From the NCBI GenBank assembly GCA_963931865.1, contig OZ007510.1:8099399-8163398 (forward strand): a stretch of DNA of 64,000 nucleotides. The letters run 5' to 3'. The DNA comes from Axinella damicornis (Eukaryota > Porifera > Demospongiae > Axinellida > Axinellidae). The notes beneath the pieces were generated by a model. The model did no database searches, was not told the origin of the DNA, and worked only from the letters and a program-made list of their open reading frames with translations. Of this stretch, positions 1-64,000 are shown piece by piece (within the stretch, counting starts at the first letter, position 1; each line of letters opens with the position of its first letter). A program made the position numbers and the translations under genes.

Positions 1-663
1 AAGTTGAGTACACCTTTTAAGTGCTGCTGTACAAGTACATGGCTTCATAATGGCTTCTACAAAACCATACTACATGTACTAGACCCTGTCTCACCTTTCA
101 GTTTGCTTGCTCTGCCCACAACATCCTGTGAATGAGAAATTAGGCTCAAGTTATTACTGAAAGGAAGATTACATTGTACTCATGCATAGACTGGATGGGT
201 ATCCAGGCATGCAGTTATATAGCAATTACTACAAAATTAATACATGTATACACACTGGAACGTTTGGTTCTTTGATCCTACGGGATTCTGGAGGGTATTA
301 CTGAAGCCACCTATGACCTATTGCATGTACAGTTCATTAGTTGTTGATATTCATAGACATAAATATAAGAATGCTGCTACAATGCTACATACCAAGTAGC
401 CAAACAAAATTTGATTCCTCATAACTATACCTGCACTGTGCCAAAAGATCTCATTCCCATACCATTCCCATCTCATTCCACTTGTGATAATAGTGTACCC
501 TTGTCCCAGGCCCACGCCCAGCTTTTCGTTGCTAACTGTATGGGAGAGCCTGGGAAAGAGGGTAATCATAGGGCTTGCAATACATTACTGCAGCAACAAT
601 TACCATAACTTTCTTTTCACAAACATAATAATGTGCAGAAAATAAATAAAAAACACAATACAA
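1..663. other. No gene seen; degenerate hairpin-transposon remnant
   Basis: There is no convincing exon. The part at about 480-570 (ttgtcccaggcccacgccc, agcttttcgttgc, then agcctgggaaagagg) resembles a decayed copy of the hairpin MITE family described elsewhere. The rest is presumably 3' flank of gene A. Confidence 0.5.
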
Positions 664-3600
664 TCACTGTGCTTGATCAAGTGTACAATACAGACGAAAT
701 TTCAGACAGTCATCCTTCAAGTATTGAACCATAGAATCAGAGTCTTGTTCGAGTTCAGAGTGCGAAATGAATCTAGAACAGCCCCACCCGTAGTTCTTCT
801 CACCAATGGTTACTCGACAACCATAGTCACAATCTTTATCATAGGAATAGTCATACATGTGGTGATTTTCGTCGGCAATCTGGTTAAGGAGTTCAACTGT
901 AATTTTCCCTTGAAATGGCCATGAGAGTTCATCGTCATATTTCCCTTTCATAATGCGGGTGAACAATGACAAGTGAGTTCCTTTTGCTTTCCCAGAGCCA
1001 TTAGCATAAACCTGGACACACATTTTGTATCCCCATGGATGGATGTAGAACGGCTCACTGTACCAATCTCTATCATTTTTCTTACGGTGTTCAAATGTAT
1101 TCATTGTGAGTAGTAGTGGCTCTGACGTAAAAGCTTGCTTGTTTTCTTCTTTACCTTTGCGCTGAAGCTTCATGCTGAGCTCCTCTATTTGTCTGCTCTG
1201 TTCCTCTATTTGTCGGTTCCGTTCCTCTAGTTGTCTGTTCTTTTCCTCAAGTTGTCTGCTCTGTTCCTCTATTTGTCTGTTCTGTTCCTCTATCTGTCTA
1301 CTCTGTTCCTTTACCTTCTTAGCAAGAAGCTGTATGTGGTGGGTCTGCTCTTCTTTCATGTGGGTCACTGTATCTGTGCGGCTCATTCGAACCATGCACC
1401 CGGCGTAGCTAAACTCACACGGAATGCTGCAGCCAGCAAGCAAATGCTTCTCGAGTTCCCCCAACTCTCCTGTCCAATCACACCCAATATCTTGGTATGT
1501 GCATCGAACTTGCAATTGATTGAGAGATCGCTGTAGCTTCTTGTCAGGAAATGTACTAAGTTCAGTGTTACATTCTGGGCATGGTTTTTTCACTGCTTGG
1601 ACCCATCCAATACACATTTTACAGAAGATATGGCCGCATTGTGTTTGTTGGGGCTCACGGAGTACTAGCTGACAGATGGAGCATTCAGTCTGAAGGATTT
1701 CTGGCGGAGGGGTGACAAACTCACAGTCATAGCCACCAAATTCTGGAGAAGGAGTTCTGCTCGTACATGGTTCATCTCCGCCTTCTTCTTTGGGATCAAA
1801 GGGTTTTCCCTATAAGGAAATCATTTTCTTAAGAGTAAAATTATAACCAGTAACAGCAAGAGGCATGATGACATCATCATCATTGCCGCATGATGATGAT
1901 GTCATCAGGCAATGATGATGATGTCATCAGGCAATGATGATGATGTCATCATGCGCTTTTGGTAACATGCAGTTATATGAGTCTTACCTTTGACTCTATG
2001 ATGTGCCTCTTTGGGTCAGGCTGGTCCATCTCCAGATCCTCTTTTAACTTCCTTTTCCTGTGCAGTTCAGGTAACATACTAGGTACCTGTATGTAGTGTA
2101 CGTATGTGTGTGTATGAAATTCCAGTGATTGCATCAGTGCATTTGTAAAAGTGCCGTGGCTTACTTTGGGTTAATGCAAACTTAATGGACCCTTGCAATG
2201 TCTACAAAACTTCCAAAACAAACATCTGGCTCCACAAGTTTGCAGAGCAACACCTCTGATTGCACTGATTACAGCTACACTTCCACATTCCTATATGGGT
2301 TTCAAATACCATCATCACAAAGGCTTAGGTTAACAGTTGTGTATGCTTACTGGTGTAGTCTTTTTGTCATCATAAACACAGTGGTCCCCCACTGTCACCT
2401 TCAGGATGCGATGTTTACGGAAAAAGTCGGTATCGACCGTTGCTGTCTTGACAAGCTGTGGAATCAGTCCTGATGGAACAAGCCATGTGATGGACACACA
2501 GCCTTTGCGAATACGATCAAGCAAGGCTGTGGGGGGAGAATCGGGCATAAGATAGTGACCGGAGAATGCCTCCCACAGCTCAGCAAGGTATTGTAGGCAG
2601 CAGTGGTCGATGAGATCAAGCTTCAATTCTACTGGACAGCAGTATCGACGGTCGTACTTTGCTTTCTCAGGTGGAGAAGGCATCATATCAGTGTCAACCT
2701 CAGGCTCAAAGAAATCCTCAACATTTGTTATAAGAAGGTACGACTTGACATCTTTTCGGTAGTTTTGGATCCAATTCTTCATCTCAGAGTCGCCCGCACC
2801 ATACGTCTTCACAATTTTTTCAAGTGGGCTATAATGGTAATAGTCCCACAGGCCATGGCGAGTGATGGCCTCAAAGATTTCTGTCAAACTCGTGGGAAGT
2901 GGGGGGATACAATCTCCTGGACGGAACTGAGTTTTGACAAAGAGCCAAATGTTCTTGACATCAACTCCATGTTCCAGCTTGCCACACACCTTTGTCTGCA
3001 AATCGGCAAACTTGCTGTTGATGGTTTGAAGGTTTTCACATGCAAAAACAGAAGACTTGCTCATGTTTTCCTTAGGTGAAACTGGAATAAATAAAAGGAT
3101 AGTTACGTACAATTAATGGTAGGCTAATTAGACCACGAAGACAATTTACATGCACAAAGGGACATAAATATTGCAGGATATCATATTACATGCCCTGATT
3201 TACATAAAGCATGCCAAATAGTATAATAGCCAGGAGCAATGTCTCTGTTTCAGTGGAAGACTCGCAAATTGCAAAATCACATGGTTAATTTTCATTCTAG
3301 CATTCCTGAACACATATACTAATAGATGCCACCAACGAATATGTGCCGCACAATCGGAAGTATTTAGCAAAATGAACGCCACCCTCTAATAAACGCCACA
3401 GCCAGTATGTGAGTCAAGCATGTGAGCAAAGTATTGAAACACGCGTGGACACTTGTAGTATTCGTCCAAGACAGTTTCAGTCTCCTTCAACTCATTTTCA
3501 TCCTCCTCCACAAAGGGATCTTCCTCGTCAGTAACTCCGGAGAGATGCGGCTTGGCAGTCTATTACATGTACAAGTGGTCATGCACCATGACAACATTCA

Positions 3601-5188
3601 TTTTCCCGAAAGCTCACTTTGGAAAAACAAATCGACATAAGACGGCTGGTGAGGAGGAAGATCCGGCACAACAAAACGTGAGCAGCCAAACTGCATGCAA
3701 TGAGCACCTCCACATTGGTGCCACACCCCCAATTGCATATGACTGATATCCCACACCTACAGTATTATAAGGCGACAAAAAAAGTGGTACAGCCAAAACC
3801 ATACTGGCCGTACCGGTCGCACCGGTGGTACTGGTCACACCGGCCCTGTTCTATTGACAGAAATGGGCCACCCAGTGCAAACCAACCTTCAAGAGCAAAC
3901 ACGGCCATGTGCTTCACCCTATGGGTGACACCCACCCCACTCTATATGCTAATGCAGAACCTATCTCCCAAGGTTGTCAGAAGCTGAGTATCGATGGCAC
4001 ATTAATGCACTCATGGCCCTTAAAAGTGTAACAGTGAACATGTTACGTACTGATGCTGGGAGAAAGCACTGGAGAAAAGAGTGGAGAAAAGAGTGGACCT
4101 GGGGAAGGACATAGATATAACCAAGTTTATTAGAGAGTATACAATCCACAGGCATGCACAGGCACCTTAACCCTTTACCAACATACAGGCATCATGAGAC
4201 TTTCAGTTTCATGATGTCACATCCGACAATGTCATTTGGAGAGTGAGTTAGAGCATAGATATTGGACTCTAATATCTATGGTTAGAGTCACGAATGTAGA
4301 AAGCATGGCTGTGTGCAGTTCTGTGTGCAGTTCCGTGTGAAGTTTTGAGGATGAAAACCGATAGGAACCTATAATCTAGGGTATAACTACAAAATTGACC
4401 TCCAATGTCTACAGTTGGTAAAGGGTTAATCAACAAAGGGTGCATGCACTATATAGCACCAGTTAACCTACTTGCAGTTCCTCCAGTACTTGTGCCAGGG
4501 GAAATGGGTGGGCCTGGGAGTACAAAGAGTAATAACATATTGCATGAATGCAGCGGCATGTAGTTTGCGAACATTATGTCAAGTTTTACAACAATATAAT
4601 ATATGTCCAACTACACCTTGTGACTTACATGCAGTTCCTCCTATGTACTTCCGATGTATTCTCTCAGCCAACGTGTTCTCTCTCATCGTTTGAAGAGCTT
4701 TCACCACATTCTCCCATGAGGCCCTGGGTGTGCATCGCAGCCACAGAGAAAAGGTTTCCTGCCTCCATCGACTACACCCTTCAGTAGGGTGGCTGCTCTC
4801 AATCCCGTCTAGTTCATAGTCTCGCACACCAAGGTTGAGTCCCAGACTACGCCAGTCACGTACACCAATCAGCTCATTACATAGGATCGCCGTATCCAGT
4901 GTTCCTGTAGTTGACAACATTCAAGAGTCAAAGCAAATGCACTGCTGCAAGCAGATCTTCACAACTAGATTATGCCCTTACATCATCGACCTGTACTCAC
5001 TGAATATTAACACAGATAGCTACGGCTTGATCCTAGATCAAAATTTCGAGAAACATCTTTCAGGCAACAGGGCTAGCAGTACATATTGCTCCATTGCTAA
5101 GGCAGGACCTGCATGAAAACCTAGCTACGGGTGCAGTGAGGTAACTATAATTTACATCCACCAAGGGAAGGACTTTACCTTCAGCCAT
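664..5188 (-). CDS. Gene A: Death domain - helical module - RING - TRAF zinc finger - coiled coil - MATH fusion protein
   Basis: Five-exon model, read on the minus strand: 5188-5179, 4904-4629, 3081-2351, 2086-1988 and 1809-664, all with GT/AG borders and matching phases (1,1,0,0). It gives about 753 aa. Exon 1 is only ATG GCT GAA G (MAE). Exon 2 (aa 4-96) is a Death domain with the usual W..LG..LG, IE, ETF..WL and ASW..VV.AL pattern. Exon 3 (aa 96-339) is an unrecognised helical module. Exon 4 is a short basic linker. Exon 5 holds a complete C3HC4 RING (about aa 415-453, C-G-H-I-F-C present), TRAF zinc finger (about 475-525), a coiled coil of near-perfect heptads (about 531-588) and a MATH domain (about 600-750). 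TRAF proteins normally act as trimeric cytoplasmic adaptors and E3 ligases; Death domains recruit other Death domains. A single protein with both is unusual. The three fused copies support each other's splice model. The tiny first exon is the least certain part. Confidence 0.8.
1861..1957. repeat. Palindromic gatgatgatgtcatc repeat in gene A intron 4
   Basis: An inverted copy (gcatgatgacatcatcatc, around 1863) faces three direct copies of a 28-bp unit containing gatgatgatgtcatcaggc (about 1889-1955). Together they can form a hairpin. A fragment of the same motif lies near 56725-56750. Confidence 0.75.
2351..3081 (-). other. Helical module exon of gene A (type I), family not recognised
   Basis: This 731-nt exon encodes about 243 aa between the Death domain and the RING part. 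Landmarks are LWDYYHYSPLEKIVKTYG, WIQNY..DVKSYLL, then a second half with YLAELWEAFS.HYLMP, SPPTALLDRI and CVSITWLVPS.LIPQL. It is the positional counterpart of the exon in genes B and D, although identity is low. I know no named family for it. Confidence 0.65.
4167..4429. mobile_element. MITE with TTAACCCTTTACCAAC terminal inverted repeats (gene A intron 2 side)
   Basis: The sequence TTAACCCTTTACCAAC at 4167 is mirrored by GTTGGTAAAGGGTTAA ending at 4429. The outer TTAA may be a target-site duplication. Related copies are at 20993-21132 and, decayed, at 14126-14739. Confidence 0.75.
4629..4904 (-). other. Death-domain exon of gene A (symmetrical phase 1-1)
   Basis: The exon is 276 nt (92 codons), flanked by CTACAG acceptor and GTAAGT donor. 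The Death-domain signature is visible: V.DWRSLGLNLG, then ELDGIE, ETFSLWL and ASWENVVKAL. The acceptor context (tcaactacag) is the same as in the matching exons of genes B and D. Confidence 0.8.
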
Positions 5189-5579
5189 GGCAGAAGTTGA
5201 GCGCAAAGTAATATCGATTGATTCAAGCAGGCTGCGGTCTGACTGAGAAAAAGGGGGTGGGTCAACGCCACGCCGCAGCGCAGGCCCCAGTTATTATCAC
5301 ATCCCATGCGGAAACGGGAAACGGTCTGGTACTTCATCAACAGCCTCAGGACCTTCAGTATATTGTTGCTAGGACACTTCATGAATGTCTGAGTATAATA
5401 TTATGGTCTTGTGATTTTCCCGAAGTGGACATTTTTTCCACTGAAGACAAGAGAGTCTTGTGTGACTTGTGTGTGAATTATTACACTGTAGACTAGTGTA
5501 GTGCAGGAGCGCATAATAACCTGCTCTTATATATCAATATGTACATAATAGGTGCAGTATCCAGGCCTGCTGTGCATGA
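5189..5579. other. Upstream flank of gene A, no gene seen
   Basis: The stretch sits directly before the proposed first exon of gene A on the minus strand and may hold its promoter. I see no core promoter motif I would defend. Further along, 6429-7185 also shows no gene. Confidence 0.4.
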
Positions 5580-6428
5580 TAGTAGGGGTGTCTCTAATCG
5601 CTGGACTGAATGGTCCAATGGAACATGGGAGCAGAATATGGGACTGGATTTTCAACTGGAACATGGGACTAGATTTTCAACTGAAATGTGGGACTTGAAT
5701 TACGATTTTTCATCTGGAACATGGGGACTAAAACATGGGACTGAAGCATGGGAACTGGCCAAATTGCCTCGTTCAGGATAGGACAGAAGCTAGGATTACT
5801 CAGTTACTTTGCTAAATTTGCTCCATAGCCCGGCTGTTGAAGTATGCATCTTTCCTTAAGTTTGGACAGGTCAAAGGTCATGTGTAATTTAATGAGTGAG
5901 CTTCAGCCATAGGACAGGGGAATATTCCTTCTGTTATCTGTGCTTCAACAAAGGCTGGAGTTTGAGTTTTGCCCCAATAAATGCTCTCCTAATCCTTTTT
6001 AGGAGTTAAGCAGGAAAAGTATTCTGATTAGAGCTGGTACTTTCCCAGCAAATGAATGCATGTTGCCTCAGAAGAAAGCAGTGGATACAGTTCATGCTCA
6101 AAGCCTGCTTCATTCCCACCTGGAGTCAGCCATAGCCACCTTTGTTGAAGCTTATTAAATATGCATGTGACCTTTGACCTTTGTGAACTTGAGGAAAGAT
6201 ATTGTTTCTTCAACAGGTTATGGAGCAACTTCAGCAATGTATAACTGATCTGATAAAGTAATCCTACATGTAGCTTCTGTCCTACCCTGAACGAGGCATT
6301 TTAGCTATAGCAGTTTAGCCAGTTCCCACATTCCAGACCCATGTTCTAGTTTCAAGTTTCAGTTGAAATCTAATCCTCCCATGTTGCGGTGGAAATCCAG
6401 TCCAGCAATTAGAGACACCCTAGTACTA
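5580..6428. mobile_element. Fold-back (long inverted repeat) element, about 0.85 kb
   Basis: The left end (tagtaggggtgtctctaatc) is mirrored by the right end (gattagagacaccctagtacta-like, to 6428). Inner parts also mirror: ggacagaagctaggattact matches agtaatcctacatgtagcttctgtcc, and caggtcaaaggtcatgtg matches catgtgacctttgacc. The left arm also holds local direct repeats of a tttcaactggaacatggga motif (5640-5720). It lies upstream of gene A. Confidence 0.75.
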
Positions 6429-7185
6429 CCATAGATCGATGTTTCTGCTTCAACTGCATGGGATCCAGATTGCGTGATGTGGATGACAGCCCTGGAGGAT
6501 TGAAATAAATCAGATCTAGTATCATACATACATTGTGCATATCCGAATGTATGGTAGCTATACCATAATGCAAGCACTATTACGTTTGGAGGACTTCAAC
6601 CTGTTTTTTTGTTTGCTAATCTTTAGTAAGCAGCAGGTGAACAAGCCTGAGAATGAGGCTAGTTGTAATCAACCATCCCATGAAAATACACTTTGTTGCT
6701 GGCAATAACACAACAACATGCTGCATCTCGGATTTTAAGTGAGTCAGAGGTAACTATACAGTGTCTTATATAGCGCCACGAAGTGCATGGATTGATACGG
6801 CAATATGTTACTTATTACACTTGTACGTAATTGCATGTGGATGTGCACTCAATGCATATGGTGTATCTGCTGTGAAGCAATTATACAGTGCAAAAAGGAT
6901 CGTTTTTTTTTAGAATTGCAGAATTGCATAGTTGCACACATGGAATTACGTTAATCAGGCAGATAACAGAACAAAACTGTCTGACTCTACTGTGTGGCCA
7001 TGGCTGTTTACTCACTAAGGTATACTCCCTTAGCCATGCAGCTCTGGCCAGTATTGGCCACATTCATCCACTTAGCATAAGTAGAATGATAATTATTATG
7101 CAACCACCTCATGGCTTGAACAACATGAAGTCAGCTAGGTGCACAGACCCACCTGAACTTATTACTGATGCATTATGCATGCTAA

Positions 7186-7871
7186 CATGAGGAGAATTCA
7201 TAGAACCACCTCATCATGTCCTCAAATGATCACTCCCACCTTTACCTGCGGCCTTAGGAAGGCCAGCCCTCCACTGCAAATTGACCAGTAGGATTCCCCA
7301 CTAGGAGCATGGGCTGGCAAACTCAAGTGGGGCTTGTCTGGGTCAAAGAACTCATGCTGACACAAGCAAACCTGCTATCGTATAATCACTCCCATGACTA
7401 CCGATGGCTTTGGGAAGCCCGACCCTCACCCAAAACTAACCAATGAGATTTCTACATGCGGACAAGCATAATGAAATTTGCCTGGCTCTGCGATAGCTCA
7501 CCCAAAACTAACCAATGGGATTTCTACATGTGGACAAGCAAAATGAAATTTGCCTGGCTCTGCGATAGTCATGACAGCAATGACGTGGCAAAGTGCATCG
7601 ATCAATTGGACTTCAAGTCAACATCCACTTGGTACGACCCAAGCTGACCAATGGGACTGCTACATGTAGACAAGGTTGTGAATTTGCCTGGATTCATGAC
7701 AGTTCTGACGTAAAATTCGATTGCTTGAAGTGGAAGTCAACATCCGCTATGGTTGCCATGTCTATTCTTGATAAAAGGGGGTGTTGTGGGCACGCAACAG
7801 AAAGACAACTACCTCACAATTTCTCCAAGCGCTGATACTTCTACTGAAAGGTTGACAAACAACTCCCTCAA
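7186..7871 (+). repeat. Conserved non-coding block upstream of small gene, copy 1
   Basis: The block begins catgaggagaattcatag and matches 22165-22665 and 39460-39960 closely. It contains caccttatcatg-like and cactcccacctttacct motifs and a 'ccaatgggattgctacatg' motif. In this copy a 60-70-bp part (around 7436-7560) is internally duplicated. A splice donor (cctcaaggtaat) ends it, so it may be promoter plus 5' UTR of the small gene. Confidence 0.6.
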
Positions 7872-8341
7872 GGTAATATATTATAGCTTGTTACATGATT
7901 AGCTCTCTGCATGGAATGCTTAATTAAGATACAGATTGATTCTAGCTAGCTACATGCTGAGTTTGAAAAGAAAAAAACAATGGTGACATGGTGAATTGGG
8001 AAGTGGTCAGATGCTACCATCTGCATACTACTAGTAGCAGCTGACCCACATATATACTTAATCACTCTTCACTCTGTAAAGAAGGAAGAATTGCATGGAT
8101 ATTTGATACATCTCCGTGCCTGTAAGCGCAACAACACCTTTCTAAAATGCATGCAGAGGCTAAAAACTATGGATCAGTAGTTGGCTGTCCCATGAATTTC
8201 AGTTGACAGGAAGGTAGCTATGTATATAATACACTTGTACATTAACATAGTGCTAGCAAAAATTAATGTGAAGTAATTACTGAATCCTTTATGTATTGTA
8301 CAGTTCCTCAATCTTCTCCACAAGTTTGAACCACAAAGGAA

Positions 8342-8431
8342 ATGGCCGATAAACCACCTGACACTAACAAAGAGGACCAGGACTCTAACAAAGAGGACCC
8401 GGACACAAACAAATCTGATGGCAATGGATGA
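8342..8431 (+). CDS. Small acidic peptide gene, copy 1 (hypothetical, 29 aa)
   Basis: An exon starts at 8304 after a TTGTACAG acceptor, reads ATG GCC GAT and stops at TGA 8429-8431. The 29-aa product has two NKEDxD repeats and ends in SDGNG. A good donor (GATGTAAGT) follows at once, as in a spliced transcript. It has the same position and upstream block as the small genes at 22.8 and 40.1 kb, whose products end in DGNC or NGNW at the same site. I recognise no family; it could be non-coding. Confidence 0.35.
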   Translation: MADKPPDTNKEDQDSNKEDPDTNKSDGNG

Positions 8432-8571
8432 TGTAAGTTGTATGGAAACTGTAATGAGTTCTTGCTGAACTGCATAATTATCTAACTATCATAGTTGAAG
8501 TTCGAATCATTCTGTAATTGCTAAATAGTGTCATAAACACAACCAGTATACTAGTGCAAGGGGGGTTTGCT

Positions 8572-8652
8572 TAGCCTCATTCCCATTCCCACACTCAGCT
8601 TTTCGTCGCTTGCAGTGACGAAAAGCTGGGCATGGGACTGGGAATGAGGCTA
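8572..8652. mobile_element. Hairpin MITE (TAGCCTCAT...ATGAGGCTA)
   Basis: This is an 81-bp near-perfect hairpin: tagcctcattcccattccc and cagcttttcgtcgct are mirrored by gacgaaaagctggg and gggaatgaggcta. Confidence 0.8.
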
Positions 8653-10800
8653 GGGGTTGCTCCCATCTAGGCACAGCTGCAGTTCACTTTCACCTTGTTT
8701 GTTCAACCCAGATTACATTCTGTACTCTATCTGTTCTGCACCTGACTGTAAATTTTAGTGGTGATTTTGAGCGGCTTTGTACATTGACTTTTGACCAATT
8801 GTGGTCACATCTGTGACTATAGACTCGATTAATTGGAGTGACCCCACTTGATGTGACCTTCATTGAATATCATATTTCTCTTTTCAATTCAGGCTGTCCA
8901 GGTCACAGTAGTCTCAGGCTGAACATAGCAGTATGAACAATGGCTGACCTCGAAGATATAGACACACACAAGTAGCCTTTCTTTTATAGATGTTTATTTT
9001 AGCATGGATTAAACCTACTGTTCCTGATTATGAAGGTCATGTATCCAGTACGTGTACGTTTTAGGGTTTAGTTTTAGCCATTTGGGGGGTGTAATTTCAT
9101 TGAGGTGGGATACAAGCTGGAAATTTTAATCACAGAGTGGACACTCAGAGGTACTGGTCACTCCCATGGCCTATTGGTTACGGTAACAAGGTGTAAGGCT
9201 ATTCTAGCTTTGGTCCCAGGCCTTACCCTGTTCTTCAGTTTGCGTTGACAACAATACACGAGTGGCTCTCAGACAAATAAGGCCTGAAGCCAACTGACAG
9301 TAACTGATGCAACCAAACTTATAGGTTGAACGTAGATTTTTTCAGTAAGGTAATTCAATATACATTTATCTTGTAGCAAGTGTGAGGTACACAGAACACT
9401 GCCCTGATGGCAGCTGCATGTTTTAACAAGTTCTGCATAGCTAGTAACTTGGACACGCCCAACTGAGAACTGCAGTCTCTTGGAACATACAATTAAGGAA
9501 TACAGTGATGTAAACAGGCAATCCTATGAATCCTTATGATATTGACTCCCTGGCTGGGAACAAAAGCTCAGATGATCCTGAATAGCTTTCCATAATGCTA
9601 TTCAACTTTTGTCCTCCCAAGGAGACAGGGAGGGGTCTACACAGTAAACTAGATACTGAATGTATTCATAATCCAATTCTGTCCTTCACCAGAGACCAGC
9701 CTATACTCAAAGGAATTTTGAATTCACACACTACAGCCAGAAGTATAGCATTTTTGGTTAGGGTATCGATCAGTTCAATCCAAATGGAACCAATGCCAAT
9801 GAATAATGGCAGAAGTTTGCACTAAAGGCAGAGTCCTTGCTACAGTCTTGCAACCTACCTACTCTGGCCAGCAGAAGGAACTGTACCTCTTGTATATATA
9901 TCAAGTCATAAATGGTCATTTAATTTTCCCAACGCACCTATATGAGGGATGGAACATGCCTCAAAATCTGAGAAACTCTAGTAGCTACTCTTGCATTTCA
10001 GAGGCCATTCATCTGCACAAATGCCAAGCAGCACATATTATTATAACTGTGAGTCTTTGCTTTTAGTATTGTGTCACACATAACAAAATGGTTTGTATAC
10101 ATTTGTAACTTAAATTGTTCTTATACTAGCAAGCTTTGGCTATGCCACATACCTCCGCCCCGCCCCCAACTCACTACACATGTACCTGGAAACAGGCCAG
10201 GCCATTGTCCATTGTGTGTCTTCAAAATGAGGATCTGCACCCCATCCTGACCAGGAGACAGATTCCCTCTATAGCTTTGTAGAGTGTGCAGGTGTGTGAA
10301 AATTATAGCAGTAATCAATGAGTAATCATTGAACTGTGATTAACCAGTATGCAGACATAGCTGATTGGTTGATAACCCTGATCCCGAGTAGCATCAGTCC
10401 AAGGCTGTAAGGGAGACTGGGAATGAGGCTAGGTCCTGAGATACAACTTCTGTTGGCTAAAATCAATTCATGTTTCCAAGCCATTTGTCCTCCAGCCTGG
10501 GAATGAAACTATAGACCTAGTTGAGCCATGCCACAGATTGAATGACACGCTGCACCATGGCCACATCTGCTTTTCATTTCAGGTGCGGATGCTCGCTCGC
10601 TCAAGTGACATTACAGATTTGTTCATGTAAAAAGAACAAACTACAACAATCTAAGCATGTTGCTGAGATAAATAATACATTACGTGCTATTTGGGGAATC
10701 TCTATTATGGTACAGGGACATATAAATGTAATGGTTTGGTGGATCCGTGAAAATGGAGGAAACAAAATAACCACGTACTACTTGAATCTGCAAACAATCA
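8653..10800. other. Intergenic, no gene recognised
   Basis: Short ORFs at 9595-10066 show no domain and no supporting splice logic. A possible 3' UTR exon of the small gene starts near 8894 (ttcaattcag acceptor). 'gggaatgaggctagg' ends near 10420-10435 and 10498 are transposon scraps. Confidence 0.4.
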
Positions 10801-13800
10801 TCATACTGATTCAGTCTCCAATGGTACAGCATAGTCAGATAAATCCAGTTGTTTAGTGGATCTATGAGATGCAGGAAGCCCCACGCGTAAAACAGATACT
10901 CGGAACTCCAAACAATCGTCTTTCAAATATTGAACAGTGGAATTCTGGTCTGGGTCAAGTTCAGAATGGTGGATGAACTCTGGTTCCCCGACACCAGCAA
11001 TCCTTTTCTCACCAACTTCCACTCTCTGACCACAATTGCGTGAGCTGTCATCATAGCAAATGGTACACTTATGGTGCATTCCCTCTGTGGAATTTCCGGC
11101 ATTCTGATTAAGAAGCTCAACTGTGATTTCTCCATAAAATGGCCACGACAACATATGATCATATTCTCCTTTCATTAAACAGATGTATAATGATACGTGA
11201 GTGCCACGTCGTTTCTCATAACCATTAGCATCAATTCGGACACACAATTTATATCCTTGTGGATGGGTATAGAATGGATCACGGTCACTATACCATTCTG
11301 AATTATATCTTTTGTGAAGTTCAAATTTCTTCATCATGAAATGATGGTTGACTAGGAGCTGAGGACTAGAAGGCTCAGACTTCGAAACTAGTGGCAGTTC
11401 CGAACTATTGCTGTCTTGTAGTTGCTTGACTTCACCTGCTGGCTTTACAGGAAGCTTTTGCAACTGCTTTTGTTGTTCCTCTGTTTGTTTCTGATGCTGC
11501 TCTCGCAAGTGCCTATCAAGTATCCCTAGTTCTCCTGTCCAGCCACACCTACTGTTCTGATGCGTACATTGAACTTGCAATTTGTTAAGCATTTTCTGCA
11601 ACCTTCTGTCCGGAGATATGGTGAACTTGCTCTCTTTACAGACGGGGCATTGCTCTTCCTGGACCCGTTCAATGCATGTTGTGCAGAAGATATGGCCGCA
11701 ATTTGTTTGCATAGGTTCGCGGAGTTTTAGCATACAGATAGGGCATTCAGTTTGAAGAAACTTGGGCGGAGGGGTGACAAATTCACAGTCATAGCCACCA
11801 TATTCAGGTGTTTGTTGTTGTTCTGCTCCACCTTCGGCTCTGGGACTGTCCTACATTCACAAAAGGAAAGTATAGCACAGGAATTCATTGGTATAGAGCC
11901 CTTATGTTTATAGACAGGCAGATGAATGTGGTATTGCGGCAGGATACAGTAGCTTGTCCCCAACATCACAGTTATTTTAAGAGCATGAATATGTATATCA
12001 GTACAGTAGTGGCACATCTGGACAACTGTTGTGTATTTTATCTCACTTGGCACCATTATCATGTCTAGATCTATGGCTGCAATTGTATGGCAACACTAAG
12101 GTAGGCCATATAGGCATAGAGGTATATCACTGTAAAACGAGAAGGGTTGTTTTAACCAGGTTGTGGTCACCTCAGTTGCATCTCAGGGCCCCCTTGCATG
12201 GTGACCAAGGAGTGAGCACACAAGTGCAGCCTTTTAGTAGCTATCCAAATAGGAAAACCTAATAGAACAGCTGCACTTCCAAACAATGTGCATTCAAGCA
12301 GATCATTTACACTGCTTGACCACTATAGGTCCTCCAACAGACATACAGATGGGTAAACAATTAAGCTAAGTCACGTACCTATAGTTACGAAATGTTAGAA
12401 GTGAGGCTACACAACATTCGTGGTTGTGGATACATTCTTCGACCACCACTGTGGAGGAGGCACTGAGATGCAACTAGGGTGACCAGAGTCTGGTTAAAAC
12501 AACCCTTCTCATTTTAAAGTGTATGTGGACTACTTCCAATTAATCACAAACATGTGGAAGTAGTATCAACAAAATGTAAGGCTACTTTTATTGCGAGTAC
12601 CAATTTTAGCGAGTGCAGGTGAAATCGGAAAAATTCTGTTAAAAATCCATATCAACCAAATCTGAGGTACCTTTTTGTAATCACAAGTAATTAGAATAGC
12701 CTTAAGGACATCTCACTGTGGTGTATCGTACATTTTTGCATTGAAACGATGAAGATTGGCACAGTCTAATCAAAAATGTTGCCATCATGTTTTTCTCGTG
12801 AAGTACAACTTGCAAACCCATAACAATGCCTCACCATACCTCTTGCTATGTTACCGGAGACAAAGTATGAATGTTGAATTCACAGTGAAAACGTCTTGCC
12901 AAGTCTCGCGATAAACTAATGAAAGTATAGTCATGTACTGTACTGCTATGTGAGCCCATTAAGTATAGATGTACATGAATTTATAGTGTAGTGTAAGATG
13001 AGGCTGTACCATGACTTTCAGCTAAAGCAGCACACACCTTGGCAACAAACTCATAGTTTCCACATGTGAGCTTGATCACTCCCTCAGCCACCAGGGCCCT
13101 CTCTTGCTCACAGGACAGGGGGAATGTCTTCTGCTGCACAAATGAAGGAACCTGAAACATGACCTGGAAACAACCTTCCTTCACTTGAAGGAGACTTAGA
13201 ACAGGTGAGATATGGAGGATTTCACTGAGTCGTTTTCGGAAACCCCGTAGCTCTTGGACTGTGTAACTGTCATAGTGTGAATCTACCTTCACAAATATGC
13301 CAGTTTGGTCTTTTTCGCTCTCAGTTCCAAATTGTGGACATTCATAAATTCTTCGTTTGGCATACAGTTGAAAGTCATCCTTGTACTTCTGAAGTTCCTG
13401 TTTGTCTTCTTCTGTACCCAGTTCATTGATGATGTGATCAATGATGTCATAGTTGAAAAAGGAGAGATAGTGACTCAGTGCTATGAATATCTTTGGAATA
13501 GTGTTTGAATTCATTACATCAGTGTAGGAGGTTGGTGATTTTGGTTCTTTCTTCACTGGATCAAATGTTTCCAAGAATGTCAGGTGAGACAATAATTCAT
13601 CCACTGTCACTCCTCGCCTCATTAGTGACCTCATTACCACAGACTTAACATGCTCAAACTTCAACACTATCTCCTTGAATTCCAACGACAATATACCACC
13701 AAGTTCTTCTTCTTGTTCGCAGGTAAGTCGACTCAAGTCTAAATATGGGAATGAGCTAGCTGAGGTGATTGGTTTTGGGCACCCACTCTCAATGAAACTG

Positions 13801-16800
13801 AAGAATGTGCACTTACCACACCCGCACCCAATTGGTGACTCCTGAGATATCGACCTCTTTCTCTGAGTGGAAGAGCTGGGCCTGGGACTGACACTAATAC
13901 TTTCAGAAGTAAACACGTCATCAGATACTGTGCTGCTAGTGCTAGCACATGAGTCTTGTCGACTTCTGATGGAATCTTGCTTGGAGATTTGAGGAGTAGA
14001 AGCTGAAACACAGTAAGTGTATGGGTTAGAGAATAGCCTCTTTCCAAGTGGTAGGGGGCATAATTTACAGTACTTGGCTGGACACTACCACTATCACAAC
14101 TAACAACACCAGCTAATTAAATTTGTTAACCCTTTCATAGGTGAGAATTCTCAAGCATTTGAAAGATCTAGCCATTAATGTCTCTCAATTAAGCTCATTG
14201 CACTGACTTATACACGAATAAACATCTACTAGTTGACTTACTTTATCAATCTGAAAATCTAACATTAGATGCATGTAATCTACTTAAACATACCCTAGAT
14301 AAGGTTCCCATCGATTTTCACGCTCAAAACTTCACACAGAACTGCACACAGCCATGCTTTCCACATTCGTGATTCTGACCACACCCACTCGCTAATGTGT
14401 ATGCGATCAAGATGCTCGCGATGGTAACTCGCTCTAACAGAAAAATCAGCTTTGAACACTGGAATTCGAGGCTCTGCAAGGTGAGACCACTGTTTCCTAG
14501 GCCCATTTATGCTTAAAACCTGAGAAATGGCCTACCCGGCTCCAACCAAGGGCTGTTCAAAGCTGAGCCCAGACACGGCCATGCTGTTTGCACCCTTCGG
14601 GTGCACCCACCCACCTCCCCTTGCCCCGCCCTTTCTGCTGGTGCAGAGCCTATCTCCCAAGGACATTGCCGGATGTGACATCATGAAGCTGAAAGTCTCG
14701 TGACGCCATATGACGTCATTGGGTGGGAAAGGGCTAACAGAAAGTAGTGAAGCGACAGATCTTGGTGAAAGCATGTACTTTTTTTATCTCAGTGCAACAT
14801 CCATACACTATATTCCCAATCCCAGGTCCTGTGCATTGCATAAGCACTCCTTAACATGCACATCTGAAGATAATGCCATCTTACTTGTGACACTGCCAAG
14901 TGGACCTGTATAGAGCTTAGTACATTATATACAAGTAACTACTGTTGTGTGCCAAAAGCATATATGCATCCTCAAAATTAATATGAGTATACATCAACTT
15001 ACTTGCAACTCCTCCAATGTACTGCTGATCTACACTGTCGGCCGTAAAATTTTCCCCCATCTGTCGAAGAGCACTCACCACGTCGCTCCATGAAGCACTG
15101 GGTGTTCGTTGCAGCCATGTATCCAAGGTTTCCGTCTTTCGTCGATCATTTCCTTGGTAGTCTTTTTCGATCTTTCTAAGTATATACGGTGGTATGCCGA
15201 GATTGAATCCCAACATGAACCAGTCTGTAACTCCTTCCAGTGCATTAGAGAGATTCAGTATATCTGGTTTCCCTGTAGTTGAAAATAGCCCTACGCTTAT
15301 ATACAATGATGTGGTCTTATGGCCAAGACCCTGTTCTAGTGGGGATCGAGTTGTCTTGGATCTTGCAGTTGATCCCATTTAAATATCATGCTGTTGAAGA
15401 AACCCTGTGAAACCCACACTTTGATGAGGCATGCATTTCTATCACACTAGTGAACACCTGCAGTAGACCACTACTGGTAGTCTAATTCTAATTGGGATTA
15501 GCAAGATGTTTGGAGAATAGTTAGTGCCCACGATTTGACCAATCTACAATGCAGGATAAACCACTATATGGCAAGTCCCCAGACCCTTTTTCACTCTTCC
15601 ATAACAGGGTCTGGCCTAGCCTCGTCCCCAGGCCTCCTCACAGATTTTATCTCGCAGCCGTGGAGAAAAATCGTTCTCCACGGCTGCGAGCATGATAAAA
15701 TCTGGGAGGAGGCCTAGGAACGAGGCTAGGTCTGGCCCATAAGACCATCTAGTCTCGTGCCCAGACCACACCACCCCCCGAGGGGAGAGACAGTATGGTG
15801 AACGAAGTCGAATTTCTTGGGCTTATTACCGGAATGTGGTAAGGACCAATGAGGTTGCGAGATTGTTAATAATTACATAGTAATCGCTATGAATACTCAT
15901 AAGCTGGAGAAGACAACAGCCAAGAGCCTTTGCCATGCCAGTTTTCCCTTAGCGCTGACTGTGTAGGGCAATGCTACGTTGTGGCGACAACTTCTGAAGA
16001 CTTTGCACTCGATTGTGCTAGTTATGAGCTCTGTGACATCGCTTATGAAGGATCAAATTGAGAGCTTTGGAAGTGAGGTCAGCAAAGGGATCAAGTACAA
16101 CGAAGGGCCCCCTCTAGGCGCAAGCTAATGCTGGCCCTAGCCCTAAAGGGCCATTCTTCGCATTTGACTCCTGAAAGGACTCAACAAACAGGAAGCAGAT
16201 TCCATGGACGGCGAAGGATGCTTCAAAAATCTTCTATGGGCCATGGGTGAGCGGCAAAAGGTTAGTACATCTTCTCTCCCGATATGAGTAGCCATGATTG
16301 CGCTTGGTCGACACGGGAGTCTTCAGCAGACGCTTTTGCAGGCACTTAACACCACAGGATTACCGTATAGCGGGTTATTTTCGTGGGTGGAAATTTTTGT
16401 GAAATGCTGGATACGGTCGTCAGAATTAATTTTCGTGGTTCTAATTTTCGTGCCACCTGATTTCAAGCTAGCGCTATCGGCGCGGATGACGTATTATGAG
16501 ATTAGTACACGAGGTTTGATGGCCGGAGTACAGTTTCAACGACATGCGACATTGCGCTTCACTGTCTAGCGTGAGTGCGACGCTACTTCGTCAGTAAAAG
16601 ACATGTGGGGAGGCCAGTGTTGGAGAAGAACTAACATGCTAACGCGAGAATGGCAACCATATTGATCGATTTGCTGTGGCGAGAGTTACTGGCCTCGTTT
16701 TTCGTCGCCGGGGTCCAGTTATCTAGCTATGGTCCAATTCGATCACAACGCGAGGGACAGCTGGTGATAGAGGATCCTGTCAATCGAGGACACTGTCAAC

Positions 16801-17397
16801 GGGATGTAGTCACACAGGTAAAGCTACGAAGAGCCGTACGGTGTACTTGAACGACGGCACCTAGCTACGTGTTGCACAGCGCGATTATGGGTTGAAAATT
16901 TCGTGGGTGGAAAATTTCGTGACTTGTCCATGAGTCACGAAAATAACGAAAATTGGCACCCCACGAAAATAACCTGCTATACGGTATACAATGATTACAC
17001 ATTCCGTAGTATGCTTCAAGCCCAAGAAATTTGACTTCGTTCACCAGACCGTCTCTCCCCTTGGTGGGTGTGGTCTGGGCACGAGACTAAAGACCATCAT
17101 CCAGGCCATACTGGCCTTGATTAATAACAGTGACAAGTAAAACCCTGGGATGGAGGCTCGGAATGAGACCATTGGTGTAGTCTACACGACTGTACCAAAA
17201 CAATGCAGCGTGCTACCCCAAGGTGTACAATCATTATCCACTGCGAAATATTCACGCATGGAGCTCCTAGATTAGACGGGCGGGGGTGGGTGAAAAGGCC
17301 ACATTTCATGTGGGGACTCAAATACTTCTATCCTACCTTGATTTTCAGGCGAGGCATACTTCTCCAACTTGCCATTCGTGCTCGGGCCTTCAGCCAT
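10801..17397 (-). CDS. Gene B: Death domain - helical module - RING - TRAF zinc finger - MATH fusion protein
   Basis: Four-exon model on the minus strand: 17397-17337, 15272-15003, 14002-13038 and 11850-10801. Phases 1,1,0 agree at every junction, giving about 781 aa. Exon 1 encodes MAEGPSTNGKLEKYASPENQ and is nearly identical in layout to exon 1 of gene D. Exon 2 (aa 21-110) is a Death domain; exon 3 (aa 111-432) is the type II helical module after a Ser/Thr-rich linker. Exon 4 carries a complete RING (about aa 468-504, CGHIFC intact), one TRAF-type zinc finger (CTHQNSRCGWTGELG), a short Gln-rich coiled segment and a MATH domain ending before a 20-aa tail. The second zinc finger of gene A is missing. 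Intron 1 carries a nested transposon. An extra small exon between 11850 and 13038, as in gene A, cannot be excluded. Confidence 0.8.
12122..12526. mobile_element. MITE with ~35-bp inverted repeats in gene B intron 3
   Basis: The sequence cactgtaaaacgagaagggttgttttaacca is mirrored by tggttaaaacaacccttctcattttaaagtgt. Inner parts (tcagttgcatctcag and ctgagatgcaact) also pair. The element is about 400 bp. Confidence 0.75.
14126..14739. mobile_element. Decayed TTAACCCTTT-family element between gene B exons 2 and 3
   Basis: The ends (ttaaccctttcatagg and gggaaagggctaac) are imperfect inverted repeats. Interior matches the 4167 element in reverse orientation (cacacagccatgctttccacattcgtgattc) and the stretch at about 42700-43130. 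Confidence 0.6.
15003..15272 (-). other. Death-domain exon of gene B (phase 1-1)
   Basis: The exon is 270 nt. Landmarks are GVTDWFMLGFNLG, ILRKIEKDYQGNDRRKTETL, WLQRTPSASWSDVVSALRQMG. Acceptor CTACAG and donor GCAA/GTAAGT match genes A and D. The reading frame stays open upstream to an ATG at 15378, but the conserved acceptor and the phase-1 exon 1 favour splicing. Confidence 0.8.
15617..15728. mobile_element. Hairpin MITE with 9-bp target duplication
   Basis: A 112-bp hairpin runs from tagcctcgtccccaggcctc to gaggcctaggaacgaggcta. It is flanked by the direct repeat ggtctggcc. The equivalent site in gene D's intron (about 34727-34745) reads cagggtctggcctagctata and has no insert. Confidence 0.9.
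15750..17089. mobile_element. 1.34-kb Mutator-like element with ~72-bp terminal inverted repeats, in gene B intron 1
   Basis: The left end (tagtctcgtgcccagaccac..., to ttcttgggctt near 15821) is mirrored by the right end (aagcccaagaaatttgac... to gggcacgagacta). A 9-bp direct repeat, aagaccatc, flanks it (15741-15749 and 17090-17098). No transposase ORF is visible, so it is non-autonomous. A second element sits inside. Confidence 0.9.
16361..16986. mobile_element. Nested MITE with CCGTATAGC(G/A)GGTTATTTTCGTGG termini
   Basis: The 626-bp element lies inside the 15750-17089 element. The end taccgtatagcgggttattt is mirrored by aataacctgctatacggta. TA at both borders suggests a TA target duplication, as in Tc1/mariner-type elements. 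No long ORF is present. Confidence 0.85.
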
Positions 17398-18198
17398 GGT
17401 ACGCATCCGGTACGCGGTGGATCAATAAAAGGGGCGGGTCACGGCGGCACCTCACGTTTTTCTTGAGTCACTACAGTCTTGCAGATATACAACGCACATG
17501 ATTACTCATGGGACCATTTTAGCTAGGTCAAGTCATTAAAACCCCATCGTCTCACTTCATCAGAGTAAGTCCCCTGGTGAGTCCCATGATCATGAGCCAC
17601 TTATGACTTAATTAAATCAGTCCCACAGGAAACACACGTACATGGCCCGGATTTCTTACACTTGTTGATTTCTAGGTGGCCATACCATTGCCCTTCTTCT
17701 TCAACTTGTTGCCACTTCGTAAATGCAGTGGAATGATGATAACCACTAATGCATTATTCATACATGACCACAATACCAATTAAGAGGTACTAGCTGTATA
17801 GTATCACCAAGGGCGCATAAACCCTAAATGGAAGCTTAGTACATATTCTCGCCTTCAGCTGCTCGATACGCCCTTGGTATCACTAACACTAACTGGATTG
17901 ACCAGGAATACATCTGCATAAATCCAAACTTGGGCCCAGTCTGAGTGAACCTAAAGAGCAACCAAGTATACCAGCACAGTCATTACAAAATCCCACATTG
18001 GCTTCTTACAACTGCTGGCTACTTATAAGAAATGGCCATGAATTCTAGTGCCTAATGCCTACCCCTCCACTCCAGGTAAGTGGTATGAGTTTCACTTATA
18101 CAAACACATACAGCTTCCTTGTTTGCTTCAACCTGGTTAATGAATTCCAATTGCAGAAATCAACAAGATTTAGAGCTACATGTAGGTCATGCACGTTT
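17398..18198. other. Spacer between genes B and C, no gene recognised
   Basis: No coding exon was found. The stretch contains a small hairpin at about 17808-17884 (ccaagggcgcataaaccc mirrored by gatacgcccttgg), related to hairpins at 30958 and 58532. Some sequence around 18045-18120 resembles 35255-35345, on the equivalent side of gene E. Confidence 0.5.
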
Positions 18199-18318
18199 GT
18201 GGGAGGGAGGGAGGGAGGGAGGGAGGGAGGGAGGGAGGGAGGGAGGGAGGGAGGGAGGGAGGGAGGGAGGGGGGAGAGAGGGTGGGTTGGTGGGTGGGTG
18301 GGAGGGAGGGTGGAAGGA
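18199..18318. repeat. (GGGA)n microsatellite
   Basis: About 70 bp of GGGA repeats are followed by a GGTGGGTTGGTGGGTGG tail. The long open frames across it on both strands are artefacts of the repeat. Confidence 0.95.
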
Positions 18319-18661
18319 AGGGGTACACACATTCACTTTCACTAGTGTATTGCTACAGCCCACTACAAATAGGAAGTGAAGCATGCACTGTAGCATTTTT
18401 TACTGCTCTAGTTACAGTACCTGGAACTAAGAAATATGACCTACACCAGGGGAGATTGTGCATACGAAAATATTATTCATCACTGACATACCACCAATCT
18501 GAGTACAAACATCCATTTACATAGCAGCTTACAACAATCAGTCAACCATGCCATAAACAGGATGTACACGTTTATTCTAGTACATGTACAATTATGATTG
18601 TACAGCCTGCAACTTCTACGTTATCCTGACTACATAGGATCAAATTTCTATGTAATAATCA

Positions 18662-20470
18662 TTACTTGTTTGCGAGCCTCAGTAGCACATCACGTACTCG
18701 GAACTTCAAACAACCATCTTTCAAGTATCGAACTGTGGAATCATACTTTGGGTCAAGTTTAAAATGGGGGATGAACTGGGATTTCCCCCATCCAGGACCT
18801 TTTTTGCCAACTGTTACTCTCTGAGCGTAGTGATCAGGAATGGTTTCATCATAGCTTACGATGCACTCGTGTCTGCCTTCTTTAGGATCATCTGTGTTCT
18901 GATTGAGAAGGTCAACTGCGATCTTACCTTGAAATGGCCACAGCAGGTCATCATCACATTCTCCCCTCATGAAGCAGGTGTACATTGACACATGAGTTCC
19001 ATGTTCCTTATCAAAGCCATTGGCGTAAATCTGGACACACATTTTGTATCCCTGTGGATGCGTATAGAATGGCTCACTGCACCAATCTTCATCATTTGCT
19101 CTACGAAGTTCAAATTCACTCATCGTGAAGCTGTGGTCGATCGATACTTGTCGCAGAGGTACAGCAGACGGTTTACGGGGTGTTGGAGTGTCTAGTAGCA
19201 GCTGCAGTTCCTCATTCTCCCCTATTAAATCAGAAATGTGTTTGACAATCGGTTTAGGCAATTCGTTCCAGAGCTGCAACCCAACGTTTGTCGCTTGGGT
19301 CTTTACTCTTTGTAGTTTTTCATTTTGGCTCTTAAGCGTTGTTGTTAACTCTTCTATTTGCTTGTCTCGTTCCTCTAGCTTCATTTTGACTTCTTCTATT
19401 ATCTGGTCTCGTCTCTTCAGTGAATCAGCAAGAAGCTGTACATGGTGAGGAGCTTCATGCTTCATGTGGGCTGTCATGTCTTTGCGAGGCATTTGAGCCT
19501 TGCAACCAGCATCGCTAAACTCACATTCGATGTTGGTAAATTCACAGCCAACAAGCAGCTTGTCACATACCGAGGGATTGACATTCAAGTGTGTATCAAG
19601 TTTCCCCAGTTCTCCCGTCCAAACACACCCCCTTTTCTGGTGAATACATCGAACTTTGAACTCATTGATGGATCGCTGGAATGTTTTGTCAGCGAAGGTG
19701 CAGAACTCTGCCTCATTACACTCTGGGCACGGCTTTCCCTGCTCTTGGACCCTTTCAATGCAGGTGTCACAGAAGATGCTGCCACAACATTTTGTTTGGT
19801 GGGGGTTGTGGAGTATTAGTGAACAGATACCACATTTTGTCTGAAGGCCGTCTACTGGGGGAAGCTCAACAAACTCACAGTCATACCCACCATGTGTGCA
19901 GATGGGAGGCACTTGATCTCCGTAACTCTGATTGGCACAACCTGTTGAATTCAAGTACAAGCAAGATGGATGATGATACCCCCTTCAGATCACCAAATTA
20001 CAATAAAAATTTCTAACCCCCTTAGATACAAATATTCATCTGCATGAGCGGCCATTCATGCTCATTTTTACTATTGACGTGGATATTGGTCCGGCAGGAA
20101 GTACATACTTTAGGTATAGGTACCGGAAACACGCGCGCATCTAGAACCGGCCCTGGCCCTAATATACCCTAACCCATGCATTGCTCTACTTCCTGCCGGA
20201 CCAATCATCCACTTCGTTTTACTATTGCTAAAGCAGCACTCTGCATGCATAAAGCCATGGCATAGTGCCGGGGTGAACGAAGTTCCCGCTCATAACATAA
20301 TAGTCATTGTGTGTCCCGCCCCTATTCAGGTGGGTCTGGCAACGCGAGACCAGCCGGTAACGATCTGGAGCTCTGACTGTATCCTGCACCTGCATAATTA
20401 TGCATATGCGCAGTTTAACAACCATCGTACCTTCGCTTTGAGGTGACGATTTCTCTTCAGATTCGGCCAT
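18662..20470 (-). CDS. Gene C: TRAF-family protein without Death domain (degenerate RING, zinc fingers, coiled coil, MATH)
   Basis: Two exons on the minus strand, 20470-20431 (MAESEEKSSPQSE, ending in phase 1) and 19941-18662, give about 439 aa. The N-terminal RING (about aa 44-83) keeps its cysteines but has CCGSIFC where the fusion genes have CGHIFC, so the zinc-binding His is Ser. TRAF zinc fingers follow (CIHQKRGCVWTGELG, then C-rich fingers and a HMKHEAPHHVQLL motif), then a coiled coil (about aa 185-225) and a MATH domain (SEPFYTHPQGYKMC, LLWPFQGKIAVDLLNQ, WGKSQFIPHF). It is probably a cytoplasmic trimeric adaptor. Its E3 activity is doubtful. Its closest relative here is gene E, by duplication. 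Exon 1 ends in the same phase as exon 1 of the fusion genes. Confidence 0.87.
20093..20207. mobile_element. Hairpin MITE in gene C intron 1
   Basis: The sequence ggtccggcaggaagta is mirrored by tacttcctgccggacc. Its interior (ggtaccggaa, ggccctggccctaatata) recurs without these ends at 58036-58110. Confidence 0.75.
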
Positions 20471-20992
20471 AACTTAACAGACCTAGCTAGGGAGGCTCGA
20501 ATTAGAGGGAAACGCTCCTATACTCCGAGATACTGTTAGGGTCGACCGATCTGAGATCCGGATATCCAGACTCGACTACTACCAGCGCAGTCCACGTGAT
20601 GGGCGTCAGAAATAACGGCCGGCGCAGCGCGCCTGCACATATATATGCATACACAAACACACAAGCATGCAGAACCCTACATCTGCAACAGTAGCTTCAT
20701 GATGACATCTGGCCCTCTTCTCCAATGGAACGAAAATGCAACAAAAAGATTAATGTCATCCGCGCCTTCAATGGGTCTGGGTAGCTATATATAGCTACCT
20801 ATTCCGATCAGTATTGACCCTGAAATCAGTCACTCCTTGATTATATCACTTCAGAAGGACTTTAGTTGCAGCTAACAACCAATAGAGTGATTAGTCCAGT
20901 TTTCAGTGAACTCTCACCGTTGCAAAATGATGGGAAGAGTAGTCAGGTCCGGTTCTGCATGGTCACCTCAGTGTCGTCATGGGATACTACAG

Positions 20993-21132
20993 TTAACTCT
21001 TTACCAACCATAAGAAACAGCTTAGGGAAGCAAAACCCTGTATTAAAGTATAACGCCTAGTATCATATAAATTCTTATGGGCTTATGGGAGCTCATGACG
21101 GCTTTTGCAGTCATTGGTTGGTAAAGAGTTAA
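20993..21132. mobile_element. Short MITE, TTAACTCTTTACCAACC termini
   Basis: The element is 140 bp. The left end TTAACTCTTTACCAACC is mirrored exactly by GGTTGGTAAAGAGTTAA. TTAA at both borders could be a target duplication. Confidence 0.8.
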
Positions 21133-22164
21133 AGCAGACTCAGTGGTCAGATTGTTAGCTAAGTCCTTCAGTTCATGTCCATCAATTATGCAATCGAATC
21201 AATTGCCGGGCTTCGTTCACCATCAGCAGTAGCTAGCTAATCTGTAGCACATACTGCTGATCATACATGCAAGTGAATGATATTAAGCTTAAGCAGTCGA
21301 CTGAATTACTACATAATATATAGGTGGTTACAATCCCATTATTGTTTCATGTGCTACTTTTACCAGTAGTGCCAGTCTTATACATTTACAATTTTACTCA
21401 GCTTCGTTGTATATACACTCCTCATTTGCACCTTCCCTGGTGAGTTCAATAATAATACACAGTTCAGTGAGGCCCTGTAATGTTGCAGCTAGAGTTTAGT
21501 TTTCTAATCTGATTGCATAGCTATCAAAGTGGGTTGCAATGGTGTAGCTGCACACTTGCCAGTGAGTGAAGCTATATATATTAGAAAGCAGCAATTGAGG
21601 TAATCATAGCTGGGTTAAAGTGGTGGCCCTCTTTTTCACAAGTACAGTGTAGCTACAGCATTGAACTTACGGAATTCACAGTCGACTACAAGCTTTAATA
21701 TCTGTATCATGTCCTCCACTCTAGTAAGTGTACATGTCTGGGTACATTCTCCAATAAACAACCTGTGACCTCATGAATGTACTTCTGTTCCTGTGCAGCA
21801 TCACACACCTACCTAGATGTGCTGCATACATACAAGCCTATATTATCTACACCTCCAGCCTTAGTAATGTTGACTATACTATATGAATATAATGCCATGA
21901 CCGTTATATGTAGTCTTTATCCACAGCATGACCAACTGCACACATGCACAACATGGCATAGATAGGTCTTGAGATGGAAATAGCCATACGTATTGCATCC
22001 TAAGCTTTCCTCTTCATGTACGCAGAACCACCGTCATATTTATATGCATAGTGCACCTAACACGTACATATCTAATTAGTCCTTATGGCTAACTATATAA
22101 TCCTTCTAGCTAGCAATACTGCTATAGAAACCCCAATTAATGTAATATGCATGTAAACCTGATC

Positions 22165-22665
22165 ATGAGGAGAATTCATAGACCCACCTCATCATGTCCT
22201 CAAATGATCACTCCCACCTTTACCTACGGCCATAGGAAGGCCAGCCCTTCACTGCAAATTGACCAGTAGGATTCCCCACTAGGAGCATGGGCTGGCAAAC
22301 TCAAGTGGGGCTTGTCTGGGTCAAAGAACTGATGCTGACACAAGCAAACCTGCTATCGTATAGTCACTCCCATGACTACCGATGGCTTTGGGAAGCCCGA
22401 CCCTCACGCAAAACTGACCAATGAGATTGCTACATGTGGATAGGCGTAATGAATTTGTCTGCCTCTGTGGATAGTCATGACAGCAATGACGTAAAGTGCA
22501 TCCATTCGATCGAAGTCAACATCCGCTTACGTGTTGATTGCTCATCATGCTGATTCACAATAAATCGGGGGTGTTCCGCGTAAAAGAAGAGACGGACTGT
22601 TCACAGGTCTGCCAAAGGTCATCAAGGAGCTGGTAAAACCAACCACAAAGTTGAGAACTCAGGTA
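22165..22665 (+). repeat. Conserved non-coding block upstream of small gene, copy 2
   Basis: The block starts at catgaggagaattcatag and runs to a donor-like ctcaggtaatta. It is highly similar to 39460-39960 and also to 7186-7871. Short frames through it are not conserved, so promoter or 5' UTR is more likely than protein. Confidence 0.6.
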
Positions 22666-22823
22666 ATTAGCTTGTTTTATCTGTGCCTAGTAGATAGGGA
22701 CAAACTGTAGAAGTCCTTTTGACGTGTGGCTTGTAATTATTAGGGCAAGAAAATATTTACATAGCTTAAATGTTTTGTGTTGCAGCTTCTCTCTTCCGGC
22801 AAGCTTTCAATCCACAAAGAAAA

Positions 22824-23328
22824 ATGCCTGAGGTATGCCTGTCACATTTCATGCAATGGTTGCTAGGGTACATGTAGACATAAATTCATGTGGCCTTATT
22901 GCTCGGTGCAAAATGTTTTTGACCCCAAGGACATAGATTGTAACAGTGAACAAATGCAGCTGTAACATACTATATGCATGTATCATGTAAGATGCTGTGC
23001 TATATATGTGTGTGACACACAAAGATTGCCCTGCCATTGAGGCTTTATGATTCATAACGTGCATGAGTACCATGCATTCATGCATTCATGTTACATTAAC
23101 TTCTTCACAGAACGGTGACAAACAAAGTAGGGAAGGCGATGGCAATTGTGAGTGTCAGCAACCTCATTCCCATGGTTCCACCCCAGCTTTATTGTTTTGC
23201 TACTCATACTGCTAAAGACTACACAAAGTTGGGATGGAGTTGGTACCAATTAATACTCAAATCACTGGTGATACTATGTTAATTACTTTGGCACTTCTCT
23301 CTACTCTACACTCCAGGCAGTTGTGTAA
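22824..23328 (+). CDS. Small peptide gene, copy 2 (hypothetical, 19 aa, ends CSCV)
   Basis: Three exons: 22824-22832 (ATG CCT GAG), 23111-23147 and 23317-23328, with GT/AG borders and consistent phase. The product begins MPENGD and ends DGNCSCV. The last four residues, C-S-C-V, could act as a CaaX-like lipidation box, but the middle residues are not typical. The 5' UTR exon starts at 22786 after TTGCAG. Exons and introns align with the copy at 40143-40634. No family is recognised. It could also be a spliced non-coding RNA. Confidence 0.4.
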
Positions 23329-25562
23329 TTCTCTGAAGCCACTGCTAGCAACATGAAGAACTGCTCCTTATCTAAGTTCAAACTGTAGACATATATAATG
23401 GTGTAGACTCTAATTATAGCTGCACAGGATATGTACCTAGCTGTCATATTTTATTCCGCAAGGACAAATGTACTTGTCAATGTGAAGCCATAAATATGTG
23501 AATTGATAAAGCAGCTGAACCTGGATCCTTGCAACACAGACACACAGAGGTTGCAAATGCTTAGTAGGAAAAGTCAAACAAATGGAAGCCCGTGAGTGTA
23601 GCGGTCATTTTCCAAAAGTCTATGGATACTATACTTGCAGGCATCATTTTGGTATCTTTGCTATAAAGGTGGCTTGTAAAGCATCAGGTCAAACATCAGC
23701 TCCAGCAAACATTTCATGATGTGCAGGTGGCCATGGTAATCTGAGATTTTATTGCTTGAATCAATAATGGTTTGTCAAGATAAGGCCCAAATATTCAGCT
23801 AAAATATCTATTCATTACAACCTTTGTATACTATGGGGCTTCATAGTTCAAAATGATAAAGGTTCTAACACCTATATTGGAGATGACTGTATACAGTTCT
23901 AAGTATAGCGTGTGGTAAGAGCATTGCCCTTGGGAAGTCTGAACGGCTGATAGTCATGTATTATAGGGTCTACAGGGACTTCTGCAGCCTAGAGGGAGGA
24001 CGCCATCATACGATGTATACTTTTAATTGCAAATCAGTGAACTCTTAAGGTAGGACAGGAGTTCATTTCACCCGGGACATTGTTGGTAAAAACAGCTGTA
24101 ACTTGCACATCGTTTATGCAATTGGTGTCAAATTTGAAGTATCCTATCTACTTGGAGTTTGCCAAATCTCAGCTTCTGCAGAAAGGACGACGAAGATAGC
24201 TATTCCAGAGAGGAAGTAGCTAGTCATTGAGCAAATATAGTGCAGTGGCGTAAGATGATGACAGTGCAGTACACACCAATCCAGCCCTACTCCCACCATG
24301 CTTAAGTACGGTAGGCTAGATTTTCCTATACTTACACTGTGCAGGATTTCATGACGGTTTTGGTACCGTGATTACGGTTCAAGACAAAACATTTTCCAAC
24401 TCTGAGCAAATTCTGAAGGGTCACCCTGAACTCCAGTCCTACCTTAAGAATACACTGTGCACTTGCACTGTCAAGTTGTTTTAATTGGGGCACCCTCAGA
24501 GCATGAATTATGGAGATATTTGCAGTTGCACTGTACATGGTACTCAGTAGAGTATTTACAGATCGAGCGCCTTACTGTTATGACTGACTATACAGTCTAT
24601 AATAACTAACTATGTGATTTTGTTAAGATATGGCAATCATGCCCTCCCTCCTGTGTCTGCAGCCCATAGTTTAGCACACATTGTCCTGAAATAGAATCAC
24701 CATACATGATTACATTGTGCTCCCAAACACAAGAATTCTGTTACACAACAAAATAAAATTCATGCAGGACGTGTTTACTCCCATGCAAACGGCAAGGCCA
24801 GCACATTTTGATGTAGGGGCTTTTTCTGCTACATACCACAAATACCTGTAAGACAACAACAACAGTCAGCACTTGCGATTCTGCTACCATGAGCACAATA
24901 TGGCTGCTTCTGAACACTGAACTGAGTGGTGTCAGAATTGGTCGGGCATATGGGTGGATCGTGTTAAGGTATTGCTACAAGTCAGTATGGTACACAAGGC
25001 CGTAGGAGTAGGTGCAGCAGGTGCAGTGGCCGCCGCACCAATATTATGTAGTAGTAGGCGAGTCTCGTTCCCAGGCCAAGGCCCAGCCCGATCTCAAGAC
25101 CAAGCACATGCCAGTAAAATAAGCAGTCAAGTTGCAGAACTAGCTAGCATCATGGGATGGCTGAATCACACTCCACTGAGCAGTTTCGACCAACAATAAC
25201 ACAGTTTTCCTTTAAAAACTTGAGCTCATTATGGCAGGTTGCTTACTTCTTCTTGCTGCATGTTGTTCAGAAACTCAGTTTAGCTGGTTTGTATTCTTTT
25301 ACTGATCTCAGAAGGTCTAAAATTCAAAATTTTCCTGGGGGGGGCAGACTCCCCTATGTGGCGTGCTTCGCGCACTTGCTCTGCTTCGTGGTTGGCGCAC
25401 TGCGTGCACCATTGCGCCACCACGTTTTCATCGCTCATCGCTTCATCGCTCAAAAGCGCTCTCTGCACCCGTTCACACTTGTCTAGTCTAAACGGGCCAG
25501 CCCACTTCTAAATGTGTATGCAATTGTGATGTATGGTGTTCAGCTTTGCTGCTATCAGCATC
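23329..25562. other. Intergenic, no gene recognised
   Basis: The stretch holds the 3' side of the small gene and part of the duplicated block. Open frames at 24954-25486 show no domain, no coding-like composition and no splice support. Confidence 0.45.
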
Positions 25563-25831
25563 ATACCCCGTTCACACGACAGTTCCATTAGAGCATCGAT
25601 TGCGTACGGCTGCACTGTACGTAGCTGTGGTGCACTTTTGCGCGTAACTATTGCGCATGCTCAGTACGGTTTCAGCATTCACCGTTCTGTTCTGTACCGT
25701 GCAGCACGGTTGTTGAAAGTGCGCTTCCCAGTACGGCACGGAACGGTTATGCTTCCATTTACACACGTGTTTTAACCGTGCCGTGCTGTCCCGTGTCCAG
25801 CACGGTTTTAACTGTCGTGTGAATGGGGTAT
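25563..25831. mobile_element. MITE with ATACCCCGTTCACACGACAGTT termini
   Basis: The 269-bp element starts ataccccgttcacacgacag and ends with the inverted form ctgtcgtgtgaatggggtat. The inside is rich in accgtgc and cacggt motifs that also pair with each other. Confidence 0.85.
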
Positions 25832-26147
25832 TATACTGGGACAAGCCGTAAGCTAGCGACCTTTGAAGCAAGGATAGCTATATAGTACAAGCTGCATGGT
25901 GGATGCAATCAGAGTCTATCCACGAGGTGAGAGTTATTAAGACATGAGACATCATTCTGAAACTGAGTTTGCCCTAACTGTTGCATTGGCTCACAGGCAG
26001 TGCAGTCGCCACTTGAATTATGTAACTCCGATAGTTAAAATGATACCCTAAGAGTCAACTGGCCATGAATAATGTTACTATACAAGTGTATTCAGTGTAC
26101 TAGTGTAAGCACAATTGGGGTTCATAGCACCTCAATGGGTTCTTAGT

Positions 26148-26545
26148 AGTCAAGCGGGCTAACCCCTTTCCCAGCATGGATTGATTCACAGGACCGCACA
26201 GGGAAGAGGAGGGTCTAGAAACTTTGGACCACTTTACTTGAACTCAACTTGAAATAGGGCAGTTCCAATCACATTACAGCTGTCACGTGTGATCTTTCAA
26301 TTCTCTCTGTTCAAGCACTGAGGACTGCTGAAGGAGTACAAACAGCGATCAAGGTTAGCGGGGCGGACTCAACTGATTACAGTTGCACTATTATGACGTA
26401 AAAACATGTGACTTCAGCTTAATTGCATTCTTTCATACACAGTAAAGTGGTCCAAAGTTTCTAGACCTCCCTTCTCTGTGCACACATACTGAAAGCGATC
26501 GTGTGCTGGAAAAAGCGAAAGCTAGCTTGCTAGACTCTAGATGCA
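26148..26545. mobile_element. MITE (TAGTC-AGCGGGCTA family), uninterrupted copy
   Basis: The left end tagtcaagcgggctaacc is roughly mirrored by gctagcttgctagactcta. The interior aligns along its length with 27192-27932 after removing the insertion there. Confidence 0.75.
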
Positions 26546-26589
26546 GCCTTGATTCCAGATTGTAGAATGGATAACCTTAGAGGCTTAGT

Positions 26590-27050
26590 GAAACTAAACA
26601 AGGACATGTCTAGCAAGGGGTCATGGGAAAATGGGTCATTTGTAAAACACCCCTCCCAGAAGAGCATTAATCTCGCATGGCCAGAACCAACAAGGGGAGG
26701 GGGTTAAATGGCAACTTCAAAACAGTGTCTAGGGGGGTAGAGCAAACTCCTTAATTGCATCATCTAAGGGGATAATAATTTGTTGGGGGGGGGGGGGGAG
26801 TTGACAGTAGATGTAGTTACCCTTCCGAGAGGTCTGGTTCCAAGACTATGTGCATGCCTGGAACAGCCCAAAGAGTGGTTTTGGAATAATTATATGAGAA
26901 TTACAAATTCCTACCTCCAGTGCAATATATTTCGTTGACATCCAAAGCAGCCAGTGCAGGGTCTCGTCTTCTGCTAGTTTGTTTTTTTTTGTGATACTCG
27001 AAAGGGTTAACTTTAAAAAATAAGTGGGTGGGGCTGCTCCCTTGCGTAAG
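26590..27050 (+). pseudogene. Partial copy of the VWA3-like gene's 5' region
   Basis: The sequence matches 47350-47870, the stretch just before the first exon of the VWA3-like gene. Shared runs include aaatggg, tcccagaagagc, gaattacaaatccctacctgcagtg-like sequence, gttgacatc.aaagcagccag, and gggttaactt...aagtgggtggggctgc. At the place of the ATG this copy reads aatacggcgtcggg, so the start is not kept. No downstream exon is present. Confidence 0.6.
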
Positions 27051-27191
27051 CAAAGCTCAATACGGCGTCGGGCACCACTGTTAACTTTGTCAACTAGAGG
27101 TGCTCAGCAGAGCACGTACCTCGTGCACTACTTTGACTTGGTACAGGTAGGCCTACCGCCGATTAATATTCATACAGCATGCACGATGAGC

Positions 27192-27932
27192 TAGTCTAGC
27201 GGGCTAGCCCCTCGAATTTTCCCCAGCACGGATTGACTCACGTGACCGCACGGGGAAAAAGAGGGTCTAGAAACTTTGGACCACTTTGCTTTAGTCTCGT
27301 GCCCAGACCCCACCCCTCGCGGGAAAGAGGGTCTGGCGACTTTGCGCAGAAGCCTCGGTCTTCATTAAAAATTCATACTTTTTAGGCAGGAATTTCAGAC
27401 TGCCAATGAAATCGTAGAGAATTCAATTTTGTCTTTATTAGGAGCGAGAAGTAGAAAATTCAAATTTCTCTTGCAATTACGTATATCATTTCACGCGTAG
27501 GACTTCCGGTTCTGTCCGGTTTCAGGCGGTTTGCTGAGCTATGAATATTCAATGAAGACCGAGAATGTTGCTGAAAGTCACCAGACGGATATTCCGTACA
27601 CGTTTCCGGCTGGGCACGAGACTACTTTGCTTGGGCTCTACTCGAAATCGGGTAGAGCCAATCAGATTGCAGCTGTCACGTGGTGATCTTTCAAATCGCT
27701 CGGTACAAGCGTTGAGGACTGTCTGAAGTTGCCTGCGATTGCTGTTCTCCTGCACAACAACCAAACAGACACAAGTACAAACAGCCAACGAGGTTAGCGG
27801 GCCGGAATCAACTGACTGCAGTTGCAATATTATGACGTAAACGGATGTGATGTAAGCTTAATTGCATTCTTTCGTACCGAGTAAAGTGGTCCAAAGTTTC
27901 TAGAGAAAGCGAAGGGCTAGCTTGTTAGACTA
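27192..27932. mobile_element. MITE (TAGTC-AGCGGGCTA family) carrying an insertion, 10-bp target duplication
   Basis: The ends tagtctagcgggctagccc and gggctagcttgttagacta are inverted repeats. The 10-bp sequence cacgatgagc flanks it at 27182-27191 and 27933-27942. The 27292-27624 element is inserted inside. Confidence 0.88.
27292..27624. mobile_element. TAGTCTCGTG-family element inserted in the 27192-27932 MITE
   Basis: The ends tagtctcgtgcccagacc and ggctgggcacgagacta are inverted repeats. It is flanked by ctttgctt (or actttgctt). The uninterrupted sister MITE at 26148 reads gaccactttacttgaactc through the same point. Confidence 0.9.
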
Positions 27933-28433
27933 CACGATGAGCTAGCTAGGCCTACCGATTGTCAGCATGCAGAATGAGATACCGTAAGTTGTGGCAGTAA
28001 TGTTAGAAATAGGGTGTGGTCAAGTTGTATAAATTAGAAGCACGACTTTCACGCAGCTTTTCTATTCTGAAATAAGCCTTCAACAAGGGCCTTCACTGCT
28101 CAAACTGCTTGGACAGACTGACAGACAGACGGACGGACGATCACTCTACCCCTGCTGCGCATGCGCACGGCGGGGTAACAAGGTGCGGTGTAGTGTGGCT
28201 CAGCTGCACAGTGTAGTGGATCTGTGGTCACGTATAGCTCAGACCAGAATCCCATGGGATCAAAGAAAGCAAAATAATGTAGGCCTATGTTCAGCAGTCC
28301 AGTGTGTACACTATAATTTTGTAGTAATTGCTATAAACCATGCCCAGATACCCACCCATACAGTCGTGAGCTGCCTATGAGTACAGTAGCTCCAGTGTAA
28401 TCTTCCTTTCAGCACTAACTTGAGCTTCATTCC

Positions 28434-28533
28434 TAGCCTCGTTCCCAGGCTCCTCCCCAGCTTTTTGTCGCATATTGTACAGTATGCAGCAAAAAGCTGG
28501 GGAGGAGCCTGGGAACGACTCCGAACGAGGCTA
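28434..28533. mobile_element. Hairpin MITE with 9-bp target duplication
   Basis: The hairpin runs from tagcctcgttcccaggctcc to gaggagcctgggaac...cgaggcta. Direct repeats cttcattcc flank it. Confidence 0.9.
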
Positions 28534-29425
28534 CTTCATTCCCCCATTACAACAGCAGGTATAGTGGGTAGGAGGTTCAAAGGCACCGCCTGTGGTTTAT
28601 ATTCTGAAGCCATGTAGCTAGCCGCAACAGCTGTGGGTTTATAGAATTTAGAGCATGATGACTCAGTGTTTATGGAAATTAGACCATGGCTCAGCACATT
28701 CTGGAGTGTTGGAACATTCTGGAGCATGGAAGGATCTCTAATTTAGTTTCGTGCCCAGACCATACCCCCACAAGACTACTCTAATTCAGGTAGCTATAGT
28801 ACAAGCCAGTTTTCATGGTTTATGGGAAATCCGAGGCTGTTCATTTAGACCACTCGGCTGCGCCTCGTGGTCTAAATAAACAGCTTCTCATGGTTATTTC
28901 CCATAAACCACATGCACTCAAGGCCGTAGTCTAACAGCTATAACGTACACTATAGTCTCTTAATTGAGCTAGACCACTGTGCAAGAAGTTGCAGGCAGAC
29001 CAAAGTGAAAGGTGAGAGAGGGTCTAGTTTTGTAGAAGCCATGGTGAAGTGCAGCTGCACTTAAAGCTACTCAACTACTGATCCAAAACAAATTAGTGGT
29101 GACTGGTGAACTAGTCACAAATACTACAATGACATTGTTAGACCACCTTTCAGTTCACTTCTGCCAACACTTTCTGTGCACGGGAGAGAATGGTATAGTT
29201 TGATTGGATAATAGGGTGTTAATAGAGATTGCGTACGTTTTACTGTACGTACGTTTTTCATCAATCACCCTATGTACCATTTCTCATCACATGATGCCAA
29301 ATTTTGACTCTATAGATTGTGAGCATGGTTGTCGAGTAACAGATTTATGTTAACAAGGAAACTGGAACAAAGAGTACAACAATTCAAGCATGTTCCTTAC
29401 AAATAAAATTAATGATGAAAATACA
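28534..29425. other. Downstream flank of gene D, with a hairpin at about 28816-28912
   Basis: No coding exon was seen. The palindrome catggtttatgggaaat is mirrored by atttcccataaaccacatg, and tttagaccactcg is mirrored by cgtggtctaaa inside it. The 29214-29245 run recurs at 31141-31172 (agggtgttaatagagattgcgtacg). Confidence 0.6.
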
Positions 29426-32400
29426 TTACTGTGCTTCTTGAGGAGTCTTTATTGGTATAGGAGCAAGCAGTTTGGTGGTTCCATGAGATGCAGGAAGTTC
29501 CACATGTAAAACAGATACTCGAAACTTCAAACAATCATCCTTCAAATATTGAACAGTGGAATCTTGGTCTGGGTCAAGTTTAGAATGGGGGATGAACTTT
29601 GATTCCCCCGCCCCAGCAGCCATTTTCTCACCAAGTACTACTCTCTGGCCATAATAACGACTGCTGTCATCATAGCGAATGGTACACTTATGGTGTGTTC
29701 CTTCCCTGGAGTGTCCTTCATTCTGATCAAGAAGCTCAACTGCAATTTCTCCATGAAATGGCCATCGGAGTTCATTATCATATTCTCCTCTCATGACACA
29801 GATGGATAATGACACATGAGTATGTTTTTTCGTATCACCATTAGCATCAATTCGGACACACAATTTGTATCCCTGTGGATGTGTATAGAATGGATCACTG
29901 AACCACTCTGCATTAGCTTCTTTGAACTGTTGAAATTTCTTCATCGTGAAATGATGGTTGACTTCGAGCTGAGGACGGTGAGTCTTAGAATGCGAAACAA
30001 GCGGCTGTTCTAAACTATGTTGTTGTGTCCGTTGGGTCATATGTTGTCTGACTTCAACTTTCATGGGAAACATTTGTAATTGGTTCTCTTGTTCCTTTGT
30101 TTGTTTCTGTTTCTCAGGGAGATGATGCTGAGCTCGAGGCTGTTCTTCTGAAGTGAGAAGCCCTGAACTGCCAAACTCACATTCAATGGCTAGGTGTCCA
30201 TCAAGTTTCCCTAGTTCTCCAGTCCAGCCACACCCACTTTTCTGATGTGTACAACGAACTTGCAAATTGCTAACCAATTTCTGCAACCTTTTGTCACGAG
30301 ATAGGGGGAATATTGTCCCTTTGCATACTGGACATTGCTCATCTTGGACCTGTTCAATGCATGTTTTGCAGAAGGTATGGCCACAACTTGTTTGCACAGG
30401 TTTGCGGAGTGTTGATAAACAGATAGGACATTCCAGACACTTTGGCGGAGAGGTGACAAACTCACAGTCATAGTCACATTCAAGTGGTTGTTGTTCTGCC
30501 CCACCTTCAGCTCTGGGATTGCCCTACATTCACAAAAAAGGATGTATTGCATAGGAATTCATTGTCGCATACTTGTTACTTAGCCATAGCCTCAGAATAT
30601 AGGCAGGATTTTTGTTTGGCAGTCTGGTAGCCATTTAATAATTATGTATGAACTAGAGTGTATTCATTGATTAGTTACCCCATCCTGTCTATTCTGCCTT
30701 GGTGCACAAAAAAATCAATATTGGTAATGTGCTATCCACTATGTGTTACTTTGGAAGGGGTGGAGTCATTAAACTGATAACAGAAAGTAGCTAAAAATAG
30801 CAGTGAAAATAACTGCCTTTGTAGTACGAACTCAGCACTATAAGTAGGGCTTCACAGGTATTAGGTAAGTGTGCACGGTGTGGCCACAATAATTGCATCC
30901 CAAGCACTTCAGACATTTTATATGCGTACATACATGTACATTTGCCCAGATTTACACCAAGGGCGTATCGAGCCGCCAAAATGTACGCATGTAAAATGGC
31001 TGAAGTACGCCCTTGTTTACACCTAGTCTCACGGGCCAGCCCACTTCTGCACGGGGAAGAAGTGGGCTGGCCCGCGAGACTAATTTCCACCCCACACTGC
31101 AAGATCACTTCTTGCATGCATGCATATGCGGGGTCATGATAGGGTGTTAATAGAGATTGCGTACGTTTACTGTTTTGTATGGCAGAACAGCAGCTTGTTC
31201 CAGTTAAAGCTCGTTGCAGACTCACCACTTTCACTATGAATTCAACCGCTTCAGACTTTTGGCTCCAGAAGCATGTCAGTTACACACTTGTGGGGTGTAC
31301 AGTTATGAGGCTTTGCCATGGGAAGCATGCAGTGATGTGGATCGATGTCTGGTTTATTGAACTTTGACTAGCAAAGGACAAATAACTTGATGGTGAGATA
31401 CGTACACCATAATAATAACACGTCCATAATCATCAGGTTAATAGGTATAGTGCCCAGCCAAGGCAATGTGCTGTCACTCTGTAGGTAAGACCCACTCGGG
31501 CCACTTCCCCCCCCCCCCCCCCCCTTTCTGCCGTCCCCTTCTGCCAATCTAAAATTGTTGGAAGTGGCATCAGATTATTATAGGTACTGCTATAGGTCAT
31601 GAATAAGCTATGGGCCTAATTACAACTGCCTATGGTATGTATGCATCCGCTAGCTTCCTCATCTGCTTTACATGTACAAAAGTATAGCCTCTTTCCCAGG
31701 CTCCCCCCCCAGCTTTTGTCGCATACTGTATGGGACAAAAAGCTGGGAAGGAGCCTGGGAACAAGGGGAAAGTATTCATGGAGGCAATCACCCCTCGGCC
31801 TCACAGGTGATACTGTTTGGCCAATAATGGGAGTACAAGCATTCAAGAGCTCACTAGTCTTGTTCTTTGGCCAGGAATCAACCAATATGCTACGTACAGT
31901 GATGGTCATGATATACCCCACATCACCAAATACTGTACATACTCCTGTACATACTCCTGTACATACTGTCATTACATTCCTGGTATAGGAAAAAATTGTG
32001 CGGCGTAAATAATCAATAATTAATATAATGTTTGAGTACTTGGGATTGGCCTGCAAAGATTCTGACTACACCGCCGTGATCGCTATCAAGCACTGATCTG
32101 AATGTAAAACGTTGGTGCTGAAACTCACCTTGGTGGTGGAGATATGAGCACTTTTGTCTCGCCATTGCTCGAGCGCTCTCTTTGACTTCCGGTGGCAGTA
32201 TACCGTTCTTAGGAAAGGCACACGAAGTTTCTGACCACAAGGCTGTGCTCACTGTCGTTCATTGACGCTTACATGCCGAAACTCACCGTGCTGGTGAGTG
32301 CCGTACTAATGTCTTGTCTTCATTTTGGTCGCCATTGCCCGCGATCGACTGAGTGTGGTTGCCACGTGGCATGTGCGTTAATTGGAACGAATTTTAATAC

Positions 32401-34802
32401 TTAGCTTGCACTACGGCGAGTCGCAACCAGGCGCGGCTACCAGGAGTGCGGTTGCCCCTCGATATATTAAGATTTTAATGTGTGTGTGTGTGTGTGATGG
32501 AAGTGGGATGTTCGTAAGTGAGATGTTCGTGGGGCGGGACTAGACTAGTGACGCACGACCTTCGTATTTGAATCTCGAACTCCACAAAGAATGTTTGAGA
32601 ACATTGGGCATGGGCTGGAATCTTCCAGAACAGGTGAGGCTACTAGGCACGAGGCTAGTGAGGCTACAAGCAGATGCAATCGGGGAGCAGCAGTCGAAGC
32701 GGACGCAATCCGGGAGCTGCAGTTGAAGCGGACGCAATCGGGGAGCAGCAGTTGAAGCGGACGCAATTGGGGAGCTGCAGTTGAAGCGGACGCAATCGGG
32801 GAGCTGTTGAAATCGGGGAAGAGCAGCCAAAGCGGACGCAATCGGCGAGCAGCAACTGAAGTGGACACAATCGGGGGGCAGCAGCTGAAGCAGACGGAAA
32901 CGGGGAACAGCAGTCACAAAGCAGATCGATGCAATCGGGAAGCAGCAGCTGAAGTCGATGCAATCGGGGAGCAGCAGCTCTGCACAGAGAGCTGTCCGGT
33001 GCCGGATTACTCACGTAGGCGAACAAGAGGGAAGTAGCGAAGCTACTTGTACATATTACTCATTTAGGTGTAGCGTACTGTGAGATGAGACTATGCTATG
33101 ACTTTCTGCTAAAACAGTACATACCTTGGCGACAAACTCATAGTTTCCACATGTCAGCTTGATCACTCCCTCTGCCACCAGGGCCCTCTCTTGGACACTG
33201 GACAGGGGAAATATCTTCGGCTGCACAAATGACGGCACCTGAAACATGAGTTGGAAACAACCCTTCTCCACTCGACAGAGACGTAGAACACCTTGTGATG
33301 AAATATGGAAGATTTCACTAAGTCGGTGTTGGAAACCACGCAGCTCTTCGACTGTGTAACTCTCATAGTGTGAATCTACCTTCACAAATACATCTGCGTG
33401 TCCCGTTTCACTCACAGGTCCAACCTGTGCTGGGCATTGATATATTCTTCGTTTGGCGTACTGTTGAAATTCATCCTTGTACTTCTGAAGTACCTGTTTG
33501 TCTTCCTCTGTACCCAGTTCATTGATGATCAATTCAAGTACGTCATAGTTGAAAAAGGAGAGATAGTTACTTAATGCTATGAAAACCTTTGGAATGGTCT
33601 CTGAGTTCATTAGATCAGTATATGAGGTTGGTGATATTGGTTCTTCCTTTACTGGATAAAATGTTTCCAAGATTGTCAGGCAGGACAATAACTCATCCAG
33701 TGTCACTCCTCGGCTCATTAGTGACTTCCTTGCTACAGACACAACATGCTGGAACTTGAACATCATTCTCCTGGATTCAAACTGCAATCTACCACTGAGC
33801 TCTTGCTGTTTTTCATGGGTAAGTCCACTTATGTCCAAATAAGGAAATGAGCTAGCCGAGGGAATTGGGTTTGTGCACCCACACCTGAAGAACGTGCACT
33901 CACCACACCCACACCCAAATGGTTGGCCCTCACTCTGACTGGAAGAGCTGGCCCTGGGACTGACACTAGCACCTTCAGAAGTAAACACGTCGTCCGATAC
34001 TGTGCTGCTAGTGCTGGCGTATGAGTCTTGTCGGCTTCTGATGGAAGTTTGCTCGGAGGTTTGAGGAGTGGAAGCTGCGGTCACTGCATATGGGTTAGAG
34101 AATAACCTCTTTCTGAGAGTGGTACATAACGAACACTATGTAGAAGGTGAATACTAACACAAGTTTTACTGTGCCGTGTCCCGAAAGTATGTCCATCCTC
34201 AAATATATGAAGTCATTCCCCTTTATTGGCAAGCCTGCTCCCTATTTGATCAGACGGAAAATAGGGTGCAGGAACCTGACTGCATGCAGTACAGAGAAAT
34301 GTATACATCAACTTACTTGCAATGTAGTGCTGACGTACACTCTCGGCCACAGTATTTTCCCCCATCTGTCGAAGAGCACTCACCACATCACTCCATGAAG
34401 CTCTGGGTGTTCGTTTCAGCCATGAAATAAAGGTTTCTGTCTTTTGTCGATCATTTCCTTGGTAGTCTTTTTCAATCCTGTTAAGTTCAGATGACGGTAT
34501 GCCGAGCTTGATTCCCAACTGGTGCCAATCGGAAACGTCCACCAGTGAATTGGAGAGACCACGTACATCTGGTTTCCCTGTAGTTGACAATAACACATAC
34601 CCATTGGACTGGCTCATCCCACAATCCGGATTAGCAAAACTTTGACATTATGAGCCCGCAATGCACAATTGGACCATATTTTATATACAATGCATATGGC
34701 AAGTCCACAAATGCTTTTATAACAGGGTCTGGCCTAGCTATATATGATACAGGGTCATCTCAGCCTTGACATACTAGCCAACTGCAAAAAAACCCAAAAA
34801 AC

Positions 34803-34834
<32 letters not shown>

Positions 34835-35069
34835 GTCTGACAAGAAAAAATCTCGGAAGGAGGCTGGGAATTGGTTTACACGATTGTACGAGGATGTGGA
34901 CAGTGTGCAAAAGGTTCACTACAAAGTGCATGGGCCCCTAGATATTAGACGGCGGGGGCGGGTGAGAAAGGACACATTTTATGCTGTGGCCCAAAATATC
35001 AATCCTACCTTGATTTTCAGACGAGGTATGGTTCTTCAACATGCCATTCGCGCTCGGACGTTCAGCCAT
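29426..35069 (-). CDS. Gene D: Death domain - helical module - RING - TRAF zinc finger - MATH fusion protein
   Basis: Four-exon model on the minus strand: 35069-35009, 34577-34317, 34074-33125 and 30523-29426, with phases 1,1,0 in agreement; about 789 aa. Exon 1 (MAERPSANG...SENQ) is the same length as in gene B. The Death domain is aa 21-107 (VSDWHQLGIKLG, ETFISWLKRTPRASWSDVV). The helical module is aa 108-424. The last exon has a complete RING (CPICLSTLRKPVQTSCGHTFC), a TRAF zinc finger, a short Gln/Lys-rich coiled segment and a MATH domain. Gene D is the sister of gene B; the next gene upstream, E, is the sister of C. The 2.6-kb last intron contains a minisatellite and a possible unseen small exon. 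An in-frame ATG at 34617 is an alternative but less likely start. Confidence 0.8.
30958..31082. mobile_element. Two adjacent small hairpin MITEs in gene D intron 3
   Basis: The first (30958-31015) has ends caagggcgtatcgagcc and gaagtacgcccttg, with tttacac on both sides. The second (31024-31082) is an almost perfect palindrome from tagtctcacgggccagccc to gggctggcccgcgagacta. Confidence 0.8.
31685..31778. mobile_element. Hairpin MITE (decayed right end)
   Basis: The sequence tttcccaggctcccccccagctttt is mirrored by aaaagctgggaaggagcctgggaa. The outer end has lost the perfect TAGCC/GGCTA pairing. Confidence 0.75.
32660..32980. repeat. Minisatellite, about 27-30-bp unit, in gene D intron 3
   Basis: About ten imperfect copies of a unit containing gaagcggacgcaatcggggagcagcagtt. 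The long open frames on both strands here come from the repeat period. Confidence 0.85.
33125..34074 (-). other. Helical module exon of gene D (type II)
   Basis: The exon encodes about 316 aa and aligns with 13038-14002 of gene B throughout. It starts with a Ser/Thr-rich linker (STPQTSEQTSIRSRQDS), has a short Cys motif (FGCGCGECTFF), then helices (LSFFNYDVLELIINELG, ELRGFQHRLSEIFHIS) and a final beta-like part (GCFQLMFQVPSF, GVIKLTCGNYEFVAK). Confidence 0.75.
34317..34577 (-). other. Death-domain exon of gene D (phase 1-1)
   Basis: The exon is 261 nt with CTACAG acceptor and GCAA/GTAAGT donor. It aligns closely with 15003-15272 (IEKDYQGNDRQKTETF, SWSDVVSALRQMGEN), three codons shorter at the end. 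Confidence 0.8.
34797..34834. repeat. (AAC)n microsatellite in gene D intron 1
   Basis: About ten caa/aac triplets follow an A-rich stretch. Confidence 0.9.
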
Positions 35070-35719
35070 GGTACAGCACTTAGCTACACAAACAACCAGC
35101 GACGCATCCGCATCCGGTGGATCAACAAACTGAGGGTGGATCACGGCGCGCGGAGCTGTGCGGCTTGGGTGTTGTTGTGGTGGAACGATGATTACTAGTA
35201 TACTGCATGAGAGATAGAAGCCAACTAACCATGAATTCTAGATCTATAGATCTACTGCCTAATGCCTGCCCTCCACTCCAGGTAAGTAGTATATACTCTC
35301 AAGAGCTATTACTGTATGTACACAAACACCCATGCACAGCTTCCTTGTTTGCAAGAGGACTTGAACCTATATAGCTAGAATTATTATCTCAGTTGCAGCT
35401 TCAGTACCAAGCAATTTTCATGCAAGCAGAGCAATTACTATACACCAGTCTTCATTCTCAGCTATTACAGATAGCTATATAATCATGCAAGGGATATCAT
35501 ACATGCATGTAGGACCGGAGTGCACTTTGACACTTGCATGCAGGAGTGGTAGAAATGTTATAAGTGCAAACACAAGAGGATTGCATAATAAACGAAAACA
35601 TCACCAGATTAGAGTACAAAGTCACATACCAGAGTACAGCTTGTAGTTTTAGCCTCATCAGAGACTACAGAGTACTAGTATTGCTACTATTCTAGCAACG
35701 TCCACCTAATAAGTAGTGC

Positions 35720-37827
35720 TCAATACTTGTTTGGGAGCCTTAGCAATGCATTACGTACTCGGAACTTCAAACAACCATCCTTCAAGTATCGAGCGGAATC
35801 GAAATTTGTGTCAAGTTCAAAATGGGGGATAAACTGGGATTTCCCCCATCCAGGACCTCTCTTGTCAACTGTTACTCTCTGAGTATAGGGATCAGGAGTG
35901 AGTTCGTCATAGTGCACGATGCGCTCATGGTGTCTACCCTCTTCGGGATTATCTGTCCTCTGATCGAGAAGTTCAACTGCGATCTTCCCTTGAAATGGCC
36001 ACAGCAGTTCATCGTCATATTCTCCTCTCATGAAGCAGGTGTACAGTGACACTTGCTTGCCATGCACCTCATCAACGCCATTAGCAAAAATCAGGACACA
36101 CATTTTGTATCCCCGTGGATGTGTATAGAATGCCTCGCTGCACCATTCTTCATCATTCGTTTTGTGAAGTTCAAACTCATCCATCGTGAAGTAGTGGTTG
36201 ATCGATATTTGCTGCAGAGGTACAGCAGGTTGTTGATGAGGTGTTGGCATGTCCAATAACTGTTGTAGTTCCTCATTCTCCAATACAAGATCAAAAAGTT
36301 GTCCAAAAATCTCTTTAGGCAATTGGTTCCGGAGTTGCAAGCCAACGCTGACTGCTTCTTGCTTTATTTTTTGTTGTTTTAAAGTGAACTCTTGCATTTG
36401 AAGTGTCTTTTGCTCTATCAGTTCATCTCTACTCTGAAGCTGTTTAGTGAACTCCTCTATTTGCTCGTGTTGTTTCTTCAGTGTCTCATCTCGTTTCTTC
36501 AGTGAATCAGCAAGCAGCTGTACATGGTGAGGAGCTTCGTGTTCCATGTGGGCTGTCATGTCTTTGCGAGGCATTTGAGCCATGCAGCCAGCACCGCTAA
36601 ACTCACATTTAATTCTGGAAAACTCACAGCCAATAAGCGATTCATCACACAAGGGGTTCACATTTAAATGTCTATCGAGTTTCCCCAGTTCTCCTGTCCA
36701 AACGCACCCCTTTTTCTGGTGGCTACATCGAACTTTCAACTCGTTGATAGATCGTTGAAGTGTTTTGTCGGGGAAAGTGGAGAATTCTGCTTCATTACAC
36801 TCTCCAGCTGGACATGGCTTTCCTTGTTCTTTGATCCATTTAGCACATGTGTCGCAGAAGATGCTGCCACAACATTTCGCTTGGTGGGGGTTGCAGAGTA
36901 TTAGTGAACAGACCCCACATTTTGTCTGAAGATCAGGTGCGGGAGGCTCGACAAAATCACATTCATACCCACCCAGTCTGTGTAGCATTCCTCCACTATA
37001 ATCTGTTGAATTCAAACACAAGCGAAAATCATGTAAATACTCAAAAGCTATTGAAATGATCACTTAGCAACGAAACGTAATTATTAGTCAAGATCGCTGA
37101 ATTACAAGTTCCTTGCACCGTTGAGTTAAAAGGGAGATCAGTTTTGAGGAGATTGAAATTTGGTCATCTGAGAGTCATCTGAGGGTATTGTACTGATTTT
37201 AACTCCCCAGATACAATCATTATATCTTGCTGTCAAATGTCGCTAAGTATAATATAGTGTGCATTAAGACCTACAGTAGTTTATGCCGTGCATGCCACAG
37301 GGACATGCTGCGGGTAATGTCCACATATAGAGCAAGAAGTGCACATCCTATATATACATATGGACAGCGAACACCCCTCGCCTCGGGTTGTCCATAAAGC
37401 CCAAGGGCGTGTGTACATCCATGCTATATCCAAATAGCAAAAGACCATAAATGATGCATTGGCAACACCTCTGTATCACGTTATTGGATTTCCAATAAAT
37501 TGTTGGCTGAAGTAGTGTGCAGTTGAATAGCCAATGCGTGGTAGTGCCTGCAGTAAACTAGGTACCAGCAGCGGTTACATAAACACTGCCGTAAGAACCG
37601 GGGGGGCTGGAGTACTGGTATATAGTCCCTACTATAGGTATTGTTTTAGCTATATGTGTCCTCCCGAACCCCCTATATACTAGCTATATAATCTATATGG
37701 CGGGACCAAGGCTGCTAGTAAATCATGATCTGACTCGGGAGACTGTATCCTGCACCCACATACGTAGATTAAAAACCGTCATACCTTCCTTTTCAGGCAT
37801 CGACATCTCTTCTATAAACTCCGCCAT
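35720..37827 (-). CDS. Gene E: TRAF-family protein without Death domain (degenerate RING, zinc fingers, coiled coil, MATH)
   Basis: Two exons on the minus strand, 37827-37785 (MAEFIEEMSMPEKE, phase 1) and 37002-35720, give about 441 aa. It aligns with gene C from end to end. The RING again has CCGSIFC with Ser at the His position, and its last cysteine pair is stretched (CPAGEC). TRAF zinc fingers, a longer coiled coil (about aa 185-245, many EQ/KK heptads) and a MATH domain (EAFYTHPRGYKMC, LLWPFQGKIAVELLDQ) follow. Only about 650 bp separate its stop from the first exon of gene D. C and E are sister copies from the block duplication. Confidence 0.87.
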
Positions 37828-39459
37828 GGCATAGCGCAGCACGTGCATGCCAGATAACAGATATGCGTGCGCATGCGCGTACTTGTACCGGTACGGTACG
37901 CGGTACTGCGGATTTCACTTCCGTTTGAACATTGCGTATTCCACGGAAACTGTGTTCTGCAAATATGACACTCACACAAAGTGCCCACATAGCTTCCGCA
38001 CTCTAGCCATACCATTTCTATGAAGCTCTACCCACAGGAAATTCTTGCTGCTAACCCTATAAGCATGGTCACAGAATCGCAATATTCAAACAGAAGTGAA
38101 ATACGCGGCGCGGCGCACTTCGCCTGGCCATTTTAATATTGCGCCTCGAGATGAAAGTCAACTCTTTACGATCTCTTATGTTTAGTATCTACTATACCGT
38201 ATTCAGTGAGGCTATGAGCTGATTGATGTGACAGAGGGCGGACACAGCAGCCTCAAATAAGAGAGAGAGAGAGAGAGGATTCTAACCTTTCAAATTTTCA
38301 ACATTAAATTTTGATTTTTTTTGGAATGATAGCTATTATGCATCACACTGCGATTAAATACAGTAATAGATTTGGAGGGGAAGAGTTGATCTCACGAGAG
38401 GTGATGTCGTGAAGAGTACTAGTTAATCTCACCCCCCCTTCCGGGTCATGTACACGCACATGTGCACAGCACACACGCATGGACATACAAAGGCTCCATC
38501 TGTAAGAGTATCCAACTTCTGGTCAAATGGGAAATTCATTATAGAAAGAAAGAAAAAAAGAAAAGAGAAGGAACTCAAACAAGTAGTCAAGATTGATGTC
38601 ATCCCTTCGGTGGTCTACTATAACCATGCTAACCTCCAACTTCTCTCATAAATCAGCTAGCCAATTGCAATCCAAAACGGTTGTCAGGTATTGTTACACC
38701 ACAAGTTTTCAATTAGCATTCACCCTGAAATCAGTCACTCCTTATCACTTCAGAAAGAACAACTACGGAATGGTTAAGTGAGCTTTTACATTGTTTCATA
38801 GGCATGCACAGTGGTCCACAGCTTAGCCAATAGTAGTTCACATCTGGATTTCCTTTACAGATCCATATATGACGGATCTTCAACTGGACTGGGCTGGGCT
38901 ACAATTGTGTGCACACCTGTAGTGAAGCCATTGAAAGCAGTAACTGCATGGGGTGATCATGGCTGGGTTAAAATAACCCTCCGTTTTACAGTGGATCACA
39001 TCCATGCATGCATGGCAAAACATGAATTCACATTCATTTGGTATCCTATCTTCCACTTCAGGTAAGTGCTGTTCTCCACTATATAAACAACTCATGAATA
39101 CACTTCTGATCCTGCGCAACATCATACACCCAGATGCGCTGCATACATGCATACAAAGCTAGACTATCTACGCCTCCAGTCTTACTAGTGACAAAAAGAA
39201 GATTGAAAGTCACTATAATATATATATTGCGACAAAACATCACAGTTATATAATTATATGCCTTTGTCCACAGCATGGCCAAATGTGCACAGTATACGGC
39301 TGCAGAGTTACGCCCACCACACATTCTTAAGATGGAAACACCCATCCTAAAAATTTCCTCTTCAGGTGTGCAGAATCACTCTCATATGTAATCTTAATCT
39401 TTTCCTATATATACCTACCCATACAGCTAGAAACTCCAATAAATGCATTATGCATGCTA
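37828..39459. other. Upstream flank of gene E, no gene recognised
   Basis: Contains a GAGA microsatellite (about 38260-38280) and the start of duplicated block copy 2. Short frames have no support. Confidence 0.4.
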
Positions 39460-39960
39460 ACATGAGGAGAATTCATACAAGCACCTCATCATGTCCTCAA
39501 ATAATCACTCCCACCTTTACCTACGGCCATAGGAAGGCCAGCCCTCCACTGCAAATTGACCAGTAGGATTCCCCTCTGGGAGCATGGGCTGGCAAACACA
39601 AGTGGGGCTTGTCTGGGTCAAAGAACTGATGCTGACACAAGCAAACCTGCTATCGGCTAATCACTCCCATGAACACCGATGGCTTTGGGAAGCCCGACCC
39701 TCACGTAAAACTGACCAATGGGATTGCTACATGTGGGAAAGTGTAATGAATTTGTCTGCCTCTGCGGATAGTCATGACAGCAATGACGTAAAGTGCCTCC
39801 ATTCGATCGAAGTCAACATCCGCTTACGTGTTGATTGCTCATCATGTTGACTCACAATAAAACAGGGGTGTTCCGCGTAAAAGAAGAGACGGACTGCTCA
39901 CAGGTCTGCCAAAGGTCATCAAAGAGCTGGTAAACCTACCTCAAAGTTGAGAAACTCAAG
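39460..39960 (+). repeat. Conserved non-coding block upstream of small gene, copy 3
   Basis: Starts catgaggagaattcatac and ends at actcaaggtgatt, a possible donor. It is nearly identical to 22165-22665, more so than the nearby sequence. Confidence 0.6.
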
Positions 39961-40142
39961 GTGATTACTTTATGTGCTGTATAAATTAGCCTGTATTTCA
40001 TATGCGCTGTTCAATGTGGGTCCTTGCCTACAAGTACGTACAAGGACCTATAATTATATTAGGGCAGGGAAAAGAGAGTCACAGCTTAAAACTTTAACTA
40101 CAGCTTCTCTCATTCCAGCAAACTTTCAATCCACAAAGAACA

Positions 40143-40634
40143 ATGCCTGAGGTATATGCCTGTTATATTACATGCAGTAGTTGCTAAGTTAGACATAATT
40201 TATGTGACCTTATTGATCTGTGCATATGTCTATACAACATGCCCTTGACCTCAAGGGCAAAAAACAACTGCTGATAAAAAAAGGAACTAGTTATAACATT
40301 ATTTCCGTGTGCTCTTTTCGAATTTTGTATGACACACAAAACATGCCCAGCCATTGATGCTTAAGTCATAATGTGTGTGATGTGTGCAATACTGTGCAGC
40401 TATATACATGTTATTCTTTTCCTCACAGGACGACCCGAAAAAGGACTGTAACGGTAATTGCGAGTGTTATCATCCTGATTCCCACACCCAAACCCACCTT
40501 TACTTTTTCATACTGTGAAACAGTACAGAAAAAGAGCTGGGTGGAGCCTGGGAACAAGTGTCAGTACAGGCCTAGGTTAACTACTGTGACATTGATCTCT
40601 ACTCTACACTCCAGGGTGGTGTAAGATTCTCTGA
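40143..40634 (+). CDS. Small peptide gene, copy 3 (hypothetical, about 19 aa)
   Basis: Three exons in the same layout as copy 2: 40143-40151 (MPE), 40429-40459 and 40615-40634. The product begins MPEDDPKKD and ends NWWCKIL. The second intron would need a GC donor (AATT/gcgagt), where copy 2 has gtgagt. The C-terminus is not conserved with copy 2. This copy may be decaying or the locus may be non-coding. Confidence 0.3.
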
Positions 40635-43600
40635 AAGCCAGCACTACGTAGCTGCACCGCCAAGTTGAAACTGTAGACATGGATATACAGGGTGCAGACT
40701 CTATGATAATGTATATATGCACCTAAGCTGTCACATTTTATTCCCCCCAACCACAAACTTTGTACCAATATGGAGCCACAATTGTGATATCAAGTGATTG
40801 AACCATGAAGGATCCCTGCCACACAGAAATACTTACAGTGGTTGAAAATACTAAGCATGAAAAGTCAAACAAATGGATGCATGCTCAAGTGCATGCGCAG
40901 CTGCAGACAACAGCTTGTACAGCACCAGCTCAAACAAATTCATGATACAGGTGCATGGGAATCTGAGCTTTTAACTTTTGGTCAAGTGTCAACTGCATTG
41001 CAGATCAGCCCAATTCTGGCACATGCATAATTAACGAGGTCACGTGACCATGATGGCACTATTCAGATTCGTTTACATTTTCCCATGGCAGCAACCGGAA
41101 CAACAGGGGTGCATCCATTACATGTGGAAAGCAGTGCTCTATCGGTGAAGAGGAACTTGGAAGAAATCCTCCAAGGCTTTTTCTAAATTAGAAGATCGTA
41201 TGGCCTATTGCATGCACGAGTTGGACTAGTTGAGCATGAGTAACTAGGTAGAGTGTGTGGCTACAGCCTGGAAGATGAGCAGCATCCCAACGTAATCTAG
41301 AAAGTTGACCATTCAGCATATTGAATGGCCCATCCAATTTCATGCTAGATTGCGTATACCTGTGTGTTGGCCAGTCTACGGTCAGCGCAGGAGAGGGAGA
41401 CGATTTGTGGCCAAACTTATGCACTAACCTAGAGGTGATTGGGAAAATGATGCATACTTTTGCAGGGCCTGGGATGGATTGACATTTCAGAAACTGGCCT
41501 CGCATTTAGTCAGTACTAGTCTGCGTGGAATTTCCCAAGATAGGCAAACCTCTTGCTTTAGAGGACAGAATGAGTTTTAGCCCATAGACTGGTTACCAAC
41601 CATAACATTTTGACCTGTTCTGTGTGTATATTAATCATGGGATTAGAGTGCAGGTGGAGCCTCAGAGAGGGTGCAAATATTCAACTTAGTATAGAGGGCA
41701 TCAAATTGAGTTTTGGGCATTATCAAACCGAGTGAGCAGTTTGGTGCAATTTTGTGGTGAAAATTGTGTAGACTTTAATCTTGGCCATGTAGCTGTTGAC
41801 TGATTTGTTATAGAGGAGACTCCCGCCCTAATGGGAAAGTAAATTGGAGCTATTCATGAGGATCATGGGGGCTATTTGTGTCAGACTGTGTCAAGTATAA
41901 GCTTGCAACCAAGATTAGCCACAGTTGGCTTCACAGGTACCAACGGCACAGACACACCACAGAATAATACCAAATAGGCTGTTAATGGTATTCATGATCT
42001 ACAAAATAAGACAGATTACGGCCCTCATTGCAGTCACGGTCAGGGTATGGTTGGACAAAGGTGATCAGTTCAGCTATAGCTTGCTTATCTCTGAACTTTT
42101 GTCCCACATTTCGGTTCTTTCTCTCGTCTCACTAAGGCTGAATTTCAACAGTTGGACAGCGCAATTCAGCCTCAATGCCTTGCTAAAAAATGAAAACACA
42201 TAGTTGACCATTGTCTATTTTGTATTTTCACTGATTGTGAGCCCTTCAATTGCAAAATTAATGGTTCATGTGAAAAGCACAATTGTAATGATGAATTAAG
42301 GGCTATCATGAACCAAGGGTGAATGAATACATCACATGACATACTGAAACTACAATCACCTTATTTGAACTAGCACTGTAATGTGTCCTTGGGAATTCTG
42401 ATTAGCTGAAAGTTATATGTAGGCTCTAAAGGGACAATAGGATGTACGTACTTGTGTAAGTCTTCAGCAACCCATACATAGTTTAGCACAAGTAATCGTA
42501 AACAGAATCATGATTTCTTGTTCCCAAACACAAGAATTCCGTTACATGAATTCATGCAAGACTTGTTTACTCCCAAAGCCAGCCCAGCACATTTTGATGT
42601 AGGGGCTTTTTACTGTTACATACCACAAATACCTATGCCACTGCAGAGTTGATTCAACCTATAGGTTTGGTTGCCTCAGTTGCAATTTACCCTCATCACT
42701 ATAGGCCTTACCTCCTCTTTACCAACTATACTACATTGGAGTTCAGTCTTAACTTCAGCTTGTAGTTTAGTCAGTTCTGTCTAGTTTTCATCCTCCAAAC
42801 TGCACACAGGACTGCACTCAAGAACGTTTGTGGTTCTAATCACACTCACTCATTGGGGGGGGGGGGTGTTTGATCAAGTTGTTTGGGCAATGCTAACCTG
42901 CTCTACCTGAAAAATTGGCCTTGAAAGCCAGAAGTGGAAGCCATACACATTGTGAGAGGACTGTTTCTAGGCCCATTTATACTTAAAACAGTTCCAATGG
43001 AGGGCTTTTATGGCCAAGCCCAGACACAGTACCATGATCTTTCACCCTTCGAGTAAACCCGCCACCTCTGATCCACTGTCCCACCCTTTCTGCTCACGCA
43101 AGAACTATCTCTCAACATTATTAGAAGTGACAAAAATCCGTCATTGGTGGCTATTGGGCTGACCCACCTCCTGCTTTTCATCACTTAAGGTCCCTCGCTC
43201 TATCCCATAATTATTATTATGAGTGTATTTTCCTTCTACCCCACAACAGCAAACGTACACAATAATAGCTGATACATGAATACAGCAACTAAGTTCCAAT
43301 AAGACAGTGAATATTTCTACCTGATAACAACGTACCCAGATCAGTACGTTGGCACCAAAATGCAATGAATGTCACTGCATGTCCAATAAATGTTGTATTG
43401 GGTTCGTGCATATAGCCACAACATTGGATCCAGCAAGGGACTGATTGGTGCGCAACTAGCAGAATCAAACAACCCAATTAACCTAAGTTACACTTTTGTT
43501 AGGGGAACAATTGCGACCTGTAACAAATTAATTGATGTATACGTTTGACTAATTAGGAATGGCCTACAAAGATTCTGACTACACTGCCGTAATCGCTATC

Positions 43601-44877
43601 ATACAAATGGCCAGATACTAAGTACGTATGTATGGTGGTAGCTACACCAAGGGGTATCGCGAACAGTTCATCTTAGGGCTTGTAGCTACCAGCTACAATA
43701 GCTGCTACAATAGCTGCATGTGTGCCAAGGCACTAGTACAACATATAGCTAGCCGCAGTATGCAAGTACATGGTCTTCCAAAGGGGCAAGCAGAAAGGGG
43801 GTGTATCATGTGTGTGCACATATAACCTATTCATAGGGTCTAGTTGCTTAGCAATAGTATTCAGAAGGGGTGTGTTGTGCTGATCTGTGATAGCACCATG
43901 TGATGAGAAATGGTTCATGGGGTGATTTATGAACTTTGACCTGGTATTCAGAAGGGGTGCATCATGTCTGGGTCACTGATCTGGTGTGTAGCAGCATTCT
44001 GTCATACATTTGGATAAACCACCACTGTTAATTTTGTCAACAAGGTGCTGTGTGGTATGGTTCAGCTGCACAGTGCAGTGGATCTGTGGTCACATATAAC
44101 TCAGACCAGAATCCCAGGGATCAAAGAAAGCAAATGTATGTACGTTCAGCAATCAGCATACTCCAGTGTGTACATTAGAGACACAATGTATAACTTTGGT
44201 AGTGAAAATCACCTTGGTGGTGGGAGTTCTGAGCACTTTTTTCTTCCTGTCAGCTGCCATTGCTACTTCAAATTTCGTTGCCATGTACAGCTGTGAAAGG
44301 CTCACAAAGATTCTGACCACACAGCCGTGATCCCTGTCGTGCACTGATGCTTATGTGCTGATACCTACTCTGCTGGCGAAGCTGTGAGCTCTGCAATAAT
44401 TTATCCTCCCATTGGCGGCCATTGCTTGCCTAAACTTGGGCAGCATGGTCGTCACGTGAAATGTGAGTCAATCAGAATGAGCCACCTGCCTATACACGGG
44501 AGGTTGAACGAGGCTATATAGCTATAGCCATGAATATATGCTGGTGGATGCAATCAGAGTCCGCCCAGGTACAGCGACCTTGGCCATGATTCACGAGGAG
44601 TGTGGATTCCACTTGTTAAACAGCCAATACTTTTACAGTGTGTACAGAGGTTTGCAGTTTGGTTGAGGGGATCTCAGCTGAGTAGCAAAGCACTCATGCA
44701 TGCAAAATTAAGTTATGACAAGTGCACTTGGTTCTGGCTTGAGTGATTTCTTGTGTTCCCTCAACAAACCTGTAAACTTCTGTATATCTGGCCCACTGGA
44801 TCACCCATAGCTTGTTGATCTTAAGAGTCATGCAATATGACCTTGTGGTCGTGAATAATGATACGTAGTAACCTACA
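40635..44877. other. Intergenic, no gene recognised
   Basis: No coding exon was seen. A poly-G tract lies at 42857-42867. The stretch 42700-43130 resembles the interior of the 14126 element. The stretch 44040-44160 matches 28170-28290 (cagctgcacagtg...ggatctgtggtcac), and 44285-44400 resembles 32040-32310 (cacaaagattctgac). Confidence 0.5.
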
Positions 44878-46503
44878 GCATAGATAATAGAACTACGTAG
44901 AAGGGATTGGAAACGCGCAAAAATTTTACGGGTAACCCTTGTCCTATGCTCGTTTCGGTTTGTGATGGCTTCGCGCACGAGCGTGATAATGGCAACTAAC
45001 CTTTTTTGGCAAAATGCCCCACCCAGTGTCAAAGTTCAGAGGAAACAGCGGTCACCACAGACAGCCTACTTGTAGTAGCAGCTGTCCAAGTGTCTGGGGC
45101 TTCAAAGAGCGGATGTGCGGAGTTGTGAATACGGGTTTTTATGGGATGAATACGTTTTACTGAGGTGAGTTGTGTTTGTGTAGTTTTTTAAGACTTCGTG
45201 TAAGTGCACCACTAATGGATTCGGTGGGGATAGGCTTGGCCTTAATGTTTACATGCCCTTATGGGATAAATTAGGTTCATGTCACTGGGATTATTAGGCT
45301 ATTGATTAAAATGTCGTGTAATTTCCCTTGGAAATCACGACTGTTTCCGTAGTTTTTTCCACAAACTGCTTCACTGTTTGTTAAATATTCTGCATTGAGT
45401 AGGTCAAGTACTGTTTACCATGCGCCCTTAACCACATGATTTGTAGAAATGGGTTCAAGAAGATTGCGACGTAGGGCCTATAAAATTATGTAATGAGCGG
45501 AAAAAAGCAAACCTAATGGCGGCCACCAAGAAAGGTAGTCTAGTTTTCTCATACACTTTCACTGCATTCTATTCCTGCAGATTGAACCCAGGATAACTTC
45601 GTCTACATTAAGGGATTCACTCACTCTAGCTACCTTCAGAGAATGGGTGACTGTAACCGGGTGCTCAATGTCATTGGGTTTGCGTAAAATTTTGCACAAC
45701 CAGATAGACATTGAAGGGGATTATTGATCACTCCATTCTTCTGTAAGGTAGAGTGAGTGAATCCCTTAATGTAGACAAAGTTATCCTGGGTTCAGTCTGC
45801 AGCAGCTGCGCAGGAACAGAATGCAGTGAATGCGTATGAGAAAACTGGACTATCCTTTTTGGCGGCCGCCATTAGGTTTATGCACAATTTTTTTGCTGTT
45901 TCTGCTCATTACATTTATAAGCCCTACATTGCAATCTTCTTGCACCCAATTCTACGAATCATGTGGTTAAGGGCACAGGGTAAACAGCACCTGACCTACT
46001 CAATGCAGAATATTTAACAAACAGTGAAACAGTTTGTGGAAAAAACTACACAAGGAGTTGTGATTTCCAAGGGAAATCATCCTTTTAGTCAATAGCCTAA
46101 TAATTCCAGTGGCATGAACCAAACTTACCCTACAAGGGCATTTAGACACCAAGTCCAGGTTGAACTTCACCCAATCCATAAGCACTACACTTATACAGTG
46201 TCTTATAAAACTACACAAGCGCAACTTGCCTCTATTCAACTATTAAACTGCTTCGCACCTCTGCGCTTCAACCCTTGGAAGCCTTGGACAGCTGCTGGTA
46301 CAAGTAGGCGGTCTGTGGTGACAGCTGTTTCCTTTGCACCTTGACACTGGGTGGGGCGTTTTGCCAAAAAGGTTAGTAGGCATTATCATTCCGGTACGAA
46401 GCCATCACAGAACCGAAACGAGCATGCAATCAGCATAATGACGTAGTACCCGTAAAATTTTTGCGCGTTTCCAATCCCTTCTACGTAGTTCTATTATCTA
46501 TGC
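44878..46503. mobile_element. 1.6-kb fold-back element with about 750-bp arms
   Basis: Left end gcatagataatagaactacg is mirrored by cgtagttctattatctatgc at 46503. Pairing continues inward: ccccacccagtgtcaaagtt with cttgacactgggtggggcg, ccacaaactgcttcactg with cagtgaaacagtttgtgg, and cattaagggattcactcac near 45610 with gtgagtgaatcccttaatg near 45760. Only about 100 bp in the middle is unpaired. The short direct repeat ctaca flanks it. No transposase frame is visible. Confidence 0.9.
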
Positions 46504-47876
46504 CTACAGCCACACCTACCAATATGCAGAATAATGAGATTCATGGGTTACAGTTGGGTATAACCCGCTAGTGTTGGACAGAGGCTCTGTTCTTAGCTAG
46601 CCTACGTCTGAACTTCTATTCAGAATCCACAGTTCGGTCTTTTTTGCCTGCCGTTAAACCTTTCTCACCTACAGGTTTTCTGGTGGTCATTTTTAGACGT
46701 TTGAGCACTTAAATGTTCAGGTTGTTAGGCTCACAGCTGCTCCCAGAGGTAATTTCAGCCATTCTAAGCAGATAGGTGACTGTAACAACACCCACTATTC
46801 CAGAAACATTCAGTCAAGTCTCACGGGTAATGCCAATTCACCAGGCTATAATAACTACAGCCAAGCACAGGCTTGGACATGTTGTTTCCACCCTTTGGAT
46901 GAACCCACCCACTCCCACTTGTCCAATGGAAGTGGAGTCATTGGACAGTATATAAACCACCTACTGTGATTTACCCAAGAGATCTTAATGGATGTTCACA
47001 CTTGCCATTTCTGTTCAGGTTGTTCAATAGGAAGTATATGCCTTTGTCAAGCTGTTTCTAGTTTTGCAAAGATTATAAATCTCATACAGTACCTGTTAGG
47101 AGAGACTGTATTTATACTATAGCACTGCCCTGGGGACATGTAAACACACCAGTGGAGTTCGTCGTTCTGAAGCGCTAGGACACATGTCGACAGGACGCTT
47201 CTAGTGCAACCTAGCGATGTGCATGCACCCTGTAGGTGGTGGATTGGGAAACTAAGGTCTGTTTTGGAATGGCCATGACCCTTAAATGATAGTTGACAAT
47301 CATAATTATCACAATAATAAATTAATTATTGAGATATCACAATTACTGTTATCCCTACTCGGATGTTCTATCAAGGGATCATCAGAAAATGGGCTATTAG
47401 CAAACAACCGTCCCAGAAGAGCTAAGTATGTGTTATGTCTTTGGAAGAACGGGTGGATTAAATTCCCGCAAAAATATTTTCTGGGGGGATCCGGAGGGGG
47501 GGGGGTATGCATATTTGATGGAGGCCACTGCCTTCCCTATCCACTTGCACTTCTGGTTGGGGTGGGTGCGCCTGACTAGTATGGCATGAGTGGTGCAGGT
47601 GTGCACCCATCCTGCCAAACCACTTCTAGAATAAAGCAAACTGTTAGTAAACACAGTAAACCGTCAACCTAGTTTCCTGGTGTTGTGCAATATAGAATTA
47701 CAAATCCCTACCTGCAGTGAATGGCGTTGACATCGAAAGCAGCCAGGACAGGGGTCGTCTCCGGTGGGGGCAGCAAGAGGCTTGTTCACTGCACTGTGTA
47801 CACATATGTACGTCCGCGCACGAGCCGAAGGGTTAACTTAAAAATTAAGTGGGTGGGGCTGCACCTGCTTTTAGAT
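46504..47876. other. Upstream region of the VWA3-like gene
   Basis: No exon was seen before 47877. The stretch 47350-47870 is also found as a partial copy at 26590-27050. A poly-G tract lies at 47495-47508. The reading frame is open from an ATG at 47721 into the first exon, so the exact start is uncertain. Confidence 0.5.
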
Positions 47877-48597
47877 ATGGCCTCGGGGAGGCTGGGGTGT
47901 GCTAGCAGTTCTACCGGACATACGCCTGAAGTGACTAGCATTCACAACTACGAGGTGTTGGTGAGTAGCTGGACAACAGACAAGACGTTAGGGGACAGAA
48001 CGTATATATACCAGCCCTAACCGAACCCTAACCACACCCTAGTAGCCCTACTGTACAGCATATGGCTTGGTTTCGTTTCCAGGCTCCTCCCCAGGTTTAT
48101 ATGTACAACAGATTATTCTAGTCACACAGTTGGTCTCTTGAAAACACGTTTTTATATATCAGCCTCAGGATGCACTTGACCTTCTTCCAAGTCCTGATCC
48201 CCGGATTGACGGAGGAGACTGGTTCCTGTCCTATTCCCTCGATTCTTTGCGGCTCACTCTGGAGGACATTGTGGAGGACTGCAAAGTGCCAAAGTGAGCA
48301 ATCACAGCAGGGAGGTAGTAAAACTGCCACAGGGTGAAATTTAATGGTGTGACAGGTTGCTGAGTGGTTAATGTATTCAAGTGATATTCAACTGCTAACC
48401 TCGTTTGAGTCCCACCAACAGGAGAATTACATCTCTTCTAGGAGTCTACTCAGCTCTACTTGAATAGCAAATCACCTGAAATAGTTTATACTGTGTACGT
48501 GCATCCTGAATTTGTAAAGCTATTGGTCCCAGGGTACTGTTTTTGTATTAGCATTCATTTGCTATTTAGAAGTCTCCTCATTCAGCCACCCGTTTAT

Positions 48598-48645
<48 letters not shown>

Positions 48646-51600
48646 ACATACCTAGCTCTGTGTGTATGTCTATCAACCCAGCTGTCACTGCTCTTTGTGA
48701 TGCTTTCTTGATTTGTTGCAGCAAACATGTTCTGGAAGAGTTCCCTTTCCTTCACCCCCTCTCTGTGTTAGAATCAGGGGGAGCAGTACCACCAAGGTGC
48801 GTGTGATAAATCCAACTGAAGCACAAACAACCACACATACTTAGTTATGATTACTGAGGCCCATGGTACTGTGGAAGTAGATACAGCAGTATTAATAGCT
48901 AGTGGAGTACTACAGTGAAGTGAACATGTTTTGCTGCAATGTTTCCAATGGACTTTGCTATTCTTCTTCAGACAATGGCAACAAACCTTGTTCGTTCCAT
49001 TGTGGTAATGTCGTACATGCTTAGCCAGATATCTCTGTGCAGCTGAAAGATCTATTGATCAAAATGTCATCATTGTTGCAGACAGCTAACTGCATGGTGT
49101 TTTTGTCTGTTTCCAGGGTAGTTCCAATTGCTCAACTTCTTTATCACCCCCTCTGTAGCCCGTCCAGGCCTCAGGCTCACTTAAACTCAGAGAAGCTCCA
49201 GTTGAAATGCTCACAGCTGAAATCCCTTATCAAGTTCTATGAAAACCGGATGGACTGGCTCTCGACAGGAAGCAGGATGTACTTTGGCCACCTCAACGGG
49301 TCTAGTGTGGCCCTTCTGGTTGAGGCTTCTGACCATCCCTTTCAAGAGCATGAGGAGTGCAAGGATGGCCTCAAATTGTTGATCGATGAGCAACTGGTTC
49401 AGAAAGAGGCAGTTTACCTCATGCAGTTTGGATCAGAAGTGAAACCTGCAAAGCCAGAGTGCCTGCACTTTTCAGCTAAGAAGAAAAGGTAATTGGAAGG
49501 TTGTTCCGATTGTAGCTACTACGAGTGTTCAAGCTATGAACTAGAGGACAGCACAGCACTACTTCTAGTCTCCTGTGTGGTACATGCATTCAGGCCAACA
49601 ATGATCTCTGACCCCGAGTGGGAAGTGGTTCTATGTCTAGAGTGCATATTCAACCCATACAAAGGGACCCACTTTTGATACCCACCGGAGGATAAATGGT
49701 GACGAAAAAATTCTTGGTCTGTGGTAGCCTTGTTCCCAGGCCATCGCCCAGCTTTTCGTCGCTTTCAGTACTGCAAGCGACGAAAAGCTGGGCGATGTAC
49801 ATATGCTGTCTGCTGTATTTACATTTCTGTCGTCACACTCACTTGATCTGTTCTATTCAATATCTGAATACGTTTTTGTCTCCCAAGCAGGTGCTCCGAG
49901 GCGGCATGTCATTGGCTGTCCTCTCTGGGAACTAGTAGCGGCTGTGACATGCTTGGGGCCCTGAGGGTGGCCCTCAGGCTGAAGCAAGTGGACACTGTCT
50001 GTGTGGTGCTCTCTAGCAGGTACTGCTGCTGACACAAGTACATGGATATATAACGATGCACATCCACATCTGTGGTTATGTTAGGAGATAATTGTGGACA
50101 AAGTACCTTTTTGTGTTGGAGTATCACTGTTGTAGTGACATAATTATATCCACAAGGGGTGGTCCCTCCCCGTACTCACAATCTGGGGCCCTCATGACCG
50201 CACATGACCAGTGCATATCCATGCATAAAAACATCAATGAGCCACATCTGCCTTAGTTTGCTTGACTATAGGTATGTTACTCAACCATAGGCAACATTAA
50301 CTCTATTAATTTTACAAAATGTCCGCTGTGACTCCATGGCTTTTCAATAAACCATGCCCATTGCAGCAGGGTATATGTCACCTAGCTGTCAATGTAACCA
50401 CTCCTGGTCACCGCTGTAGTATCACGGCTCCGACAATCAATTCACACAGCATGCATTGATACAATACGAGTCTGATTTATACAATCACCCAGACTCAAGT
50501 ATATACAATATAGCTAGATACAGACAGGGGACTAGGAATGTGTAGTCACAGCTGTTCACATTCTGCAAGATACATGAAGACAATGTATCACAACCACTAT
50601 ATGGATACAGAACACATTTGTACGCAGTAACTTCATACTTGGGAATACAAAATTTGCTAAGAGTTTCGTAAGGTTATAGCGCCATGTTATTTTTCATCCT
50701 TACAGGCCTAACCAGCCATTTGAGGTATTGTTGGAACACCTAGTTGAGAGGTTGAGTGGATGTGATGCCCCTCGGCTGCACATGGTGGCCTTTAACAGCC
50801 CTAAAGAGGAGACAGCTGTGAGCTCAGAGATTTGCATGGTGTCCACTTTTTCATGTAGCCTCGTTCCCAGGCCATCGCCCAGCTTTTCGTCGTTTATTTT
50901 TGTTTGTGCGTGGGTGAGCCTGGGAACGAGGTTATTTTTCATGCACTAGGTGAACTGTTCATGGCAGCTGCCGAGAATTACACAGTTTCTTATATACAGG
51001 ATGGTCACTTGTACCATATGCTCAGGTGGTACGCTCTGATTGTCTGATTGGCCAGTTTTGTACTTTGAATTGATTAGGTGTTCCTGTCAAGGCTGGCAAT
51101 GGAGACAGGAGGACACTACCATCGTTTTACCTCCACCTTCCTTGAGGACCTGAAAGTTTGTACTTACTACTTATGTATTTCTGGAGAATTAATTGTCTTG
51201 TAAACTCAAACTCCTCTTCGTCTTTTCCATCACCAGCGCTATGAAGTTGAGGACACTGACATCAGCAGAATTGAGGAGGAGATAAAGAGGTGGGCAACAG
51301 TACAAACTCCATAATAACTTCCACTTTGTTTCCATAGTGAATACATGCAGTGTGTCTCACCATGAAGAATAGATACAGCTGGAACATAGCTCAATTTACT
51401 TTGCATGATTACAAACACTTCATATCTTGCAGCACATGTGTATAATGCTCAAAAACATCCAGCATATTGTGCCTCCTCAAGGCGCCATCTGTCCGTTGCA
51501 TGCTCTCTAATTGTCTCACTGGTGATTTAGAAGTACCCTTGAGACGAGGTTAAATTAATGCGTGTTTGTTTCTCTGCTCAGGACCAAGAAAGTGCTTCAT

Positions 51601-54033
51601 GAGTTGAAGACTCTGGAGTCTGGCATTGTTGGAGAATCACTGCTGGGCATGCTCAGGGAGGTGCGTATGGTTTGATGCGATGGATGATTATACTGTGCAT
51701 GCAAGCTTGAGGATGTAAAGACTTGTATATACAGCTTTGCTTTGATGAAAGGTATGCCAGAGCTTTATACCTGTCTTTCTTGATTATCAAGGTCAGGCAT
51801 CCAGTAGCTAGTTGTAGGGATTAGTTAATAGTACATGAAGGCTATACCAAAACTGTACAAGCTTATGATGTACTGTATACACTGAGGTGTACTGCATGTG
51901 GTATATAATTATAGTACTGAGATGTGTTGTGTAGAATACCAAGATGTACTCTGTACACTGAGGTGTACTATAAGTAACTGAGATGTGTTGTAGTATATCA
52001 AGATGTACTCTAGTACACTGAGGTGTACTGTGGTATACTGAGATGTGTTGTAGTATACCAAGGTGTATTGTGGTATACTGAGATGTGTTGTAGTATACCA
52101 AGATGTACTCTTAGTACACTGGGGTATACTGTGGTTTACTTGGAGTACTTAGAGTACATCATAACACGTGTTGTGATGTAATGCTCTGTGGTGTATTATG
52201 TGATGTGCTGTGCTGTGATATACTGAGCAGTACAGCAGTATACTGAGATGTACACTGTATGCTAACATTTACTGACTGTGTCACCATCATATGCCAACTT
52301 CAGCTGTCCCTGACTACAGAATGGGCAGACGATGATGACTTCGTCCCACCTTCTGCCCCTCCCTCTGGGAAGCACTCCATGCCCTGCTCCACACCGCAAT
52401 GGCTGGAACAACATGGACTAGCAAGTAAGGCAGCCATATCAATCCATGTCTGCATAGTTGGTTGATCTGTATACAAGTACATAGCAGCCCCAAACCAATG
52501 ATGTACCGGTAATGTGTAAGTGCATGTATAATCAGCTAGGGAGCCAAAATTACTAGATTATATTACAGGCAGCAAACAGTTGATCACTAGGTACTGTTCA
52601 GCTCTTGGTAATAGCAGGCTTGGGACCCAGCCCTCAGAGCAGGCAAGGTCTGTGGTAGTGAGAGCTAGGACCAGCACTTAATTCTGCATCCTATACAGTG
52701 TAATGGAGTCAAATTCCATTATCCACAGTGACTGCAACATTTTAGCATTTTGAGTTACTAGACTGACCTGACCTGCAGGACATCGGCTGGGCCTCTACCA
52801 GTTCCTAGCACCCAATGCCTACTCTCAGCTGGAGACCTTCGTGGACACCATCGAGAGGAGGGTCACCTCACAGGTGTACGAGGTTATGCCACACTTTGAG
52901 TGGTCGGATGGCAGCTGCAAGTACCTCCACGTCGATGTGCCGCTAATGGAAGGGTACCAGGTAACTACAGCTTGTGACAATCCAGACCTCAAATACGGGT
53001 ATTGAACATGACAATACCTGATACAGCTGCTGCTGATACGGTAATATTTTTTTACCACTCGAACCTTTTCAGAGACAGCTAGAAGAGTTTATTGCTGACA
53101 CCCTACAAGTGAGGCTCAACTGGCTGCTGAGTGGAAGCAGAGTACCCTTTGGTGTCATCACTGATCATGAGCAAAGGTCAGCGCAACTCTTGATAGTCTA
53201 GCTCTCCCTCAATGATCCGTCTCTCCCTCAGTGATGCCACTCTCTCTTGTGGTACAGGATTCCCTTCTCCCTCAATAATCTCTCTCTCTCACTCACCCTC
53301 TCAACGCACGATTCCTCAGAGTATTTGTGGCACTCGACTGCTCCTACCTGGTGTTGCCTCAGATTCTGGTGCTGCAGCAACACCTCAGAACACTACTGGA
53401 GGATCAGCTCTCCCATGTCAGGGCATTCAACCTTCTCAGGTGAGTTCAAAGTTGCATGCATAGTGTCTCAATTCAATCTTGATCAGGTCTACTAACAGAC
53501 GAGGATACTAACCCCTCCATCCATCCTTATACTGTCTTCAGGTTTGGCAAGGAATGCAGTACCTGGAGGACTGACTTTGCTGAACCGAGCCGCCTCAACC
53601 TCCTCGATGCCTGGGAGTAAGACACAAACATCTCATGCTGTTCCGCCACAACTACATACATGCAGTTACCTTTATTCGTTCAACTCTCACTCTTCAGGTG
53701 GGTATTGGGAATGAGCCCGGCTGGTTCCTGTAATCTCCTTTCTGCTCTGCGACTAGTCTTTGAGAGCCAAATGATCCCTGAAAGTGAGCAGTAGATCTTC
53801 TCATGTCTTGGTCAGCAAACATGTGCTGCCCCTCCCTCCTCTTTCCTTCCAGTGGAGGATGTTGGATTGTACCTCATTGTTTCTGCCATGCCAGACCAGG
53901 ATACGGTTAGCCTCGTTCCCAGGCGCTTGGATACAATACTCCAGCATGATATTCTCCCAGAGGACTCACACACACCACTCAAACACGTACACAGGGCCTA
54001 ATAATACTAGTCTGTCTAATGATTATTGAGCGT

Positions 54034-54072
<39 letters not shown>

Positions 54073-54181
54073 GAGAGTTTGCATTTAAACAAGTTGTTAC
54101 TACTAGCCAAAGTGACTGTACTAGCCCAAGTGGAAAACTGCTAGCTTTTTGAACGCTAATAGCCAATAATTTTCAGGCTCT

Positions 54182-54212
<31 letters not shown>

Positions 54213-57200
54213 GGACACCCTCTGCAGCTATGTGGAGCAGCAGGTAGCTGGAAGGGGGATCACACTCCATGTGGTCTTCTACGACACAGAGCCTCTAGCT
54301 ACAGAGCTGGTGATTCCCAGGACGGATGGAGGGAGGTGGGGAGATGAGGGGGAGATGGAGGAGTGCTTGAGACAGATTGCAAAGGCAGGAGGAGGACGGT
54401 TCCACCACTTCAAGTTATCAGGTTAGAAGCAAAATATTATTGGATGGGAGACCGCCCAATACCACAGGATATGGGACGAGACTGTGTAGTATTCCCATCA
54501 GAATAGTAGATGAGTCCCATGCATTTCCTGCAGTTATACCCATATCTATTGTATACACTTTGACCAACCTTCCGGAGCAATGTCCATGTCCAAAGTACAA
54601 GATAGCTGTGGCTATATAGGTCATGCATCACTAAGCAACCAATAGGCACATATGCTTGCATGATTAAGCTGTCCGACATGGGTTGTCCAATATGGTCGGT
54701 GTTGTAAGGTTCCTTAACAGTGTTCAGTGCATGGGTTTCCATGGCAATTTCACATTAGGGGTTTCACAATAGCTGCTCCTGGCCTATCCCTACTTGTGCT
54801 CCACAGGTTCGGTGGAGGGGAGTGACATCGCTGCCATGATGGATGAAGTCTCTGAGGCTCATTTCTACCTGACGACTGCCAGGAATGTGGTGGGAAACTA
54901 TCGAGAATTCTGTAAAAGGGTACGTACATTTGTGGGATTAGGGACTGCAAAAGTATGCACCCAATAGAAGTAGCTAGAGCTGTTCCCAGGCCATTCCAAC
55001 TGCCAGTTCTTTTACCACTTGCTGTATGCAAATACGGCCAGTAGCCTTGTTCCCAGGCCATTCCCACCGTGCAATACGGCCAGTAGCCTTGTTCCCAGGC
55101 CATTCCCACCGTGCAATACGGCCAGTAGCCTTGTTCCCAGGCCATTCCCACCGTGCAATACGGCCAGTAGCCTTGTTCCCAGGCCATTCCCACCGTGCAA
55201 TACGGCCAGTAGCCTTGTTCCCAGGCCATTCCCACCGTGCAATACGGCCAGTAGCCTCTTTCCCAGGCCATTCCCACCGTGCAATACGGCCAGTAGCCTT
55301 GTTCCCAGGCCATTCCCACCGTGCAATACGGCCAGTAGCCTTGTTCCCAGGCCATTCCCACCGTGCAATACGGCCAGTAGCCTTGTTCCCAGGCCATTCC
55401 CACCGTGCAATACGGCCAGTAGCCTTGTTCCCAGGCCATTCCCACCGTGCAATACGGCCAGTAGCCTTGTTCCCAGGCCATTCCCACCGTGCAATACGGC
55501 CAGTAGCCTTGTTCCCAGGCCATTCCCACCGTGCAATACGGCCAGTAGCCTTGTTCCCAGGCCATTCCCACCGTGCAATACGGCCAGTAGCCTTGTTCCC
55601 AGGCCATTCCCACCGTGCAATACGGCCAGTAGCCTTGTTCCCAGGCCATTCCCACCGTGCAATACGGCCAGTAGCCTCTTTCCCAGACCATTTCCACACC
55701 AATGTATGCAAATACGGCCAGTAATCTCGTTCCCAGTCCATTCCCACAACTATAGTTTTGCTGTATGCAAATATGGCCAATATATAGCCTCGTTTCCCAC
55801 CACCAGTTGCAGTACGCCAAATACGACCATAATTATTTTACATACTGTAACCGATCAAAACCTGCCAGTGAGAATATGGTCTGGGAACAAGACTACAAGA
55901 GAAGTGCAGAAGGGAGTGTACCAGTTGCAGCCAACAAACGTTGATGCCTTGTAAGAAATAGACTACTGTAACATTCTTCCTCTCTCACACATTCCTTCAG
56001 AATGTCCCCCCTGCACCTCCACCCCTCTCAGAGGGCACCACATCCCCAGAGCATAGGGCAAGGCTGGCCCCGCCCCTTTACCCTCGACAAACCAATACCT
56101 CCCTGGCAAGAATGGTGAGACTTAATTGTGGAGGCATTGATTTGTGCATGACGACACTGTATAACTCCTTCCCGGGTTCTTCTTTGCTAACACACCCACA
56201 CACACACACACACATACACACACAAGAACACTTGTTTACAGCATCTGGGTGGCGAGGAGGCTGTGAGGAGAGACACACCTAACTCTAAGAAATGCATCAA
56301 AACCCGTTCATTTTACCTTGACCAAGGACTACGCAAAGGTGGGAGTGGCACTGTCTACTGAATCATGTGTCTATCTGTATTTACATGTGTACACGCGGCC
56401 GGTATATCTGCATGTTGGAATCCAAAACTGGATGATTTGCAGTAGAGCCTCAGTGATGAAAAGTTGGGCAAGGGTCTGGGACCGAGGCCAGGATGGTTAG
56501 GTATTATAGTCAAATTCATCTGAAAATGGATTGCACAGATCATCCAATTCAACTTGACCCAATATGGATTGTACAGAGTATCTTGGTTTGGCTCATCCAA
56601 GGATGGGTTGTAAATCCATGGATTGTAGTCTTGGGTTTGAATTCCAATGAAACTAAATACTAAAACCTTGATGGCAAAGGTTTGCTGGCTGACTGAGGGA
56701 GACATATATAGGCACCAGCAAGAGCGCATGATGACATCATCGTCATTGCGGCGGCGCGGAGGAAGAAGAGTGTGTAACTACACTATGGGTAATTACATCA
56801 AGAACTACGTAATGTACAATGATGGGAAAGTTATACCCAGAAGCACCCATAACTTTGGAGATTGAATCTTGTGGGGGATCTAGAGATAGCTCTGTATTCC
56901 TGACCTCAAGGATCAGGAATGGAGCTCTTTGATGGCGTACATACTAACTCTCCCCACCCAGGAGTTTCAGAGACATAATCAATTTATGTAGCTAATTTAT
57001 GTCACTTTGATTGGCACCATAGCTAAGGACAACTTTGGGATCCGTTCAACCCTCAGACAGTACAGTGGCAATGTTAATTCGATGGTCTAACATTCCGACC
57101 ACGTGACCGGAACTCCGCCGGCGCCGACCTGCCTGCAGCGCTGCGACAATGGCATCAAGTCACAGAAGTGCAAATAGATACAGGGAGTCGACATTAATAG

Positions 57201-60200
57201 TTATCACCAAGAATTTGGCGAGGAAACGCTCCCCAGTCTTGATAGTCAAGTCAGTCTCACTGAGTCTAGTCTCGTGCCCAGACCACACCCTTTTGGGCTA
57301 CTCCAATTAAAGTCACATGACCTAATTGACCAATCAAACGTGAGCTTGAGCAGTAAAGACCACGTGCACGAAACTTCACAGCACATGCAAGTCGACCCTC
57401 AGTGAAGTTGTCTCTGAAGTCTCTGTACTCGAAAAAGAACAATGTCGAACAAACTTTTCGTTGGTAACCTTGCTTTCCAAGCCACTGAGGAGGATCTGCA
57501 GGAGGCCTTTGGGGCCTATGGACATATTCAAGAAGCCAAAATCATTCTGGACCGTGATACTGGCCGTTCACGTGGTTTTGCATTCGTGACGTTTTCATCT
57601 GCCGAGGCAGCTGATGCAGCTCTGGCTCTGGACGGCCAGGACCTGTGTGGCCGCACTATCCGCGTAAACATTGCTACTGAGCGTGGAGGTGGCTACCGTG
57701 GTGGCCGTTGAGGCTTTCTAATTATGGAGAACCCAGAGCACAGTGACTAAATTACATACGGTAAGTTGTGCTTATCTACTTTATCTAGTAGTACTAAAGT
57801 GGTTGAAATCTTTTATGTTGGAAAATGTTCTTTTCTTCAGGAAAAAAAAACTTGAATTGTGAAACCCAGACTCAGTTCTTCAGTGTATGCACCACAAGAG
57901 TAAAGTATGGCTTAATTCTTTATTCTTCTGTTTTGGAAACTGTTCCTTTTCTTCAGTTGAATTTGTGAATCCAGAGTCAGTTCTTCAGTGTATGCACCAC
58001 AAGAGTAAAGTCTGCCGCATGGCTTAATTCTTCCTACGTGGATATTGGAAGTACATACTAGGTACCGGAAGTGCGCTCGCATTCAGAAATGGCCCTGGCC
58101 CTAATATAACCTATATTTACGTCACAGCAGTCACGTTGGTTGAGCTTTTCTTCAGGGGGAAAAAAAAAACTCGTGAAACCCAAAGTCAGTTCTTTGGTGT
58201 ATGCACCACAGTGTGACGTATATTATACCTAGTGCTACTATAGTTACTAGCAAAGATAAGCGCATGGAACAGTTGAAGACCTGGAGTGGCCTGTGTGCCA
58301 ACTTCTCCCTCATTCTACACTGTACTATGGGGACTGTCGCATGTGGGTTGTGTAGTGTAATTGCATGGTCTCCTTGGTGCAACCACATGTGGTTAGCCTG
58401 ACCCCACCCCTACCCTAAAGTATAGACTTCCTGCCTGTTCTCTAGATAGTCTCGTGCCCAGACGTCCACACCCACCGGCGGAGCACATAGACGGGGCTGG
58501 GCACGAGACTGTTCTCTAGACATGTATTGTCAAGGGCGTATCGAGCCACCGAAGGTGGCGAGGTTTATGCGCCCTTGGTATTGTGTAATTGAAGGGGGCA
58601 GTGTCCTCCCTTGGTCTTACGTTGGGGGCTTCACTCTCCCATATCCCTTGCAGCAAGTTGCTGTTATGTTGGGGTCTGAATTAGCCTCATTCCCAGGACG
58701 GGGCTAGGGTCTGGGATAGTGTGTGGGAACGAGACTAGGTCTGGGACTGCACTCAGGGGATGTTCTGAGCATGAGTGACTTGTGGCACAATAGAAGCTCA
58801 CCTGTTGCTTCATACATAGGTGATAAAAACTAAATACATTGTACTTTGCACAATTGATACAGCAGACCACACATTCCCACACATTCCTGTGTATTTGGGT
58901 CATTTCGGCAGACATTTGTGCAATGGCTATATAGTCTTGTGGCCAGCTGTCCATGCGCGCCCCAGTAGTGTGGAGGGCACGAGACTATGGTTGATGTTGG
59001 GGGAAGTCCAGTCTAGTCGCTAGCCCCTCTCCGCCTGGCTGGTCAAGCGGGGGCGCGCTCCGCCCTCCTCGCGCAGCTTCACCGCGCACCCCCACTTGAC
59101 CGGCTGGGTGGAGAGGGACTTGCGATTAGACTGGGGGAAGTCATGGCTAAGTAGTCCAAGTGATACAAGAGTTGAGTTACCAGAATTACTAGCCTCGTTC
59201 CCCTGCTTTTTGTTGCATACTGTACGTAAAAACCTGTTGTATGTACAATATCCTGTTGTATGGACAAAACGCTGCATGGGGAGGAACCTCGGAACGAGGC
59301 TAGAAATTGCATCAAAGGTACTCGGAGCTGGAATAGCTTCCACTGTCCTCAACACCATGCCAACTTAATGTTGGCAAGTTTCCTGATGTGTACCCTGGCC
59401 ATGCACCACATCACAAGGTACATGCTGAAGCTGGACAGTGGGACAGTGAGTTATGAGGACAGTCTAGTCTCGGTCCCAGACCCCAAGGTCCCCAACACGG
59501 GTTTGCTTTCAGTATCGCATGCATTATATCTGGGAGTGATATATGGGAACAAGGCCAAAGACGGTCAAGACACTATCAAGCCCCACAACAAAGTGGGAGT
59601 AGATCGTCCACAGCTGTGGGGCTCTTGCCATTTTTGGAATGCTAGGCATAACACCATGGATACGTGCCTGGTATGTATGTAAGTACGAATCTACATTGTT
59701 GTATTGTGTGTATGCATTGTACATCTTGATCCCTAGCTACTATGGTTGCTACTAGCTGTAGAGCTTATAGTTACGGTAAATACTCGATCGTCCCTTGTAC
59801 AGGGGTGGCCTGGGAGTTGCTTGACCACACCCCTCCATCAAAGCTGAAAAACAAGCCCCTCGTACCAACTAAAGAAGAGCACATCTCCTCCAAAGAGGTA
59901 TGTGCTATGCTCGCAGACATGTGTTATAGTGTTGAATGAAATGGGTATTACCCCTTGTGTTTACAGTGGCTCTTGAGGTATGGGTTGAAGAAACTGGGAC
60001 TTGGTAGTGAAATGATCTTCCCTGCTAGTGGTGGTTGCCATGGAGATCAGGGCAGAAAGAGGACCATTTACAAACATATCAACCACTATGTATGTCACAG
60101 TTAGTGCACTAACTGTCATTGTCATACTTGTACAAATTGAGTGCTGAATTTCTGCAGTGGATGATACTGCATGTATTCCCCTCTCAGGGAGAGGTGGTGG

Positions 60201-63200
60201 ACCTGTATATCAGCCATCACAGCCTGAGAGGGTATGCAAAGAAACTGCGAACTGCCTTGAACCGATACCAGTCCAGACTGGAATGGCTGTTGGAAGGTAC
60301 AATTAAGTATACAGTTCCCAGACCGGATATCTGGTTCTCAGTCCTAAAATGTAATACTGATTCCCTACAGATTATCAAAAGATCTTTGGAGTAATAGTGG
60401 AGAAGAAGGTATGCATATCTTAATTCCAGGCTTTATCCCACCTCCAGTTTTTGATCGCTTGTGGTACGCTTCCCCTGCTGTTGTTGCATACTGCAAGTGA
60501 TCAAAAGCAGGAGATTGGAATGAGGCTAGGTACGTGTGCGTACGTAGCTGGGAGGGTAGTTTGCATTATTGCCACTTCCATGTATTATGGACAGGGGTGA
60601 AACAGGTGAGTTTACTGGTTGGAACTCTCTCCAGGTGTTGTTCCTGTTGGACGTCTCCAGCTCCATGACTGGCTCCCTGCCAGAGGTGGTGGAGGCACTG
60701 GCACAGCTGTTGCTGCAGTGGGACACCTGCACCGTGCACGGAGTGAAGAGGTGGGCATACAGTCGTTGTGTTTTAGCATGTAGGACCTTATAATGAAAAT
60801 CAAAGCCATCAGTTTTAATTTAGGTTTGTACCACTTTAGGCTATATATATATATAGCTAGCTGTACAGTAACAAGACCTGTATTTTTGCTTGCTCCAATT
60901 GAGTGTGAGACACTTGTCCCTCTCCCACTCTGCTTTCGTGACCACACCCAACTGTGATCAGTACAGTTATTTTGAGGTCCAGTACATTCCTTAAGGTTAC
61001 GAGATTCCTGTGTGCGGATACGTGCACCATATACTTATATTAACTAAGCGCTATTTCATAGTTTTTTGTCGCCCAAAATAAAACCGTGTGATCTGACTTG
61101 GACTTGGAGACCGTATTGAATAGACACAAACAGTATAGAAAGGGCCGGACAAAGCGTTTTTGGAATACTGATGACCGTTCCGAAGTTATACGGCGCTGTA
61201 TTCCAAAGACGGGAGTCAAGATGCGGTTGTTCGCACTCAAGGGTTGTTCTTTCGAGGACTGTTCAGCCTAGCCATAACACACTTCCGTCATGCCCTAGTG
61301 CTTTCAATGGTATGTTATGTATTCTTCCCTTGTCACAGTTTCAACATTGTGACATATGCCTCCACCGTTGCCAAATGGCAGGAGGAGCTGGCGCCGGTGG
61401 CCGGGGACGGCTGTGCTCAAGCTATACAGTGGCTGCGCACGGTGAGGGCAGGAGGGGCCAGCTGTCTCCTGGAGGCTCTGAAGGTGTGCTTACATACAGT
61501 CTGAGTTGCCTTTCTATCATCACCTGTCTGGATGACTTACTTTGAATTCAGGTGTCCTTCCAGTCTGGTGCAACTGGGATTTACCTGGTGACAGATGGAA
61601 TACCAGTAAGCTGATTCAGTTGGCTGTCTGTGCATGTGGATGTGGTCAGATAGCATACTCAGTATATACAGTAATCAAGTTTGCAGTGTCAACTATGTAA
61701 ATGTGTGTTCACAGTGGTAGCTTGATTACCACCTGCTGGTGTTGGAGGATGCCTACCCTGGCTCAGGATATAGTATACCCAGGATATATACAGTAATCAA
61801 GTTTGCAGTGTCAATGGTGTAAATGTGGTAGCTTGATTACCACCTGCTGGTGTTGGAGGATGCATACCCTGGCTCAGGCCTGGGGAAATCCCCTCCAATA
61901 GTACTGCAGGTACCAGTGGTATATCCACCTGCTGGCCATGGTACGGTTTTGTATCATATCTTCTGAGGGAGTAGGAGTGTCCAACTGTCGCACTGCACAC
62001 AAAACAATTTGTGTCAAATTAAGTAGTCTTTACCATATTTGGTAGTACAGGTAATTGATAGGTGTGCACACATGGCTTCTTGTCAACTACTTATTTGGGT
62101 GAGCCTGAGCCCACACCAGTGTGAGTTCATTATGAACTCTTGATTGCGCATGTGCGTGTGTATGTTTGGTGGGTTGAACCGACCACTTACCAGAAATTTC
62201 TCTTCCACGTGCAAACTTCCAACCATGAGCTTGAGAAGTCTACTTCTCTATGCAAGGAACGGCGTACCGTGAACCGTCTGCTTGTTCGATGGATGATCGC
62301 AATGACAAAGACGGAGACCACTGGTGGACCTATAGCTACCCATTCACTGCATGGCTAGAGGAAAAGATGAACCACGAGCAACGAGTGGCAACGACAAAGA
62401 CGGAGACCACTGGTGGACCTACCCATTCACTGGCGAGTGAGCAAAAAGGCTACCGCATGGCAGTAAAGATTCATGACTAGTATTGTTGCCTGCCTCTCTT
62501 TTTGAGTCCTGCAAGTCAATCATCACGTGGACCTACTTCTTCAATGGCTACAGCGATATTTTTGCTTGGTGGCTTAACACATGGGTGACGTACATGCTAG
62601 ACCGCTTCATCTACAACTAGACCGCTTCATCTGTAACTTGACTACAGTTCCTGTGATGTTGTACATGAGTGTATTTTAGTGTCATAATTTCTGTGGCCTG
62701 ACGTTGTCATTTCTCAGTCACATTCTGATGACACTCATGTGTGCATGCAACTGCTCCATGTCCTGCACGTGCATGCACTCTTTGCTTAGGCTCGCCCCAA
62801 TGTCCTTCATTTCCGCTAGTCCAATATGCAAAAGGTCTAATGGACTTCTCATAACCCATGTTCTATGCATGCAGCCAGACGCTCCTGCCTATAAGCTGCT
62901 GATCATACTACTACCTGATCAGTTTGAATCGTAACATATAGTTAATGAGCGTTTACCATAATTGTATTCTCTAGAGACTCGTCATTTTGTACTGCATCAC
63001 TACCATGTCCATACACTAGCTGCCTCTGTCTGTGTGCTTACTCACGGTAGGACCACACCCATGAATTCCTCCTGAACCAGCTGCCACTGCTGAGGAAATC
63101 TTATGGAAGTGGCTGGGTGCTTAACACTGTGGCCTTTCGCTGCTTGGACCTGTGAGTGATTGCCAATAACAGCTAGTGAGCAGTGTTTCTCCCCAAGGAA

Positions 63201-63575
63201 GGTGCCAGGGTGATGCTCCCTCCTTAATTCCTTTGATGTGGTCATTGGAGTCCAAACTGTGATGTGGTCATATGGCTCTTCCCTAGCTCCCCACCCCCCT
63301 TTGAACACTGGCTTTAGTTACTGTACTGATATGACACATATTGTCCATTACCTCACTGCCTATGTTCTACGACAGGGATTCACAAGACTTCCTGAGGTCG
63401 TTGGCAACAAGGAGTGGAGGAAGGTGACAGCTAGGATACCTAGTTAAGTTGGCCCATACATGGGAACTGAATTTGAAGTTGAATACTTGTCTGCAGGTAT
63501 CACAGTTACCCTCTGCCTAGTGGTCTGGTTGCTAAGCAGCAAGACATCACAGCTCTAGCAGGAGAGCCAACACTG
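47877..63575 (+). CDS. VWA3A/VWA3B-like protein with three VWA domains (partial; runs off the right edge)
   Basis: Thirty exons read in one frame for 3294 nt (1098 codons) with no stop: 47877-47960, 48163-48293, 48722-48796, 49117-49488, 49891-50019, 50706-50817, 51078-51155, 51237-51289, 51582-51660, 52304-52424, 52779-52960, 53073-53176, 53320-53439, 53542-53616, 53698-53783, 53853-53905, 54214-54421, 54807-54919, 56001-56114, 56242-56338, 59803-59897, 59967-60089, 60188-60296, 60371-60408, 60635-60750, 61339-61483, 61552-61605, 63051-63151, 63376-63423, 63497-63575. All junction phases agree. VWA domains lie at about aa 145-327, 485-690 and 905-1080. Only the third has DxSxS (DVSSS, aa 923) and VTDG; it ends GGRYHSY. 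Family landmarks are STPQWLEQHGL, TRSFYLDQGLRKG and WLL.GS. The role in this family is poorly known. The start codon and weak donors at exons 7 and 16 are the least certain points. Confidence 0.87.
48600..48651. repeat. Poly-C and (CA)n tract in VWA3-like intron 2
   Basis: About 31 C residues are followed by about nine CA pairs. The length in the assembly may be unreliable. Confidence 0.95.
49725..49796. mobile_element. Hairpin MITE in VWA3-like intron 4
   Basis: The sequence ccatcgcccagcttttcgtcgct is mirrored by gcgacgaaaagctgggcgatg. The right outer end is missing. Confidence 0.75.
50856..50934. mobile_element. Hairpin MITE with 9-bp target duplication in VWA3-like intron 6
   Basis: The ends tagcctcgttcccaggc and gcctgggaacgaggtta are inverted. 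Direct repeats tttttcatg flank it on both sides. Confidence 0.88.
51870..52260. repeat. Irregular tandem repeat in VWA3-like intron 9
   Basis: Repeated gtacactgaggtgtact and tatactgagatgtgttgtagtatacc units, about 20-40 bp and imperfect. Confidence 0.8.
53908..53931 (+). mobile_element. Half hairpin-MITE end next to VWA3-like exon 16
   Basis: The sequence tagcctcgttcccaggcgc is the left terminus of the MITE family without a partner. It starts two bases after the exon's last base, so the donor is GT followed by transposon sequence (g/GTTAGC). Confidence 0.6.
54032..54071. repeat. Poly-G tract in VWA3-like intron 16
   Basis: Nearly 40 uninterrupted G residues; the assembled length is not reliable. 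Confidence 0.95.
54184..54213 (+). repeat. (CA)n repeat forming the exon 17 splice acceptor
   Basis: About 14 CA pairs run directly into CAG/GACACC, so the repeat takes the place of a pyrimidine tract. Confidence 0.85.
55027..55715. repeat. 42-bp minisatellite, about 16 copies, in VWA3-like intron 18
   Basis: The unit reads aatacggccagtagccttgt then tcccaggccattcccaccgt plus gc. Copies are almost identical; two carry tagcctctttcccagg. The 42-bp period is a multiple of three, which opens long frames on both strands. None of these is a gene. Confidence 0.97.
57442..57711 (+). CDS. Single-RRM glycine-rich RNA-binding protein (CIRBP/RBM3-like), nested in VWA3-like intron 20
   Basis: The intact 89-aa frame has no intron. 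It starts MSNKLFVGNLAFQATEEDLQ, with RNP2 (LFVGNL) at residues 5-10 and RNP1 (RGFAFVTF) near residues 44-51. The RRM covers nearly the whole protein and ends in a very short RGG tail (ERGGGYRGGR). Animal cold-inducible and plant/cyanobacterial glycine-rich RRM proteins share this design but usually have longer Gly-rich tails. Such proteins bind RNA in nucleus and cytoplasm. It lies on the same strand as its host gene, between host exons 20 and 21. An intronless CDS may mean a retrocopy, but a donor-like gtaagt at 57760 and acceptors downstream suggest a spliced 3' UTR. A short upstream stretch at about 57300-57440 must hold its promoter. Confidence 0.85.
   Translation: MSNKLFVGNLAFQATEEDLQEAFGAYGHIQEAKIILDRDTGRSRGFAFVTFSSAEAADAALALDGQDLCGRTIRVNIATERGGGYRGGR
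57830..58215 (+). repeat. Three repeated 3'-end modules after the RRM gene
   Basis: Each module has tttcttcag, then a short A-rich or T-rich spacer, then gt(g)aa.cc.agagtcagttctt and gtgtatgcaccacaa. Copies start near 57831, 57948 and 58145. The first two also share gagtaaagt and ggcttaattctt. The sequence could be alternative 3' UTR exons. Confidence 0.75.
58447..58510. mobile_element. Hairpin MITE (TAGTCTCG) with 10-bp target duplication
   Basis: The ends tagtctcgtgcccagac and gggctgggcacgagact are inverted. The 10-bp sequence gttctctaga flanks it on both sides. Confidence 0.88.
58532..58583. mobile_element. Small hairpin, caagggcg family
   Basis: The ends caagggcgtatcgagccacc and ggtttatgcgcccttgg pair. 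Related hairpins lie at 17808 and 30958. Confidence 0.7.
59016..59302. mobile_element. Two further hairpin elements in VWA3-like intron 20
   Basis: One (about 59008-59133) pairs cagtctagtcgctagcccctctcc with ggagagggacttgcgattagactg. The other (59190-59302) runs from tagcctcgttcccctgct to aacctcggaacgaggcta. Confidence 0.75.
60427..60530. mobile_element. Hairpin MITE remnant in VWA3-like intron 24
   Basis: The sequence tccagtttttgatcgcttg pairs with caagtgatcaaaagcagga, and ggaatgaggctagg forms the right end. Confidence 0.65.
61668..61910. repeat. Direct duplication in VWA3-like intron 27
   Basis: The segment cagtaatcaagtttgcagtgtcaa ... tagcttgattaccacctgctggtgttggagga occurs twice (about 61669-61755 and 61789-61865). 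The rest of the 61606-63050 intron shows no exon. 62290-62420 holds another short duplicate (gacaaagacggagaccactg). Confidence 0.85.
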
Positions 63576-63675
63576 GTATGTGCATAACAGGCAAGGACAC
63601 ATATAACCTCTCCATATTGGGTCATACAGAGCTCAGTATAGCACAAGTGCTTTGCATATGTACAGCCTAGCCTGC

Positions 63676-63812
63676 TAGCCTTGTTCCCAGGCCCCATCCG
63701 AAAATCGGAATTTTCGATTTTTCGTATGGGGCCTGGGAACGAGGCTACTAGCCTGCACCGTTTTCGTTTGCGTGCACGAAAGAACAGTTCGTGCATGCAA
63801 CCGAAAACGGTG
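63676..63812. mobile_element. Hairpin MITE with 9-bp target duplication, plus adjoining hairpin
   Basis: The first hairpin (63676-63747) is tagccttgttcccaggcccc to gggcctgggaacgaggcta, flanked by ctagcctgc. Its centre is an AT-rich palindrome (gaaaatcggaattttcgatt). A second hairpin follows at about 63757-63812 (caccgttttcgtttgcgtgc mirrored by gcatgcaaccgaaaacggtg). Confidence 0.9.
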
Positions 63813-64000
63813 TGGGCCTGGGAACAAGGCTATGGTCTCATTCCAGGAGTGGTCTGGGACTGAGGCTAGCTTCTATTTTGAGAGTGACCTGATCCATATA
63901 TAAGCCTGCGTATAAACATGGATAGCTATATAGATGCATACTGTACATATATACAGGACATAATTTTATTAATACTATAGACATCCATCATGCACTCTCC

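Follow-up and report, generated by a model that had tools for sequence, protein, structure and literature searches.

Predicted Death-domain/TRAF fusion genes in a cluster of the sponge Axinella damicornis

The adaptor FADD holds a DED followed by a Death domain. Human TRADD and TRAF2 are two proteins that, between them, carry a Death domain, a TRADD-N-type fold, a RING, a zinc finger, and a MATH domain, and TRADD-N binds the MATH domain of TRAF2 (PMC8195603). For Amphimedon, the covered passages of the same source report 357 proteins combining Death-like domains with TRADD-N and ending in variable C-termini, MATH among them; for another clade (DEDD2/TRADD-like), they describe TRADD-N fused to TRIM ligase domains. 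They also state (section 12) that TRADD-N expansions are not accompanied by matching MATH expansions in the organisms that have them. For the sponge NLRs, the available text of PMC12909245 gives CARD or Death N-termini and otherwise mostly none identified, and does not mention TRAF or MATH.

The window analyzed here, a stretch of 64,000 nucleotides from the Axinella damicornis genome (C6:8099399-8163398; genome size 226 Mb), holds five TRAF-type genes on its minus strand, named A to E. According to an earlier note on this DNA, three of them (A, B, and D) join a Death domain, an unassigned helical module, and a TRAF end in one frame. Compared with human TRADD and TRAF2, the same kinds of domain recur, but in one predicted chain, in another order, and with a DED-like domain added. 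The pairing of Death with a DED-like domain recalls FADD, from which the chain differs by the reversed domain order and the fused TRAF end. Because the middle module resembles the DED of FADD plus the N-domain of TRADD, which the earlier note had missed, the comparison with TRADD-TRAF2 becomes stronger. Two proteins that bind each other in a textbook step of inflammatory signaling would here be naturally fused, in an animal from a probably early-branching lineage.

By their predicted layout, the Axinella genes belong with the Death-like/TRADD-N kind of Amphimedon. They share with its NCOA6 clade an N-terminal Death-like domain plus alpha/beta TRADD-N unit, a variable C-terminus, a large lineage-specific expansion, and MATH among the ends; unlike that set, for which the covered passages (PMC8195603) name no RING/TRAF ligase end in sponge proteins, they have one. 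With the TRIM fusions they share the union, within a single protein, of TRADD-N (here TRADD-N-like) and a ubiquitin ligase of the RING type, but those fusions, as far as described in the same passages, carry TRIM rather than TRAF and belong to another TRADD-N clade. The novelty implied by the earlier note is thus narrower, as both the Death-like/TRADD-N proteins with C-terminal MATH and the TRADD-N-TRIM fusions were already on record (PMC8195603, in the parts available). What is new with respect to the literature covered is the RING with a MATH end, along with the MATH arrays, the conserved splice frame, and the presence of the module on a NACHT protein. No report of a Death-TRAF fusion of this kind was found by title or start of abstract in the full-text literature, a coverage that leaves most subscription papers outside.

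Gene A and its middle module

Gene A reads as follows (window positions):

5188-664, minus: gene A as a whole, five exons giving a 753-aa chain
5179..5188, minus: exon 1, reading ATGGCTGAAG, with a phase 1 donor (splice reading)
4629..4904, minus: Death-domain exon, GT-AG and in frame (PF00531, E 8.6e-7)
2351..3081, minus: module exon (splice reading and structure model)
about 3019-2729, minus: DED-like half of the module, converted from model residues 21-117
about 2647-2366, minus: TRADD-N-like alpha/beta half of the module, from model residues 145-238
1988..2086, minus: linker exon of 33 codons (splice reading)
664..1809, minus: exon with RING, zinc finger, coiled coil, and MATH (Pfam and splice reading)
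about 1686-1570, minus: RING (Pfam)
about 1065-697, minus: MATH (Pfam)

The splice sites named for this gene in the earlier note held up, with all four junctions being GT-AG and a single frame of 753 aa running across the five exons. In the last exon, the zinc finger is sub-threshold and the coiled coil was recognized by eye. The linker contains two basic patches (HRKRKL and DPKRH) that look, by eye only, like a nuclear signal. The cluster extends to the left of the window, where a copy with the same exon order and layout, A2, is found at C6:8090096. Its identity to gene A is 85% in the Death domain, 96% in the module, 97% in the linker, and 94% in the TRAF part; no first exon was found for it in the DNA stretch examined. 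The dN/dS between both copies is 0.31 in the TRAF exon and 0.91 in the module, the latter on 13 changes.

The structure model of the module suggests two halves, a helical DED-like one and an alpha/beta one resembling TRADD-N. The earlier description as a helical module therefore fits the first half, but not the second, which models as alpha/beta. The alpha/beta half follows the beta-alpha-beta-beta-alpha-beta order of TRADD-N, plus one extra short helix and strand. A hallmark of TRADD-N, according to the covered part of PMC8195603, is a turn between beta2 and beta3 that combines a small residue with S/C; the model has G193-C194 in this turn, where, across the module set A2, C194 never varies and G193 hardly does. 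Sequence profiles of the module gave no signal for TRADD-N by Pfam or hhalign (PF09034, PF13820, human TRADD) and, because of these negative tests, the half is named TRADD-N-like rather than filed as a member.

The sequence signal for a DED is weak, with an hhalign probability of 4%, yet above all 100 column shuffles. The DED family PF01335 gave weak matches (E 0.3-3.4) overlapping seven module copies, and is absent from the Pfam families listed for 35 module members of set A2. The commonest weak Pfam name on these members, TPR_BSK1_C (14 of 35, best E 1.8e-4), is one of several scattered weak names taken for chance. A sequence search of solved structures with the module profiles returned nothing at E below 0.1. 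Foldseek of the module model against the PDB gave no match at E 0.001 or better (best 0.022), with no DED among the best 50 rows, and the best 50 rows of VIA-align contain no TRADD entry, an absence that is not telling. The model of the gene B module is poor (pLDDT 54).

The module is also found outside TRAF-type genes. As in the sponge NLRs described in the available text of PMC12909245, a copy on C4 (L097, C4:4224300-4227800) has an N-terminal domain, here the module, in front of NACHT, in one long frame in which LRR falls below cut-off. The same C4 cluster contains 37 further module matches, mostly in long frames.

Coupling of module and TRAF-type exons in the genome

The genome holds at least 131 matches to the gene A module and at least 172 to the TRAF part of gene C. 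Among 25 close A-type modules, 14 have a TRAF frame on their own strand no more than 10 kb downstream, two have one upstream on that strand, and none has one on the opposite strand; the expectation is about 0.002 per module. The 14 coupled loci are spread over seven large contigs, and they are non-independent as a result of tandem duplication. For more distant modules the downstream count drops to 1 of 47, and for B-type modules to 2 of 35, namely B and D. These counts come from hand-compiled lists that cover 25 plus 47 of the 131 A-module matches and 35 of 122 B-type matches. The TRAF list is incomplete, comprising part of the rows from the 172 matches (96 of 434 candidates scored) and omitting additional rows that fall in reading frames already listed; the row C13:10004547, taken from a different scan than the 172 matches, has an approximate position.

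The exon boundaries of these loci are compatible with splicing. At all 12 loci read, the junction leading into the RING exon is GT-AG, with introns of 134 to 3706 nt, which together with gene A makes 13 of the 14 coupled loci. Phase 0 donor candidates occur at 28 of 29 module loci, phase 0 acceptor candidates at 12 of 12 RING exons, and phase 1 donors of the Death exon at 19 of 21 loci. A tree of RING segments has 41 rows, including 14 from fused loci. These 14 do not form one clade: four changes are needed, two of them forced by well-supported branches. The tree lacks L058, L060, L062, L067, L072, and L074, which had no usable segment, L072 and L074 being fused loci.

A different reading would be that of two neighboring genes, a Death-DED-TRADD-N-like adaptor and a separate TRAF, which never share an mRNA. 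It would fit the lack of a TRAF match within 10 kb downstream of 11 of the 25 close A-type modules, according to the incomplete TRAF list, and of 33 of the 35 B-type ones. Reading 2.5-3 kb further in eight of these 11 still revealed no TRAF. It would also fit TRAF genes C and E, upstream of which no Death domain or module was found. On the other side, the module donor is conserved while the frame following it is not, the RING exons of A, B, and D begin at phase 0 acceptors and have no ATG before the RING, and the module-TRAF intron at C13:2097 is just 184 nt long. Downstream of one of the TRAF-less A-type modules (L096, C9:10099800-10102400), inspection by eye showed what may be a second Death-like stretch, and also a hydrophobic segment resembling a membrane one.

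Two proteins from databases bear on both sides of this question. A search of 5.8 billion proteins gave 59 relatives of gene A, with Dysidea avara as the sole named sponge beside a few named vertebrates and one snail. Among the matches, only P0006 (625 aa, from a 6.5-kb contig) spans both parts, its module running into a RING-MATH end with a RING of the B/D type. Its start reads like an intron, for which reason it probably represents a mechanically called frame of genomic DNA, with module and RING in one exon; its contiguity speaks against two separate genes. P0124 (346 aa, from a 1.6-kb contig), probably derived from a transcript, joins Death and module and ends a few residues past the latter. 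If the fusion were the sole product, this protein would be the chief finding to the contrary, and it would agree with two genes. No transcript spanning the module-RING junction appeared in the protein searches able to show fusions, in one of which only candidates sharing most words were scored; one further search took only module-size proteins and was hence blind to fusions. Taking both sides together, two separate genes appear quite improbable.

Because P0124 stops just after the module, a further explanation is kept, in which the module donor is spliced alternatively or its intron retained, so that a short adaptor, acting as a brake or decoy, would be made besides the long fusion. Such a product would be allowed in B and D, where the module frame continues past the donor for 18 and 22 codons, respectively. 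The tails past the donor, however, vary between copies in length and frame, and P0124 comes from another contig whose downstream sequence is unseen. The production of both forms is thus a possibility to be taken seriously, if not the favored one. The preferred reading for gene A, which very probably encodes a Death-module-TRAF fusion, stays with one chain; here the claim of the earlier note is sustained by the 14 of 25 module-TRAF pairs, the compatible phases, and P0006.

Genes B and D, and the TRAF genes C and E

The remaining TRAF-type genes of the window were read as follows:

15003..15272, minus: gene B Death-domain exon (Pfam PF00531, E 7.6e-8, and splice reading)
13038..14002, minus: gene B module exon, 3' end AAG/GTGTGT, phase 0 (splice reading)
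10801..11850, minus: gene B RING and MATH exon, frame open from the acceptor, no ATG before the RING (Pfam)
about 11748-11638, minus: gene B RING (Pfam)
about 11280-10906, minus: gene B MATH (Pfam)
35009..35069, minus: possible exon 1 of gene D, with ATG and phase 1 donor (splice reading)
34317..34577, minus: gene D Death-domain exon (PF00531, E 1.8e-11)
33125..34074, minus: gene D module exon, 3' end AAG/GTATGT, phase 0 (splice reading)
29426..30523, minus: gene D RING and MATH exon, no ATG before the RING (Pfam)
about 30433-30323, minus: gene D RING (Pfam)
about 29905-29522, minus: gene D MATH (Pfam)
18662..19941, minus: gene C TRAF exon (Pfam; acceptor by eye)
35720..37002, minus: gene E TRAF exon (acceptor by eye)

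Profile searches placed Death, RING, and MATH above cut-off in A, B, and D. The Death domain scores 29.4, 32.8, and 44.4 bits, respectively, over a curated cut-off of 22.6, and MATH/TRAF-C (PF21355) has E values of 3.4e-30, 4.9e-29, and 3.2e-29. The RINGs contain CGHIFC or CGHTFC (C3HC4 ligands). The TRAF zinc finger, also part of the earlier description, did not reach this level: PF02176 stays at 21 bits in A, below its cut-off of 27, and is not listed for B and D.

The splice logic is the same in A, B, and D, as had been claimed, with intron phase 1 before the module and phase 0 before the RING exon in all three. They do not represent three independent copies, since B and D form a duplicate pair (73.5% identity in the module, 66.2% in the TRAF part), sitting in repeated units, E-TRAF/D and C-TRAF/B. 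The dN/dS of their Death domains is 0.93, which, like the 0.91 of the A/A2 module, counts against the one-chain reading. Their module is of a different subtype, aligning with that of A at about 21% identity (tblastn of A against D, E 0.001). For the first exon of gene B, one search pattern gave nothing convincing.

The stop of the module ORF in B (12981) and D (33056) was considered as the end of the gene and ruled out: 13 of 14 other B-type copies retain the GT at the donor site, while the sequence beyond varies in length and frame, for which reason the stop is probably intronic. A bacterial promoter scan of the gene B intron was uninformative for an animal gene.

For B and D there is an additional explanation, in which tandem duplication within the cluster has placed a B-type adaptor gene beside a TRAF gene, and the module is spliced to some other exon. 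In five of six other B-type copies read, a short acidic GEEDESEPEDTG-like exon follows the module, with an unrelated further exon in two of these five, and a TRAF lies downstream only in B and D among the 35 B-type modules. Against it, neither the short exon nor the unrelated further exon has a match behind B or D, both duplicates retain the donor as well as the phase 0 acceptor of the RING exon, and P0006 has a B/D-type RING fused to a module. Splicing to another exon is rather unlikely on these grounds. The fusion itself is less certain for B and D than for A, because they are duplicates and a TRAF follows only 2 of 35 B-type modules; their part of the original claim, which counts as one event and not two, is plausible, and a fusion is reasonably likely. 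In two B-type module loci (L075 and L085), the short acidic exon is followed by an exon reading EPVAELRGPVFQPAL...

Upstream of C and E, tblastn with the Death and module sequences of A, B, and D found neither. Both genes (18662-19984 and 35720-37063) have a common TTGAATTCAACAG stretch that, by eye, may be a phase 1 acceptor. A scripted acceptor scan returned no candidate for C; its candidates for E have phases 2 and 0, phase 1 not being among them, and the argument for fusion was not rested on these phase 1 acceptors. The RINGs of C and E read CCGSIFC, without the usual histidine.

Proposed mode of action and other features of the window

It is likely that A, A2, and about a dozen more loci encode one-chain signaling proteins acting as outlined below, B and D probably having the same layout with the other module subtype. 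The domain content, the splice compatibility, the repeated genomic coupling, and one contiguous relative are observed directly; from them we infer the transcription of the full chain and all functional steps, that is, polymerization, ligase activity, and the MATH partner. The predicted order is Death, DED-like, TRADD-N-like alpha/beta, RING, TRAF-type zinc finger, and then MATH, in one to many copies. Through its Death and DED-like domains, the chain would polymerize with upstream Death-fold proteins, including NACHT receptors bearing the same module, and the resulting clusters would bring the RINGs together to start ubiquitin signaling. The MATH domains may bind substrate, scaffold, or partners, or they may contact TRADD-N-like domains in the manner of the human TRADD-TRAF2 pair. 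With clustering, RING gathering, and MATH docking in one chain, the adaptor-to-ligase step, a binding event in vertebrates, would therefore be built into one polypeptide.

The RINGs of A, A2, B, D, and the copy at C6:7979 retain CGH and, with ligands in place, may act as ligases. In all eight multi-MATH-type RINGs read (CCGT.FC), the histidine is off its canonical place, with a shifted histidine in two of them, which makes their ligase activity doubtful; judging from this motif, these eight proteins may be scaffolds. Arrays of MATH include four domains in P0001 (Pfam) and, at C8:11247927-11252951 and other C8, C7, and C11 loci, repeated matches in uninterrupted frames of up to 2026 aa, behind one RING whose histidine is likewise displaced from the usual position or missing there.

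A stronger version of the mechanism, which seems unlikely, would be a covalent, self-contained TRADD-TRAF2 unit, where TRADD-N-like and MATH domains act within or between copies of the chain, and the arrays serve as multivalent docks for the modules of many other adaptors and NLRs; NACHT receptors of sponges would then have a direct signaling route to a TRAF ligase. The genes make it testable whether the TRADD-N/MATH interaction is older than vertebrates, and which partners the hundreds of sponge TRADD-N-type proteins have. They also bear on the claim, as given in the covered part of PMC8195603, that TRADD-N expansions come without a matching MATH expansion, since in Axinella, unlike in that statement, MATH occurs in arrays within the same genes.

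Besides the TRAF-type genes, the window contains two frames (49025-49492 and 60113-60394) that look VWA3-like by eye, Pfam giving VWA_3 below cut-off for the former and no family for the latter. A tandem array at 55031-55747 has a 42-bp unit in 16.9 copies with 96% matches and several open frames, and a small RRM protein is encoded in one open frame at 57418-57711 (PF00076, E 3.6e-23).
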